This document shows positions 1 through 64,000 of a DNA stretch of 64,000 bases, piece by piece; the first letter of the stretch is position 1; every line of letters begins with the position of its first letter. The position numbers and the translations under genes are program-made. Source of the stretch: Ectocarpus siliculosus. Lineage: Eukaryota; Sar; Phaeophyceae; Ectocarpales; Ectocarpaceae. The stretch lies in contig FN648501.1 in the NCBI GenBank assembly GCA_000310025.1, positions 1-64,000 of the forward strand, in the 5' to 3' direction. A model generated the notes under the pieces. That model was not told the origin of the DNA and searched no databases. It saw only the letters and a list, made by a program, of their open reading frames with translations.

Positions 1-47
1 AATAAAATCGTTCAGATTTTGTCAGACAAAATCTGAACGGTTTTATT
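1..47. repeat. 47-bp near-perfect palindrome
   Basis: Bases 1-23 and 25-47 are reverse complements with one mismatch around a single central base. It sits about 80 bp beyond the stop codon of the minus-strand gene that ends at 125. It could be one end of a mobile element, a hairpin in the 3' region of that gene, or half of a larger inverted repeat cut off by the window edge. No second copy was seen in the window. Confidence 0.8.
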
Positions 48-124
48 ACGGGGACATCAACAACCACAACTACCAGATCAACAACCCAACCCGCCTCAAG
101 GCAACTTAGGGTTTTAATTTACAC

Positions 125-2599
125 TCACGTTGCCTCTTTCTCGATGTTGAAACGGAAGATGCCATCTGAACACTTCAGCTCTCCGTCATCGTCCAACAGG
201 TTAAGTTGTGAGACCACGCTCTTGGGCCAGCGAACCGAGACCTCAGAAGCGTCGTTATTGCCAGAGTCCCTTACGATGGATACCGCGAATTTTTCCTGGG
301 GTTCTTTCGACCCGCGCTTGGGGGCAGAATCATCCACGTCGCTGCTGCTGTCGGCCGACGACCCCTCGTCCGAGGACTCCCGTTCGGCACTTGCCTTCAC
401 GCTCTTCCCCCCAGTCGCTGGAAGTTGAGAAGGCACACATTCGGAAACGGGTTATTGCCCGGAGTCGACACGGAGGCGAAGTTCTTTCATGTTGGTCCAG
501 AAAGCCCGAAAAGTCCGGTTAACACACGAGCATCTCTTTTGATCGGCAGCATGCATAGCAGATATCAATCATTAGGGTTTCCTGGTCGACGCCGCGCAAC
601 CACACAGGATTGCGCCGTGCACATCACCCTGAGCGTGCTGAAGTCGTCGGGAACAATAGTGTGCGTGGAGATCTTCAACCGTTTGCATTACGAGCGATGG
701 CAGCAACTTTTCTAGCGACTGGCGGAGACGTGCCTAGGGCATGATAGCCGGTGATTCACTATGTACTACATATAGTTGACAACGACCACATGCACATGCC
801 ACCTCGAAACATACGCCACTATGTACTACATATAGGAACAACGACCCCCAATGCGTCCCACCTTGATTGTCACCAAACAAGAGGGCAAGTCGATCTTCGG
901 CAAAGAAGGACTGGTCGTCCACTTGGAGGTAAGCCTTCACCGCCTTCTGGTTCTTCAGAAGCGCCTTGAGCTTCGCTCCCGCCCCAACAGCCGGGATAGC
1001 CCCCAAAAGATCACGAAATTTGCCCCGCCTTTCCGCAAGCATGTGCCCGGAGGACAGCCCCACGAGTTTCCGGTCGACAATAAGCAGACCAAAGACGGTT
1101 GCAACCATGCGATACATGTACTTGGGGTCGAGCTCGCCACGGTCCCCTCGTATCTGGAACGTGAACTGTGCGCACAAGGAACGGGGGGAGAAAAAGAAGA
1201 GATTTTCATCAGCCAGTGAAACGTACCAAATGGGGCAGAACTAGCTGGTTACTACATTTGTTCACATACGCACAACATGAGGTGACAGTCAAGCACGGCG
1301 GCATGTCGAGGCATCACGTACCCAGTCATCCCACGTCCGCGGGGTGTAGTCGGGCTCTGTTCCAGACGTGGACATAAAGGGTTCCACCCCCCATCCAGGT
1401 GTGAGGTTCGACTTGTTCGAGGGGTTGACGTTCTCCGTACTGAGGTCATGTGTGAAGGCAGTCGTTCTCCTGTTCAACGACATCGTGAGAGCAGATTTGG
1501 GGACGTTGAACGTCCCGCTCATGAACGGTCCGTTTTTGTCTGTCTCCTCGAGTGAGAAACGCACAAGATGCGGAACCCAGAAGTCTACCTCCTGGTGCAT
1601 GCTGCTGATGAATGCTTTGCCAGCGATGGCAACCGCAGCACCCTCCTCCTCACTGACGAAGGTCTTCAGTAGCGAAAAGAGCTCGCTCGTCTCGGCGGGT
1701 ACTGGAATGACAGTCTCGTTGTCCTTGTAAGGGTGAGGGTCGTCCAGGCAGTTTCTCCGGGTAACCAACCCAGTGACCATAGCCCGCACGACTTCAAGGA
1801 CGACGAAATGGCGATAGCACTGTGTCCGAAAATCCTCGGTAAGACCCTTCTCCATCAATAGGTCCTGGACGAGCTGAGTGTCCTGGCTGTAGGATGTAAG
1901 CGAAAAGAAGGCTCCCATCGCGGTAACGGTGATGCTGTGCGGGGTATAGTCCGTGCCCGAAGCGTGGTCTTCGTGACCGGAACCCTAACAAGCGATAGGA
2001 GCGACGTGTGAGAGGAAGCGCAACGATGTCAAGTTCTAGTCCAAAAATATTGAAACAAATGATTTGTTGGATGCTACCAGTAGAGGAACCATGCTCCGCG
2101 TGAGGTTCATATTCCAACACTCATATCATGCACACCATGTGTATGGCTACGTGCAGCTTGCATGGTACCTACAGGCATCGGACAATTCAACTAACTCGTC
2201 ACGCACCTCTCCGGCAGAGTGTTTGGACGCTCGCACTACGCTCTTGACCTTGGCTGCCTTGGCCTTGACCACCTTGGCGTTTTGGTCGTTGAAGTATCGG
2301 CGAAGGAGTCGGAGCGAGGGCCTCTCCGGGTCCAACGCCAAGGCGTACACGTAGACGGCGAAAGAACTTTTTCCTTGGTTTTCCAAACCTAGCTGTTTTC
2401 GCATCGCCTCGTGGACACGATTGACGAGGTCCCTTCTGATAACCTTTTGTTCTCCCCTCTTGCCACCGTTCTTCATTATATGCCGCCACTTAGGCCCGAA
2501 AGCCTCCTTCGCACGCTCACGACAGATCTTTTTGTTCGGGTTGAAGACCTGTCGCACGAGGTCCCCTTGGCTTTTCGCGACGTCCAAGAAAGTGACATC
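125..2599 (-). CDS. multi-exon gene, unknown function (3' portion)
   Basis: Four exons chain in phase on the minus strand: 2599-2207 (phase 0 to 0, donor GTGCGT), 1984-1322 (0 to 0, donor GTACGT), 1165-874 (0 to 1, donor GTGACA) and 417-125 (1 to stop). Acceptors all end in AG, two of them (before 1165 and 417) after T/C-rich runs. They give about 546 residues. The first exon codes a Lys/Arg-rich segment (motifs LVRQVFNPNKK, KWRHIMKNGGK). The second starts GSGHEDHASG and is mixed alpha/beta-like. The third contains the stretch MVATVFGLLIVDRKLVG. The last is acidic and Ser/Asp-rich, then ends FRFNIEKEAT. No domain is recognised. The 5' end is missing; an upstream exon may lie at about 3486-3322. 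The 57-bp satellite just upstream and the palindrome just downstream could mean the unit is a large DNA element, but no transposase motif is visible, so a host gene is equally possible. Confidence 0.6.
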
Positions 2600-2689
2600 C
2601 TGTTCGAACGATGTACGAGAAATTTATCGTTCAGGTGGGAACGATGTGAGAGGTTGATTTGATCCCAAGACAGCGAACTTAGCCCGGGC

Positions 2690-3230
2690 AAGTATCAATC
2701 CCTATCGAGTCTCCCGACGATACGACGAGTTCATGCAGACCCGGGCACGTTTATATCCCTACCAACTCTCCCAAAGATAAGACGAGTTCATGCAGATCCG
2801 GGCAAGTTTACATCCCTATCAAGTCTTCTGCAGATAAGAGGAGTAGTTACAGACCCGGCATCTTTATATCCCTACCAAGTCTCCCGAAGATACGACGAGT
2901 TCCATGCAGACCCGGGCAAGTTTATATCCCTATCAAGTCTCCCGAAAATAAGACGAGTTCCTGCCGATCCGGGCAAGGTTATATCCCTATCAAGTCTTCC
3001 GCAGATAAGAGGAGTAGTTACAGACCCGGCAACTTTATATCCCTACCAAGTCTCCCGAAGATACGACGAGTTCCATGCAGACCCGGGCAAGTTTATATCC
3101 CTATCAAGTCTCCCCAAGATAAGAAGGAGTAGTTTCAGACCCGGGCAAGTGTATATCCGTATCAAAATTCCCGTCTCCCGAAGATGAGAAGGAAGAGTTG
3201 CAGACCCGGGCAAGTAATTTCCCGATCAGG
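2690..3230. repeat. satellite array, ~57-bp monomer
   Basis: About nine monomers share the core TTTATATCCCTA(C/T)CAAGTC followed by TCCCGAAGATA and a GACCCGGGCAAG segment. The core recurs near 2755, 2812, 2867, 2925, 2982, 3038, 3095, 3152 and 3215, a spacing of 55-63 bp. A higher-order period of about 170 bp (three monomers) is visible: the stretch from 2830 is repeated almost exactly from 3000. The array lies between the minus-strand gene at 125-2599 and a candidate upstream exon, so it may be intronic or subterminal to an element. Confidence 0.9.
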
Positions 3231-3321
3231 TGTACCTTTACCAAATCCCGCCTGATACATGAGGACGTTCCGGGGTCCGTTCTGCCAGCTGCTGTTAACC
3301 CTCTCAAGTAGGATAGCTCAC

Positions 3322-3486
3322 CGTGGTGGTCTTCTCGACCGTACGCTGGCGTCTCCCCACCTCCTCGGCTTGGTCATGGGTGAGAAAGGAGTAGACGTTC
3401 ACGGATATTTTCATTTTCTCCAGCTGCCCCTTCAGAGTAGGCATCTTGGTTGCACAGTCGTCTGCCGGATGAAAATGGAACGACAC
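3322..3486 (-). CDS. candidate exon, unknown product
   Basis: An open segment with motifs SFHFHPADDCATKMPTLKG and VYSFLTHDQAEEVGRRQR ends at a good donor (CCACG then GTGAGC) in phase 0, which matches the phase-0 start of the exon at 2599. It may therefore be an upstream exon of the 125-2599 gene, with the satellite in the intron. The 5' limit is unclear, because no acceptor lies between the last in-frame stop and the open segment. The opposite strand is also open here (3259-3591), so the call is tentative. Confidence 0.35.
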
Positions 3487-3599
3487 GCCGCGAAAATGGC
3501 GACGTTACAGCACCGTGGGGATACGATCCACCCGCTGCTTAGAGCTATGGGGAATACGGTACACGAGATACGTCATCGGCTATTCGGCTAGAGTTAGGC

Positions 3600-4243
3600 T
3601 ATGAGATTCGCAGGGGGGGGTTCTGAAATGATGACACCATGCTGTTGCAGAGGCTTACCATCTTAGGAGTGGTTAGTGTTGAAAATGAAAACTATCAGCA
3701 GCTCTTACAGAACATTAAACATCCGTGTTGTCACTTGTCCAAGACAATTACGACGCAGGCCCTTGAGGAATGGTTCACTATCGCTAGATAAATTTCGATC
3801 ACTCAGGTGTTTTCGGGTGGGTACGACGATGGGTACCCTACAATGAATGGAAAGGGACGATGAAGACCTGGCGCGCTAAACAGCCATGACCTGGCGCACC
3901 ACAACGATGCATTTTGACTGCTCACTCTACACACGACAATCAGTCAATTTATGTACCCAATGATTGCGCACTACTCCGAGGACCACGACAACGTAGCGTG
4001 CCACGAAAAAACACACCCGACAAACCGGCTTACCCGACACCTTCCGATCCCTTTTCAGCATAACATACAGGGAGATGCACAAGATGGCTACCAAACCGGA
4101 TTGTTGAGCCTGTTACCCACGGGGGTTATATCGCTGTGTGATGCTCGGGGAATCGTGGACGTTCAGGGAGCTTCCCTCTATGTGATACTTTGTTTCGTGT
4201 CATCTTGAGAAAAAAAAATTAAATGAAATGAAATACGCCTTAC
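3600..4243. other. no convincing gene
   Basis: Neither strand shows a splice-flanked coding segment that I trust. A short plus-strand open frame at 3951-4208 has no supporting features. Confidence 0.5.
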
Positions 4244-5786
4244 CGTCTGTAAAGAGTCCGCCCTGAAGGTCGCCTCCGCGACTCAGCGACAAACCTAAAT
4301 CGGTCGCGAACGCTGCATTGAGTACCGCTGCGCGGTGCTGTCCCTGCACCGCAACAAACTCCGGCCGCGCAGCGTTGAACTCAATGTTGGTTGGTGGTCC
4401 ATACGCAGCGTAGTCCTGTGAGATACAAAGTACATCATGTCGAGAGAAGAAGTTCTAAGTGAAAGCAACAAACGGTCAAATTACAACGGAAAGTTGTGGG
4501 CGGATAAAGCACGCAGCAGAAGACGTCCAGTACCAAATGCGATGTTCGGTTGCGGCCTTCATCAACAAAAGGCCCGTCTTACGTGTGTGTGTGAGCATAC
4601 TATACCTGCTTCTTTTGCCATCACATCTGTTCATGTTTAGTGGGCATCACGTGCTGGCCATCAACCTATAATCCACCACAGAAATCCAACGTTCCTCAAC
4701 TCAACTCTAGCCGACCAATTTCCACACCGAAGCCTACAGAAGTTCTACTTTGCCCCCGTCCCGCGTGTCTCATTGTTTGACATTTTGGCAACTTACCCCC
4801 GCTTTCGGGGGAGAACAATGAAGAGGGAAGACAGTGCGATGTGGGTACACACGGTACGTTCTCCTTTCTAAAACACAGTAGTGGTGAGCTATTGTCGCCG
4901 TCCAAAGTGCCCGGGTTGTGTTACGCTTTCTTTCGATCATGGATGACGGCGGCCAACTCGAGGTTACCACCTACTCGCAAGAGTTATAATTTCGTCACCC
5001 GAAAAAAGCGATATAGTCTACAGACGATCGCGTGCTCATTATTGCTTGAACCTAGCGACAGAAGACCTTCTTGACGGCTCACCCACAAAGTTGCCTTTAT
5101 TGTCTCATCCCAAGTAGCCTCAGGGCCCTTGGCCTGAATAAGAGCGCTGATCCGTGATTCCATCTCCCTCCGCTGTGGCACGCACGATAACGAGAGGTGT
5201 TCGGAATGTTCTAAATCAGGCGACGCAGCTTATTTTCGGTGCGTCTTATCTGCCAGACTGCGTGTGGTACAGCGGGACGGCAAAGACTGACTGTAGGTTA
5301 CATCTACCTCAAATACCATGTTTGACGGAAAAAGTAAGAGATAGCACTTCTCGCCTGCACCCAGAAGGATATCCCCCGAAGAGATAAGGCTGCTTAGCTC
5401 TGTGGAGAGCCGACGGCCTCCCATTTTTGTTTCGAAGGATGCGAACGGGGTAAAAAGTCTACCAATACATAAGGACTCCGCTCACCTCATCGCTTGTTTC
5501 CGGCAAGTGCCCTAGCGCCTTCATCGTCTCGCTGAGCCACGTCTCCGTTGTTCCCCACGTCTTCGATGCTGGAGAAAGTATCATGAAGGTCGTCTCCGAC
5601 ATGGCACCGCAGGAAACAACGGAGTCCGCAAACGAGCGGGCTATGGCTGGGTCAAAGGCGTTGGGATTCTTCATGTGGTTGCGCTTTCCTTCCGCCAGCG
5701 ACTCGTTGTTGCATGTGTAGACGAACTCGGTCGGTTTGAACGTGACAAGTTCCCCCCCCGACGTTGGCTCCATCGTTGCCGAAGCC
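4244..5786 (-). CDS. multi-exon gene fragment, unknown function
   Basis: Three splice-flanked coding segments lie on the minus strand. Exon 5786-5486 begins at an ATG (MASATMEPTSGGELVTFKP) and ends TSDE before GTGAGC in phase 0; a frame may continue upstream to an acceptor near 5850. Exon 5172-5083 (30 codons, starts RREMESRISALIQAKG, ends ATLW before GTGAGC) is phase 0 to 0. Exon 4415-4244 follows TCTCACAG, starts DYAAYGPPTNIEF and ends FTDG before GTAAGG in phase 1. The last has no internal Met but is clearly protein-like, with small Ala/Gly-rich stretches. A further exon may lie around 4950-4790, and the 3' end was not found. No family is recognised, and the grouping into one gene rests on strand and phase only. 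Confidence 0.5.
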
Positions 5787-6197
5787 ATGATGCCCTCCAC
5801 CGCGCGCCGCTCCTTCGAAGGACAAGAAGAGGGTTGGCGGTGTCTGCCACAACAATCTTCTCGTTCCTGGCCCGTTCGAACGTAATCATTGCTTGGGGCA
5901 TGAAAGATGCAAAATATATCACCAACGGAAAAAAAAAATCAGCGCCGGAAGATTCGTAAATCTTTGCAATTACAGCAGTAGTTCGGGAGGAAGGTGGCAA
6001 CGTGCCGAGTTTGTGTAAGGCGTTCGGCGAGCTCGAGACGGGACTGTCATCACAGTCATCTCCGAAAGAGATCCTCCGCCACCACCTCTTGTCTGCTTTT
6101 ACGTTTTTACCTCCCAGTCAGGGTTTAAGCTTTTCTCTCCCTCAGCAGAGAGTGCCGTCTCGCGAGGTAGCTGCCTCCCGGTAGGGTTAACGGGACG

Positions 6198-6494
6198 TTA
6201 TCCCTCCCCCGCAGTATCTTCTAACGGTTGGAGTGGATATGCCTGGGCTCTCAACAGGTGCGCGCGTGTGAAGATCATCGAGAGTTTGTCATCACTCCAA
6301 ACATGTGCTCTTCTTCTCCCGGAATGTGCCGTATCACCCCCCTTCCCGCGATCACACAGAAAAGGGTTCCTCTCCCTGAGCTCCCCCTTACCCATCCCTC
6401 GTGCGGCGTATTCAGTTTGTACTGCTGTGGCGACTTTCCCGGAAGTCGTCTCACATACAGCAGTGTAGTTTTTAGCTAATAGAAAACGATCCAC
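6198..6494 (-). CDS. open segment, doubtful
   Basis: A 98-residue open frame with motifs KVATAVQTEYAARGMGKG and HVWSDDKLSMIFTRAHLL ends in a stop. The residue usage looks protein-like, but the opposite strand is open too and no strong acceptor precedes it. It could be the last exon of a minus-strand gene. No family is recognised. Confidence 0.25.
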   Translation of the reverse strand: MDRFLLAKNYTAVCETTSGKVATAVQTEYAARGMGKGELRERNPFLCDRGKGGDTAHSGRRRAHVWSDDKLSMIFTRAHLLRAQAYPLQPLEDTAGEG

Positions 6495-8353
6495 GGAACC
6501 CCCTACCTTGACTGTTTCCTACAAGTTGTTATGAACAGCAGGCGTGAATACACGTGCAAGGTTTGTTGCGCAACAACCTCACGAAGAAAAAAGGGACCTA
6601 GTCATCCTCGGGAAAATGCGACAGAGTATCGCCACTGGTTCCTGCCTCTAGGTGACATGTACAGTAGTCCAAGTGTGCAGGATTAGGCCTCCCTATGATA
6701 CGGCCCGCCGTGCGTTAGCCAGAAACCACCCACCCTCTGAACAAGCTATTAGCCAAACACAACCGCTTATAATAAAACGTAGAATGAGTGCCGTAGAAGG
6801 CGCCGTTAACCCGTCTGGTGTATCTTTTTTAAACCGCATCGTTTCATGTGCGCATCCTCTTCTCTCGTGTCACCTGCAAGCAGCACCGGTCTGAAAGCTA
6901 CCGCAGTTGTACATTGAGTGGATGAACATGGCAACGGGTTGCACGCAACGTTAGTGAAATAGCAAGATAGGGGGTTTTGATTCACACTAGGAGAGATGCA
7001 TGAGGCTGGAAGACTTACTGCTGTAGCTTAGGTTCAGTTGGGCGAGCTTCGTGTCTCAACGTGCACATACATGAACAACCCCGGCGGTACGCATAGAGAG
7101 TCCTGTTGACGACGTCATATTCTTACCTGCGTAGAAAAAAAAAAAGCAACCCTTTGGAAGGAGGTCAGGGTTGTCTCACAAACACAACTCCCAGCTTGGC
7201 GTCTCAGGACGGTATTAGCAGACGAGGTTTTGGGCAGGGCTTTTGTGGGCTCCCTTCTTACTAGGCACAAGAGGTGAGACCACCCATACCCTCCGGCATG
7301 CACGGCTTCAACGGCAATCATGCCGGGTCATCCTTCCCCTTTGTATCTTGGGGCTCGTTCAGACACATTGGGTCGGTTGCATGCGAAGGGGATACGTTAC
7401 GGTTTGCACTACAAGTAGGCAAGTACCTGACCACGTTTGCTCAGACGGTCCTCATCGCTCAGGACCATTCTGGTAGCAAGCGCAAAACAGCGCCACGGTT
7501 GGGGTTGGCTTCATTTGCATTTTTGAGGTGACAAACTGCAAGGCTGTCGGGCAGATAACCAATCCGAAAATCACTACATACAGGAAACACCGTCCTGCGA
7601 ACGCATGTAACGCGTAGAGGTTGTCTAATCGCCACCCACGGGAATAGTCCCACAAAGCACCACAACAACAAACGTTTAGTGTTGTACGTTGTGAGTGCCG
7701 CTGCTGAGCCGGGTACCTGCTGTTCTCTTTCTCCTTTCAGTTTATAGAAAAAAAATTACCCCCCAAGTGCCCAGTGGACGATGGTGTGTGCCAAGGGGAA
7801 GCAAGACAAAGCGCGCCCCGATGTGTGTGTGTGTGCGCCCACCGACTGCTGTGCGCTATTGGCGTAGAAGTAGTTGTTACCCCTCCCCCTCCTGTCGTGG
7901 CTGTCGCCGTAGCCCGAAACGTAGGAACTGTGGGCTGATCGGCCCCAGACCAGCCGCTCGCACCCGCCCGGCCAAACAAAATTTATTTCCCGCTCTTTTG
8001 CTCACAAGCTATGTATGCATATGTTGTCTGTGGCCTAGAGCCGACACCTTTGTTCACAAGCTATGAGGTCTTTGGGGGGGTACCTCGAGCCGACCCCTCC
8101 CACATATAGCTTGCTTAATCCTACTGGTGGAATCTGCGAGAACGGATCGCCTTCTGTACTCATCGTAGGATATGTATGTGGTCGATACGGGAAGCATGCG
8201 GCCTCTCAACTTTCAATCCCGCTCCACACTGCTGGTACTCGAGTCGATTATTATACAACGTAAATTTAGCGCGGTGCAGCCAGACAGACGGAAAAGTAAA
8301 ATCGATCGACTGCTGCTGTGGTAAATTAAATATATATCCTTCCTGTGTTTTAA

Positions 8354-8373
8354 TGTGTGTGTGTGTGTGTGTT
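8354..8373. repeat. (GT)n microsatellite
   Basis: About ten GT dinucleotides in a row within AT-rich flanks. Confidence 0.9.
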
Positions 8374-9065
8374 TGAGTCCTGTTGTACATTGTCTAGGCC
8401 CTTTCTTGTGGTATAGGGTACGGTGGTGTGTATCGCTCCCGATCCTACGGCGCCGTAGTAGCGTCGCTGTTATGATGTATGTCACAGCCGTATGTCGTGT
8501 GTGCTACTCGAAAGAACCGGCTGACAGTTGGTGCGTCAGTTGGCGGTCCTAGGATTCAAAGCCAGTGTCCGTCATCCGACCATAAGAGTTATTTAAAACT
8601 CGAAAATTCACCCAAATTTCTCTGCAGACCAGCAACACGTTGCCAGAGCGATACGTTGCGTTACGGTTGAAAAAAACACTTAGCAACCAGGGAAGTTCAG
8701 CCTCCGCCCGGAAGGAGCGGAGGCTGAATTTAGACAGCGGGTGAGAACATTTTGGTGCCCGCCCCAACTTCTTCGCTTCGGCTGCATCATCACAGAACGC
8801 GCGCTTGCTTGTCGGGCATCATGCTCTGTCTGATTGTGCCTGCTGCTGCTGCTGCCGCCGCTGCTGCCTTAAATGTGTTTTCTTTGGGTGTGCTCCCGCT
8901 CGTGCTCTTCGTCGAAGCGCCTGTTGTGTCTGTCTGCGCCGATTTCCCCTCAGGTCCCCAAACCGCCGTCCCTCGTCTCTCCCTCGTCTCTTATTTTGCC
9001 TCCGCTCCAGCAGCAGCTCCAGTAGCAGTTATAATGCGTACAGCAGTTGACAAACACATGAAGTC

Positions 9066-9090
9066 GAGAGAGAGAGAGAGAGAGAGAGAG
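9066..9090. repeat. (GA)n microsatellite
   Basis: About twelve uninterrupted GA units, followed by a short imperfect continuation. Confidence 0.9.
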
Positions 9091-9739
9091 GCCCCGAGAG
9101 AGAACTAACAAACCACACCCCGTTGACACCCTTCTCTCTATCTCTCCCGCTTTCTTTGTTTGGCACTTTGCACGGCAAGCAACAACAAAAGTAAAGCTGG
9201 CGGCCGTTGCATCAGAAGAAGTTGACTCGATGGTTGAGCGGGATCAAAACTACACCCACCCACCCACCCCCCTGTTTTGGCCAGATTTTGCGGCAGTCCC
9301 GAGTTTTAAATAAATGTGGATCACATGCGGACCCAAATACTGGTCATGGCCGAATAGACCAAAAAATGCCCAAGTTCCCTCTCGGAGTTTTGCATAACTC
9401 TACACGGCGTTGATCTCAAGCTAAAAAATACCACCGATCTCTGTTCACCTGGTAGTTTCCGCCTGATTCATATTGTGTCCAGCTTTAAGTGCAGACCTTC
9501 CACAACAACTGGCCTCGTCGAATAGCGACTCAGCTAGGTACATATTTTTGTTGTTGTGCAGCGTGAAATGAACCCATATCATTGGTCAACGACCACCTTC
9601 ACCCCGCTGCGTCCTAAAACACGCGGGGTTACCCTGCCCTAGGTATTTTGCTTTATCCTGTTTTCTGAATTCGGGAAAGTAAACCGAACTGACGGGGAAT
9701 GAGAGCTTTCATTTCAGCTGCTTGCACAATCCTTTTCCT

Positions 9740-9835
9740 CCGCAACCATGGGATGTTGTTGTTGTTGTTGTTGTTGTCTTCACATTAAAAACCGTTCCGA
9801 TCTCTCTCTACCCAGTACCTTCGTGGGATACCCAA
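9740..9835 (+). repeat. dispersed repeat R2, copy 1
   Basis: The stretch holding (GTT)n, then CTTCACATTAAAAACCG, TCTCTCTCTACCCAGTACC and TTCGTGGG, matches the reverse complement of about 27995-28065. The match covers some 70 bp with a few differences. Ends and full length are not defined, and the family is unknown. Confidence 0.55.
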
Positions 9836-10000
9836 CAGCGGAACCTGAATCCTCCCGACCAAAACAACCATGCAACCATGGCAGCTGAACAGGTATCAGT
9901 TTCCTCCTCTGCGAGACAACACCAACAATCTGTAAGCAGTGCAACTACAGCAACCTCAGGTATGCAGCGCATTTGCACACGCACAACACGTTGTCCGGTC

Positions 10001-10310
10001 GCCCCGGTGGTCTAGTTGGTATCTCCGAAACCTTCGAGAGGTCAGGGGTTCGAATACCGGCGTAAGCGAGCTTTTCTTGCAGTGTGAGTTTTTCTCCCGC
10101 TTCCGCTCGTGGCCCAGTGGATAGCGCTAGTTCGTGTGTACACAGAGGGAAGAGGGTGCTGAACTCTTCTCGCATTATAAATCGAAGGCAAAGTGCCGCA
10201 GGAGGGGAGGGTAGAGAGGGGCCAGGCTGTGTGACCACGGGTTGGAGTAAACGCCACTAGTGCTGTGAGCGCTGATTTCAAATGAAGACAAAAAATAAAA
10301 AAATACCCAA
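10001..10310 (+). mobile_element. tRNA-derived SINE, copy A
   Basis: A pol III promoter is visible: A box TGGTCTAGTTGGT (about 10008-10020) and B box GGTTCGAATACC (about 10047-10058), spaced as in a tRNA. The sequence then runs into a body ending in an A-rich tail (about 10285-10307). The body includes a second tRNA-like piece, TGGCCCAGTGGATAGCGC (about 10110), and a GTGTGACCACGGGTTGGAG stretch. The whole ~300 bp is matched by a diverged copy at 17314-17609 in the same orientation. The tRNA part does not fold with a convincing acceptor stem, so it is not read as a functional tRNA. Source tRNA is not assigned. Confidence 0.8.
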
Positions 10311-11129
10311 ACAACTTCTAGTTGCTGTACTCTAGTCTATGCGGGGTGTATGTTGGGGTCACGCTAAGAACGGTAGACCGATCAAGCAAGGTTGGAATGC
10401 ACACGTGTAGCAGCGTGTGGTGCTGTGGTGGCGGCGACCGAGCGCCATTGCCGCAGAGAGGAGGGAGGGTAGGAAGGGCTACTGCTGTAGCCCTCGCACA
10501 CATTGAGGCTACATCATGACTCCAACAGCAGAAGACTACATGTCGTCCAACTCCTGCATCCTCCCCGTCAGTAGCGGAGGGGTCCTCATTTCCTGTCCGG
10601 TCAGGGTACTTTTCCGGTATCAGGGAACAGTATGCACCCAGTTGGGTTGCTTTTCGACCAGGGTACAGTGCCCTCTCGTGTCGTTTGCCCAAAAAAAAGC
10701 ATGAACGATTCCGATCTGTCTGATACCACAACTGGCACGCGTTCGACGCAGAAGACATCACTCAGGGGTAGCTTGTAGCGCGGACCCGTCGGTACTCGGC
10801 GAAAAACTCCCGCGTCGGTATTTATTTAGCTTTTTTTTTTTGTTCGGAGGAAGTAGAAAGGGTAGGCATGCCGTTGGTATATGGCGACACATTTAAAAAG
10901 GGGAACCCCAAACAATCAACATTACTTGGCCTTGTTTCGAGGCTGTTGTAATTGCAAATGTGCTCTCTGGTATGATTATGCGTGTATTGTTTCAAACAAC
11001 TAGTACAACCGTCCAGGGTAACACGGCAGGGGGTAAACATCAGGGCCTTTTTCTTCTTGTCGTATGAAGGTCGTGCCCCACCTTCCTCTTGCGATGCGTG
11101 CTTTATACTTCTATGTTTTACCGCGAGAG

Positions 11130-11322
11130 GGGTCTAGCCGCCCATCCCCTCGCCAACAGTGCTAAGGTTTAAGTTTGGTAATCGCGAGAGCTCTCGCAGC
11201 TCTATTTCGATTTCACCTGCGAATTTGTAGAGTTTTGATCCGGTATGGGGATGCGAACTTACGAGAAACGCGACTAGAGGTTTCGACCTGGTTTCGACCT
11301 TACCAATATACCACCTGGGCGT
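11130..11322 (-). mobile_element. possible second SINE family
   Basis: On the minus strand, GGTGGTATATTGGTAAGG (near 11318-11301) resembles an A box and GTTCGCATCCCC (near 11257-11246) a B box, at tRNA-like spacing. A ~110-bp non-tRNA body follows. The body differs from the SINE at 10.0 and 17.3 kb and no second copy was seen, so this could also be a solitary tRNA pseudogene. Confidence 0.4.
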
Positions 11323-12255
11323 TGGAAGGAAAAAGCAAGTGATTTTGATCATGATCGCCACGCTTTACAATCCACCACACACAACAGAGGCCGTCACTAG
11401 TACATCATCATGACCGTATTTACTTATTAATAGGTCTCTTTCCTTACTAGTGTTGGTTGTTGTTGGTGGTGGGTGTTGATGGAAGGACTGCTGGTGTGTA
11501 GAGAAAGGAAAAAAGATAGGCCTGCGCTCCCGTCTTGCCGTACGCTGGGATCTCGCTGCAGCGAGCTGCAGCGAAGTAGATGTTCTCATGGCACACTTGC
11601 ACGCATCGCAAGCAATCGCATTGCTCATGTTTCACTATGCACTTGCAATATGACTCCTTTATGATGCTGTTGTCCTTTGGGGTGGCGTTGACGAATGAAA
11701 GCGAGAGAGTCCCTGTTTCCCATTGGGGATTTTACCTCTGCAGCAGCTTTGGCTAGTTCAACGGGGGGTCTTTGCAAACTAGTACATCACGATCGCGGCT
11801 TTCATGGCACAGAGTACAACCTCCTGTACGTGGCTGATGCTCCACCGCTGATACTGCCGCGCTTGACTACTGGGGAACGTCCTTGCTTGCGCGACGCCGG
11901 TGTGTTTGGTGGGATGCATCGTTGAAGTACCTGGGGAACACATATGATTTATTGGCGAGATGCTACTGTAGTAGTTGGTGACTCTACCGAAAGTAGTGAA
12001 GACAGACCGATAGGTGCTTGCACCTCTCATGCTGAAATCCGCGTGAAAATCGACGTCTTGATTGATATATACAGGGTTAGACGGCAGCAGCAGGGGTTTC
12101 GCGAACGGAAGCCGGAACTTATCCCGTGTTTGGCTGACCTTTTTTTCCAAGGCTCTAGTCTACCAGTAAAGAGTCGGCAGTAACACTGCCTCCTCAGGTC
12201 TCTCTGTCTATGCGTAACGCGTAACGCCTATCGTGCGACAAGACGTATGCGTATT

Positions 12256-12537
12256 TTATCGACAACACGTGCTGTGGCGTACGCCTACTTTCGACGTGGA
12301 CTGCTGTGCTGGGTTAGCGAAGTGTATTATCAGCATGTGTCCCGATGATCGTCCCTGGTTGCACTGGCGTTTTATCGTCGAAGTGCCCGTTGCAGTGGGC
12401 CGTGCACAATAATCACTTTTCACGTCGCTCATGGGCGCAACCCCTACTGTAGTAACACTCCCGAAGAAATAAAGTCTCTCTTCGTACATAGCACTCGTGT
12501 AGCCTATTTCGCCAAACGATTCGCAACTCACAGACAA
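12256..12537 (-). CDS. candidate exon, unknown product
   Basis: The minus-strand segment with motifs ESFGEIGYTSAMYEERLYFF and SVTTVGVAPMSD reads like protein and is followed at the SD residues by a possible donor, GTGAAA (about 12420). No partner exon was identified. Treat as weak. Confidence 0.25.
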   Translation of the reverse strand: MSVSCESFGEIGYTSAMYEERLYFFGSVTTVGVAPMSDVKSDYCARPTATGTSTIKRQCNQGRSSGHMLIIHFANPAQQSTSKVGVRHSTCCR

Positions 12538-13149
12538 GAATGTCCTGGGGAGTGCTCACGTGTCCCTACTTGTAACCCAGCCTCCATGTTCGACACCATA
12601 CCCGTTCACCTCTTGCCTGCTTGACCCGATAGGCTCTCTGTTGTGCTGTTTTTGTCAAGGTGTTAGCTCTGCATGTCCGGGTTAAAAGCGCGTGATGGCC
12701 ACGGCGAGCGGTTTGCCCGCAATAGGTGTCGAACGCTCCACCTCTTTTGCGGGCGCCGCGGTTGCCGTGTGTGAGGTGGGTGTTGCTGTTAGGGTCATGA
12801 CTGTGTGACTGTTTATGCTTTGTCAAGTTGAGGTGATTATGTTGAGACGTCTCCACTATGTCTACTTGTGATGTGCGGCTCAGACACAAGGGGCCGGCCC
12901 TTTGGCGTTTGCACCGCGGATACCCGAGAGAGCTGGCTGCATGGTGCGTGCCGGCTGAAAACTCGTAACGTCCTGTTCGAAAAACCCCAGGTATCGATGA
13001 CGTGTCACACCCTACGGATCGGAAAAACTGTAGAGTTCTTTCGTTCTTTCTTCCTCTTCAGATGCTCTTTATCTGATCGGAGATTTTGCCAGCGACCGTC
13101 TGGCCATCTAGTTTTCCATATCCGTATTCTCGCACCCGCTGTTATGTTT

Positions 13150-13490
13150 GGCAAGCACCCTCGAGGCAGCAACGAAGTGCTTACAACTGTCTCTGGAAGT
13201 AAAAGCACCCGAAAATAAACTGTAATCATTCTCAGATGTCATCCGTACGCAAGGAGGTAAGGACGAGACGACGGGCAACCTTAGCAGGATGCAGCACACC
13301 CTTCATGCGACTCGCTAACAAATGACCTCACGAACCTTCGCGCTTGGTTATTATGTGAGAGCCTGTTCCCGCGAGAACCCGGCGTGCTTCGTCCCCCCAT
13401 TGGTAGACATGTGAGGTCAACGGTCACACGACTACGACATGAAAGACAATTACCATCCCTCCCCCACACCCCTTTCCTGTGGTTAGAGGG
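13150..13490 (+). repeat. dispersed repeat R1, copy 1
   Basis: This shares ordered blocks with 20170-20475 and 25848-26150. The blocks are AGCACCCTCGAGGCAG, AACTGTCTCTGGAAGT, TTCGCGCTTGG, GAGAGCCTG, GAGAACCCGG and GAGGTCAACGGTC then a CGACTACG(A/G)CATG box. Divergence is high (roughly a third of positions by eye). No terminal inverted repeat, poly-A tail or coding frame is evident, so the class is unknown. Confidence 0.65.
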
Positions 13491-13671
13491 TGTCATGGCC
13501 GAGATAGGTCGAATGTTGTATTTCGCATAAGGTTAAGGTTTCGTTTGGCCGTGTAGCCTGTTAGCTTGTGGACCTCGGTGCTAGAGCCGTGTACACCAAG
13601 ATTGAATACGACTACCGTTGGACACTGCACACCGTATGGAACACATAACAAAACACCCTTGTGATCAGGTT

Positions 13672-13798
13672 TACGGCTTCGAAAAGTTCATGCCAGGGTG
13701 CGCTTTCCTTGGAGGTGCGCGCTATCTTGTGTCAACGGCGTCATCATGTCCACGTGAATGGAGACCGCATCAAGGGTTTCATTAGAACATGTACCAGG
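13672..13798 (+). CDS. possible exon remnant
   Basis: Two overlapping frames between a possible acceptor (GATCAG) and a possible donor (CCAG then GTATAA) each read partly like protein: YGFEKFMPGCAFLGGARYLV in one, VNGDRIKGFIRTC in another. That pattern suggests an old, shifted coding piece. No family is recognised. Confidence 0.25.
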
Positions 13799-14462
13799 TA
13801 TAATTTCATGCCGCTACTCTATTACAGTATTTGGGTGCCATGACGTTATTGCCGCGTCAGGTGCTGGTGTATTATCAACATTTTGTCGCTTGGCGGAGGG
13901 CTGTATCGAGAAAATACTGTCGTAGAACCGTCTGGTTCGTGTGGCTTTCAGCAAGGTTAGTTACCGCGGTGAGGTGTGCTCCTGTACCTCATTGTACCGC
14001 GATTGTATTACACGAACCATTGGGTTCGCTGTGGAGAGTGCGAGTGGCTTGTACATGGGCGCAAGTATCGGTAGGTTACTGGTGGATATTTGAATAATAT
14101 TGGTGCCTGCCGGACATGAGACGTTTTATTAGCCGGGATGCCCAATCAATCCGCAGCAAGTTAAAGGAAAGTGATAAACTTCTTGTTCATCCTTGCAGAA
14201 CGTAAAAAAACCGGGTCACCGAAACCACTGCATCAAGTATCGTCTCGGTATTGTAGGGATGCGAGGTCATTAGTATCACAATAACGGCGTGCGTTTTAGT
14301 TTACCGCAGCTCGTTTAGTCGTCCCCCCTGCCCCGTCGCAATATAAATGTCAACGTGTCGCCCCCGCTCTTTTTTTACGCGAGAGCGCACACACCCTCGT
14401 GTTGGCCACTACACCTACCTGGTAACTCACTACCTATTTTATGTTTGCCCGTGCCGCAACAG

Positions 14463-14616
14463 GTGGCGGTCCGCAGAGCAACGACGACGTTCTACTGTAA
14501 CTCAAGGCATCCTGGCGTCCCGGTTTCTCAAGGATGGCGTACACCCGCCTGCCGTTGTTTCCGACGCTGGCGAGATCATCGTTGTCGTCGACCAAGCGGC
14601 GAACATTGAGTTGTGA
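14463..14616 (+). CDS. terminal exon, unknown product
   Basis: After an acceptor (GCCGCAACAG) an open segment runs to a TGA with motifs TQGILASRFLKDGVHPPAVV and SDAGEIIVVVDQAANIEL. The hydrophobic/acidic pattern and codon choice look coding. Upstream exons were not located. No family is recognised. Confidence 0.4.
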
Positions 14617-16551
14617 GTTCGCCGAGTGTTTGCCGTGAAAATTCAGAGAACTGCGGGGATTCCCTACTTATGAATTCTAATGGGCAGGCGGGCTGTTTGT
14701 TGTTTCCGCACGGGAATCCCGACGTTCTTGCGTGTAAAGATTCAATTCCCGAAGGTTTTCATATGGTGCTTTCGAGCCCCATGTAATAAATTCCCCCTGC
14801 AGAACTTTGGTGACGACAGATAAACCAGACGGCCAGATTCTTTTACGGCAGGAGACACCACCAACCCCCCCTCTGTTTGCCACACGAAGTATCAGGAGAC
14901 GCACTACGAGCGTAAAGCCGACATCTACCACTAGCAGCACGACAGGTACCATATGAACTAGAATGTGACTGTGCGGGCGTTCGGGTGCACACATAGCGCC
15001 AAGAAGGGCAAGATGCATGCGTCCCTACCCCCACGTGGCCTTGTCTGCGGAATAACCTTTTTCTTCATTAAGTGCACAAATACAATACACACGTGGACCT
15101 GAACTACACTTACTTGCCGCACCACCTTTCAAGCTCAAACCCGTTGAAGTTTGCATTGCGAAGGCTCAATTCCATTATTCCGTGGAGCGTGGGCGTGTGT
15201 GTGCTGCTTCGATCAACTATTATAAATAGGCGCAGCGTGGTGGGTCTTTGAGCGGTGTTGCTTGGTCCCAAGCGCGAAGTCGGGAAATACGGAGCTGACC
15301 TGTTCTGCTTCTGGTGCTGCTGCTTATGTTCCTTGTACTTTTATCAGCACATCACTGTCCCCACACTCTACGGATTTTGGCAGTGGTAGGATGCCGTGTC
15401 CCAGCAGTTTTATTTTAAGCTCACAATGTGGTCGGTCCCACGATCAATCCACAGCTAGCTATGCCCTCTGAAGCAAACAAACCCCGCGCCACAAACAGCA
15501 GCTTGTAGCTGTAGCCGTGTTTTGTCTTTCAGCTCTGGGTTTGATTCCTCGAGACAACGGCGCGTACGCTTGCGCCCGGAGATGATGGCATTGTGTTGCG
15601 AGGAACTATCTTCGTCAGCGCTTTAGGCAAGATGTGGTTCCTTCCTGTGGAGCAGCTTTTGGGCATGCAAAGTACGAAGTCTCGCGTTTGTTTGTGCTCC
15701 AGACCAAGTAGCAAGCAGAGGAACGGCGGTTGTCGTTATTCCGCGGCAATCCAGAAGATGGCGGGATGGTGAGTTGTAAACCACCATGGGGACTCCCGCG
15801 TATTCTTATTTGTCGGAACGGGAAAGTAAACGGGCAAAGATTCGCCAAAACCGGATGCGGGAGACGAGGTTCATTGTCCATACTCCTGGGCAAAGGCGCG
15901 GCTCGTGTTTCATTGTCTTGAAGCGGTGCTCTGATCGTGTCTTGTGTATACCGCGAGTTCGGGCGTGTACGCGGCAGTTCTGTGCTTACGTCGTGAGTCA
16001 TGATGTTGAATGGGCCGGGGGGGGAGAGGGGGCGGGGGGGGGGGGGTAGACGGGCGACGTGATAATAGGAAAAGTGGGAGATATTATGGTACAAACGTGG
16101 GCATAAAAGGGCGGCTGTTCAAAAGATAATAATTTTATCTCAAGGATTCGGGGCGCGCGGGTGTGAAATGTATGATCTGTCAAGGAGCATGTTTACTAGC
16201 CAGTTACTTTTTGTCCTTTTCGGTTGGGTTTTCGCTTGTTCTTTTAATATCGTTGTTGTTGTGACCGTCGTTGTTACTTTTGTTACTGCTGTTGATGGTT
16301 CTGACCTCGGTACCCGGGACTTCGCCCCCCCTCCCCCTGTCTTACGCTCACCTCCAAGATTCCCTCACTGTCATGATTGTTGTATCAACTGCGGACCCTG
16401 TTCGAAGAGAGAGATGGACACTACGTGGATGGGTGGTGGTGTCCGTGGAGCTGGGTAGGCTCTCGACGACGCGCAGCACCCTTTGCGGAAGTGAGTCCGT
16501 GTTATTTCGCTTGGCGTTGGTGTTTACCCTGTTCCCGTGGTTGCTGTTGTA

Positions 16552-16809
16552 GTTTTGGGTATCGCTGTTAATTGGCGGGAATCGGCCGCTCCAGTGGTTG
16601 TTCCAACTCATCTGCGTTACATATTTTATGTTCTTTCTTGTGTTGTTCTGTACCAAGCGTTGAGTCTGACCGACGAGGCCCGGCAGTCGCTAGTCCCAGG
16701 CCTGGCGGCCCTCGTGAGCGAGAACTACACTCGGCCGTACGAGCGGACGCTGATGATCATGTCTCTGGCCGAGCTTGTAAAAAAGTGGTGGCGGCTGCCA
16801 ATACGTTAA
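16552..16809 (+). CDS. terminal exon, unknown product
   Basis: An open segment after a possible acceptor (GTTGCTGTTGTAG) ends in TAA. The C-terminal part, with motifs SLTDEARQSLVPGLAALVSE and YERTLMIMSLAELVKKWW, reads as a helical protein tail. A nearer acceptor at about 16652 would keep only this part. Upstream exons were not located and the family is unknown. Confidence 0.45.
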   Translation, partial: VLGIAVNWRESAAPVVVPTHLRYIFYVLSCVVLYQALSLTDEARQSLVPGLAALVSENYTRPYERTLMIMSLAELVKKWWRLPIR

Positions 16810-17313
16810 ACGTTTTGGCTTAAGGAGAAGGGCAACGATGACATCCATCCAAACGCAATCGCAGAGTGGTTGTACGAGATGTGCGTCTCGCGTTTATCGT
16901 GTATCAGACCGGTTTTCTCTCAAGTCCCAGGCAGCGTTATTGCTTGTTTTAGTACGTGCTTCGGCCTGTTTATCGCAATTGTCGTGCTTTGTAGTCCTCG
17001 TACAGGCCTCTTCTCTCTCTCGTTCTAAATTAACCTTCTTAACTAGTTTGGGCCTCGTCCGTCTCCCCCGTTTCCTCCCTGTCCCACTTCCCCTCCCCGT
17101 TAAACTGATGCAGGTAATCCCCGTTCCCCTGAGGCTCGTGGGTTAGTTGGTCGAGGTAAGCCTGGCTCTTTGGCATGGAGCCATAAAACCTCTGTCTGTT
17201 GACGGCATATGTATTGTTTATTCACCATATCGTGCGAGCTTGGGGGCTTCGGTCCTGCACGGTGAACACAGGGCAGTTGGAACGCCCTAGAGCAGCATTT
17301 CGTGGCGGTTTGC

Positions 17314-17609
17314 TGGTCCGGTGGTCTAGTTGGGTATCCGCGCCACCCTCTAGCTCCAGGTGGAGGGTCCGAGTCCCGGCGTGATCGAGCTTACAATGCT
17401 GCATGAGTTTTTACCTCGCTCGCGTTCCTGGATGTGGATAGCGCTAATACGTGTGTGCACAGTGAACAGAGGGCCGCACTCTTCTCGTAAAAACCTTGGG
17501 CAAAAGTACCGCAGGAGAAAGGTGGGGAGGGAGAGGAGCTCTCCCGTGTGACCACGGTTCGGAGATCCTAACCGGCATAAACGCTGTGGGTTACAAAAAC
17601 AAAATAGGG
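17314..17609 (+). mobile_element. tRNA-derived SINE, copy B
   Basis: This is a second, diverged copy of the element at 10001-10310. It has A box TGGTCTAGTTGGG (about 17322), B box GGGTCCGAGTCCC (about 17365-17377), the TGGATAGCGCTA box, CTCTTCTCG, GTACCGCAGGAG and GTGTGACCACGG blocks in the same order, and a short A-rich end. The differences are spread along the whole length, so the insertions are not recent. Confidence 0.8.
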
Positions 17610-18117
17610 TTAAAGGTAAAGGAGCGTACAAGTCACGCTGCCTACAGGCGCATGCGAGGACGCCGTATCATTCCGTCTTGTCTGGGTGTGTTGTTGAGAT
17701 GACGGTGGATAAACACGGCTTGCCACGTACTCCGCAGGGTCGAGCCACCTGGGAAGCGCATAGCGTCGCCGGCTACAGGTGCAGGGCAAATTGTTTGACA
17801 CCATGAAATAAACCCTCTCGTATAGGCTTGCCCGCCATCTCCCGCACGCTTAAAATGTTACGTCTGGTTTTTCACGGAACAGGTCAGCTGAACAAAAGGG
17901 TGTAGGCGGCGGCGGCAGCGTAAGAAGCAGCAATCTCGTTCGACCGCCCAACGTACACGCGCGACTCCTAAGCAAATAGCCTTTCCTCTTTTCTTACTAT
18001 CTTATGTCTCTATCTAACTTTTACCCCACCGTTCCAGAATGCCATTGCCTATTACACAACCCTTCTCTTGTCATGAATCATCGCCTGCCACCTGGATGAC
18101 GCCTCGCCGCCACCAAG

Positions 18118-19576
18118 TCAGCCGACATGATACATTCGCGCTTCCAAACGAGTTCCAATGGGTCGTGGCGCTGTCGCGGGGCTACACGATGTCTCACGCG
18201 ACGGCAACTTCAATAATGGTCCAGCAGGTGGGGTTCCGCCTTGTCTCGATAATACTTCGGGTGGAACGTGCGCCCGCTCATACTTGCTGTAGATGGACAT
18301 CGCATTAGCTGGATCCACGACTCTTGCTATGCCGTATATCTGTACGTCTCCTCTATCCATAAGCCACTACTGTTGAACGACGAAAAGTCGATCAGGAACC
18401 CTCCCGCCCTCTTTACGCGCCATTATAATTTGCTTGACACATTTTCCCGGAACTGTCTAACTCGTAATACTCGTTGGGCACAGAGTGATGCGTTGTACGT
18501 GTCTTTCTCGTATCATTCTATCTTGGATATGGGATAGTAGAGCAGTTTGAAATACCCACTGCCTATCTAGAGGGTGGACGAACGGGAATGCGTAGGTTGT
18601 GTGTCACCCCGCCTGTGGTAAAAAATGACAGCAACAAAAGAAAAGGTTTTCGATGTGACTGGACTCTTGCCCTCGACTCCCCCCCCACCCCCCTACCCGC
18701 CATCATCTGTCTACCCCCCGGTCACCGTTTCCACCGGCTAAACCCCAACTTTGAAAATGAAGGGTACTCCGAAAGCAACAGGCTGCTAAGCAACGGCTAG
18801 ATCGGGGGCACCGCCGCACTCGGGGCGGGCGAAGAACCGCTGGATGGCAGATGGTACGATTAAGCGGCAGCGACGACGGTGGCGGGATTTGGTGGCGGGG
18901 TGACAGATGCAGGAGGGGGTGGCACCACGCACGGGGCGTGAATACACGGTCCCCATAGACGATCGCGATAGCTTACCTCGGTGAACTTGTTCGCGGATAA
19001 AGTGGTGCCTCGTGTGTGGTGATCATGATTGAAGCGGGGCAACCCAGGCATCGCATCTAGAAACCCGTGGAAGTTGAAATGACACATAGGTTTTCGCGGG
19101 GTTACTTGAGGTAGGTTATCCCGCTCTGCTGGGACTAAATGCACACAACCAGCGCAACCGTCCGCCCGCTGCTCTGTTTTCCAGTCGAACGGTGCAGTCT
19201 GACTGGGGTTATTCAAAAATGATTCCCATATTGTTCGTCACCTACCGTGATGCGTTGCACGTTGTCTCCCATGCGCACGTCAGCCGGGACGACATGCCAT
19301 CGTCCACCTCCTCGGCAAGTTCTATCTTCTCAACGCTTCTGAAGACGTGCGCGGATGCATTTTTTTTATTACCAATTCGTTCACCGTATTTCCCGTGCGC
19401 AGATGCATTTTTTTTTTATCGTTCGGCCTTGCGCAAACATTATCCTGTGTTGAACTTGTGTGTTCACAGCTAACGCGCCAACCTAACCCCGAAGACTAAC
19501 CGCACAATCGTTCCCCCATACAATTGGACTTTTGTCCGAGTGATCTCCTCGAGAAACTTGACTTTCGCATCGGTAG
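18118..19576 (-). CDS. multi-exon gene (3' part), unknown function
   Basis: Three minus-strand exons chain in phase: 19576-19488 (motifs DAKVKFLEEITRTKVQLYG and TIVRLVFG, donor GTTAGG, phase 0 end), 19198-18977 (74 codons, TAPFDWKTEQRADGCAGC, then KPMCHFNFHGFLDAMPGL, donor GTAAGC) and 18339-18118 (IYGIARVVDPANAMSIYSKY, then a Pro-rich tail to TGA). The 5' end is not found; the first exon could start at either of two AGs, both of which leave the same phase. No domain is recognised. The open frames seen on the other strand here are shadows. Confidence 0.55.
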
Positions 19577-20169
19577 CTGCTAAGCTTGCTAAGTATAGCA
19601 AGGCACAGGGGGGCGCACCCGGCCGTTCATGTAGCGTAGACAAGTAAGGCATGCGAAGGATGGGTGCACCCCTCATATTAATTGCTTAACCCGCAGACTA
19701 CCTCGGTTGTTGCTGCGTTTTAATCTCCCGCAGGTCGGTCGAAACGCAACAGGAGTCACACAGCCAGGGGGGCGGTCGCTGGTCGTATGGAGGGGATACT
19801 AGCACCCGTGCCTTGAAGAGGGCGTACGCTGGACAGCGAGGGTTTTGCAAGAGGTCAGCGTGCGTATGTTCGGTTTCTCGTAGGCATGTGTATTGGAGCC
19901 GATTTCCACGGTGGCTAGGAACGAAGGGCACACATGGCAGTGACCGTGCTTTGAACGAAAATGCCTCTGTGAGGTTTCAGGCGACAGTACTGAAAGCATC
20001 ATGGGAAAATTCTAATTCCCTCCTCGCCTTCCCGATCCGTGCAACAAGGTGACCATTTTTTTTCTATTTGTGTTTTTTGGGCGTAACCATAATCGTGGTC
20101 GAGGATAACCGTGTTGTGCGGGGTCGAGATCGCGTACTCCGAGCCAAGGGGACGCTCGTACCACTTTGT

Positions 20170-20475
20170 GTCAAAGCACCCTCGAGGCAGTTACACTGTG
20201 GTTGTCTCTTTAAGTGAAAGCACCGGAAAATACATCAAGCCTTTCGCAGCTGTCACCCAGCGATAGGAAGTAAGCACAAGATTCCGAACGCTTTGGCACG
20301 ATGAAAATGTCGCCGAACATCTCATGGAGCTTTGCGCTTGATGAAGTGAGAGCCTGCTCGGTGGAAAGAACCTGGCGTGAGCCGTCCCGACTTTCCGAAT
20401 ATGCGAGGTCAACTGGTTTAACGACCACGGCATGCACGACCATGAGTACGCCTCCCCCCCTACCCGCCTGTCGGG
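20170..20475 (+). repeat. dispersed repeat R1, copy 2
   Basis: Same orientation and block order as 13150-13490: AGCACCCTCGAGGCAG, TTGTCTCTTTAAGTGAAAGC, TTTGCGCTTG, GTGAGAGCCTG, GAGGTCAACTGGTT and CGACCACGGCATGCACGACC. The antisense open frames at 20191-20490 follow this repeat and are not taken as genes. Confidence 0.65.
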
Positions 20476-20519
20476 CAATACATCTCTCATCCCTCTCTAT
20501 ATCTCATCCTCTGTAATTG

Positions 20520-22749
20520 TGGTTGTTTTGACGGCGTCCCTCTCTTTCCCCCGTATCTTAACGCAGGTTTTTGTCGCTTTATTTTTCCGTCGCTAGACTA
20601 TTTCCCTCGCGTTGTGGCGTGTGCCGCGGTCGGCGCCTGGCTATGAAGGTGAGAGTCAACAATGACGGTGCAACACCCACGCTTTTGTTGGTGTCCTTTC
20701 CTTCGGTATATTGTGAGCAAGCTCTCGGCAGGTGTGGCTCCGAGATAAACCACAGCGCAGGAGCTGTATGTACCGTCGTTTTCTGGAGCTGTAGCGGGGG
20801 TGTTGCAAGAGCGCCTTGACCTCTGTGTGTATGGGCAAGGTTGCGACACCAGATAATGATTCATACTCTTAGCACTTTAGATCTGCTGGTCCCTAACCCG
20901 TCTTGCTCCTGCTACTGAAAAATGTAGTTGGGGAGGTCGCCAGGGACGCCCGCGGTTGGCAGTGTTGAGAAATACATGGACATTATCCTTCGCCTTTCAC
21001 ATTCTCGTGTGATCACAGCGTTATGTCTGTCCAACAGGGTAGGGGCGTCATTTCTCCTTTGCGGCGAGTGGACTTGCCTCAGACATATATGAGACTTCCC
21101 CGCCCAAGACGTTTACTGCTGCCTTGTAGCTGCTGACTTGATGTTGCGTGTTGGCCTGCATCCGCGCATGGACGGGAGAAGTTTGCGCCTGTCGTCGCAA
21201 GGAGCCTAAAGTGATGTCCGAGTCGGTATTATTTGTTTGGTACTGTTCCTAACCCTTTTGCCGTTGTAGCCAACTACCTGGGGGTGTTATATGTGGGGAG
21301 TATGTCTGGGCTCTCTTCGTTGAGCTTGCGCAGGAAACCTAACTGCGGCAAAGTTGAAAAACGCAGATAACCATTATTTTAACCGGCGCCGGGGGTTGGT
21401 TCTTGTCCGAAGCATGAAGCCCCCTAACCAACGTGAGCGGTATGCCTTATCATGTGTTTCTTGTCCTTATTTTGACGTTGTATCAAGGGGTAGTTTGTGT
21501 GCTTGTATAGGTTCCCGCCGGTAGTCCCCGACCCAGGCGTTTGCCTGCGACATGAACAACAGTAATATTTGATATCTGGGTTTTGGGCTATCTCGACGGT
21601 CTATGTGCCACGCAGGTCGTTATGCGGTGCGGTCGACGTGAACCTAGCCCAGGCCGTTATGCGGTTCGCCTCTTTGGTGAAGGCGGAGTTGTTCTCAACC
21701 AGTCCTCAGGCAAGATACGCTCGATTTAGGTCGTAGCGTTTGTCAAGAAACCTTTGCGTAACGTTTGTCAAGAAACCTATTGGTTGGTTTCGTATCAGCT
21801 TGGTCGCGTAAGCGTGTGCGATCTTCTCAGGTCGGATAGAGTTCACTCTGAATGATACGACATTCGGAGATGGAATACGTGGCATGTTGACCAAGATATG
21901 TCTGTAAATTTGTATTTGGCACGCACTACGATCTCGTAGACCCCAAGCTATAGCGCTTTCATCCGACTTCGGGATTTTGCTCGACTTGACTGTGTCGCGA
22001 TCACGTGACGAACGACGAGAGTTTGCGAACGCCAGATTGTCTCTTCAATTTGTACCTGCGCTGTTGCATACCACGCGGTGTAACACGTGCGCCCTCATGA
22101 TTGGGCTGTTTGTGTTGTTCCCGCCTGAGGATAGTCTGTCTTCTGTGTTTTCCGTGTTTCTCCAACTTGTTTTAGTGGCATTGGCGCACAAATGGATACA
22201 CAAGCGGCTACCTGCAACACTACATCTCAAGTGGAGCACGTCGGGCGATGGTGTTTATTCCGGCCCGAAAGTTTATAGTTGATGGATATTTTACAATTTA
22301 TTTGCCCTGACAGATCGAAGGATGCGGCTATGTATATTGCACAACACAACACGACGAACCAAGACACACACAACCACCTACTCCGCATAGGATAGCCTCT
22401 CTAACTAATCATCCCCACATGGAAAGCAGCATGATGACATGATTCCTCTAACTTACCCAACCTACACCGCCCCACATCAGGCCCATATCAACCTATAGTT
22501 CGCAATCGTAAGTCCTTTTGCCCTCTGTCCGCTGTGCTTTCATGTGACAAACTGCGTGGATTATGGGAGTGTATTTCCTGAGCTCGGTCCTGCCAGTTTG
22601 CTGTCAACAGAAAATTCCCAAACCACATTGCCGACATCAACCCTATCGCATATGCCTGAAACCCACAACCGATACCTCACTCAGCCCCCCCCCCTCCTTT
22701 ACACCCTATGCTACGTGTTTCGTACGCGCCAGGAGCCCAGTACTCGCAG
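20520..22749. other. no convincing gene
   Basis: Only short open frames are seen, none with matching splice sites. A 20-bp direct duplication (GTTTGTCAAGAAACCT core) occurs at about 21737 and 21763. Confidence 0.45.
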
Positions 22750-25370
22750 GAGGCCATTTCACCCCGCCGAAATCATCTGGCGTACAGGACCGCGAAGACG
22801 ACGACGACGAAGACGACAGCGGCAGCAGAGTACGACAAGAAGGTGACGGGTTCGAAGAAAGTGCAGAAGGCTCCATCACGATCCTCACGGCTGCTTACAA
22901 GAAGGCAGGCGTTGTGGTCCTTTATCCTTTAAAACAGGAGCTGGCGATGGTGCTGTATCGGCAGGTAAGCGGAGCACAGGACCGATGTGGTTTCATCGTG
23001 TGCTAAAGGGATACTAAAGCGTTTGTGCATATAGAAAATAGTGCATACCCTGGCCGTGACATGTCCGTTATTCTTTATTTTTGCGTGTCTTGTGTTTGGG
23101 GAGAGGTGTTTCGATATCCTTTTGTGGAAAGACGTGCTGGGCGTTGACGTGTGGCTATAATTTTTCGGTCGGAGGGTTGGTTCGCCTCTCACGCTCCCGT
23201 CGTGCCTCTCCCCGTGCATGGGTATCCCTCGTTTGCCTCACGGCTCACTCTCTCCTCACCGTTGCTACCAATTGCCCGCCCCCCTCCGGCATTTAGGCCG
23301 CGAACACCGTGGAAAGGTGGATGGGCATTCGAGCGCGGACCCATATGAGATGCGCAGTTCTGGCCACTGCCGCTTTCGTGAAGGCGAACACGTGGATACG
23401 GGACTACCACCGGCCGTCCGCCCATGTCCGTCAAAAATATCCAAAGTGAGCGAACATGGCAGTCGTGGGAGCGTCATTTTAATTGTTGCTGTAAGTGTTA
23501 GAATGTAAACATTATTTTACGAGCCCCCCCGGTAGCCGTGTCAGCTGTACCCGCTTGACTGCAAAGTCCCTGCGCGCTCGTAGATTGACCGTCCTCTGCA
23601 TTTCACTGAAAACATATGTGTTGAGGACGTTGCCTAGGGCTCCATCGTTGATTTCCTAACCCTAAGTGAGAACCGCCAGTTGGCGTGGTGTGTGTCTCCC
23701 AAGAACGTCACCGTAAAACCTGGTAACGCAGTTTCCACTTCAGCCGCATGTATGGCGGACGAGGCTTCGCCTCTTCCGGTTCGCTTCAGATATTTCCTCA
23801 TCGTAGCACGTGCCCGCCTGTTGTGGGTGTGGCGTACGGTCATGACCTCCTTGTATTGGCCACAATCATGCACTTGCTCAGGGATTTGGCCGTGACATGT
23901 TTCGCCGATACACGGGCAGCGTCTCGGAATTTGGGTACAGCCTGTTGTTGTCTCAATAGCGGTGCCCTGAATAACGGGATGCCCTGAATAACGGCATCGA
24001 TATCGCTTGGCACAAATGCATCCTTCAATAGCGGTGTTATCCCGCTAGTGAGGGAGCTGCGGAGTCCCCCCGCCTTACTGACAAGATGAAGAGGACGCCG
24101 ATTCCGACGAGGAAGAGCTGAACGAGACGGGCGAGGTTGAGAGTTTAGAGGGTAGGAAGTTGATGGCGCCGCCGCCGTACTAGGATCTGTCGGAATTGTT
24201 CGGCCCACTAGATAACGCAGTACGCCCAGTCGTCTGGAAATGACGAGCCAGAGTATCTTCTTCGCAAGGCTAACATGTCGTTTCTCGCAGCCCAGGCATG
24301 ATTATTTTGTTTCTTCAATCATAGGCTCTTCGGGAAAGCACATCAGCATCAGTAGGAGTGCCTGCTTTTTTTTTCAATGTAGCTCCAAGTGAACATGTTT
24401 TGTGTACACTTTGTTACTCTATTTGCACCTGTGGTTTATTGATTCAACGTTGTGCTATTTAAGAAAGAAAGAGCACAACGGAAAGCAACAACCTTGCTAC
24501 TGACGTCGGATAACAGAGTCCAGGCACCATCAGTGTGGTTGATTCTGCAGGAAGGGATCAAATCCCATTACATCTGTACGGTTCGTTGCGTTCCTACTAT
24601 TCCGCTACCGGGGGCTTGGTATCCTAGAGGACAGCAGTGCTGCACGATGGTGGTGGTATTTGACGTAGCTATGCGTACAATGAGTTGATGTCTGGGTCTT
24701 CTTTTTTTTTTCATGCCGTTGTCTTTGCCAGATCAACTTTTTGACGCGTGCATTTCGAACTGTTGTTTGCAATGCAGTTGAGTCCCTTATTGATTGGCGT
24801 TTGGTCTAGCAATGCGAGATTATTGCACAGGCCATAATGCGACTAAATTTCCCCATATTCCTACCCCCCGCCGTGTCTTTCGCTATACCATACACCATGA
24901 ACCGGATGGTGCAAGCGGCAATCATGGCGGTTCGTAATGAGCCTGTTCCCCAAGGCGAGACCGTGGAGCTCTGCTTCGAGGAGATGCTTCAGCAGTCGAG
25001 TGCCAGATGAACTGTGTGCTACAGGACAAGGGCAAGAGCGTCTATGAGCAATCTTCGAGGTTTTTCGTGGCCACGTGAGTAACTGTTTCATGTGTGCTTG
25101 TGCCGCGTGCGACAAGCCGTTCTTGTGGGCTAAAAGGTTCTACTGTTTGACTCTGACGGGTTGGTGCTTGGTCCTGTTTTTTTTCATCTGTCGTTCGGGC
25201 GGGGGGGTTCCATGCACTACGAGTAGCAATCTTACGTCCTACATCGGTGTTTGCGCCCTCGCACAACAACTGAGTAGGATCTGGGAGATCGTGTATCGGT
25301 TCCAGTTCGGCCCCGGCAGGATTGCCAGCAAACTTCTGGACAGTGTGTCTGCCCCCCTTCAGCTTCAGCA
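22750..25370 (+). pseudogene. multi-exon gene, apparently decayed, unknown function
   Basis: Several plus-strand coding segments share style and phase. Exon 22750-22964 has an acidic run (EDDDDEDDSGS) then ILTAAYKKAGVVVLYPLKQE, ending at GTAAGC in phase 0. Exon 23297-23445 follows GGCATTTAG (AANTVERWMGIRARTHMRCA, ends KYPK, donor GTGAGC). A strongly acidic segment lies near 24086-24240 (DEEDADSDEEELNETGEV). A segment near 24895-25074 reads MVQAAIMAVRNEPVPQGETV then KGKSVYEQSSRFFVAT, with donor GTGAGT in phase 2. Exon 25227-25370 follows in matching phase (NLTSYIGVCALAQQLSRIW and FGPGRIASKLLDSVSAP). Not every segment joins cleanly and the middle looks broken, so I call it a probable pseudogene. 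Host gene versus DNA-element remnant cannot be decided, and no family is recognised. Confidence 0.45.
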
Positions 25371-25847
25371 TAGTGGATTACTTCAAAATTCCAGCTCTTT
25401 ATGTTTTTGTAGCTCAAGGTGTTTCCGTCTCGGCCATATCCCTGCTTTATTGAGCCGAGGTTTTGGTAAGTGCGGGAACGTGTCCACTTATTTGTCAGGC
25501 CGCCTTGCAGTTTCGCTTTTCGAGACTCCCCACTCCGGCCCGCCTACGTTGTTTGTTTGCCTCGCTCTAAAGTCGGAACCCTCCCTGATCAACCCACCTA
25601 ACCCCCCGCCCCCCTTCATAGCTGTCGGGGTTGAGTGACACCTGCTTGGTAATGACGTCGTAAAAGACGACGATACCATCGTGAGCTCAACCAATAAGGT
25701 TGCCGTTTTTTGTTTGCCCTTCGTTGTTTTTTTTTGTTTTGCATCAAGTACGATGATGGTCGAGTAGATAATATTGTGCGTGGAACAAAACCCCACTAGT
25801 GGCGCAAAGGAGATGATCACAAAACGTCGCATTTATTAACCTCAAGC

Positions 25848-26150
25848 ACCCAACGTGCACCTATTCGCAATGCTTGCAACGAACTGTCTCTAGAATAGCA
25901 AACACCACCCTGGGAATTATGTCCTTCGCATCTGTCACCCTTGTGCCAGAAAGTAAGTAAAAGTTGCCAAACATCCTTTGCGGTCTGCAGCGAACCGTAC
26001 ATACGACCCGATATCTCACAGCGCTTCGCGCTTGGGTCTTGCGAGCCTGGTCCGGTGAGAACCCGGTTCGCTCATTCCCGGATTCTAACGGATGCAAGGT
26101 AACTTCATCTGACGACTACGGCATGCACGGTTACGAGTACCATCTCCTGA
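25848..26150 (+). repeat. dispersed repeat R1, copy 3
   Basis: Matches the copies at 13.2 and 20.2 kb through CAAGCACCC, AACTGTCTCT, CATCTGTCACCC, CTTCGCGCTTGGGTC, GAGCCTG, GTGAGAACCCGG and ACGACTACGGCATGCACGG. It lies just downstream of the decayed gene at 22.7-25.4 kb, on the same strand. Confidence 0.6.
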
Positions 26151-26689
26151 GGAATACTCCGGCCTAGTGGCAGCGAAACGCCGCATGTCGACATATTTTT
26201 CCATGAGCATTATTTCACCAACAAGAATTCCTCCCCGACCGGAACTCAGACCGAATACCAAACGTACATGGCTACTACCTAGAGATTCACAATCGTTTTG
26301 CGACTATGTGTAATGGTGATTATCCGAGTGCCTTCGTCCTGCCTGTGAGAGAACAGCACAAGTATTCGAACATCGAATGTATCAGCTCGTGGTAGCTATC
26401 ACTTCGTCGTGAACATATTTGAACTAGTGTGGGCAATTTCGCGCGCGTTCGCAAGCAGCGAAGCCAATATGGTGCGCGCGAAGTCTCCCATTCCCCCACG
26501 TCACTCCGTTAAATAAACTAATTCTTTTGGTGCCAGTTGTGTTCCGTGCTGGCTCACTCGCCAAACCCCCTTCTCCAAACCTGCGGTACACCCAGGTCCC
26601 ACCAACGGTCCGGGCTTCGACGATGACGGTGTCAAAAATAGAGAACAAGGTGGCGATGGGTTTGGCGGCGATGGCTCGGGCGGCGACCT

Positions 26690-26806
26690 AAGCACCAGCC
26701 TGGTATGGTCGAGGCGTTCGAGCAGGGTGGGGGCGACGAGAATGTCGTGCTTGTTGGGGAGCGCACCTACATAGAAATGACGGATGAAGGGGGGGGCAGC
26801 TCTTAG
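26690..26806 (+). CDS. terminal coding segment, unknown product
   Basis: A frame ending TAG at 26804-26806 reads MVEAFEQGGGDENVVLVGER then YIEMTDEGGGSS, an acidic Gly-rich tail. Just upstream, another frame carries a GGDGFGGDGSGGD repeat (about 26635-26690), which may belong to the same exon or to an exon spliced to it. No family is recognised. The antisense frame at 26424-26648 is the weaker reading. Confidence 0.4.
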   Translation, partial: KHQPGMVEAFEQGGGDENVVLVGERTYIEMTDEGGGSS

Positions 26807-27026
26807 TGGTGTTCGTGGTGCTGATTAATCATGCGGAATTGCACGTATGCCAGCGCGAGAAAAAATGACGAAATGAAGGTTGCCTTCGTGCAGCCCGTGG
26901 ATGATTTTTTTTTTCGTCGCAGCTTTTTGGTTACGTTTCTAGATGTGTTTTCGGCAAGGCCGTGTACTAATATTACTACAGCACACACAATTGCAGCTCG
27001 TTTTTACAGTTGGCTGGGATCGTCTT

Positions 27027-27380
27027 TCAGATAGGCAATGTCATGAATGCTGGCGTTGTAAACGTTCGGCAAAGTAGCACAACAGGGCCGTGCTGATGTA
27101 GTATTTCGTGTTTATTGGCAAATTCTCTCACGCACGCCCGTAGCCAGTCGTGTTTCTTAATCGTTGTCACTATGTTTCGGCAGTTTCCCGTGGTGGGGGA
27201 CTTAGCCAAGTGTAGAGATTTCTTTTTCTTTACGGCAGCTCTCTCGAGGTGGACCACAATATAGGCAGCCGTTTTCTTCGTCGTTGTCATGATTTCGTCT
27301 TCCTTTCTGTTCGTCTTCCTTTCTGTTGCGGGGCTGTTACGTGATTTGGAAAAAAGTTTAGGAAACTTGACCTGCTTCAA
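27027..27380 (-). CDS. 117-residue basic ORF, unknown
   Basis: A single open frame, Lys/Arg-rich in its N-terminal half (NRKEDEIMTTTKKTAAYIVV, AAVKKKKSLHLAKS), with a more mixed C-terminal half ending FMTLPI. It has a start and a stop but no homologue is recognised. Length and composition are only moderately above chance. Confidence 0.3.
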   Translation of the reverse strand: MKQVKFPKLFSKSRNSPATERKTNRKEDEIMTTTKKTAAYIVVHLERAAVKKKKSLHLAKSPTTGNCRNIVTTIKKHDWLRACVREFANKHEILHQHGPVVLLCRTFTTPAFMTLPI

Positions 27381-27816
27381 TATCGATGGTTGTGGTCAGC
27401 TACCTGGTGTGTGTAGTTTCTAAGGTATCAACTCGAATGTTTGCAACGCGCATAGTGTACAACCCTGCTTGCTTGGGGCGTTCTTGACTAGGGCAAAGTG
27501 GAGGTTAACGATTTTAATAATCCCCCAGAGGGATTCCACCCCTACTTTCCTCTAACGTGTAAGGGACCAATGAATATCCTCTAGAGCTTTGGCCGACGAA
27601 TATAGTCACGGTTAATCGGCCTGAATTACCTCTCTAGTTACCCCGCCAATATCCTCGAGAGCTTTGGCTAACAATACCCTCCAGGTTCGCTGTCCAAACC
27701 AGTATTGCCTTTATTATAGAACCATTTCGGGGATTGCAGTTGTTCCAATCCTCGGGAGAATATTTACCCTATCCATTTGCCTGCTTGTGGGGTTTTGTTT
27801 CTGGTTCGCCGCGCAG

Positions 27817-27942
27817 ACGTGACGCGGCGCGGCAAATAGTTCTGGCCGTCCATCTGGGTTCCCTGGATCGGGGGATTGCTGCCGCTCTTGCAGCAGAGGA
27901 AACTCACAGTTCACAAACGAGACATGCCGCGGGTCGGGTCCC
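27817..27942 (+). CDS. candidate 126-nt exon
   Basis: The segment is flanked by TCGCCGCGCAG and a GTAGGT donor and is a multiple of three with symmetric phase 2. It codes RDAARQIVLAVHLGSLDRG then AAALAAEETHSS. The residues look helical and protein-like. Partner exons are uncertain; the next candidate (28046) does not match in phase. Confidence 0.35.
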
Positions 27943-27994
27943 GTAGGTTCTATTGCAACATATAGTCTGATAACCGGACGCAGCGCCAATACTC

Positions 27995-28065
27995 ACCAAT
28001 GAAGGTACCAGGTAGAGAGAGATCGGGACGGTTTTTAATGTGCAGATAAGAACAACTCGCCGGAA
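27995..28065 (-). repeat. dispersed repeat R2, copy 2
   Basis: Reverse complement of about 9755-9835: GGTAGAGAGAGATCGG(G/A)ACGGTTTTTAATGTG, followed by a degraded GTT-type run. Full extent is unknown. Confidence 0.55.
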
Positions 28066-28194
28066 CATGACAGGCAAGCCGTCCAGACTCTCCGCAAGGT
28101 AACAGTCATCACTCTAGTCAAGGAATACATTCCGGGGCCTGCTGGCAAGGTCCGGCAGCCCGAAGACCGAGGCTGCGCCTTTGGCCTAGTCTAG
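28046..28194 (+). CDS. candidate terminal exon
   Basis: After AATGTGCAG a frame runs to TAG with motifs SPEHDRQAVQTLRKVTVITL and VKEYIPGPAGKVRQPEDRG. It reads like protein. Its start overlaps the R2 repeat edge, so the acceptor may derive from the repeat. No family is recognised. Confidence 0.35.
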
Positions 28195-28588
28195 ATGAGA
28201 GGGTTAGTGTTCGCCCACACTACGGTTGGTGTGTAAGACGGTTGCGCGAACCCATCCCGGGGGGTGGATGTCGGGACTTGCGTTTTTTGGCGGGACTGTC
28301 AACCCACGATTTCACGGTGACGTCACGCACTCTCAGGCCTCTTGAAGCTGAAAAACTATGTATAGTTTATATATTTTTCCTACGCACATGTTTTATAGGA
28401 GATTTGGACCACTCGGTCATCACGGCATGAGCAAAGTAAAGATCCCGTTCTTAGATATGCTTTTTTGGAATTGTGCTCCGGCGTCCGAATTGTGTAGAAT
28501 TGCGAACCCTCCATCCATCCGGTAGATCGTCCCGTTCTCACTCACCACGACGGACGATACAGAATCTTTGGCAACGCGCCGTGTCGCC

Positions 28589-28818
28589 ATGCCCTTGTTT
28601 GCGCTCCTGCTGCTGCAACTTACCGCGTGGTGGACTATGTTGTCAGTTCGTGACGTCGCCGCCGGCCGGTTGTCGGGCGAACACCGGACACAAGCCACAC
28701 TTTTTGCGACGCCCTCGCCTGCCAACGTTGGTGCAACGTCCCCGCCGACACCACTGGGTCGCCTAGACATCAACACCCCACCACAACCCGCCGACCCCCA
28801 GCAGGCGGCAAAGAGAAG
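28589..28818 (+). CDS. first exon of a secreted protein
   Basis: An ATG opens MPLFALLLLQLTAWWTMLSV, a typical signal peptide (hydrophobic core of about 16 residues), with likely cleavage near DVAAG. A Thr/Pro/Ala-rich mature start follows (ATPSPANVGATSPPTPLG). The frame is cut by a good donor (AGAAG then GTGAGC) in phase 2. A TATA-like AT-rich stretch lies at about 28355-28378. The next exon is not identified. Because the large modular gene on the same strand needs a signal peptide, this could be its first exon, with the transposase-type gene nested in the intron; that is inference only. The antisense frame at 28420-28776 is a shadow. Confidence 0.55.
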
Positions 28819-29221
28819 GTGAGCACAGTAGACAGCAGGGAGGGTTCTCTAACGGCGTTGTTGTTGGTGGTGCACACGCATAAGAACGGACGGGAGAGAC
28901 GTGCTCCTTCGAGCACCCGTTGTTCGTAGTTTTGAACTGAATGAATGGTCGCGCCCCAGGCGAGCTTTTAATCGCAATCAAGCAAGAAAGTAAGCGGAGT
29001 ACGCCTGTCTGTGTGCCACGTTCGAGCACCGCACGTGGTCTCATACCCAGGATCGGTCATGTCAGTGCGAACGCAAATAAATATGCATGTGCATGAACAT
29101 GTGCAGACATGGCCATTGATTCTCGTTGCAAATTTTAAGACCAACCGTCATATTTTCGTGCGTGCTGAACGAAGGTTACGCCAACAATCGATGTGCTGCG
29201 TGCAAGCAGTCCCATTCATAG

Positions 29222-29728
29222 ATGGCCCTAATGCGAAAGGTTGCACAACTCACAGCTACTGATGATAGTCAATACCAAAGGGGCGTGGTGACTGCGTGCG
29301 AAGATACGACGCAGCCGCATCTGGAAGGGCGGTTTTTTAGCAAACGGTCACTTCTTCGTTGGATCAACGGCCAGTTTTTATTCGTGCTTCACGGCCAACT
29401 TTCCACGATTGCGTTTGGGAAATATCAACTACTACTCGGCCGTTTACAACACCCAGACGTCTTTGTCTATTGGACCCCGTACTACACACGCAGACTCACA
29501 CACGGCCGGCCGGGCGTTTTGGTTGAAATTTATTTGGAAAGCAGTCTCTCGCCAGCTGAGAGGATTGATTTCACTGACGAGACCACGAATGAAAGTTTGC
29601 AACGCCAAAGCACTTGTTGTGGTGTCGTAACAATGCACTGCTGCTCAATTACGTGCCAACGGCTAATTTCCGAAGACCTGGCATGTAATATCATCAGCAT
29701 GAGGTCGGCTCATTTCCTTCACAGGTAG
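29222..29728 (+). CDS. 168-residue ORF, doubtful
   Basis: This is a long uninterrupted frame for the region but is unremarkable in composition (for example GKYQLLLGRLQHPDVFVYW). A second frame in the same stretch is also open over 29409-29630. No splice sites or family support it, and chance is a real possibility. Confidence 0.2.
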   Translation: MALMRKVAQLTATDDSQYQRGVVTACEDTTQPHLEGRFFSKRSLLRWINGQFLFVLHGQLSTIAFGKYQLLLGRLQHPDVFVYWTPYYTRRLTHGRPGVLVEIYLESSLSPAERIDFTDETTNESLQRQSTCCGVVTMHCCSITCQRLISEDLACNIISMRSAHFLHR

Positions 29729-29910
29729 GGGGACCGACCGAAAAGCCGTCAGGAATGTATGGTAAAGCGTTGTTAAAACTTTTATATGCTGTCATTGCCG
29801 GCGGTTTTATCTTGCTTGTTCAATTCTCCCTCATGCTCGCATGAAAATTAAAAGGTATTTTTCAATTACAAATTATAACGGTTGTTCTGGTGTACACAAC
29901 AAAAGGTGTA

Positions 29911-30043
29911 CAGTGGGGGTCCCTCTATAGTGCGTGTTATGTAGTGTGGGTGCCCGGATTAGTGCGGGTACAATATTGACTGGCCCAATTGGAATACTTG
30001 AAGTAGCTTGGCACCTACCCGCACTATAGAGGGCACCCCATTG
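29911..30043. mobile_element. MITE, Tc1/mariner (pogo-like) type
   Basis: Imperfect terminal inverted repeats of about 27 bp: the left end starts CAGTGGGGGTCCCTCTATAG and the right end reads, on the other strand, CAATGGGGTGCCCTCTATAG. The CA(G/A)T...CCTCTATAGTGCG pattern resembles pogo/Tigger ends. The left flank is TA and the right flank CA, consistent with a TA target site that has since changed. The ~133-bp interior is non-coding and contains a further TIR-like copy (GGGTGCCCGGATTAGTGCGG). Confidence 0.55.
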
Positions 30044-30734
30044 CACCCCCTTTTGGGGCAGTATACCTGTGACCATGGAGAAAGGCATCCGCGTCAGTTG
30101 GACCAAAAACGACATTGGAATGTATTGAGCGGAGACGGGAACGTTTTTTTTTGTGTGTGAGAAGACGACGACAACAACAACAACGGGCACCATCAGTAGT
30201 GAAGACGATGGTTTTTATGTCGTAGAATGCTGTGGGACATGGCATGCTGCTGTAAAATAGCGTACCCACCCGTAGATGACCCAAGATGTCACAGCCCTAG
30301 GCCGTTCTATAAATTCTCTGAATCTCCATAGCGTTAAAAGCAGCAGTGGCAGTGCTAACAGCAGTAGTCTTGTCGTTGTCTCGTCGAGCACATTGGTCTC
30401 TTCGTCGTGCCCAAAACGAGCTTGTAAAGCCGATTTGGTGGGTGTGAGGTGCCATCTTGTGTAACCCGCGGGGCCCCCAGTGGGAGGACGCCAATCAATG
30501 CTGGCGAACATCGGAACCCGACGTACGCAGTCCGCGAAGGTAGCAACCTCATGTTTATATCTGTTGGGTATCAAACCTGCTGTCATTCATCGTAACCTGG
30601 GGGGTAACCGAAAACATACCAACTTCTGCACCCGTCGCACGACATCGTCGTAAGCCGAAGTCCGCAGTCTACCAAACTTGCGAATGGTGACAGAAATGAA
30701 TAGTCCGGGAGGTTTGAAGTTGCAAGGGCAATGT

Positions 30735-31003
30735 ATATACATCAGATCAATGGAGTTCGTATCGGGTCCACCCCCCCCTCGAGTTGCTAGGTCTATCAAC
30801 TCAATGGAATTGGTATCAGGTCCACCTTCATGGGCGAGTTGCTAGGGCTATCAACTCAATTAAGTTTGTTTCGGGCCCACCCCCCCTCTGGAGTTGCTAG
30901 GTCTATCAAGTCAATGGGGTTGGTATCAAGTCCACCTTTATGGGCGAGTTGCCAGGGCTATCAAGCCAATGAAGTTTGTTTCAGGTCCACCCCCCCTTCT
31001 CGA
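30735..31003. repeat. satellite array, ~55-bp monomer (110-bp dimer)
   Basis: The unit GAGTTGCTAGG(T/G)CTATCAA followed by CAATG...TTGGTATCAGGTCCACC recurs at about 30781, 30836, 30891 and 30946. Alternate monomers differ (poly-C spacer versus CTTTATGGGC), giving a 110-bp dimer. An isolated diverged unit lies near 31258-31315. The array sits directly upstream of the transposase-type gene, as the 57-bp array sits beside the gene at 125-2599. Confidence 0.85.
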
Positions 31004-31506
31004 TAGCAGCTGACCGTTGGACTAAATATATACGCAATCAACGTTGACTGCACGGGAACAAATCCCGACAGGTCACTCTACAAAGCACGATTAGTTATTT
31101 TTCCGGCAACGTCTGACGAGGGGTCACGCCCAGAAGATCCCTGCTCAAATACCAGTGCTCAACCGGGTGGCGATGAGTCGAGAGTAAATATTTTTGTCGA
31201 TGAAAGATCACCATCGGACTAGACGTTGTACTGCGCATCTAGTCCGAGCTTGTATCCAATACCCCCCCTGAGTTGCTAGGGCGATCAAGCCCCAGTGACG
31301 TTTGTATGGGATGTTAATAATATTAATCCAATGCTGATCCATGTCAAAACAGTTTTCATGTACATATACTAGCCCCACTCCTGACATATTCGACTTGGTT
31401 GTTGGGAGAACCGTCTTCCACACACGCTTCATCGAACTACTCTATCTAATGCATGTTGCAAATAAATGCGATTTTCGCCTTCATGTTCGTTTTGCCATTC
31501 GAACAG

Positions 31507-34500
31507 GAAGAACACCGAATCCACAAGAAAGTGCCGGTTTGTGAAAGCCATCAAGGAAAACATCGACTCAAGTGCAAGGAGCCATGCGGATACGTTTGGG
31601 ATGTCCTTCGAACAAGCACAAAAAGACGCCTACAAGGGCGTCATGACCCACGAGATATGCCGACAAGTTGTTCACGACGAGTGCAAGGCAAAAAAGAACG
31701 AACACCACGCCGTCGTGCAGGCCGTGCGCGACGTGTGGTCAATCGTGAGCGGGTCGAGCGTCGTTGCAAGTGCGGGAGGGTATTCGCTACGGAGAACAAT
31801 GGTGGGCATCATCGGCTCTCCCCGTGTTAGCTTCGAGGCCGCCAAGTCCTTCCTAGGAGGAACCCTCAAAGAGAAGACGTACAAGAAGGCCAGGGAACGA
31901 CGAGAGGAGGCGCTAAAGAACAACGATTTCGGCAAAATGTAAGTCTACTTCAAACATTATCCGGGCATCCACTTTTTTTGTGATCGTAGGCAAGTTCGTG
32001 TATGTTTCCACTATTGAATAATCCCATTCACCATGTGTACATTGGCCACGCAGCTTGCGTCGGTTAACCGTGATAAACCTTAGATACGCCCTCGTCATTG
32101 CTTTTTTAGTTTGTATTTTTATTTATTGTGGAAGGATGCATAGCCACGGTGGTTTTTCTACGATTAAGGTGCACAGACGAAGTACATAAGCAATGTCCAT
32201 TCTTTAGAAAAGGGTTGTATTTGGCCTCGCTTTCTCGATACGATTGCTATCTGCTTTTGCAGATGTCGCGCGCAGGGCGGGCAAACGAAAACAAAGATCG
32301 GACAACCTGGAGGACCTTTACCCGTTCGCGATGGCCAGGGTTAGGGAAAGCATCGAGGAGCGCACACAGCCGTCACCGTGCGAAACGAAGACGAAGCACG
32401 ACCGCGCGAAGGGGAACCATATCCGGTCGGACGCAGATAACTCCCTCGTTTGTGTGCGCCCCGAGCTGTGCCAAACACACGGAATTTCCTACATGATGGG
32501 GACCCAACTACAGCTCTACAACTCTTGCATGGAAGATCTCCAGGCAGCGGTAAGTGCGAAGAAGAGGAAGCTTTTATGCGTTGGTACCAACTACACGATC
32601 CGGTATGCCTTGGCAGCAATCAGCGTCAATCTTTCTTACCTTCCACGCTGTTTGCGCTGCTTTTGGGTGGAGCCTACTCCTGAGAACGAGTCTTACTTAT
32701 CCGTTCATCCGCTGAAGCTATCGTGACCAATGAATAGATACACCATTGTAAATCCTTGCTACATCAAGGGCGTCGTGCTTTGCCAATGTCAATATAGACT
32801 ATCTCGCCATCTCGAATGCCAAAGACATTTAACAAGAGGTCCCATCACCCACCCGCGTGTGCCGTACTTTATGGACAGTTCGAACAGGGCCATGTCGAAG
32901 TGGGGTCGATCTCCAAGAAGTCATTCGAGGACATCATACCCTTCTACGTAGTGGAACAGTCACCTCGCTCCTGCCTTTGTGTGCATTGTTACAAGGCGAA
33001 GCTAGCCACGGTTTCCCTTGTCAAGATGTGGCCGACGCTCCACCACGGCGAAACAACGGGAGCTGCCTGCTCGTGCACTTGCGACCTGTGCTCCTCGGCA
33101 GGGGGCTGTAAGGAATTCCTGCCGTATTCCTCGCCCAAGGAGGTCTCCAGCATGGGCAAGTTAAGCGACAAACTCATGTGCGACAAAATCTTCCTTTACA
33201 CAGCTACCGGCAACGGAAAGGCCATCAGTGCACACTCATCGGTTTGCGTATCGGGGAATTGCCCGCGGTGCAAGGAAAGGCAGGACCGTTTCTTTGGTTG
33301 CCCTCGGAATAGAGGGGGTATCGACCGGGACTTGGGGCCCGCTTCTACCTCTTCCTCGACCATCCATCCTGCAGGACGAACGTCGGGTGGGACCGTCGAG
33401 TGGAGTATGTTCGACACGGTAGATGAAGCGGGGCGTGCAGTGGGGCCTAGCCGTAGGAGAGGGGCAAATGCGGGCGGCGACGGAGAGAGCGACGACGACT
33501 CAGGGGGCGCGGGCAGACCAAGACCGAAGAAGGTGAAAACAAGTGTGTCAGCGGCACTATCTTAGGCCAGACATTTGGAATAATACTGTGGCATGAGTTA
33601 ACCTGGAACGCTGGGCGGCACGACGCACCGATCCGTTAGTCCAGATCGGCCGTTCGTCCCGATCGGGCGTTGCTATAGATCGGCGCTTTGAATCTTTCTA
33701 CAGATCGGTGCAGAGGCATACACCACGTTCGAGTTGATAGCGTTAGCAAGTACACCAATCGTTGAATGTGTTGCCAACAAATATTCCCATGCGCTAACGG
33801 CCACGCCAATGATATTGTTTTCGGGACTAAGTTTGCGCAACGTCAACTCACCAACGCTGTTGATTCTTCATTGTGGCCCGACTCGTACACATTCCGTGTG
33901 TGTCTCGTTACCTGTTCCCCCCTATCGAGCAGGGGGTTGTTGTCAAGAGAGGCACGGTCGACGAGTTCTTTGAAGAGGTCCGGGAGATTCAGGGTGTCTA
34001 CAGAAAGCATCGAAGACAATTCCACCACCAGAGAAGTACATTCAACGAGACTCTAGCAACGTTGGAAGAGGGCCAGGTCGTGTTCGTCGTGGACTTCCAG
34101 GAACAGCTACAACTGAGCGAGCAGGACGAAGTTCAGTCCCAACACTGGCAGCACGAGAGTGTGACCATTTTCCCCGCCCCTATCTACTTCAAGATGAGAG
34201 GGCGAGTTTGGTGCTACTCTTTCCAGGTCCTCACCGATGACAGGACCCAAGACAACGTGTGGGTGCAGTACGTCATGAATCAGTTGCTAAGTGTCCATGT
34301 CCCTGGCCTGTTGCGGAAAGTCGGGGCCGCCCCGATGACCAAAGCCATAATCTTCACGGACAACTGTGCCAAGCAGTTCAAGTGTAGATTTCACTTTGGC
34401 TGGGTTGCCCAAAGCGGTGTGATGATTCGCGACTCCGACGGGAATGCCACCGACATGCGTCTTGTTGTTGAGCACCACTACTTCGGCTCGTGTCATGGGA

Positions 34501-36747
34501 AGAGCAATTCGGACTCAGAGGGAGCTATAACGAAGTTGGCAGAGAGAACGAACGTCATGAACGGGTCGTGGGTCGTCCGAAACCCGGAACATCTTTGCGA
34601 GCTGCTGGCGAAGGAATTCTCCTTCTTGCTGCAGGAGGCTTCTCCAGACGAGGCTGATCGCTTCTACGAAGACAAGAGCCACAGCCGAGGAGGGCAGCAG
34701 CTTCTGGTGACAAAGGTGTGCGACCATCAACTGCCCCCAACCGGGAAAGATAGACCCATTCCCGATGATAGGTCGACCTTGGTTGTTCAGATATCGTTGG
34801 TCTTTTCATGAATAGCCTGTAAATACGTTGGAGTCGCAACCTGAGACCGAAACGCCACGACATCTTTCATCAACATGCGTCCTGTCTTCTACCCACCCAT
34901 GGCGAAACTAACCATTTTGAGCCTCGACCATATCACCTAATGTTTGCTACATGGCCAAACGCTGGTGTCCTGTTTTCATTGTGATCGTAGGTGGTGGAAG
35001 GGGACGACGGTGCTGAGAGCAGGAAGACGTTCCTCCTCACAAAGAAGAAGAACACGCTTCTTGGAAGAAAGTACCTCTTCGTTCGACAAGGCGATATTCC
35101 CGAGGCCTTCCGCGCCGCGGCCCGATCTGAGGCCAACGCAATTCCCGTCTCCGGCTGTCAAAGCATCAGCAAGACGACAGCAACAGACACTCCGGGTGTC
35201 CTGGCAACCTACACGCTTTCATGCCGGTGTGTACCCTGGTTGGCGGGAGGGGGGGGGGGTGGAAGAGGGAGGAAGAACAACGTTTGAGAGCCGTCATTTT
35301 TATCGGTCAGATGATGAGCAAAAACGGAGCAAAAACGAAACAACCAACTTCCAGCCTAGAGTATTATGTTTCCAGAGTATTACTCTCCTGTTTCATGCTA
35401 CACCTTTCGAGGGGGCATGGCAATGGCCTAGTTCGATGCATGCAGTGCCTGCTCGGTCCGAGGTACTCACGACTGCTTATTCAATTTCAATATTAGGTGT
35501 TTTTCGTCGACTCTATAGCGCTATAGGGTCGGGGACTAACTCTCCATCGCTCTCATCAATATTCTCGTAACCCAAGTTTACGATCAGCAGAACGTGTACG
35601 CATATGCGTCATGCTATATACGGAGTATTTTGTATACTTAGGCCACTCCTGATAACACTGGCGTATTTCTAACTTGGCCATACTGCACAGGTGTGGTTCG
35701 TGCAGGAAGAAGGAGCCGGAGAATTGTCGACTCTTCCGTAAGGGCATCACGGAGGCACCCGCTGAGTGGTCGCGGAGGACGAGAGGCGATGACGAGCTCA
35801 GCTCCAAAGACGAGCAGATGGAAGTCATGTTTAGCGCAATGCAGGCTTCCCTCGTATATGGCTCTGTAGCTCTTCTGAGAGTCAACCCTTGTGAATATTT
35901 CGGCCAGGACGTGGTTCCTGTGATCATCGGGCGAAAGGCTCCTAGCGATTTTTCTGCAAGATCGTCGAGGGATGGCATGTTCGTCAGTAAGGACACCATG
36001 GTATGGATATATGACATCGTTCAAGTACCAGGGAGGGAACGGGAGTATGATGTGCCCGATGTATTGAACGGGGGGGAAACCAGGGCGGTACCCCTGCGAT
36101 GTATTGCAGGGCTTGGGCAGAGCGTGAAAGGGTATATGGAACGGGTACCCGGAGCTAGTTCATCACCTTCGACCACGCGCTATTGCATGCGTATCAGCGT
36201 GGAAGGCCCGCTCAAAACTGAGATACGATTGACTTGAGAGAAAATATCCACCGAAGCTGCAGATGAGACCATGCAGAGTTCGATTTTAGCACCTTCACAC
36301 GCCGAGTTGCAGAAGACGAACCGTTGAATCGCACCTCCACGTGCGAAAATGTAAGCAAAACATTGGCGACAGTCATCTTTCGTTTCTCGAGCACGGGGCA
36401 AAGGGCGCCGGAGATAGCCAAGTGAGGTGCACCATATTTTGCCCATCTCCGCCGCACTGTAAACGTAATATTTCGTTGGCCATTTTCTCATTACTGCGTT
36501 CCTCTTTGCCCCCCCCGTAGGCGTTAGTCGACGGCCGTCGCTAGTTGGCGGCAAGGGTAGTTTTAGCGATGGTTTTGCTGGTGACGGGGCGCCGCCGGCA
36601 AAGGGGATGGTCTTAGACCGTGAAGCAGCCGGTACCTTGAAGGAGACGGAGGATGAGCCGCTTTGGTCGTTGCCGGTGAGAGAGAGAGGGACTACAAGTG
36701 CACGTGCGAAGAGGCTCAACGGGCGCTTGCTCGCTGAACATTCATGA
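31507..36747 (+). CDS. transposase-type DDE/RNase H-like protein gene, seven exons
   Basis: Exons 31507-31938, 32276-32549, 32879-33532, 33933-34715, 34991-35226, 35691-35986 and 36521-36747 chain in phase (2-2, 2-0, 0-0, 0-0, 0-2, 2-1, 1-stop), giving about 966 residues. At least one 5' exon is missing. Order: a basic helical N part (exons 1-2), a Cys/His cluster with SCLCVHCYK and CSCTCDLC motifs (exon 3), an acidic linker, then a probable catalytic core in exon 4. The core shows VVFVVDFQEQ (first Asp), IIFTDNCAKQFKC (second Asp) and HHYFGSCHGKSNSDSEGA (third acidic site). A second Cys cluster, CRCGSCRKKEPENC, spans exons 5-6. A TDN..KQFK plus HGK...D signature occurs in a widespread, often unnamed eukaryotic transposase-like family; assignment to a named superfamily is not possible by eye. 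No TIRs or target duplication were found, so it may be a domesticated gene or an element with unseen ends. Confidence 0.7.
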
Positions 36748-36915
36748 AGTGTACGACCTCCTGCTGCCCCCAACTTTGCACATGGCATTCATCACGTCTT
36801 GACGCATTTGTTGTCGCTCGCTCTAGTCCAAGGCGAGTCCAAGGCTTAGACCTGCCTTTGCCCTCCCAGTGCACCTAAAGTACTTCCGGCAAGTGCTGCA
36901 AGTCCTTTGTGACAG

Positions 36916-37148
36916 CGGTCCTCGATTTCAGGCGGATACCATTGTTTCCGAAAAGAACCAACGAAGTTTTGTGCTTCCAAATGCGAGATCGGTGGGTGCC
37001 CGTGTTGACTGACTGCTCGGCTGTTCCTCCAAACGTTGTCTTGAGCAGCAGCAAGAAGACACGGTATGGCGGGATCGAAGGCTCCGCAGGACCGGTGTTT
37101 CGGATGATGCTGCAGCAAGCTCGCGCAGACAGCTGCAGCCGACCTCTG
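36916..37148 (+). CDS. candidate exon, unknown product
   Basis: Flanked by TTTGTGACAG and a good donor (CCTCTG then GTAAGC). It codes VLDFRRIPLFPKRTNEVLCF and DRWVPVLTDCSAVPPNVVL. The antisense strand is also open for 125 residues and could be the true one. It is not in phase with a neighbouring exon I can identify. Confidence 0.35.
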
Positions 37149-37448
37149 GTAAGCTCGTTCCGTGGATCTTGTCATCTTCGTAGTTTCGATCTCGGGTATC
37201 ACCAATGAGTCTGAAACAATCAATCTGATCTATGTGATCCCGAACGGGAAGTCTTTAAAAGAGAACCTCTCAAGAGGGTAAAAATTCTGGGAACGAACGA
37301 TGGTGAAAAAACAGCCTGATGATTGCCTCGTACTTTGTGGCTGCAATTTGCACACGATTTCTGCCACTCGGTATATACTGACACGGTTGTCTCAGGGCAT
37401 GATTGGATTTCGACATCGAGGCCACCATTTTTTTTTTTTTCTTGTCAG

Positions 37449-37547
37449 TAGCGTTGATCGTATCCTCTGCCGGACGTGTGACAGGCACGCCCTCATACAT
37501 CCGTGTGCGTGATGATTGTGTTTTGATAAACACTGGAACACACCAAG
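37449..37547 (+). CDS. candidate phase 1-1 exon upstream of the modular gene
   Basis: Preceded by an excellent acceptor (a run of T, then CTTGTCAG) and possibly ended by CCAAG then GTACAT. That would be 99 nt, phase 1 to 1, like every exon of the modular gene that follows. It codes ALIVSSAGRVTGTPSYIRV and ends INTGTHQ. The frame stays open to about 37700, so another donor is possible. It could be an upstream exon of the modular gene or belong to another gene. Confidence 0.35.
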
Positions 37548-37759
37548 GTACATTAGCGCACATGCGTGAATTTGTCGTTGTTATTGGCAAAACAGGCTTG
37601 GTCAAGAGGCCTTCACTTCTCACGGCGATAGTCGCTTACGGCAGAGATCCGGAAATAGCCCACTGTATATGGTTGTTTGTTCATTGTTGCGAAGAATTTG
37701 GGTACGTACTATCTAGCGCCGCCTCGTGTTTGTCGTACTACCCCCCCCCCTTGAAGTCG

Positions 37760-37826
37760 CTCTGTCTCGAAAGGGACGCGTGGTCAATGGTCAAATGACT
37801 ACGGCAAGCAACAAATGAGTACGCCC
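37760..37826 (+). repeat. partial R1-like repeat
   Basis: The stretch GTGGTCAATGGTCAAATGACTACGGCAAGCAACAAATGAGTACGCC resembles the 3' part of the R1 repeat (20.4 kb: AACTGGTTTAACGACCACGG then GAGTACGCC). It has flanking poly-C plus CTTGAAGTCG duplications at 37741 and 37824. Confidence 0.45.
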
Positions 37827-37954
37827 CCCCCCCCTTGAAGTCGATGCGCGCAACGAACCTTCCATAAAACCCTTTCGCAATCTGGTGCAAGATGCGACAA
37901 ACCTGACCTTTCATGTTTCCCACCCGCTGTGTGTGAATGACACTCTTTGTCCAG

Positions 37955-38086
37955 GGTTCTGCTCGATTTCAACGCGGGCTTGTGAAGATTGCTCGGAATG
38001 GTCTTGCGGAAGTGATTACGTGCCGAAACCCGCCGAAGCTGACTATCCGTGCCCCCTAGGCTGCACCGACACGTTCTGTTGCAATG
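37955..38086 (+). CDS. exon A1, divergent Cys module
   Basis: 132 nt, phase 1-1, between TTTGTCCAG and GTAAGA. Residues include CEDCSEWSCGSDYVPKPAEA and CPLGCTDTFCCN. The CC end and the YVP block match the other modules but the N half has extra Cys residues. This is the most diverged copy and the first in the series. Confidence 0.7.
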
Positions 38087-41000
38087 GTAAGAAGTCGCTT
38101 CGCCTGAAAAAAGCACCGTCGTATTAATAGTTTTACTTTGCTTGCCCCCCACTCTCTGTGTGCCTATGATACATCTGATTGGGCCTCGGTACTCTACGGT
38201 TGTGCGTGGTGGCGACATTGATCGCGTTCGGCATAGCATACGATCAAGCGACAGAAAACTGATGCTGCTCAGGTTTTAGCAGCGCTAGGCGCTCCCCTCG
38301 TGAACATCGTTCAGCTTACTGCCGCACGGGTATATGGCCCAAGCCTGTTCGGCATGGTGCTTGCTGCAAAGTGCCTTCGTATCTTGCCGCGCATCCGTCG
38401 CTGCGTTCTTTCGTGCTAACATACATGCGACTCGGCGATTGTGCCATTCTTCACGGCCATCCGCTATCCGCCATCGACATCACTGCGACATCGACCCCCA
38501 TGCAGCTCGCGCGCTGACGTGCGATTCTTACGTGGACGCTTTCGGGAGTACCCTTTGCGACGAGGGGTACGTGCCGATTGATGGTGGGGACACCATCGAG
38601 TGCGAAACGACGTGTGACTCCGCGACGTGCTGCCAAGCAAGTGAGTGACCTTGCGCCGCATTGCGTCGCATTGCTTTGCGTTGCTCCCAACTCGTACGCA
38701 AGCAGCGTGACATTGCCGTTGCTGCCCTAAGCTTGTGTTGTGTTTGAAAGCTCGTTTCGTAAACGTGCTCATGTGTACGGCCGTTCGACGTGTCTTGGTT
38801 TGAGAGCTTGGTCGGTAGTCATCGTGCAGAAGCGGCTGTCTAACAGACGCTGGACACTCAGCTATGACATACTCCTGGCCTTGACCGTGTTGATATCTAT
38901 GATCGTTTCTGGAGTAGATTGTAGTGGTTGACAAGCGGCAATGGTCACAGCGTGCACACATATACTAACGCGTCTACCGATGCAAATATCGACGGAGCTC
39001 AACACGATTTCTGAAAACACACCTTTGCCCTATCGCGGCGCGGGCGAACGCGAACCACGGAATGCTGTATTTCAACGTTCACGCCCGTCCTTTGGCGATC
39101 TCCTGTTTTGCATGTCTCGTGGATTGCCATTTTTGGCAGCCGACACCCCTGCGCCGACGTCTCGGCCGGTCGTGTCAACACCTGCTCCAACTACGGCCTC
39201 ACCTGCGCCACGTGAGGAGGAAATGTTTACGTTGTGCAGGACACTCACGGGTTCTGGCGTGTCCTAAGCTTCGATGGTAGCCGGTGGTATACGTACTGCG
39301 ATTCAACGACTATGCCATTCTTCACGTCAAACATTGTTTTTCTGCCATCCGCTGTCCGCCATCGACATCACTACTGTACGACGTTGGTCTACATGAAGCT
39401 GGCACGCTAACGTGCGAGTCGTACGTGAGGACTTTTGGGGGCAGCTTTTGCGATGAGGGGTCAGAGCCGATATCTGGTGGCGACACCATCGAGTGCGGCA
39501 CGACCTGTAACCCCGAGACGTGCTGCCAAGGAAGTGAGTGGTGTTGCTTCGTGCTTCGTTTTGTTCCCAACTCGTACGCGAACAGCGTGGTACTGCCGTT
39601 GCTGCCCTGGTCTCCAGCTGTGTTTGCCAAACCGTTTCACAAGCGTGCACATTTATGTACGGCTTTCGGCGAATCTTGTTTTCAGGGCTTCGTCAGCACC
39701 TCGTCCACGTTGCAAGTCCTCGGTTGGTCGCCGGTACGTTCATACCTCCAACTACACGTCAACAGAGGAATGACTTGTCGATTATGCTTACACTCGCTCT
39801 CCGCCATCTTTATTTCTTAGGTGTTGTCCTCGTTGAAGTTGGCACGGTGACGTGTGCCTCGTACGTGGATGCCTCCGGGGGCACTCTTTGCGACGAGGGG
39901 TACGTGCCGATCACTGGTGGCAACACCATCGCGTGCGACACGGCGTGTGACGTCGCGACGTGCTGCCAAGCAAGTGAGTGGCGTTGCTTGGCGTTGGTCC
40001 AATCCCAACCCCAGCTTACGAACAACATGGCAATGCTGATACTGCTCTGAGCTGTAAGAGTCGTATATGAACAATCAGTTCGTAAGCATGCCATGAAACA
40101 ACACGCACCGAAACGGACTCAAAGCCCGTCCGCTCGTCCAAACTCCTCCCTACAGGGCCTACTGCGGACCCAACGCCTTCACCGACGACGGCCTCGCCTA
40201 CACCAGGTGAAGGGTGATTATACTATTCTTAGGTATGGAAGGGTGGATCAACGCCTACACGGGGGTGCCGTCATTAACGCCGACTCCTCCAGAAGAGTGC
40301 CATATCCGACTCGTGAAATGTGTTCGGGAGTGTTGATTCCATCCTTTGCCCCAACTCTTTCGCGACAGGGCCTACTGCGGACCCAACGACTTCGCCGACG
40401 ACGGCCTCGCCTACACCAGGTGAAGAATGAAATACTCGATTGGTGTAAGATTGTATCACAGGCTCTAGGGTAAACCCGCAGTTATCTGCACGATTGCGGA
40501 GAGCAGACTGTGCAACAACCAATACGCGATCCATTCGCAGTTCGACAATTGTGCTGCCATACTAGTGGAGGTGTGGTAGGCATGTTTGTGACTCATTCCC
40601 GTCGAAATGAGGCGGACATTTGTTGCATGTCTAGCGCTTTGGGTGTTGCCGATGGATTCATGCACCAACCCCCAATCGAACAGACTGCTAAACCCGGCCC
40701 ACTCCCCAATGCCCATCGCAACAGGGCCTACTACGAACCCAACGCCTTCGCCGACGACCGGTTCGCCTGCACCAGGTGATTTGCAAACGATTTGTGTTAC
40801 AGCGTAGTTGGTGCACATCTGTATCACAGCCTATGCGGGGACCCTGGAAACCATGTGTGTTCACACCACGAGTATGGTGTGCCAATTGAACCAACAGGAC
40901 CCGTGCTCACTCCGACAGCACCGCACGACTTCGATCGGAGGCGTCGTTCAAATTCTCGCGTTGAGCATTCACGTATTGAGCAATCACCCATCTGGGTATG

Positions 41001-44000
41001 CACATCTCTTTTGTCCGTTTGGCAACGCCTGGGCGCGTGGTCGATGATTCAATATTTTTCAAACTCGCACTACCCGACGACAAACTAGCTGTTGACGCTT
41101 GCATGCGCTCTCCGCCATTGACATCGCCTCGCTCTTTCTCCCATATAGCTGGCGTGCTGACGTGCGACTCGTACGTGGAGCCCATCGGTTGGGGCCCTCT
41201 TTGCCAAGAGGGGTCAGAGCGCATACCTGGCGGCGACACCATCGAGTGCGGCACGACGTGTGACGCCGCGACGTGCTGCCAAGCAAGTGAGTGGTCTTGC
41301 TCGACAATGCTTTGCGCTGCTCCCAACTCGTACGCGAACAGCGTGGCATTGCCATTGCTGCCCGAAATCTGCGGTTGTGTTCGCCAAAGCGTTTCACAAG
41401 CGTATACATGTGTACGGCCTTTCGGCGCATCTTGTTTTCAGCGCTTCGTCGGCACCTCGTCCACGTTGCAAGTCCTCGGTTGGTCGCCGTTGGGTTCATA
41501 CCTCCAAGTACACGTCAACAGAGGACGTACTTGTTGTTGATACTTCCATCCGCTCCCCACCATCGACATCACTTCGATGTTGTCCTCCTTGTGTAGTTGG
41601 CACGGTGACGTGTGCCTCGTACGTGGATGCCTCCGGGGGCACTCTTTGCGACGAGGGGTACGTGCCGATCACTGGTGGTAACACCATCGCGTGCGACACG
41701 GCGTGTGACGTCGCGACGTGCTGCCGAGCAAGTGAGTGACGTTGCTTGGCGTTGGTCCAATCCCAACCCCAGCACGCAAACAACATGGCAATGCTGATAC
41801 TGCTCTGAGCTGTAAGAGTCGTATATGAACAATCAGTTCGTAAGCATGCACGCGTGTGCGGCCGTGCGGGGTGTCTTCGCTTGAGAGCTTGGTTGGCAGT
41901 TCACGATGAGGGTGCGGCCATCTGACAGTAGCTGGACGCTCAGACATCACTTTCTGTCGGTGTTGAACACGTTGATATGTCCTCTGTGGTTGGAGGCGTG
42001 GATTGTTGTGCTTGTCTATCTCGGGGAATGGCTACGGATTCGGCATGCATGGCTATTTGGGCGCCTCTACCGATACCGGCATTGACGGCAACCACGACTT
42101 TGGCTGAGAAACAACGTCGCGCGATCGCGGTATGGGCAAACGTCGAATCGCCTGACGGTGTGTTGAAAAGTTAGCACCCGCTCTCTGGTAATCGTACACG
42201 CTTCGTTGTGCGTGTCTCGTGCATGGCCGTTGTTGGCAGCCGATACCCCTACGCCGACGGCCGTGTCAACACCTGCTCCAACTACGGCGTCGCCAACGCC
42301 AGGTGAGGAGCAACTGTTTCTTTTTGAGTACGCGCGCATGTATCAATCAGTGGCGTCGCATTCTTCATATACGGAGGTAGGGTACGTACGCAGTTGAACC
42401 TGTCGTGCTCCCTACCTGTGAAGCCACGGCGCGGGATTCCGATACGTTCATACTTGCCACGGCCTGGATTTCCTCCCGCTCTCAAAACGTTTTCGCGACA
42501 GGGCCTACGACGGACCCAACGCCTTCGCCGGCGACGGCCCCGCCTACACCAGGTGTGCACGCGTGTATGAAAAGTTCTTCAGGAGAGTGTCGAATCACCA
42601 CCGATTACTTCACAAGAGTGCTTATCAGTATTGTGCCGTATAGTGCTCGGTTTGACTAGACTTGACCTTCAGATAGGCGGGACTGCTCCTGTTCATGGTG
42701 GTGGCATGTTCACGTTTGGGCAAGGTGAACAAGAAAACTTCTGTGTCGCGCTATGTGAGGTTACCGCTGTGTTCATCCACCCACAGCCACTGGAACACAC
42801 GCAACTCTCGCCCATTCCCCACACGTGTCCTCAACAGGGCCTACGACGGACCCAACGTCTTCGCCGACAACGGCCTCGCCCATACGAGGTGAAGAGTGTG
42901 CGTTTGAGTTTTGATCGGTGCAACCGAATAGAACAGCCTGAACGCGACCTGTACGAGACCCTGAAAGCGATCAGTGGTGACACCACCAGAATGTCGGGCT
43001 ATTGCACCAATAGGATCCGTGCTCACTCCGAGAGCACTGCACGATTTCGATCGGAGGCATGTTTCGCCTTCACTTTTCCATATTCAGAAATCTCACGTTG
43101 GCAAGCCCTTGGAACTTCCAAACAGACGGTAACGGACGAATGACGCGCCGTTAGCTCTTCTTGTTGCTCTCCGCCATTGACCTCCCTCCGATGTTGGGCC
43201 CCGTGCAGTTGGCACGGTGACGTGCGATTCGTACGTGAACTTTGCCGGGCGTCCCCTTTGCGACGAGGGGTACGTGCCGATTGCTGGTGGCGACACGATC
43301 GAGTGCGACACGGTGTGTGACGTCGCGACTTGCTGCCAAGCATGTGAGTGGCGTTGCTTGGTGTTCGTCCCAACCACAACCACGTCCACAAACAGCCTAA
43401 TGTTACCGTTGCTGCTCAAGTCTGCAGTCGTATTTGAACAACCGGGTCACAAGCATGCACGCGCGTGTGTATCCGTGCGGCGTGTTTTGGTTAGTAAGCA
43501 TGTTCGGCAGTTAATGATGCAGGAACATCCATCTGACAGAGGCTGGACGCCGAGCCATGGCGTTCCGCCGGCCTCGAGCATGTTGATGGCTATATGATCG
43601 TCGCTGGTGTGGATTGTTGTGCTTGCTTGTCTGGGAAACGGCCACACATTCGGCATGGATGGCTTGCTGACGCGGGTATTCTACCAGCATGACGGACCCC
43701 AACACGTCCTCCGAACACAACACTTGCCCGATCGCGGTGTTGGCTAACGCCGAGTCTCCAAACACTGCATTCGAACCTTCACGCCCACTCCCTAGCAATC
43801 GTTCATGCCTATTCGCGCGTCTCGTGCGTCGCCGTGATTGGCAGCCGATACCCCCGCGCCGACGTCTCGGCCGGCCGTGTCAACACCTGCTCCAACCACG
43901 GCCTCCCCTACGCCAGGTGAGGAGCGATTGAGTGTTTTTCAGTATGCGCGTAAGTACCAATCACAGGCGCTTTCACGGGAAGCTCAAACGCCGTCAAAGC

Positions 44001-47000
44001 TAATACAGTGCACGATGGCGGAAACACGATCCATGCTCACTCCGAATTCACCGCACCATTTGGTGGCGTAGCATGTTTGGTATACAGGGGTGAGACACGT
44101 ACACGGTTGAACCCATCATGCTCCCTACCTGTGAAGTCACGACGCAGGGTTCCAATGCGCACGTACCTGTGAAAGCCTTTCAATACCGCCCGCTCCCCAC
44201 AACGATTTCGCGACAGGGCCTACGACCGACCCAACGCCTTCTCCGACGACGGCCTCGCCTACACCAGGTGAAGAATGAAGTACTCGGTTGGTGTGCGAAT
44301 GTATGACAGGCTCTAGGGCACACGTTCCATCGTCGTCATGGGTGCTGAGAGCAGAGTATGGCATGGCATGAACGCGATCCGTGTTCATTTCGACGAAGTT
44401 GTCAGTCCGAATAGTGGGCTTGTGTTAGACAGGTTTGTGACATATGCACGTCAAATCGAGGCGACCGTTTGGTGCGCGTCAAGCCCTTGAGGGTTGCCGA
44501 TGTATTGATGTGCCTACACCGACTGCAACCGACTGTACTGCCGGTCCCCCGCCCCATGCTCATCGCATCAGGGCCCACTGCGGACCCAACGCCTTCGCCG
44601 ACGACCGCGTCGCCTACACCAGGTGAAGAGCGCACTTGTCTGTTTTGTTTGGGGGTGCGAACGTATCGCACGCATTAGGTGGAGCCCGAGCCCGAAGTCG
44701 TAAGCATCGATGCCTGTCGAAGAGCGTGCGATGAGACAAACGCGATCCATGCCTACTTGGAACGTATTATGCCGTTCGTAAGGTAGAGTCGGTTCGTTTG
44801 GATGTTTGTGACCATAGTACGTCAAGCTAAGGTGAACATCAATTGTGCCAAGCGATTGCAGGATGCCGATGTATTTGTTCGGCCACAAGCACCGGAACAT
44901 ACTGTAAGCCCCGCCCGCTCGTCCAAACTCGTCGCTACAGGGCCTACGACGGACCCAACGCCTTCGCCGACGACGGCCTCGCCTACACCAGGTGAAGGGT
45001 GAAATACTCGATTGGTGTACGATTGTATCACAGGTTCTAGGGGAAACACGCAGTTATCTGCACGATTGCGGAGAGCAGACTGTGCAACAACCAATACGCG
45101 CTCCATGCGCAGTTCGACAATTGTGCTTCCATACTAGTGGAGGTGTGGTAGGCATGTTTGTGACTCATTCCCGTCGAAATGAGGCGGGAATTTGCTGCAT
45201 GTCAAGCGCTTTGGGTGTTGCCGATGGATTTATGCACCAAACCCCAATCGAACAGACTGCTAAACCCGGCCCACTCCCCAATGCGCATCGCAACAGGGCC
45301 TACTACAGACCCAACGCCTTCGCCGACGACCGGTTCGCCTGCACCAGGTGTGCGAACGAATGGTGTTACAGCGTAGTTGGTGCACATCTGTATCACAGCC
45401 TATGCGGGGACCCTGGAAACCATGTCTGTTCACACCACAAGTATGGTGTGCCAATTGAACCAACAGGACCCGTGCTCACTCCGACAGCACTGCACGACTT
45501 CGATCGGAGGCGTCGTTCAAATTCTCGCGTTGAGCATTCACGTATTGAGCAATCACCCATCTGGGTATGCCCATCTCTTTTGTCCGTTTGGCAACGCCTG
45601 GGCGCGTGGTCGATGATTCAATATTTTTCAAACTCGCACTACCCGATGAATAACTAGCTGTTGATTCTTGCATGCGCTCTCCGCCATCGACATCGCCTCG
45701 CTCTTTCTCCCATATAGCTGGCGTGCTGACGTGCGACTCGTACGTGGAGCCCATCGGTTGGGGCCCTCTTTGCCAAGAGGGGTCAGAGCGCATACCTGGC
45801 GGCGATACCATCGAGTGCGGCACGACGTGTGACGCCGCGACGTGCTGCCAAGCAAGTGAGTGGTCTTGCTCGACATTGCTTTGCGCTGCTCCCAACTCGT
45901 ACGCGAACAGCGTGGCATTGCCATTGCTGCCCGAAATCTGCGGTTGTGTTCGCCAAAGCGTTTCACAAGCGTATACATGTGTACGGCCTTTCGGCGCATC
46001 TTGTTTTCAGCGCTTCGTCGGCACCTCGTCCACGTTGCAAGTCCTCGGTTGGTCGCCGTTGGGTTCATACCTCCAAGTACACGTCAACAGAGGACTTACT
46101 TGTTGTTGATACTTCCATCCGCTCCCCACCATCGACATCACTTCGATGTTGTCCTCCGTGTGTAGTTGGCACGGTGACGTGTGCCTCGTACGTGGATGCC
46201 TCCGGGGGCACTCTTTGCGACGAGGGGTACGTGCCGATCGCTGGTGGTAACACCATCGCGTGCGACACGGCGTGTGACGTCGCGACGTGCTGCCAAGCAA
46301 GTGAGTGACGTTGCTTGGCGTTGGTCCAATCCGAACCCCAGCACGCAAACAACATGGCAATGCTGATACTGCTATGAGCTGTAAGAGTCGTGTATGAACA
46401 ATGGATTCACAAACATGCACGCGTGTGCGGCCGTGCGGGGTGTCTTCGCTTGAGAGCTTGGTTGACAGTTCACGATGAGGGTGCGGCCATCTGACAGTAG
46501 CTGGACGCTCAGACATCACTTTCTGTCGGTGTTGAACACGTTGATATGTCCTCTGTGGTTGGAGGTGTGGATTGTTGTGCTTGTCTATCTCGGGGAATGA
46601 CGACGGATTCGGCATGGATGAATGTTTGACGCGTCTACCGATACCGACACCGACGGCGACCACGACTTTGGCTGAGAAACAACGTCGCGTGATCGTGGTA
46701 TATTTATGGGCAAACGTCGAACCGCCTGACGCTGTGTTCTAACGTTAGCACCTGCTTTCTGGCAATCGTACACGCTTCGTTGTGCGTGTCTCGTGCATCC
46801 GTGGTTGGCAGCCGATACCCCTGCGCCGACGGCCGTGTCAACACCTGCTCCAACTACGGCCCCCCCTACGCCAGGTGAGGAGCAACTGTTTCTTTTTGAG
46901 TACGCGCGCATGTATCAATCACATCCTTCGGGGGAAGCTCCAACGCCGTCGACGCTGGTCTAGTGTACGAAGGGAAAACACGATCCGGGCTCACTCCGAA

Positions 47001-50000
47001 TTCACCGCACCATTTGGTGGCGTCGCGTTCTTCACATACGGAGGTAGGGTACGTACGCAATTGAACCCATCATGCTCCCTACCTGTGAAGCCACGGTGCG
47101 GGATTCCGATACGTTCATACTGGTGAAGGGCTTTCATTTCCTCCCGCTCTCAAAAATGTTTTCGCGACAGGGCCTACGACGGACCCAACGCCTTCTCCGA
47201 CGACGGCCCCGCCTACACCAGGTACGTGTATGTATGAAACGTTCTACACGAGAGTGTCGAAGTAATCAGCACCGATTACTTTAGAAGAGGGTGCTTGTCA
47301 GTATCGTGCCGTGTAGTGTTCGGTTTGACGAGACTGCTCCTGTTCATGGTGTTGGCATGTTCACGTTTGGGCAAGGTGAACAAGAAAACTTCCGTGTCGC
47401 GCTATGTGAGGTTACCGCTGTGTTCATCCACCCACAGCCACTAGCACGCACGTAAGACCCGCCCATTCCCCACACGTGTCCTCAACAGGGCCTACGACGG
47501 ACCCAACGTCTTCGCCGACAACGGCCTCGCCCATACGAGGTGAAGAGTGTGCGTTTGAGTTTTGATCGGTGCAACCGAATAGAACAGCCTGAACGCGACC
47601 TGTACGAGACCCTGAAAGCTATCAGTGGTGACACCACCAGAATGTCGGGCTATTGCACCAATAGGATCCGTGCTCACTCCGAGAGCACTGCACGATTTCG
47701 ATCGGAGGCATGTTTCGCCTTCATTTTTCCATATTCAGAAATCCCACGTTGGCAAGCCCTTGGAACTTCCAAACAGACGGTAACGGACGAATGACGCGCC
47801 GTTAGCTCTTCTTGTTGCTCTCCGCCATTGACCTCCCTCCGATGTTGGGCCCCGTGCAGTTGGCACGGTGACGTGCGATTCGTACGTGAACCTTGCCGGG
47901 CGTCCCCTTTGCGACGAGGGGTACGTGCCGATTGCTGGTGGCGACACGATCGAGTGCGACACGGTGTGTGACGTCGCGACTTGCTGCCAAGCATGTGAGT
48001 GGCGTTGCTTGGTGTTCGTCCCAACCACAACCACGCCCACAAACAGCCTAATGTTGCTATTGCTGCTCAAGTCTGCAGTCGTATTTGAACAACCGGGTCA
48101 CAAGCATGCACGCGCGTGTGTATCCGTGCGGCGTGTTTTGGTTAGTAAGCATGTTCGGCAGTTGATGATGCAGGAACATCCATCTGACAGAGGCTGGACG
48201 CCGAGCCATGGCGTTCCGCCGGCCTCGAGCATGTTGATGGCTATATGATCGTCGCTGGTGTGGATTGTTGTGCTTGCTTGTCTGGGAAACGGCCACACAT
48301 TCGGCATGGATGGCTTGCTGACGCGGGTATTCTACCAGCATGACGGACCCCAACACGTCCTCCGAACACAACACTTGCCCGATCGCTGTGTTGGCTAACG
48401 CCGAGTCTCCAAACACTGCATTCGAACCTTCACGCCCACTCCCTAGCAATCGTTCATGCCTATTCGCGCGTCTCTTGCGTCGCCGTGATTGGCAGCCGAT
48501 ACCCCCGCGCCGACGTCTCGGCCGGCCGTGTCAACACCTGCTTCAACCACGGCCTCCCCTACGCCAGGTGAGGAGCGATTGAGTGTTTTTCAGTATGCGC
48601 GTAAGTACCAATCACAGGCGCTTTCACGGGAAGCTCAAACGCCGTCAAAGCTAATACAGTGCACGATGGCGGAAACACGATCCATGCTCACTCCGAATTC
48701 ACCGCACCATTTGGTGGCGTAGCATGTTTGGTATACAGGGGTGAGACACGTACACGGTTGAACCCATCATGCTCCCTACCTGTGAAGTCACGACGCAGGG
48801 TTCCAATACGCACGTACCTGTGAAGGCCTTTCAATACCGCCCGCTCCCCACAACGATTTCGCGACAGGGCCTACGACCGACCCAACGCCTTCTCCGACGA
48901 CGGCCTCGCCTACACCAGGTGAAGAATGAAGTACTCGGTTGGTGTGCGAATGTATGACAGGCTCTAGGGCACGCGTTCCATCGTCGTCATGGGTGCTGAG
49001 AGCAGAGTATGGCATGGCATGAACGCGATCCGTGTTCATTTCGACGAAGTTGTCAGTCCGAATAGTGGGCTTGTGTTAGACAGGTTTGTGACATATGCAC
49101 GTCAAATCGAGGCGACCGTTTGGTGCGCGTCAAGCCCTTGAGGGTTGCCGATGTATTGATGTGCCTACACCGACTGCAACCGACTGTACTGCCGGTCCCC
49201 CGCCCCATGCTCATCGCATCAGGGCCCACTGCGGACCCAACGCCTTCGCCGACGACCGCGTCGCCTACACCAGGTGAAGAGCGCACTTGTCTGTTTTGTT
49301 TGGGGGTGCGAACGTATCGCACGCATTAGGTGGAGCCCGAGCCTGAAGTCGTAAGCATCGATGCCTGTCGAAGAGTGTGCGATGAGACAAACGCGATCCA
49401 TGCCTACTTGGAACGTATTATGCCGTTCGTAAGGTAGAGTCGGTTCGTTTGGATGTTTGTGACCATAGTACGTCAAGCTAAGGTGAACATCAATTGTGCC
49501 AAGCGATTGCAGGATGCCGATGTATTTGTTCGGCCACAAGCACCGGAACATACTGTAAGCCCCGCCCGCTCGACCAAACTCGTCGCTACAGGGCCTACGA
49601 CGGACCCAACGCCTTCGCCGACGACGGCCCCGCCTACACCAGGTGAAGGGTGAAATACTCGATTGGTGTACGATTGTATCACAGGTTCTAGGGGAAACAC
49701 GCAGTTATCTGCACGATTGCGGAGAGCAGACTGTGCAACAACCAATACGCGATCCATGCGCAGTTCGACAATTGTGCTGCCATACTAGTGGAGGTGTGGT
49801 AGGCATGTTTGTGACCCATTCCCGTCGAAATGAGGCGGGCATTTGCTGCATGTCTAGCGCTTTGGGTGTTGCCGATGGATTTATGCACCAAACCCCAATC
49901 GAACAGACTGCTAAACCCGGCCCACTCCCCAATGCGCATCGCAACAGGGCCTACTACAGACCCAACGCCTTCGCCGACGACCGGTTCGCCTGCACCAGGT

Positions 50001-53000
50001 GTGCGAACGATTGGTGTTGCAGTGTAGTTGGTGCACATCTGTATCACAGCCTATGCGGGGACCCTGGAAGCCATGAGTGGTCACACCACAAGTATGGTGT
50101 GCCAATTGAACCAACAGGACCCGTGCTCACTCCGACAGCACTGCACGACTTCGATCGGAGGCGTCGTTCATCATCACACGTTGAGCATTCACGTATTGAG
50201 CAATCACCCATCTGGGTATGCCCATCTCTTTTATCCGTTTGGCAACGCCTTGGCGCGTGGTCGATGATTCAATATTTTTCAAACTCGCACTACCCGATGA
50301 ATAACTAGCTGTTGATTCTTGCATGCGCTCTCCGCCATCGACATCGCCTCGCTCTTTCTCCCATATAGCTGGCGTGCTGACGTGCGACTCGTACGTGGAG
50401 CCCATCGGTTGGGGCCCTCTTTGCCAAGAGGGGTCAGAGCGCATACCTGGCGGCGACACCATCGAGTGCGGCACGACGTGTGACGCCGCGACGTGCTGCC
50501 AAGCAAGTGAGTGGTCTTGCTCGACATTGCTTTGCGCTGCTCCCAACTCGTACGCGAACAGCGTGGCATTGCCATTGCTGCCCGAAATCTGCGGTTGTGT
50601 TCGCCAAAGCGTTTCACAAGCGTATACATGTGTACGGCCATTCGGCGCATCTTGTTTTCAGCGCTTCGTCGGCACCTCGTCCACGTTGCAAGTCCTCGGT
50701 TGGTCGCCGTTGGGTTCATACCTCCAAGTACACGTCAACAGAGGACTTACTTGTTGTTGATACTTCCATCCGGTCCCCGCCGTCGACATCACTTCGGTGT
50801 TGTCCTCCGTGTGTAGTTGGCACGGTGACGTGTGCCTCGTACGTGGATGCCTCCGGGGGCACTCTTTGCGACGAGGGGTACATGCCGATCACTGGTGGTA
50901 ACACCATCGCGTGCGACACGGCGTGTGACGTCGCGACGTGCTGCCAAGCAAGTGAGTGGCGTTGCTTGGCGTCGGTCCCAATCACAATCCCAGCATGCAA
51001 CAACAAGATGGCGGTGCTGTTATCAACATGGCAATGCTGATATGCACTCGTGTATGAACAATCGATTCATAAGCATGCACGCGTGTACGGCCGTGCGTCG
51101 TTTCTTCGCTTGAGAGCTTGGTTGGCAGTTCGCGATGTAGGCACGGCCATCTGGCAGTAGCTGGACGCTCAGGCATTACTTTGTCGGCCTTGAAGGTGTG
51201 GAGATTCCTATTGTTGATGGTGTAGATTCTGTGCTTGTATATCTCGAGGAATGGCCACGCATTCTGCATGCGTGGCTAATGTGCCGCGTCTACCGATACC
51301 GACACCGACGGTGTTCACCACTTTGGCTGAGAAACAACGTCGCCCGATCGCGGTATGGGCAAACGTCGAATCATCTGATAATGTGTTCCAACGTTCGTGC
51401 ATGCTGCAATCGTACACGTCTTTTGTGCACGTCCCGTGCATCGCCGTTGGTGGCAGCCGATACCCCTGCGCCGACGGCCGTGTCAACCCCATCTCCAGCT
51501 ACGGCCTCGTCTACGCCAGGTGAAGAGCAACTGTGTCTTTTTGAGTACGTGCGTACGAATCAATCAATTCCTCCTCGGGAAGATCAAACGCCTTTAATGC
51601 TGGTCTAGTGTACGAAGACAAAACGCGATCCGTGCTCACTTCGAATTCACTGCGCCATTGGTGGCGTCGCAATATGGAACCGGAGAGGTTGGGCAGGAAC
51701 ACGTGAAACCCAGTGGAACTCATCGTTAACCATACCTGTGAAGCCACGGCGCCGGATTCCGATACGTTCATACTGGTGGATGCCTTTGGTGGAGACCTTT
51801 GATTTCCTCCCGCTCCCGACAACGATTTCGCGACAGGGCCTACGACCGACCCCACGCCTTCTCCGACGACGGCCTCGCCTACACCAGGTGAAGAATGAAG
51901 TACTCGGTTGGTGGACGAATGTATCACAGGCTCTAGGGCACACGGTTCGATCAGGGTCATGGGTGCAGAGACCAGAGCGTGCAATGACTGAACGCGATCC
52001 GTGTTCATTTCGACGAGGTCATGTAGTCTAAATAGTGGGCTTGTGGTAGGCATGTTTGTGACAGTGCACGTCAAATGGAGGAGACCGTTTGGTGCGCATC
52101 AAGTCCTCGAGGGTTGCCGATGTATTCGCGTGCCCGCACCCAATGCAACGGACTGTACTGCTCGCCACCTCCCCCATGCTCATCACAACAGGGCCTACTG
52201 TGCATCCAACACCTTCGCCGACGACCGCCTCGCCTACACCAGGTGAAGAACGCACATTTCTGTTTTGGTTGGGGGTGCGAACGTATCACACGCTCTAGGA
52301 GGAGCCCTAACCCGGAGTCATAAGTATCGATGCCTCTAGCAGAGTGTGCGATGAGACAAACGCGATCCATGCCTATTAGAGAGAGATTATGCCGTTCGAT
52401 AGGTGGAGCTGATAGGTGGAGCTGTTCGTTGGGATGTTTGTGACCATAGCAAGTCAAGCTGAGGTGAACATCATAACCGCAAATACTACACATTACCGAT
52501 GTATTCTTTTCGGCCACACCCATCGGAACAGACTGTGAGCCCCGCCCGCTCGTCCAAACTCGTCGCCACAGGGCCTACTACGGACCCGACGCCTTCACCA
52601 ACGACGGCCCCGCCTACACCAGGTGAAGAGCGAATATATATGTTCTTGGGTGCCCAAGGGTGTATCAACGCCACCACGGGAGTGCTGAAGAGATCAGCAC
52701 CGACTCCTCCAGAAGAGTGTGCCATATCCGACTCGTGCAATGTGTTCGGGAGTGTTGATTCCATCTTCTCCCCAAACTATTTCGCGACAGGGCCTACGAC
52801 GGACCCGACGCCTTCGCCGACGACGGCCCCGCCTACACCAGGTGAAGAGCACAGAAATATGTTTTGATAGTACACGCGCGTGTATCACAGGCCTTAGGGC
52901 AAACCCGCAGTTATCGGCACGGATTCTGAGAGCAAACTTCGCAACGGCATGATCGCGATCCGTGCTCATTGCGACAACTGTGCTGTCCGACTAAGTGGAA

Positions 53001-56000
53001 GTGTGGCTCTTGTGACCATTCCCCACCAAATTGAGGCCAACATTTCTTGCATGTCAAGCATTGAGGGTTGCCGATTGATCCATGCGCCCACGCGCAATCC
53101 AACAGACTGTGAACCCCTGCCCGCCCTCCCATATCCCCGCAATAGGACCTACTACAGACCCAACACCTTCGCCGACAACCGGTTCGCCTCCACCAGGTGA
53201 AGTGCGAACGATTGTCTATTTCGGTTGATGCACACGAGGATATTCGTACAGCCTAAGCGAGACGTTCGAGATCATGAAGAAAGCCATCAGTGGCGACACC
53301 ACCAGTATGGGATTCGATATAACCACCAGGATCCATGCTCTCTCCGACAGCGCTGCAGATTTTCGATCGGGAAAAAGGGTTGGTCGTCTTCACACGTTGG
53401 GCATTCACATGTTAGACACGAACGTCTGGAGGTTCAATACCGTCGTCCGTTTCGCAAAAGTCATGGCAGGTTGTCGGTGATGTTTCTGTTCCAAACTACC
53501 CAAAACAAAGAATAGAGTTTCCTGTTGTGTTTCCATGCGCTCTCCGCCAATCATAACGCTTCGATGTCGCTCCCCGTGTAGCTGGCACACAGACGTGCGA
53601 CTCGTTCGTGGACGCCTCCGGGGGCCCTCGATGCCGCGAGGGGTACGTGCCGATTGCTGGTGGCGACACTATTGAGTGCGACACGGCGTGTGACACGGCG
53701 ACGTGCTGCCAAGCAAGTGAGTGGCGTTGGCTCGCGTTGGCCCCAACCACACCTCCCTACACGAATACCCTGGCGCTGTTACGGCCCTATCGTGTTTGAA
53801 CAACCGTTTCACAAGAATGCACATATAAGTGAACGGCCGTGCGGCGCGTCTTGGGATTGTGACATTGGTCGGCATTATTCAACGTTGGGGCGTCCATTTG
53901 ACAGAGGCTGGAGACTCAGTCATCACTTTCTCCCGGCCTTGAGCGTGTTCATGTCGTTGGTGGTGTCGATTGTTGTGCTTGTTTTATCTCCGAAAGGCCA
54001 CACATTTGGCATACATGGCTATGCTGACGCTTCTACTAAAACCAACAATGACGGACCCCAACACGTTCTCCAAAACAAAACCAGTTCCTTATCGCATTGT
54101 GGGGCAGAACGTCGAACCGTCAAATTTTCTGTTTCAGCTTTCATGCCCGCTCTCTGGCAATCGTACACGCGTTTTATGTGCATCTCGTGCATAACCGGGG
54201 CTGGCAGCCGATACTCCTGCGCCGACGGCCGTGTCAACACCTGCTCCAACTACGGCCTCGCCAACGCCAGGTGAAGAGCAAGTGTTCATGTTGTGGATGC
54301 GAGGTGGATACACCTCCCTGTATGACAGCCTACACGGGAAGCTCACGCACCATCAACTCCGGCGTGCCGAGACGATTGTGCGATGGGGAAAACAAGATCC
54401 GTGCTTATGCCAGATGCACTGCGCATTTGGAGGCGTGTCGCCATGTTGATTCGCATAGGTTGAGCACGTACACATGAATCATGTTTAAGCCTAGCTCTCT
54501 ACCTGTGAAGACACGTCGCAAGGTCCGGATACGTTCATGAGTGTATATGTGCTGCCCTTTCCCCGACCAATTCGCGACAGGGCCTACGACGGACCCCACG
54601 CCTTCGCCGAGGACGGCCCCGCCTACGCCAGGTGAAGACTTAAGCAGTTGGTTTCGATTGTACGAACGAGTACCACAGCCTCTCGGGCAAAGCCGCAGTC
54701 ATCGGCACAGCTGCTGAGAGGATAGTGTGCAGCGACATATACTCTGTCCGTGCTCATTTCGAATAATGTGCTCGCCGACTAATAATGGGGGCGTGGTAGG
54801 AGTGTTTGCGACCAATGCGCGTCAAATGGAGGTGTTTGTTTCTGGCGTGTCAAGCGCTTGAGGGTTGTCCATGTATTTATTCGCCCACACCCTAGGCAAC
54901 AGACTGTGAACCCCCGCCCGCCCCCCCATATCCTCGTAATAGGACGTACTACGGACCCAACGCCTTCGCCGACGACCGGTTCGCCTACGCCAGGTGAAGT
55001 GCGGACGATTGTTGACTTCGCTTGGTTGATTGATGTATGAACGTATCATAGCCTCAAATAGAAAACCTTAGTCATTAGCATCGATGATGTCTCGAGAAGA
55101 ATGTGCGATGAGCCAAACATGATCCACGCTTTTTTGGAGGAGAATGTGCCGTCAGATATTGCAGGGTTGTTTGTTTGTATGTTCATGACCATTGCAAGTT
55201 CAGCCAAGGTGAACATATTTTCAGCCAAGCCATTGCAGCATGCCGGTGTATGCATGCGCCGACACCAACTGAATTTGACTGAAACCCCCGCCCATTCACA
55301 AACTGTTTCCTCTATAGGGCCTACTACGAACCCAACGCCTTCGCCGACGACCGCCTCTCCTACACCAGGTGAAGAGCGTACATTTCTGTTTTGGTTGGTG
55401 AACGCAGATAGCACAGCCTGAACGAGACCTACGACACCCTGAAAGCCATGAGTGGTGATACCACGAACTTCGTGTTCACTAGAACCCGTAGGATTCGTCA
55501 TCGCTCTCAGAGCACAGCACGACTTCGACCGGAGGCGATTTTCGTTGTTATCGTTTCGCTTCCAGAACCCACTGCATGATTTGGTGGCGTCGCATTGTTC
55601 ATTTACAAAGGATAGGCAGGTGCACGTGAAACACAGTCGAACCCATCACGTTACCTACCGGTGGAGCCTCGGCGCTGGGTTGCGATACCTTCTTGGTTGA
55701 AAAGGCCGTTCAATTCCGCCCGTTCTCCAAACTATTTCGCGGCAGGTCCTACGACGGACCCCACGCCTTCGCCGACGACGGCCCCGCCTACACCAGGTGA
55801 AGACTTACGCTCTCGGTTTCGATTGGACGCACGAGTAGCACAGTCTCTCGGGTAAAGCCGCAGTGATCGGCACGGCTGCTGAGAGCATAGTGTGCAGCGA
55901 CAAATACGCAGTCCGTGCTCATTGCGACAACTGTGCTGTCCGACTAAGTGGAAGTGTGGCAGGCATGTTTGTGACAATTCCCCACCAAATTGAGGCCAAC

Positions 56001-59000
56001 ATTTCTTGCATGTCAAGAACTTTGAGTGTTGCTGATGGATTCATGCGCCCACATGCAATCCAACAGACTGTGAACCCCCGCCCCCCCCCCCATATCCCCG
56101 CAATAGCACCTACTACAGACCCAACACCTTCGCCGACAACCGGTTCGCCAGCACCAGGTGAAGTGCGAACGATTGTTTAGTTCGGTTGAAGAACACGAGG
56201 ATATTCATACAGCCTGAACGAGACGTTCGAGACCATGAAGAAAGCCATCAGTGGCGACACCACCAGTATGGGGTTCGATATAACCACCAGGATCCATGCT
56301 CTCTCCGACAGCGCTGCGGATGTTTGGTCCGGAAATAGGGTTGGTCGTCGTCACACGTTGGGCATTCATACGTTAGACAAGAACGTCTGAAGGTTCAAGT
56401 CCGTCGTCCGTTTTGCGAAGCCATGGCAGCTTGTCGGTGATGTTTCTGTTCCAAGCAACCCAAAACAAAGACCAGTTTCTTGTTGTGTTTACATACGCTC
56501 TCCGCCAATCATAACGCTTCGATGTCGCTCCCCGTGTAGCTGGCACGCTGACGTGCGACTCGTTCGTGGACGCCTCCGGGGGGCCTCGATGCCGCGAGGG
56601 GTACGTGCCGATTGCTGGTGGCGACACTATTGAGTGCGACACGGCGTGTGACACGGCGACGTGCTGCCAAGCAAGTGAGTGGCGTTGGCTCGCGTTGGCC
56701 CCAACCACACCTCCCTACGCAACCAAGCTGGCGCCGTTACGGCGCTAATCTGCTGTCGTCGTGTTTGAACAACCGTTTCACAAGCATGACATACCAGCAC
56801 GGCCGTGCGGCGCGTCTTGTGATTGTCACGATGATGGGCAATTTACGATGCAGAAACGGCCATCCGACAGAGGCTTGATGCAGAGACATCACTTTCTCCC
56901 GACCTTGAGCATGTTGTTAGTATTGTGCGATTAATGTGTAGGTTTATTGTTTTTCTTTCGAATTGCCTTGATCAATATTTTCTGTGGCCTACGGAGGGAG
57001 ACTTCCCCCGTACCACACGTCCCGCACGGCTCAAAGCCTCCGCGGTATCCTAACGTGTCTCTGCTACTAAACACAAATCTCCCTCCGAATACCTCCAGAC
57101 GGGACGAAACTGTTGTACAGTAGCAGTCTCGGACGATTGAGCCTCCCAATGGTACGCTACCATTCAGAAAACACCCAATTCGAAGTCGTGCGATAACTGC
57201 TTCGGGAGACAACAGTATAACCCGTCGGGTGGTCCGATGTGGTACAATACACTTATTATATTATCAGCTATGTGAAATTTGACCGCGAAACGGAATGGCA
57301 CAGCTCAGCCGTTGGGCTTCGTGCCGCCCCGCCCGCCTAAAAGACCCCAAACCGGAGGACTCAGAGAGGTCCTCCACCAAGAAGCACACCGGCGAGCGCT
57401 ACCTCGGAGAGACCCCAGTCTGTCTCTCGGTGGTGGCGTGCAGTACCGGTTGGGGATGACCAACTGTGGGGCACTACTGTAGGAAGCGCTGAGTGTCGTT
57501 TGCCTTGCCCTTCTTGATCGCCACAGGCCCGCGCATATGTTGGTTTCATGGACTTGCTTGATTCCCTCTTGTATCTTTTGAGGCATTCGCGAAATGATCC
57601 GCCTGGTGCCTGGAATGTCTCACTACAGGGAGAAACATGACGAAAAACACGAGAAAAAAAAGAAAAGGGAGAAGAAAATGACGGGGATACGCTATCGTGC
57701 ATCCGGGCGACCAAATTTCGTGGGCATTCGGACATAGCCTGGACAGGTAGCCATGGGGTCAGGCGACGTGTGCGAGGCATGGTATCGTTTTTTTTGTTTT
57801 TTTTGTTCTGGTGTGGGAGTTCGTGGTGCCACATCGAATTCCTTGGGGCGGTTCAGCTTACGGCGCGGCTCATGATAAACAAACAATGGGACCGAACAGC
57901 ACATGGCTTCATCACGGGAAAGAATACGATGGCTTGACCGCGATCGTCTCTGTTGGTATTACTGAGCGCTCACTTGATTAGCGCGCATGTAGTTCGAACT
58001 CGACGCGAAGCCACGACATGATTGCTAGCTATCGTCCAAATTTCGATGTAGCTAGCTGCTGCCCTTCTGCCGCGTGACTCCAAAGCGGGCTGCATGGTAC
58101 ATATTGTGTCTTTCTCACAACGTGGCCTTTGGGTTCAGTGGACAAGCGTCTATCAAACTCTTGCCGCAGGAGCAGCGAGGCAGCAGAATGAGAACTCCGT
58201 GAGACCTTTCTCTTTTGGGACCCCAGAAAACCGAACCAAGACATCCGAACCAACGCGCCTCCAGGGCGGCACAACAAGAACCCAAATACACACGTAGATC
58301 TGGGAGATGTTCCGAATTCTTCCGTGCACAATAAACTACAGTTTGTTCTTCGACAACAAACTTTCATTTGTTACACTTTACTATCGCGGGAATCGAGGGA
58401 ATCGCCGCAGGGCGGTGTGTACGGATTCGCCCATTCGTCTACCGATGCCAACGCCGACAGACCCCAACACGTTCTCTGAAAAAAAAGTGCGTGATCGCGG
58501 TGTGGGCAAACGCCGAATCGCCCTATACAGCAGTACTACTGTACTTAAATGGTAACGCCTCGTAACATTCACGCCTGCTCACTGGCAATCCTTCACACCT
58601 TTTCGCGCGTCTCGTGCGTCGCCGTGGTTGGCAGCCGATACCCCTGCCCCTACGGCCGTGTCAACACCTGCTCCAACTACGGCCTCGCCTACACCAGGCG
58701 AGGACCAAAAAATTATGTTGTGGTAAAGCGTGCCCGTATCACAGCCTGCACGGGATTGGTAAGCGCCGTTGATGCTGACGTCCCGACGAAGAGGGGTGCG
58801 ATGGGGAAACAAGATCTGTGCTCATTTCGATTTCACTTCGCCATTTGGTGGGGTCGCTTTGTCCATTTTCAGAGGTTGAGTACGAACGCATGAGTTGAAC
58901 CCCTCATATTCCCTACCTGCGAAGCCACGTCGCATGGTTTCGAAACGTTCATGATTGTATCACTCGTACGCACACAGGCACGGAATTGTTGATCCCGTCC

Positions 59001-62000
59001 TATGCCCAAACTTGTTCGCAACAGGGCCTACGATGGACCCCACGCCTTCGCCAACGACGGCCTGGCCTACACCAGGTAAAGAGCGAAGTACTCGGTTTCG
59101 ATTGTGCACGCGAGTATCACAGCCTCTAGAGCAAACCCGCAGTCATTGGCACGGAGGGTCAGAGCAGAGTGCGCAACGACATTAACGTTATTCGTGCTCA
59201 TGGCCACGATTGTGTCGTCCGAGTAGTTGAGCTTTGGTGGGCATGTTTATGACCAATGTGCGGCAAATTGAGGTGATCCCATCTTGTGTGTCAAGCCCAT
59301 GAGAGTCGCCGATGGATTCATTCGCCCACACCCTCCGCAATAGACTGTGAACCCCCGCCCGCTCCTCTATGCTATCGCCACAGGGCCTACTGCGGACCCA
59401 ACGCCTTCGCCGACGACCGGTTCGCCTACACCAGGTGAGCAGCGAACGATCGGTGCTTTGGTTGGTGCCCATCTGTATCACAGCCTGTGCGGGGACCCTA
59501 AAGGGCATCGGTGATGGCAACCTGGGTAGGTGCACCATAGAGTCAACAGGATCCGTGCTCACTCCGACAGCACTGCACGACTTCGATCGGAGGCGTCGTT
59601 TATCGCACACACTGAGCGATCACACATTTGAGCATTGACACGTCTGGGCATGTACATGCCCCCATCCGTTTTGCAAAGCGTTGGCTGTTTGTCGATGGTG
59701 TTATACTTCCTATCTCGCGAATGCCCACGATTAACATGCTGATGATTTTTCATGCAATCGACGCCATCGGCATCGCTTCGATGTTGCTCCCCATGTAGCT
59801 GGTGTGCTGACGTGCGACTCGTACATGGAGGTCGTCGGGGCGGGCCCTCTTTGCCACGAGGGGTACGTGCCGATTGCTGGTGGCGACACCATCGTCTGCG
59901 ACACGACCTGTGACGTCGCGACGTGCTGTCAAGCAAGTAAGTGGCGTTGGCTTGCGTTGGCCCCAACGACAGCTACCGTACGTACGCAAACAGCCTGACG
60001 TCGCCATTACTTGTCATGCCTGCTATGGTATTCGAACAACCGTTCCACCAGCATGCACATGTGTAGGTCCGTGCGGCGTGTCTTGCGTTTGTGAGCTTGG
60101 AGAACCTTGTGCACGATGTTGAGGTGGCAATCTGACAGTAGCTGGACGCCTAGCCATCCCTTCCTCCCGGCCTTGAGCGCGTTGATGGCCCTCCATCGTT
60201 GTTGGTGTGCGTTGTTGTGCTTGTTTATATCGGAAAAGGTCACGCACTCGGCATGCATGGCTATGCTGACGCGTCTAGTGGTACCAACATCGACGGGCTC
60301 CAACACGTTACCTGGTATAGAAGAGTTTCCCCGATCGCGGTATGGGCAAATGTCGAACCACCAAATGCTGTATTTTGACTTTTACGCCCGCTCTCTGGCA
60401 ATCGTGCACGCATGTTGTGTGCATCTCGTGCATCGCTGTGGTTGGCAGTCGACACCCCTGCGCCGACGGCCGTGTCAACACCTGCTCCAACTACGGCCTC
60501 GCCTACCCCAGGTTAGGAGCAAACGTTTCTGTTGTGTATACCCGCGCGCGCACGACAGCCTACACGGCAAGCTCGCATGCCATCGACCCTGCCGTCTCGA
60601 GACGATTGTGCGATGGGATAAGCAAGATTCGTGCTCTTGTCGGATTCACTGCACCATTCGGAGGCGCGTCGCATCGTTGACTCTTAGATGTTGAACACGT
60701 ACCCACGAATCATGTTGGACCCATCGCGTTCCCTACCTATGAAGCCATGGTGCAGGGTTCCGAACACTTGTGCCCACGCACGAATTGCTTATTGATTCCA
60801 CCCGTTCCCCAAATTATTTCGCGACAGGGCCTACAACAGACCCAACGCCTTCACCGACGACGGCCTCGCCTACGCCAGGTGAAGAGCGACCCTTTCCGGC
60901 TTTATGACGGGTGTATAAATGCTGATACAGGAGAGCCGAAGTCATCGGCACGGATGCCGAGACAATAGTGTGTCATAATCGATTCGCTATCCGTGCTCAG
61001 TTTGAAGAGACTCTGCTGCGAGATAGGTGGAGTTGTTTGTTTGTGTGGCCTTGACGAACAGAAGTTACCACGAGGTGAACAACCAAGAGCTATTTACGGT
61101 TGCCGATGTGTTCATGCGCGGAACCACTCTGAAACACACTCAAACACCCTCCCATTACACCAAATGTATCCTCACCAGGGCCTACAACGGATCCAACGCC
61201 TTCACCGATGACGGCCCCGCCTACACCAGGTGAAGAGCGACCCTTTCTGGTTTTGGGTGTGCACGCGTGTATCAACGCCGATACAAGAGAGCCGAAGTCA
61301 TCTGCACCGACTCCTCGACACGAGTGTGCCATACCCGAATCGGACATTGTTAGAAGTTTGAACAGATCGGGTGCCGTCAGATAGGTGCGATTGTTCCTGT
61401 GTATGTTGGTGACGTAGACGTCAACACGAAGCTACCAATCAGACCTTCCGTGTCCAGCTATGTAAGGTTATCGATTCGTTTATCGGCCGACAACCACTGG
61501 AACACACTTGAAACACCGACCCATTCAACGAACCTCCCCTCAACAGGGCCTACTACGGACCCAACGCCTTCGCCGACGACGGCTTCTCCTACACCAGGTG
61601 AACAGCGTATACCTTCTGTTTTCGTTGGTGTACGAATGAATTCCAGGCTCTAGGAGAACACCGAAGTCATTAGCATCGATGCCTTGACAAGAACGTGCAA
61701 TGGACCAAGACGATCCATGCCTATTTGGAAGAGATTGTGCCCTTCGACATGTCGGGTTGTTCGAATCTATGTTTGCGACGATTGCAAGTCAGGCCAAGGT
61801 GAAAATCAATTATTCCATGCCATTGCAGCATGGCGATGATTCCGATCCGCTGTGCCCACTTGAATAGACTAAACCCTCCACCCGCTCATCCACACTCGTC
61901 GCAACAGGGCCTACTCCGGAGCCAACGCCTTCGCCGACCACGGCGTCGCCTACACCAGGTGAAGAGCGCAGCTTTCGATTTACCTTTGCTCAATCCTGTG

Positions 62001-63719
62001 TTAATATCTATGTCTGTACCAGGTCCTCGACATCGCCGTTAGCACACAGTCTTAGAGCAGAGTGTTCCACGAGACAATGGCGCGATCGGTGTTCAGGCGA
62101 GCCGCCATATTGGTGGAGGTGGTCTGTATGTACCTTGGTGGCAAATGCAACGAAATCAGGAAAAACAGAGGGCATGGAGGATTGCCGTGGCTTCATGCGT
62201 CCACTTTGGCAACCTTTGATTGAAATCCCCGCCCTTTCCCCCACACGGCTTCGCGACAGGGCCTACCCCGGGGCCAACGTCTTCGCCGCCGACGGCGTCG
62301 CCTACACCAGGTGAAGAGCGCAGCTTTCGATTTACGTTTGCTCAATCCTGTATTACAGCCTATATCTGTACCAGATCCTCGACATGACCGTTAGCACACA
62401 GTCTTTGAGCAGAGTGTGTCATGAGACAATGGCGCGATCGGTGCTCAGGCGAGCCGTCATATTGGTGGAGGTGGTCTTTATGTACGTTGGTGGCCAAAAC
62501 AACGAAACCAGGGGAAACAGAGGGCATGGAGGATTGCGGGTGGCTTCATGCGTCCACATTGGCAGCCTTTGATTGAAATCCCCGCCCTCTCCCCCACACG
62601 GCTTCGCGACAGGGCCTACTCGAGGGCCAACGCCTTCGCCGACTACGGGCTCGCCTACACCAGGTGAAGAGCGCACCATTCGATTTACGTTGGCTCAATC
62701 CTGTACTACAGCCTGTATCTGTTGGGGATGCTCGAGATCACCGTTAGCACACAGTCTTTGAGCAGAGTGTGCCACGAGACAACGGCACGATCGATGCTCA
62801 GGCGAGCCGTCATATTGGTGGAGGTGATTCATGTCTATATTGGTTGCAGATGCGACGAAATCAGGGAAAACAGAAGGCATGGAGGATTGCGGGTGACTTC
62901 ATGCGTCCACATCGGCAACGTTTGATTGAAATCCCCGCCCTCTCCCCCACACGGCTTCGCGACAGGGCCTACTCCGGGGCCAACGCCTTCGCCGACGACG
63001 GTATCGCCTACACCAGGTGAAGAGCGCAGCTTTCGATTTACCTTTGCTCAATCCTGTGTTAATATCTATGTCTGTACCAGATCCTCGACATCACCGTTAG
63101 CACACAGTCTTTGAGCAGAGAGATCCACGAGACAATGGCGCGATCGGTGTTCAGGCGAGCCGTCATATTGGTGGAGGTGGTCTGTATGTATGTTGGTGGC
63201 CAAACGACGAAATCAGGGAAAACAGAAGGCATGGAGGATTGCGGGTGGCTTCATGCGTCCACATTGGCAACCTTTGATTGAAATCCCCGCCCTCTCCCCC
63301 ACACGGCTTCGCGACAGGGCCTAGTCTGGGGCCAACGCCTTCGCCGACGACGGTGTCGCCTACACCAGGTGAAGAGCGCAGCTTTCGATTTACGTTTGCT
63401 CAATCTTATGTTAATACCATGTCTGTACCAGATCCTCGACATCACCGTTAGCACACAGTCTTTGAGCAAGAGTGTTCCACGAGACAACGGTGCGATCGGT
63501 GCTCAGGCGAGCCGCGATTTTGGTGGGGGTGGTCTGTATGTACGTTGGTGGCCAATCGACAAAACAAGGGAAAACGGAAGGCATGGAGGATGGCCGTGGC
63601 TTCATGCGTCCACATTGGCAACCTTTGATTGAAATCCCCACCCTTTCCCCCACACGGCTTCGCGACAGCGCCTACTCCGGGGCCAACGCCTTCGCCGACG
63701 ACGGCGTCGCCTACACCAG
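37955..63719 (+). CDS. giant modular gene: six-Cys modules joined by Thr/Pro microexon linkers (partial, open at right edge)
   Basis: Sixty exons in a row, all phase 1-1 and all multiples of three, sum to about 4464 nt (1488 residues) over 25.8 kb. Three types occur. Type A is the Cys exon, 132-138 nt, 15 copies, with pattern C-x11/12-C-x14-C-x3-C-x4-CC and conserved CDEGYVPI.GGDTIEC. Type B is a 51-nt microexon, 36 copies, coding GPTTDPTPSPTTASPTP or close variants. Type C is 63 or 72 nt, 9 copies, coding TDTPAPTAVSTPAPTTASPTP-like linkers, always directly after an A exon. Acceptors are mostly ACAG, donors mostly CCAG/GTGAAG (B, C) and CAAGCAA/GTGAGT (A). None of the 60 exons contains a stop. 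The likely role is a secreted extracellular-matrix or wall protein, with disulfide-rich beads on stiff, probably O-glycosylated linkers. The Cys pattern recalls Cys-Ser/Thr repeat modules common in surface proteins of algae and other protists (inference). Start codon, signal peptide and 3' end are not in the exons listed. Confidence 0.85.
38506..38640 (+). CDS. exon A2, Cys module
   Basis: 135 nt, phase 1-1, acceptor CCATGCAG, donor GTGAGT. Reads LTCDSYVDAFGSTLCDEGYV, then the GGDTIEC and CDSATCCQA blocks. All six Cys are present. Confidence 0.85.
39140..39211 (+). CDS. exon C1, Thr/Pro linker (72 nt)
   Basis: Long form with the SRP insertion (DTPAPTSRPVVSTPAP). Its last base is C where all other C exons have G (CCAC then GTGAGG), which makes the junction codon Pro instead of Ala. 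Confidence 0.8.
39399..39533 (+). CDS. exon A3, Cys module
   Basis: 135 nt, phase 1-1. TCESYVRTFGGSFCDEG, then SEPISGGDTIEC and CNPETCCQG. The usual YVPI is replaced by SEPI. Confidence 0.8.
39839..39973 (+). CDS. exon A4, Cys module
   Basis: 135 nt, phase 1-1. TCASYVDASGGTLCDEGYV, then PITGGNTIAC and CDVATCCQA. It has an Ala at the second position instead of Asp, the sub-type later repeated at 41597, 46166 and 50817. Confidence 0.85.
40156..40775 (+). CDS. B microexons 1-3
   Basis: 51-nt exons at 40156-40206 (GPTADPTPSPTTASPTP), 40369-40419 (GPTADPTTSPTTASPTP) and 40725-40775 (GPTTNPTPSPTTGSPAP). The first intron is short (162 nt), the second 305 nt. Confidence 0.85.
41149..41286 (+). CDS. 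exon A5, Cys module (138 nt)
   Basis: One extra residue between the first two Cys (SYVEPIGWGPLCQEG), then SERIPGGDTIEC and CDAATCCQA. It shares this sub-type with 45718 and 50369. Confidence 0.85.
41597..41731 (+). CDS. exon A6, Cys module
   Basis: 135 nt. TCASYVDASGGTLCDEGYV, then GGNTIAC. It ends CCRA where its duplicates have CCQA. The intron from A5 is 310 nt. Confidence 0.85.
42240..42302 (+). CDS. exon C2, linker (63 nt)
   Basis: DTPTPTAVSTPAPTTASPTP in phase 1-1 between TGTTGGCAG and GTGAGG. Confidence 0.85.
42502..42888 (+). CDS. B microexons 4-5
   Basis: 42502-42552 (GPTTDPTPSPATAPPTP, donor GTGTGC) and 42838-42888 (GPTTDPTSSPTTASPIR). The second ends Pro-Ile-Arg, shared only with its duplicate at 47489. 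Confidence 0.85.
43209..43343 (+). CDS. exon A7, Cys module
   Basis: 135 nt. TCDSYVNFAGRPLCDEGYV, then PIAGGDTIEC and CDVATCCQA. The last base is T (GCAT then GTGAGT), so the junction codon to C3 is Ser. Confidence 0.85.
43845..43916 (+). CDS. exon C3, linker (72 nt)
   Basis: Long form DTPAPTSRPAVSTPAP then TTASPTP, duplicated at 48496. Confidence 0.85.
44217..45347 (+). CDS. B microexons 6-9
   Basis: 44217-44267 (GPTTDPTPSPTTASPTP), 44572-44622 (GPTADPTPSPTTASPTP), 44941-44991 (GPTTDPTPSPTTASPTP) and 45297-45347 (GPTTDPTPSPTTGSPAP). Introns are 304-318 nt and visibly paralogous to each other. Confidence 0.88.
45718..45855 (+). CDS. exon A8, Cys module (138 nt)
   Basis: Duplicate of A5, same residues (SYVEPIGWGPLCQEG). 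Confidence 0.87.
46166..46300 (+). CDS. exon A9, Cys module
   Basis: Duplicate of A6 with PIAGGNTIAC and a CCQA end. Confidence 0.87.
46812..46874 (+). CDS. exon C4, linker (63 nt)
   Basis: DTPAPTAVSTPAPTTAPPTP, duplicate of C2. Confidence 0.85.
47171..47539 (+). CDS. B microexons 10-11
   Basis: 47171-47221 (GPTTDPTPSPTTAPPTP, donor GTACGT) and 47489-47539 (GPTTDPTSSPTTASPIR). Confidence 0.85.
47860..47994 (+). CDS. exon A10, Cys module
   Basis: Duplicate of A7 with one replacement (SYVNLAGRPLC instead of SYVNFAGRPLC). Confidence 0.87.
48496..48567 (+). CDS. exon C5, linker (72 nt)
   Basis: Duplicate of C3; one Pro of the second block is Ser (STPASTTASPTP). Confidence 0.85.
48868..49998 (+). 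CDS. B microexons 12-15
   Basis: 48868-48918, 49223-49273, 49592-49642 and 49948-49998, duplicates of the 44217-45347 set at an offset of exactly 4651 bp. The third reads TTAPPTP instead of TTASPTP. Confidence 0.88.
50369..50506 (+). CDS. exon A11, Cys module (138 nt)
   Basis: Third copy of the A5 sub-type (SYVEPIGWGPLCQEG). Confidence 0.87.
50817..50951 (+). CDS. exon A12, Cys module
   Basis: Third copy of the A6 sub-type. It reads CDEGYMPITGGNTIAC, with Met replacing Val. The intron downstream differs from copies 1 and 2 by small insertions. Confidence 0.87.
51457..51519 (+). CDS. exon C6, linker (63 nt)
   Basis: DTPAPTAVSTPSPATASSTP, the most changed of the short C exons. Confidence 0.85.
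51837..53196 (+). CDS. B microexons 16-20
   Basis: 51837-51887, 52192-52242 (GPTVHPTPSPTTASPTP), 52572-52622 (GPTTDPTPSPTTAPPTP), 52791-52841 (same residues) and 53146-53196 (GPTTDPTPSPTTGSPPP). The intron 52623-52790 is only 168 nt and has no in-frame stop, so 52499-52867 is one open frame across two exons; intron retention would keep the protein open. Confidence 0.87.
53582..53716 (+). CDS. exon A13, Cys module
   Basis: 135 nt. TCDSFVDASGGPRCREGYV, then PIAGGDTIEC and CDTATCCQA. Phe replaces the usual Tyr. Near-identical to A14. Confidence 0.87.
54208..54270 (+). CDS. exon C7, linker (63 nt)
   Basis: DTPAPTAVSTPAPTTASPTP with Ser-like TCC only in the wobble-level changes seen by eye; acceptor GCTGGCAG, donor GTGAAG. 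Confidence 0.83.
54581..56157 (+). CDS. B microexons 21-25
   Basis: 54581-54631 (GPTTDPTPSPRTAPPTP), 54943-54993 (GRTTDPTPSPTTGSPTP), 55318-55368 (GPTTNPTPSPTTASPTP), 55746-55796 (GPTTDPTPSPTTAPPTP) and 56107-56157 (APTTDPTPSPTTGSPAP). An open frame from 55863 runs through the last intron into the exon. Confidence 0.86.
56540..56674 (+). CDS. exon A14, Cys module
   Basis: 135 nt, same residues as A13 apart from the segment before the first Cys (GTLTC instead of GTQTC). The flanking introns also match those of A13, showing a ~2.96-kb duplication (53.2-53.9 versus 56.2-56.9 kb). Confidence 0.87.
56925..58385. mobile_element. ~1.46-kb insertion in an A-to-C intron, unidentified
   Basis: The intron after A14 is 1960 nt, against about 490 nt for the equivalent intron after A13. 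The surplus is bounded by sequence that matches other A-to-C introns on both sides (to about 56920 and from about 58390). The insert has no module and no recognised gene; open frames on both strands at 57.28-57.9 kb are short and unsupported. Short inverted similarity (GTAGGTTTATTG near 56940 and CAATAAACTACAG near 58328) could be degraded termini. Class unknown. Confidence 0.5.
58635..58697 (+). CDS. exon C8, linker (63 nt) with GC donor
   Basis: DTPAPTAVSTPAPTTASPTP. The donor is GCGAGG in place of GTGAGG, a standard GC-AG intron variant, in an otherwise normal exon. Confidence 0.8.
59025..59434 (+). CDS. B microexons 26-27
   Basis: 59025-59075 (GPTMDPTPSPTTAWPTP, donor GTAAAG) and 59384-59434 (GPTADPTPSPTTGSPTP, donor GTGAGC). 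Confidence 0.85.
59799..59936 (+). CDS. exon A15, Cys module (138 nt)
   Basis: TCDSYMEVVGAGPLCHEGYV, then PIAGGDTIVC and CDVATCCQA, donor GTAAGT. Intermediate between the 135- and 138-nt sub-types. Confidence 0.85.
60449..60511 (+). CDS. exon C9, linker (63 nt)
   Basis: DTPAPTAVSTPAPTTASPTP. First bases TC instead of CC (acceptor GGTTGGCAG) and a weak GTTAGG donor. Confidence 0.8.
60828..63719 (+). CDS. B microexons 28-36 (run continues past window)
   Basis: 60828-60878, 61179-61229 (PMTAPPTP end), 61547-61597, 61908-61958 (GPTPEPTPSPTTASPTP), 62260-62310 (GPTPGPTSSPPTASPTP), 62613-62663 (GPTRGPTPSPTTGSPTP), 62966-63016 (GPTPGPTPSPTTVSPTP), 63318-63368 (GPSLGPTPSPTTVSPTP) and 63669-63719 (APTPGPTPSPTTASPTP). 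The last six belong to the 352-bp array. Replacements cluster at residues 3-5. Confidence 0.87.
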
Positions 63720-64000
63720 GTGAAGAGCGCAGCTTTCGATTTACGTTTGCTCAATTCTGTGGTACAGCCTGTATCTGTACCAGATCCTCGACATCACCGT
63801 TAGCACACAGTCTCTGAGCAGAGTGTGGCACGCGGTGCTCAGGCGAGCCGTCATATTGGTGGAGGTGATTCATGTATATGTTGGTTGCAGATGCGACGAA
63901 ATCAGGGGAAACAGAGGGCATGGAGGATTGCGGGTGGTTTCATGCGTGCTCATTGGCAACCTTTGATTGAAATCCCCGCCCTTTCCCCCACACGGCTTCG
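61870..64000. repeat. 352-bp exon-intron tandem array
   Basis: B exons start at 61908, 62260, 62613, 62966, 63318 and 63669 (spacing 351-353 bp). The introns between them are near-identical (for example GAAATCCCCGCCCT then CCCCCACACGGCTTCGCGAC before each acceptor and GTTAGCACACAGTCTTTGAG inside each). The window ends 31 bp short of the next expected exon start, so the array is longer than seen. Confidence 0.9.

Follow-up and report, generated by a model that had tools for sequence, protein, structure and literature searches.

Genes made of many short symmetric exons, with length variants arising through exon skipping, are familiar from the animal elastin and titin PEVK cassettes. In brown algae, ROCO (LRR-ROC-COR) genes encode one LRR per 72-bp exon in phase 2, have splice variants and can contain as many as 49 LRRs in tandem within a gene, according to Teng et al. 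2024 (PMC11378527). The TPR exons of brown-algal NB-ARC-TPR genes are described as similar in papers that cite Teng et al. 2023 and Zambounis et al. 2012 (PMC12879055 and PMC11378527). In Metazoa, to which exon shuffling is treated as restricted, symmetric phase 1-1 exons code for extracellular modules (class 1-1); why shuffling occurs only there and why class 1-1 prevails are open questions in the excerpted 2021 review (Patthy 2021, PMC8001218). Brown-algal AGP and WSC wall proteins are reviewed in PMC8307928, whose excerpt also covers chimeric arabinogalactan-protein-like cores (Herve et al. 2016). The locus described here lies in a 64,000-nt window (the whole stretch of Ectocarpus siliculosus DNA that was analysed) and combines Cys-rich exons with short and long linker exons in a single phase. 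It is probably the interior of one gene of at least 25.8 kb and at least 60 exons, which would encode a secreted chain of beads and linkers and would have grown by duplication of exon units.

Exon inventory and borders of the array

Fuzzy search and open-frame scans located 60 exon-like units at 37955-63719 of the plus strand: 15 Cys-rich units, 9 long linkers and 36 linkers of 51 nt (36 × 51, 6 × 63, 3 × 72, 1 × 132, 10 × 135 and 4 × 138 nt). Their order is CCLCCsssCCLssCLssssCCLssCLssssCCLsssssCLsssssCLssCLsssssssss (C, Cys-rich; L, long linker; s, short linker). In the list below, six-Cys exons were placed by scan, alignment and profile sweep, long linkers by scan, 51-nt linkers by fuzzy search, profile sweep and flanked alignment, and exon 1 by scan, profile test and Cys spacing.

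37955..38086 (+) exon 1 of the model, Cys-rich, 8 Cys, 132 nt, doubtful six-Cys family member
38506..38640 (+) six-Cys exon, 135 nt
39140..39211 (+) long linker exon, 72 nt
39399..39533 (+) six-Cys exon, 135 nt, weak acceptor
39839..39973 (+) six-Cys exon, 135 nt (or 153 nt from 39821)
40156..40206 (+) 51-nt linker exon
40369..40419 (+) 51-nt linker exon
40725..40775 (+) 51-nt linker exon
41149..41286 (+) six-Cys exon, 138 nt
41597..41731 (+) six-Cys exon, 135 nt
42240..42302 (+) long linker exon, 63 nt
42502..42552 (+) 51-nt linker exon
42838..42888 (+) 51-nt linker exon
43209..43343 (+) six-Cys exon, 135 nt
43845..43916 (+) long linker exon, 72 nt
44217..44267 (+) 51-nt linker exon
44572..44622 (+) 51-nt linker exon
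44941..44991 (+) 51-nt linker exon
45297..45347 (+) 51-nt linker exon
45718..45855 (+) six-Cys exon, 138 nt
46166..46300 (+) six-Cys exon, 135 nt
46812..46874 (+) long linker exon, 63 nt
47171..47221 (+) 51-nt linker exon
47489..47539 (+) 51-nt linker exon
47860..47994 (+) six-Cys exon, 135 nt
48496..48567 (+) long linker exon, 72 nt
48868..48918 (+) 51-nt linker exon
49223..49273 (+) 51-nt linker exon
49592..49642 (+) 51-nt linker exon
49948..49998 (+) 51-nt linker exon
50369..50506 (+) six-Cys exon, 138 nt
50817..50951 (+) six-Cys exon, 135 nt
51457..51519 (+) long linker exon, 63 nt
51837..51887 (+) 51-nt linker exon
52192..52242 (+) 51-nt linker exon
52572..52622 (+) 51-nt linker exon
52791..52841 (+) 51-nt linker exon
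53146..53196 (+) 51-nt linker exon
53582..53716 (+) six-Cys exon, 135 nt
54208..54270 (+) long linker exon, 63 nt
54581..54631 (+) 51-nt linker exon
54943..54993 (+) 51-nt linker exon
55318..55368 (+) 51-nt linker exon
55746..55796 (+) 51-nt linker exon
56107..56157 (+) 51-nt linker exon
56540..56674 (+) six-Cys exon, 135 nt
58635..58697 (+) long linker exon, 63 nt, GC donor
59025..59075 (+) 51-nt linker exon
59384..59434 (+) 51-nt linker exon
59799..59936 (+) six-Cys exon, 138 nt
60449..60511 (+) long linker exon, 63 nt
60828..60878 (+) 51-nt linker exon
61179..61229 (+) 51-nt linker exon
61547..61597 (+) 51-nt linker exon
61908..61958 (+) 51-nt linker exon
62260..62310 (+) 51-nt linker exon
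62613..62663 (+) 51-nt linker exon
62966..63016 (+) 51-nt linker exon
63318..63368 (+) 51-nt linker exon
63669..63719 (+) 51-nt linker exon, last within the window

On recount, all 60 units are open, phase 1-1 and a multiple of three in length, as the preliminary description of this DNA had stated, and fuzzy search and profile sweep both recovered the 36 exons of 51 nt that it had reported. Every unit has an AG acceptor and 59/60 have a GT donor, the exception being the GC after 58697; joined, they give 4,464 nt and 1,487 residues with no stop. The acceptors of 39399 and 39839 are GAAG and look weak, and for the latter an alternative in-frame AG would move the start to 39821. A profile sweep of all six frames of the window, with profiles derived from the very units they found and with no profile for the long linkers, gave 15 hits for the six-Cys unit and 36 for the 51-nt unit, all on the plus strand at the modelled sites; remaining matches scored at most 8.3 bits, and the rest of the window showed no six-Cys module. 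Median length of the 59 introns is 310 nt (range 162-1,960), and they show no constraint to multiples of three (remainders 0, 1 and 2 in 14, 26 and 19 introns); 57 would introduce an in-frame stop on retention. Pyrimidines are enriched ahead of acceptors (65% versus a background of 52%), and branch-point-like motifs show little excess (24/60 versus a background of 33%). The statement that any exon can be added, removed or shuffled in frame is nearly exact, with 4 of 1,770 forward joins creating a junction stop. G+C content of the window is 49.5-56.2% (2-kb steps), and RNA families gave no match at gathering score.

Sixty exons is a minimum, because a 352-bp tandem repeat whose unit is one 51-nt exon plus its intron runs to the window end. 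At the other side, the 5' border of unit 1 is ambiguous because its frame is open back to 37819, and exon 1 may be longer than modelled. By eye, the same frame at 37819-37954 reads a Cys-containing stretch with two N-glycosylation-type sites. Among the 20 listed starts of highest hydrophobicity in 33001-37954, none was a convincing signal peptide by eye; the nested starts 35818, 35827 and 35839 are followed by a consensus-like phase-1 donor after 35986. Further upstream, four long plus-strand open frames (158, 172, 255 and 315 aa) lie in a row at 31466-34811, an arrangement that we take to resemble a transposon-type gene cluster. Seventeen upstream open frames had no Pfam match at the curated cut-off, and the best match for these four was a PHD-finger (E 0.006, below cut-off). 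The window also contains a 57-bp (171-bp) tandem repeat at 2683-3165, with 8.5 copies of 57 bp and open in two plus-strand frames, and a 55/110-bp tandem repeat with short poly-C stretches at 30747-31003.

Coding constraint and growth by duplication

For the linkers, openness by itself says little: 34 of the 36 51-nt units have no stop in any of the three frames. The coding case is therefore carried by substitution and indel patterns. Across the 36 aligned 51-nt units, identity at codon positions 1, 2 and 3 is 0.906, 0.912 and 0.742, and in the 60-nt flanks intron identity is 0.513 upstream and 0.562 downstream, with AG and GT at 1.0. In the phase-1 frame, pN/pS is 0.38 (51-nt), 0.53 (135-nt) and 0.49 (138-nt units); in the other two frames it is 1.77/1.48, 0.98/0.94 and 2.88/0.70, respectively. 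Among distinct changes in the 51-nt units, 24/48 are synonymous, against 18.9 expected with base matching (P = 0.009) and 19.8 with CpG matching (P = 0.013); in the 135-nt modules 23/68 are synonymous against 19.2 expected (P = 0.14, not significant). Five aligned duplicate pairs, which overlap in part and hence are non-independent, contain 67 indels in 9,371 intron sites and a single one (9 nt, in frame) in 2,181 exon sites, where 15.6 were expected (P = 3e-6). These codon-position, indel and splice-site tests contradict a non-coding tandem repeat open by chance, which we regard as very improbable: the frames open three ways and the plain 352-bp tandem repeat within the array are what such a repeat would predict, but it leaves unexplained the codon-position pattern, the invariant splice sites beside diverged introns, the near-absence of exon indels and the invariant cysteines of the modules.

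Self-comparison of the array identified duplications at the scale of single units and of blocks.

42350-47223 versus 47017-51889 (+) exon-plus-intron block in two copies about 4.65 kb apart, 93.4% identical
about 61899..64000 (+) 352-bp tandem repeat reaching the window end

Another pair of about 2 kb is 95.3% identical, and further duplicates among the 30 longest matches are 67% to 91% identical. A search with the short linker also caught 5 of the 9 long linkers, at 14-16 mismatches in 55, and by eye the 3' halves of the two kinds agree; long and short linkers thus look related in sequence, and nearly the whole array perhaps derives from two or three ancestral exons. With 60 exons copied from perhaps two or three ancestors, the uniform phase is not 60 independent facts, and we infer that duplication both depended on a shared phase and passed it on, with no need for 60 coincidences. 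Growth would have proceeded by copying of exon-plus-intron units, from single 51-nt linker units of about 350 bp to blocks of several kb, most likely through unequal exchange, and the frame would have been kept at each exchange because all exons are symmetric and in phase 1. The nucleotides themselves show exons sharing one phase, under coding constraint and duplicated both singly and in blocks.

Constraint is uneven along the array. Exon divergence is clearly below intron divergence in 3 of the 5 duplicate pairs; the 2-kb pair shows no significant contrast (13/438 exon versus 69/1,555 intron differences, P = 0.22). Exons of the terminal 352-bp array show about as much divergence as their introns (25/255 versus 169/1,499 differences, P = 0.59), as would very young or relaxed units. 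Across 16 recently duplicated exon pairs, 9 differences are synonymous and 14 non-synonymous, so constraint on these young pairs is weak. Separately, the intron at 56675-58634 holds an insertion of about 1.5 kb (56916-58430) that is missing from three related introns compared; it has no direct repeats, one short palindrome and no second copy in the window.

The array might instead be partly decayed or comprise several tandem genes, its modules real in origin but the 25.8 kb not one working transcript. We consider this unlikely. It would accommodate the two weak-looking acceptors, the GC donor, the intron insertion, the undetectable exon constraint of the terminal array, the few synonymous changes among the youngest differences and the gene ends, which were identified at neither side; against it, the joined exons remain free of stops, their lengths are all multiples of three, and AG and GT are kept at 60/60 and 59/60 borders. 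A working or recently working gene for a secreted bead/linker glycoprotein, expanded by exon-unit duplication, is the most likely explanation.

Six-Cys modules, linkers and the predicted product

The 14 regular modules follow the pattern C-x11/12-C-x14-C-x3-C-x4-CC, and all six Cys are invariant in 14/14 of them, or 15/15 once unit 1 is aligned. A class of six-Cys exons of 135/138 nt, as first proposed, holds for these 14 and not for unit 1, which has 132 nt and 8 Cys. Against a profile of the other 14 modules, unit 1 scores -4.1 bits, a value reached by 500/2,000 full shuffles and 1,501/2,000 Cys-fixed shuffles; by profile it is outside the six-Cys family and is the weak point of the count of 60. 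Its tail spacing, C-x14-C-x3-C-x4-CC, is that of the other modules and was reached by 33 of 200,000 shuffles, and it may be a distant or N-terminal version of the module.

With respect to Pfam, NCBIfam, PHROGs, PDB and viral and bacterial contigs, which are the libraries to which its orphan status refers, the six-Cys module has no credible relative. Pfam returned a single match for the 15 modules (a phage repressor, E 0.28, not credible), with no LRR and no profile match to WSC or another Pfam-held Cys-rich domain. NCBIfam gave three families for the 14 modules, none credible (best E 0.013, from a single member), PHROGs gave no match for the 14, and PDB sequences gave one match for the module (a cytochrome, E 0.27, not credible). 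AlphaFold2 produced no confident fold (mean pLDDT 62.7 and 47.9; lower without unit 1), and Foldseek with the low-confidence model gave 0 matches. A pattern search based on the alignment returned 118 viral and 107 bacterial contig stretches, none confirmed by tblastn. A looser Cys-spacing pattern, prompted by a presumed resemblance in other algae, yielded only loci attributable to chance: all 6 viral loci have an in-frame stop inside the match, as do 7 of 12 bacterial loci, whose best fragment scores 6.5 bits against the module profile.

Linkers make up 51% of the 1,487 model residues. Excluding split junction codons, their 765 residues are 89.5% P/A/S/T (36.5% P, 32.0% T, 11.8% S and 9.3% A, with no Lys) and contain 92 TP, 71 SP and 29 AP pairs. 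Stretches rich in P, T, S and A are common O-glycosylation targets, and chimeric arabinogalactan-protein cores have P/A/S/T-rich stretches with AP, SP and TP pairs, a composition that the linkers share; such core proteins are further recognised by a signal peptide and hydroxyproline-linked arabinogalactan. The implied product of Cys beads between Thr/Pro linkers is retained, with unit 1 a doubtful member of the bead family. The model of 60 joined exons contains no stop, membrane anchor or GPI signal, and it is thus composition that points to secretion. The model product would consist of small disulfide-rich beads spaced by extended, probably O-glycosylated Thr/Pro/Ser/Ala linkers and would be exported to the cell surface or wall; there, the beads may bind or cross-link and the linkers may fix their spacing. 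A single transcript, unequal exchange, secretion, disulfides, glycosylation and a role in the wall are all properties that we infer from sequence.

The same modules could serve recognition: alternative splicing or recombination would assemble different sets of Cys modules able to bind foreign surfaces, a role suggested for brown-algal ROCO and NB-ARC-TPR genes. The in-phase build of one repeat per exon and the duplication of exons do resemble ROCO LRR exons, for which splice variants are described, but about half of the model is a near-uniform linker and pN/pS of the six-Cys modules, averaged, is about 0.5, which is not diversifying; we hold a recognition gene to be improbable and prefer the secreted bead/linker protein.

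Comparison with described systems

The preliminary description knew of no comparable system in brown algae. In the excerpted sources that holds for the module and the linkers; the exon layout has counterparts there in ROCO LRR exons and, as cited, NB-ARC-TPR exons. Like ROCO genes, the array has many similar short symmetric exons in a single phase. Unlike the array, ROCO exons are 72 bp, in phase 2, and encode LRRs of a GTPase, with no Cys module or separate linker exons in the excerpted description; 72-bp phase-2 LRR exons with a ROC-COR part were not found here, where exons are 51-138 nt and in phase 1, and a ROC-COR part might sit outside the window. NB-ARC-TPR genes differ in carrying TPR repeats of candidate immune receptors, according to the excerpts. 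With the elastin and titin PEVK cassettes the likeness is one of many short symmetric exons, the sequences being presumably unrelated. The linkers resemble chimeric arabinogalactan-protein cores in their richness in P/A/S/T pairs; a limited search of open-licence literature found no chimeric arabinogalactan-protein with this module or exon layout, and a limited search of the same literature, judged by titles and abstract starts, found no gene of this build.

The closest parallel in phase is with metazoan class 1-1 modules: the exons here are symmetric with both borders in phase 1 (60/60), and the domains are different. Of the exon-shuffling architecture first suggested, the frame-preserving modular array stands; the copying observed is all internal to the array, and the weight placed on uniform phase was overstated. 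A further reading, possible though less probable than not, is that the locus represents a non-animal, independent class 1-1 extracellular architecture, in which a new six-Cys domain and its glycan linkers each occupy their own symmetric exons, exon copy number or skipping tunes the beads and spacing of a wall fibre, and length variants occur among individuals. The architecture is known in principle from animals and from brown-algal ROCO and NB-ARC-TPR genes, with module and linkers so far unmatched. The array would be a concrete candidate whose build leaves room for variation in length, and, as a non-animal 1-1 array of Cys modules set beside the metazoan class 1-1 genes, it would allow the association between phase 1 and extracellular modules to be tested independently.
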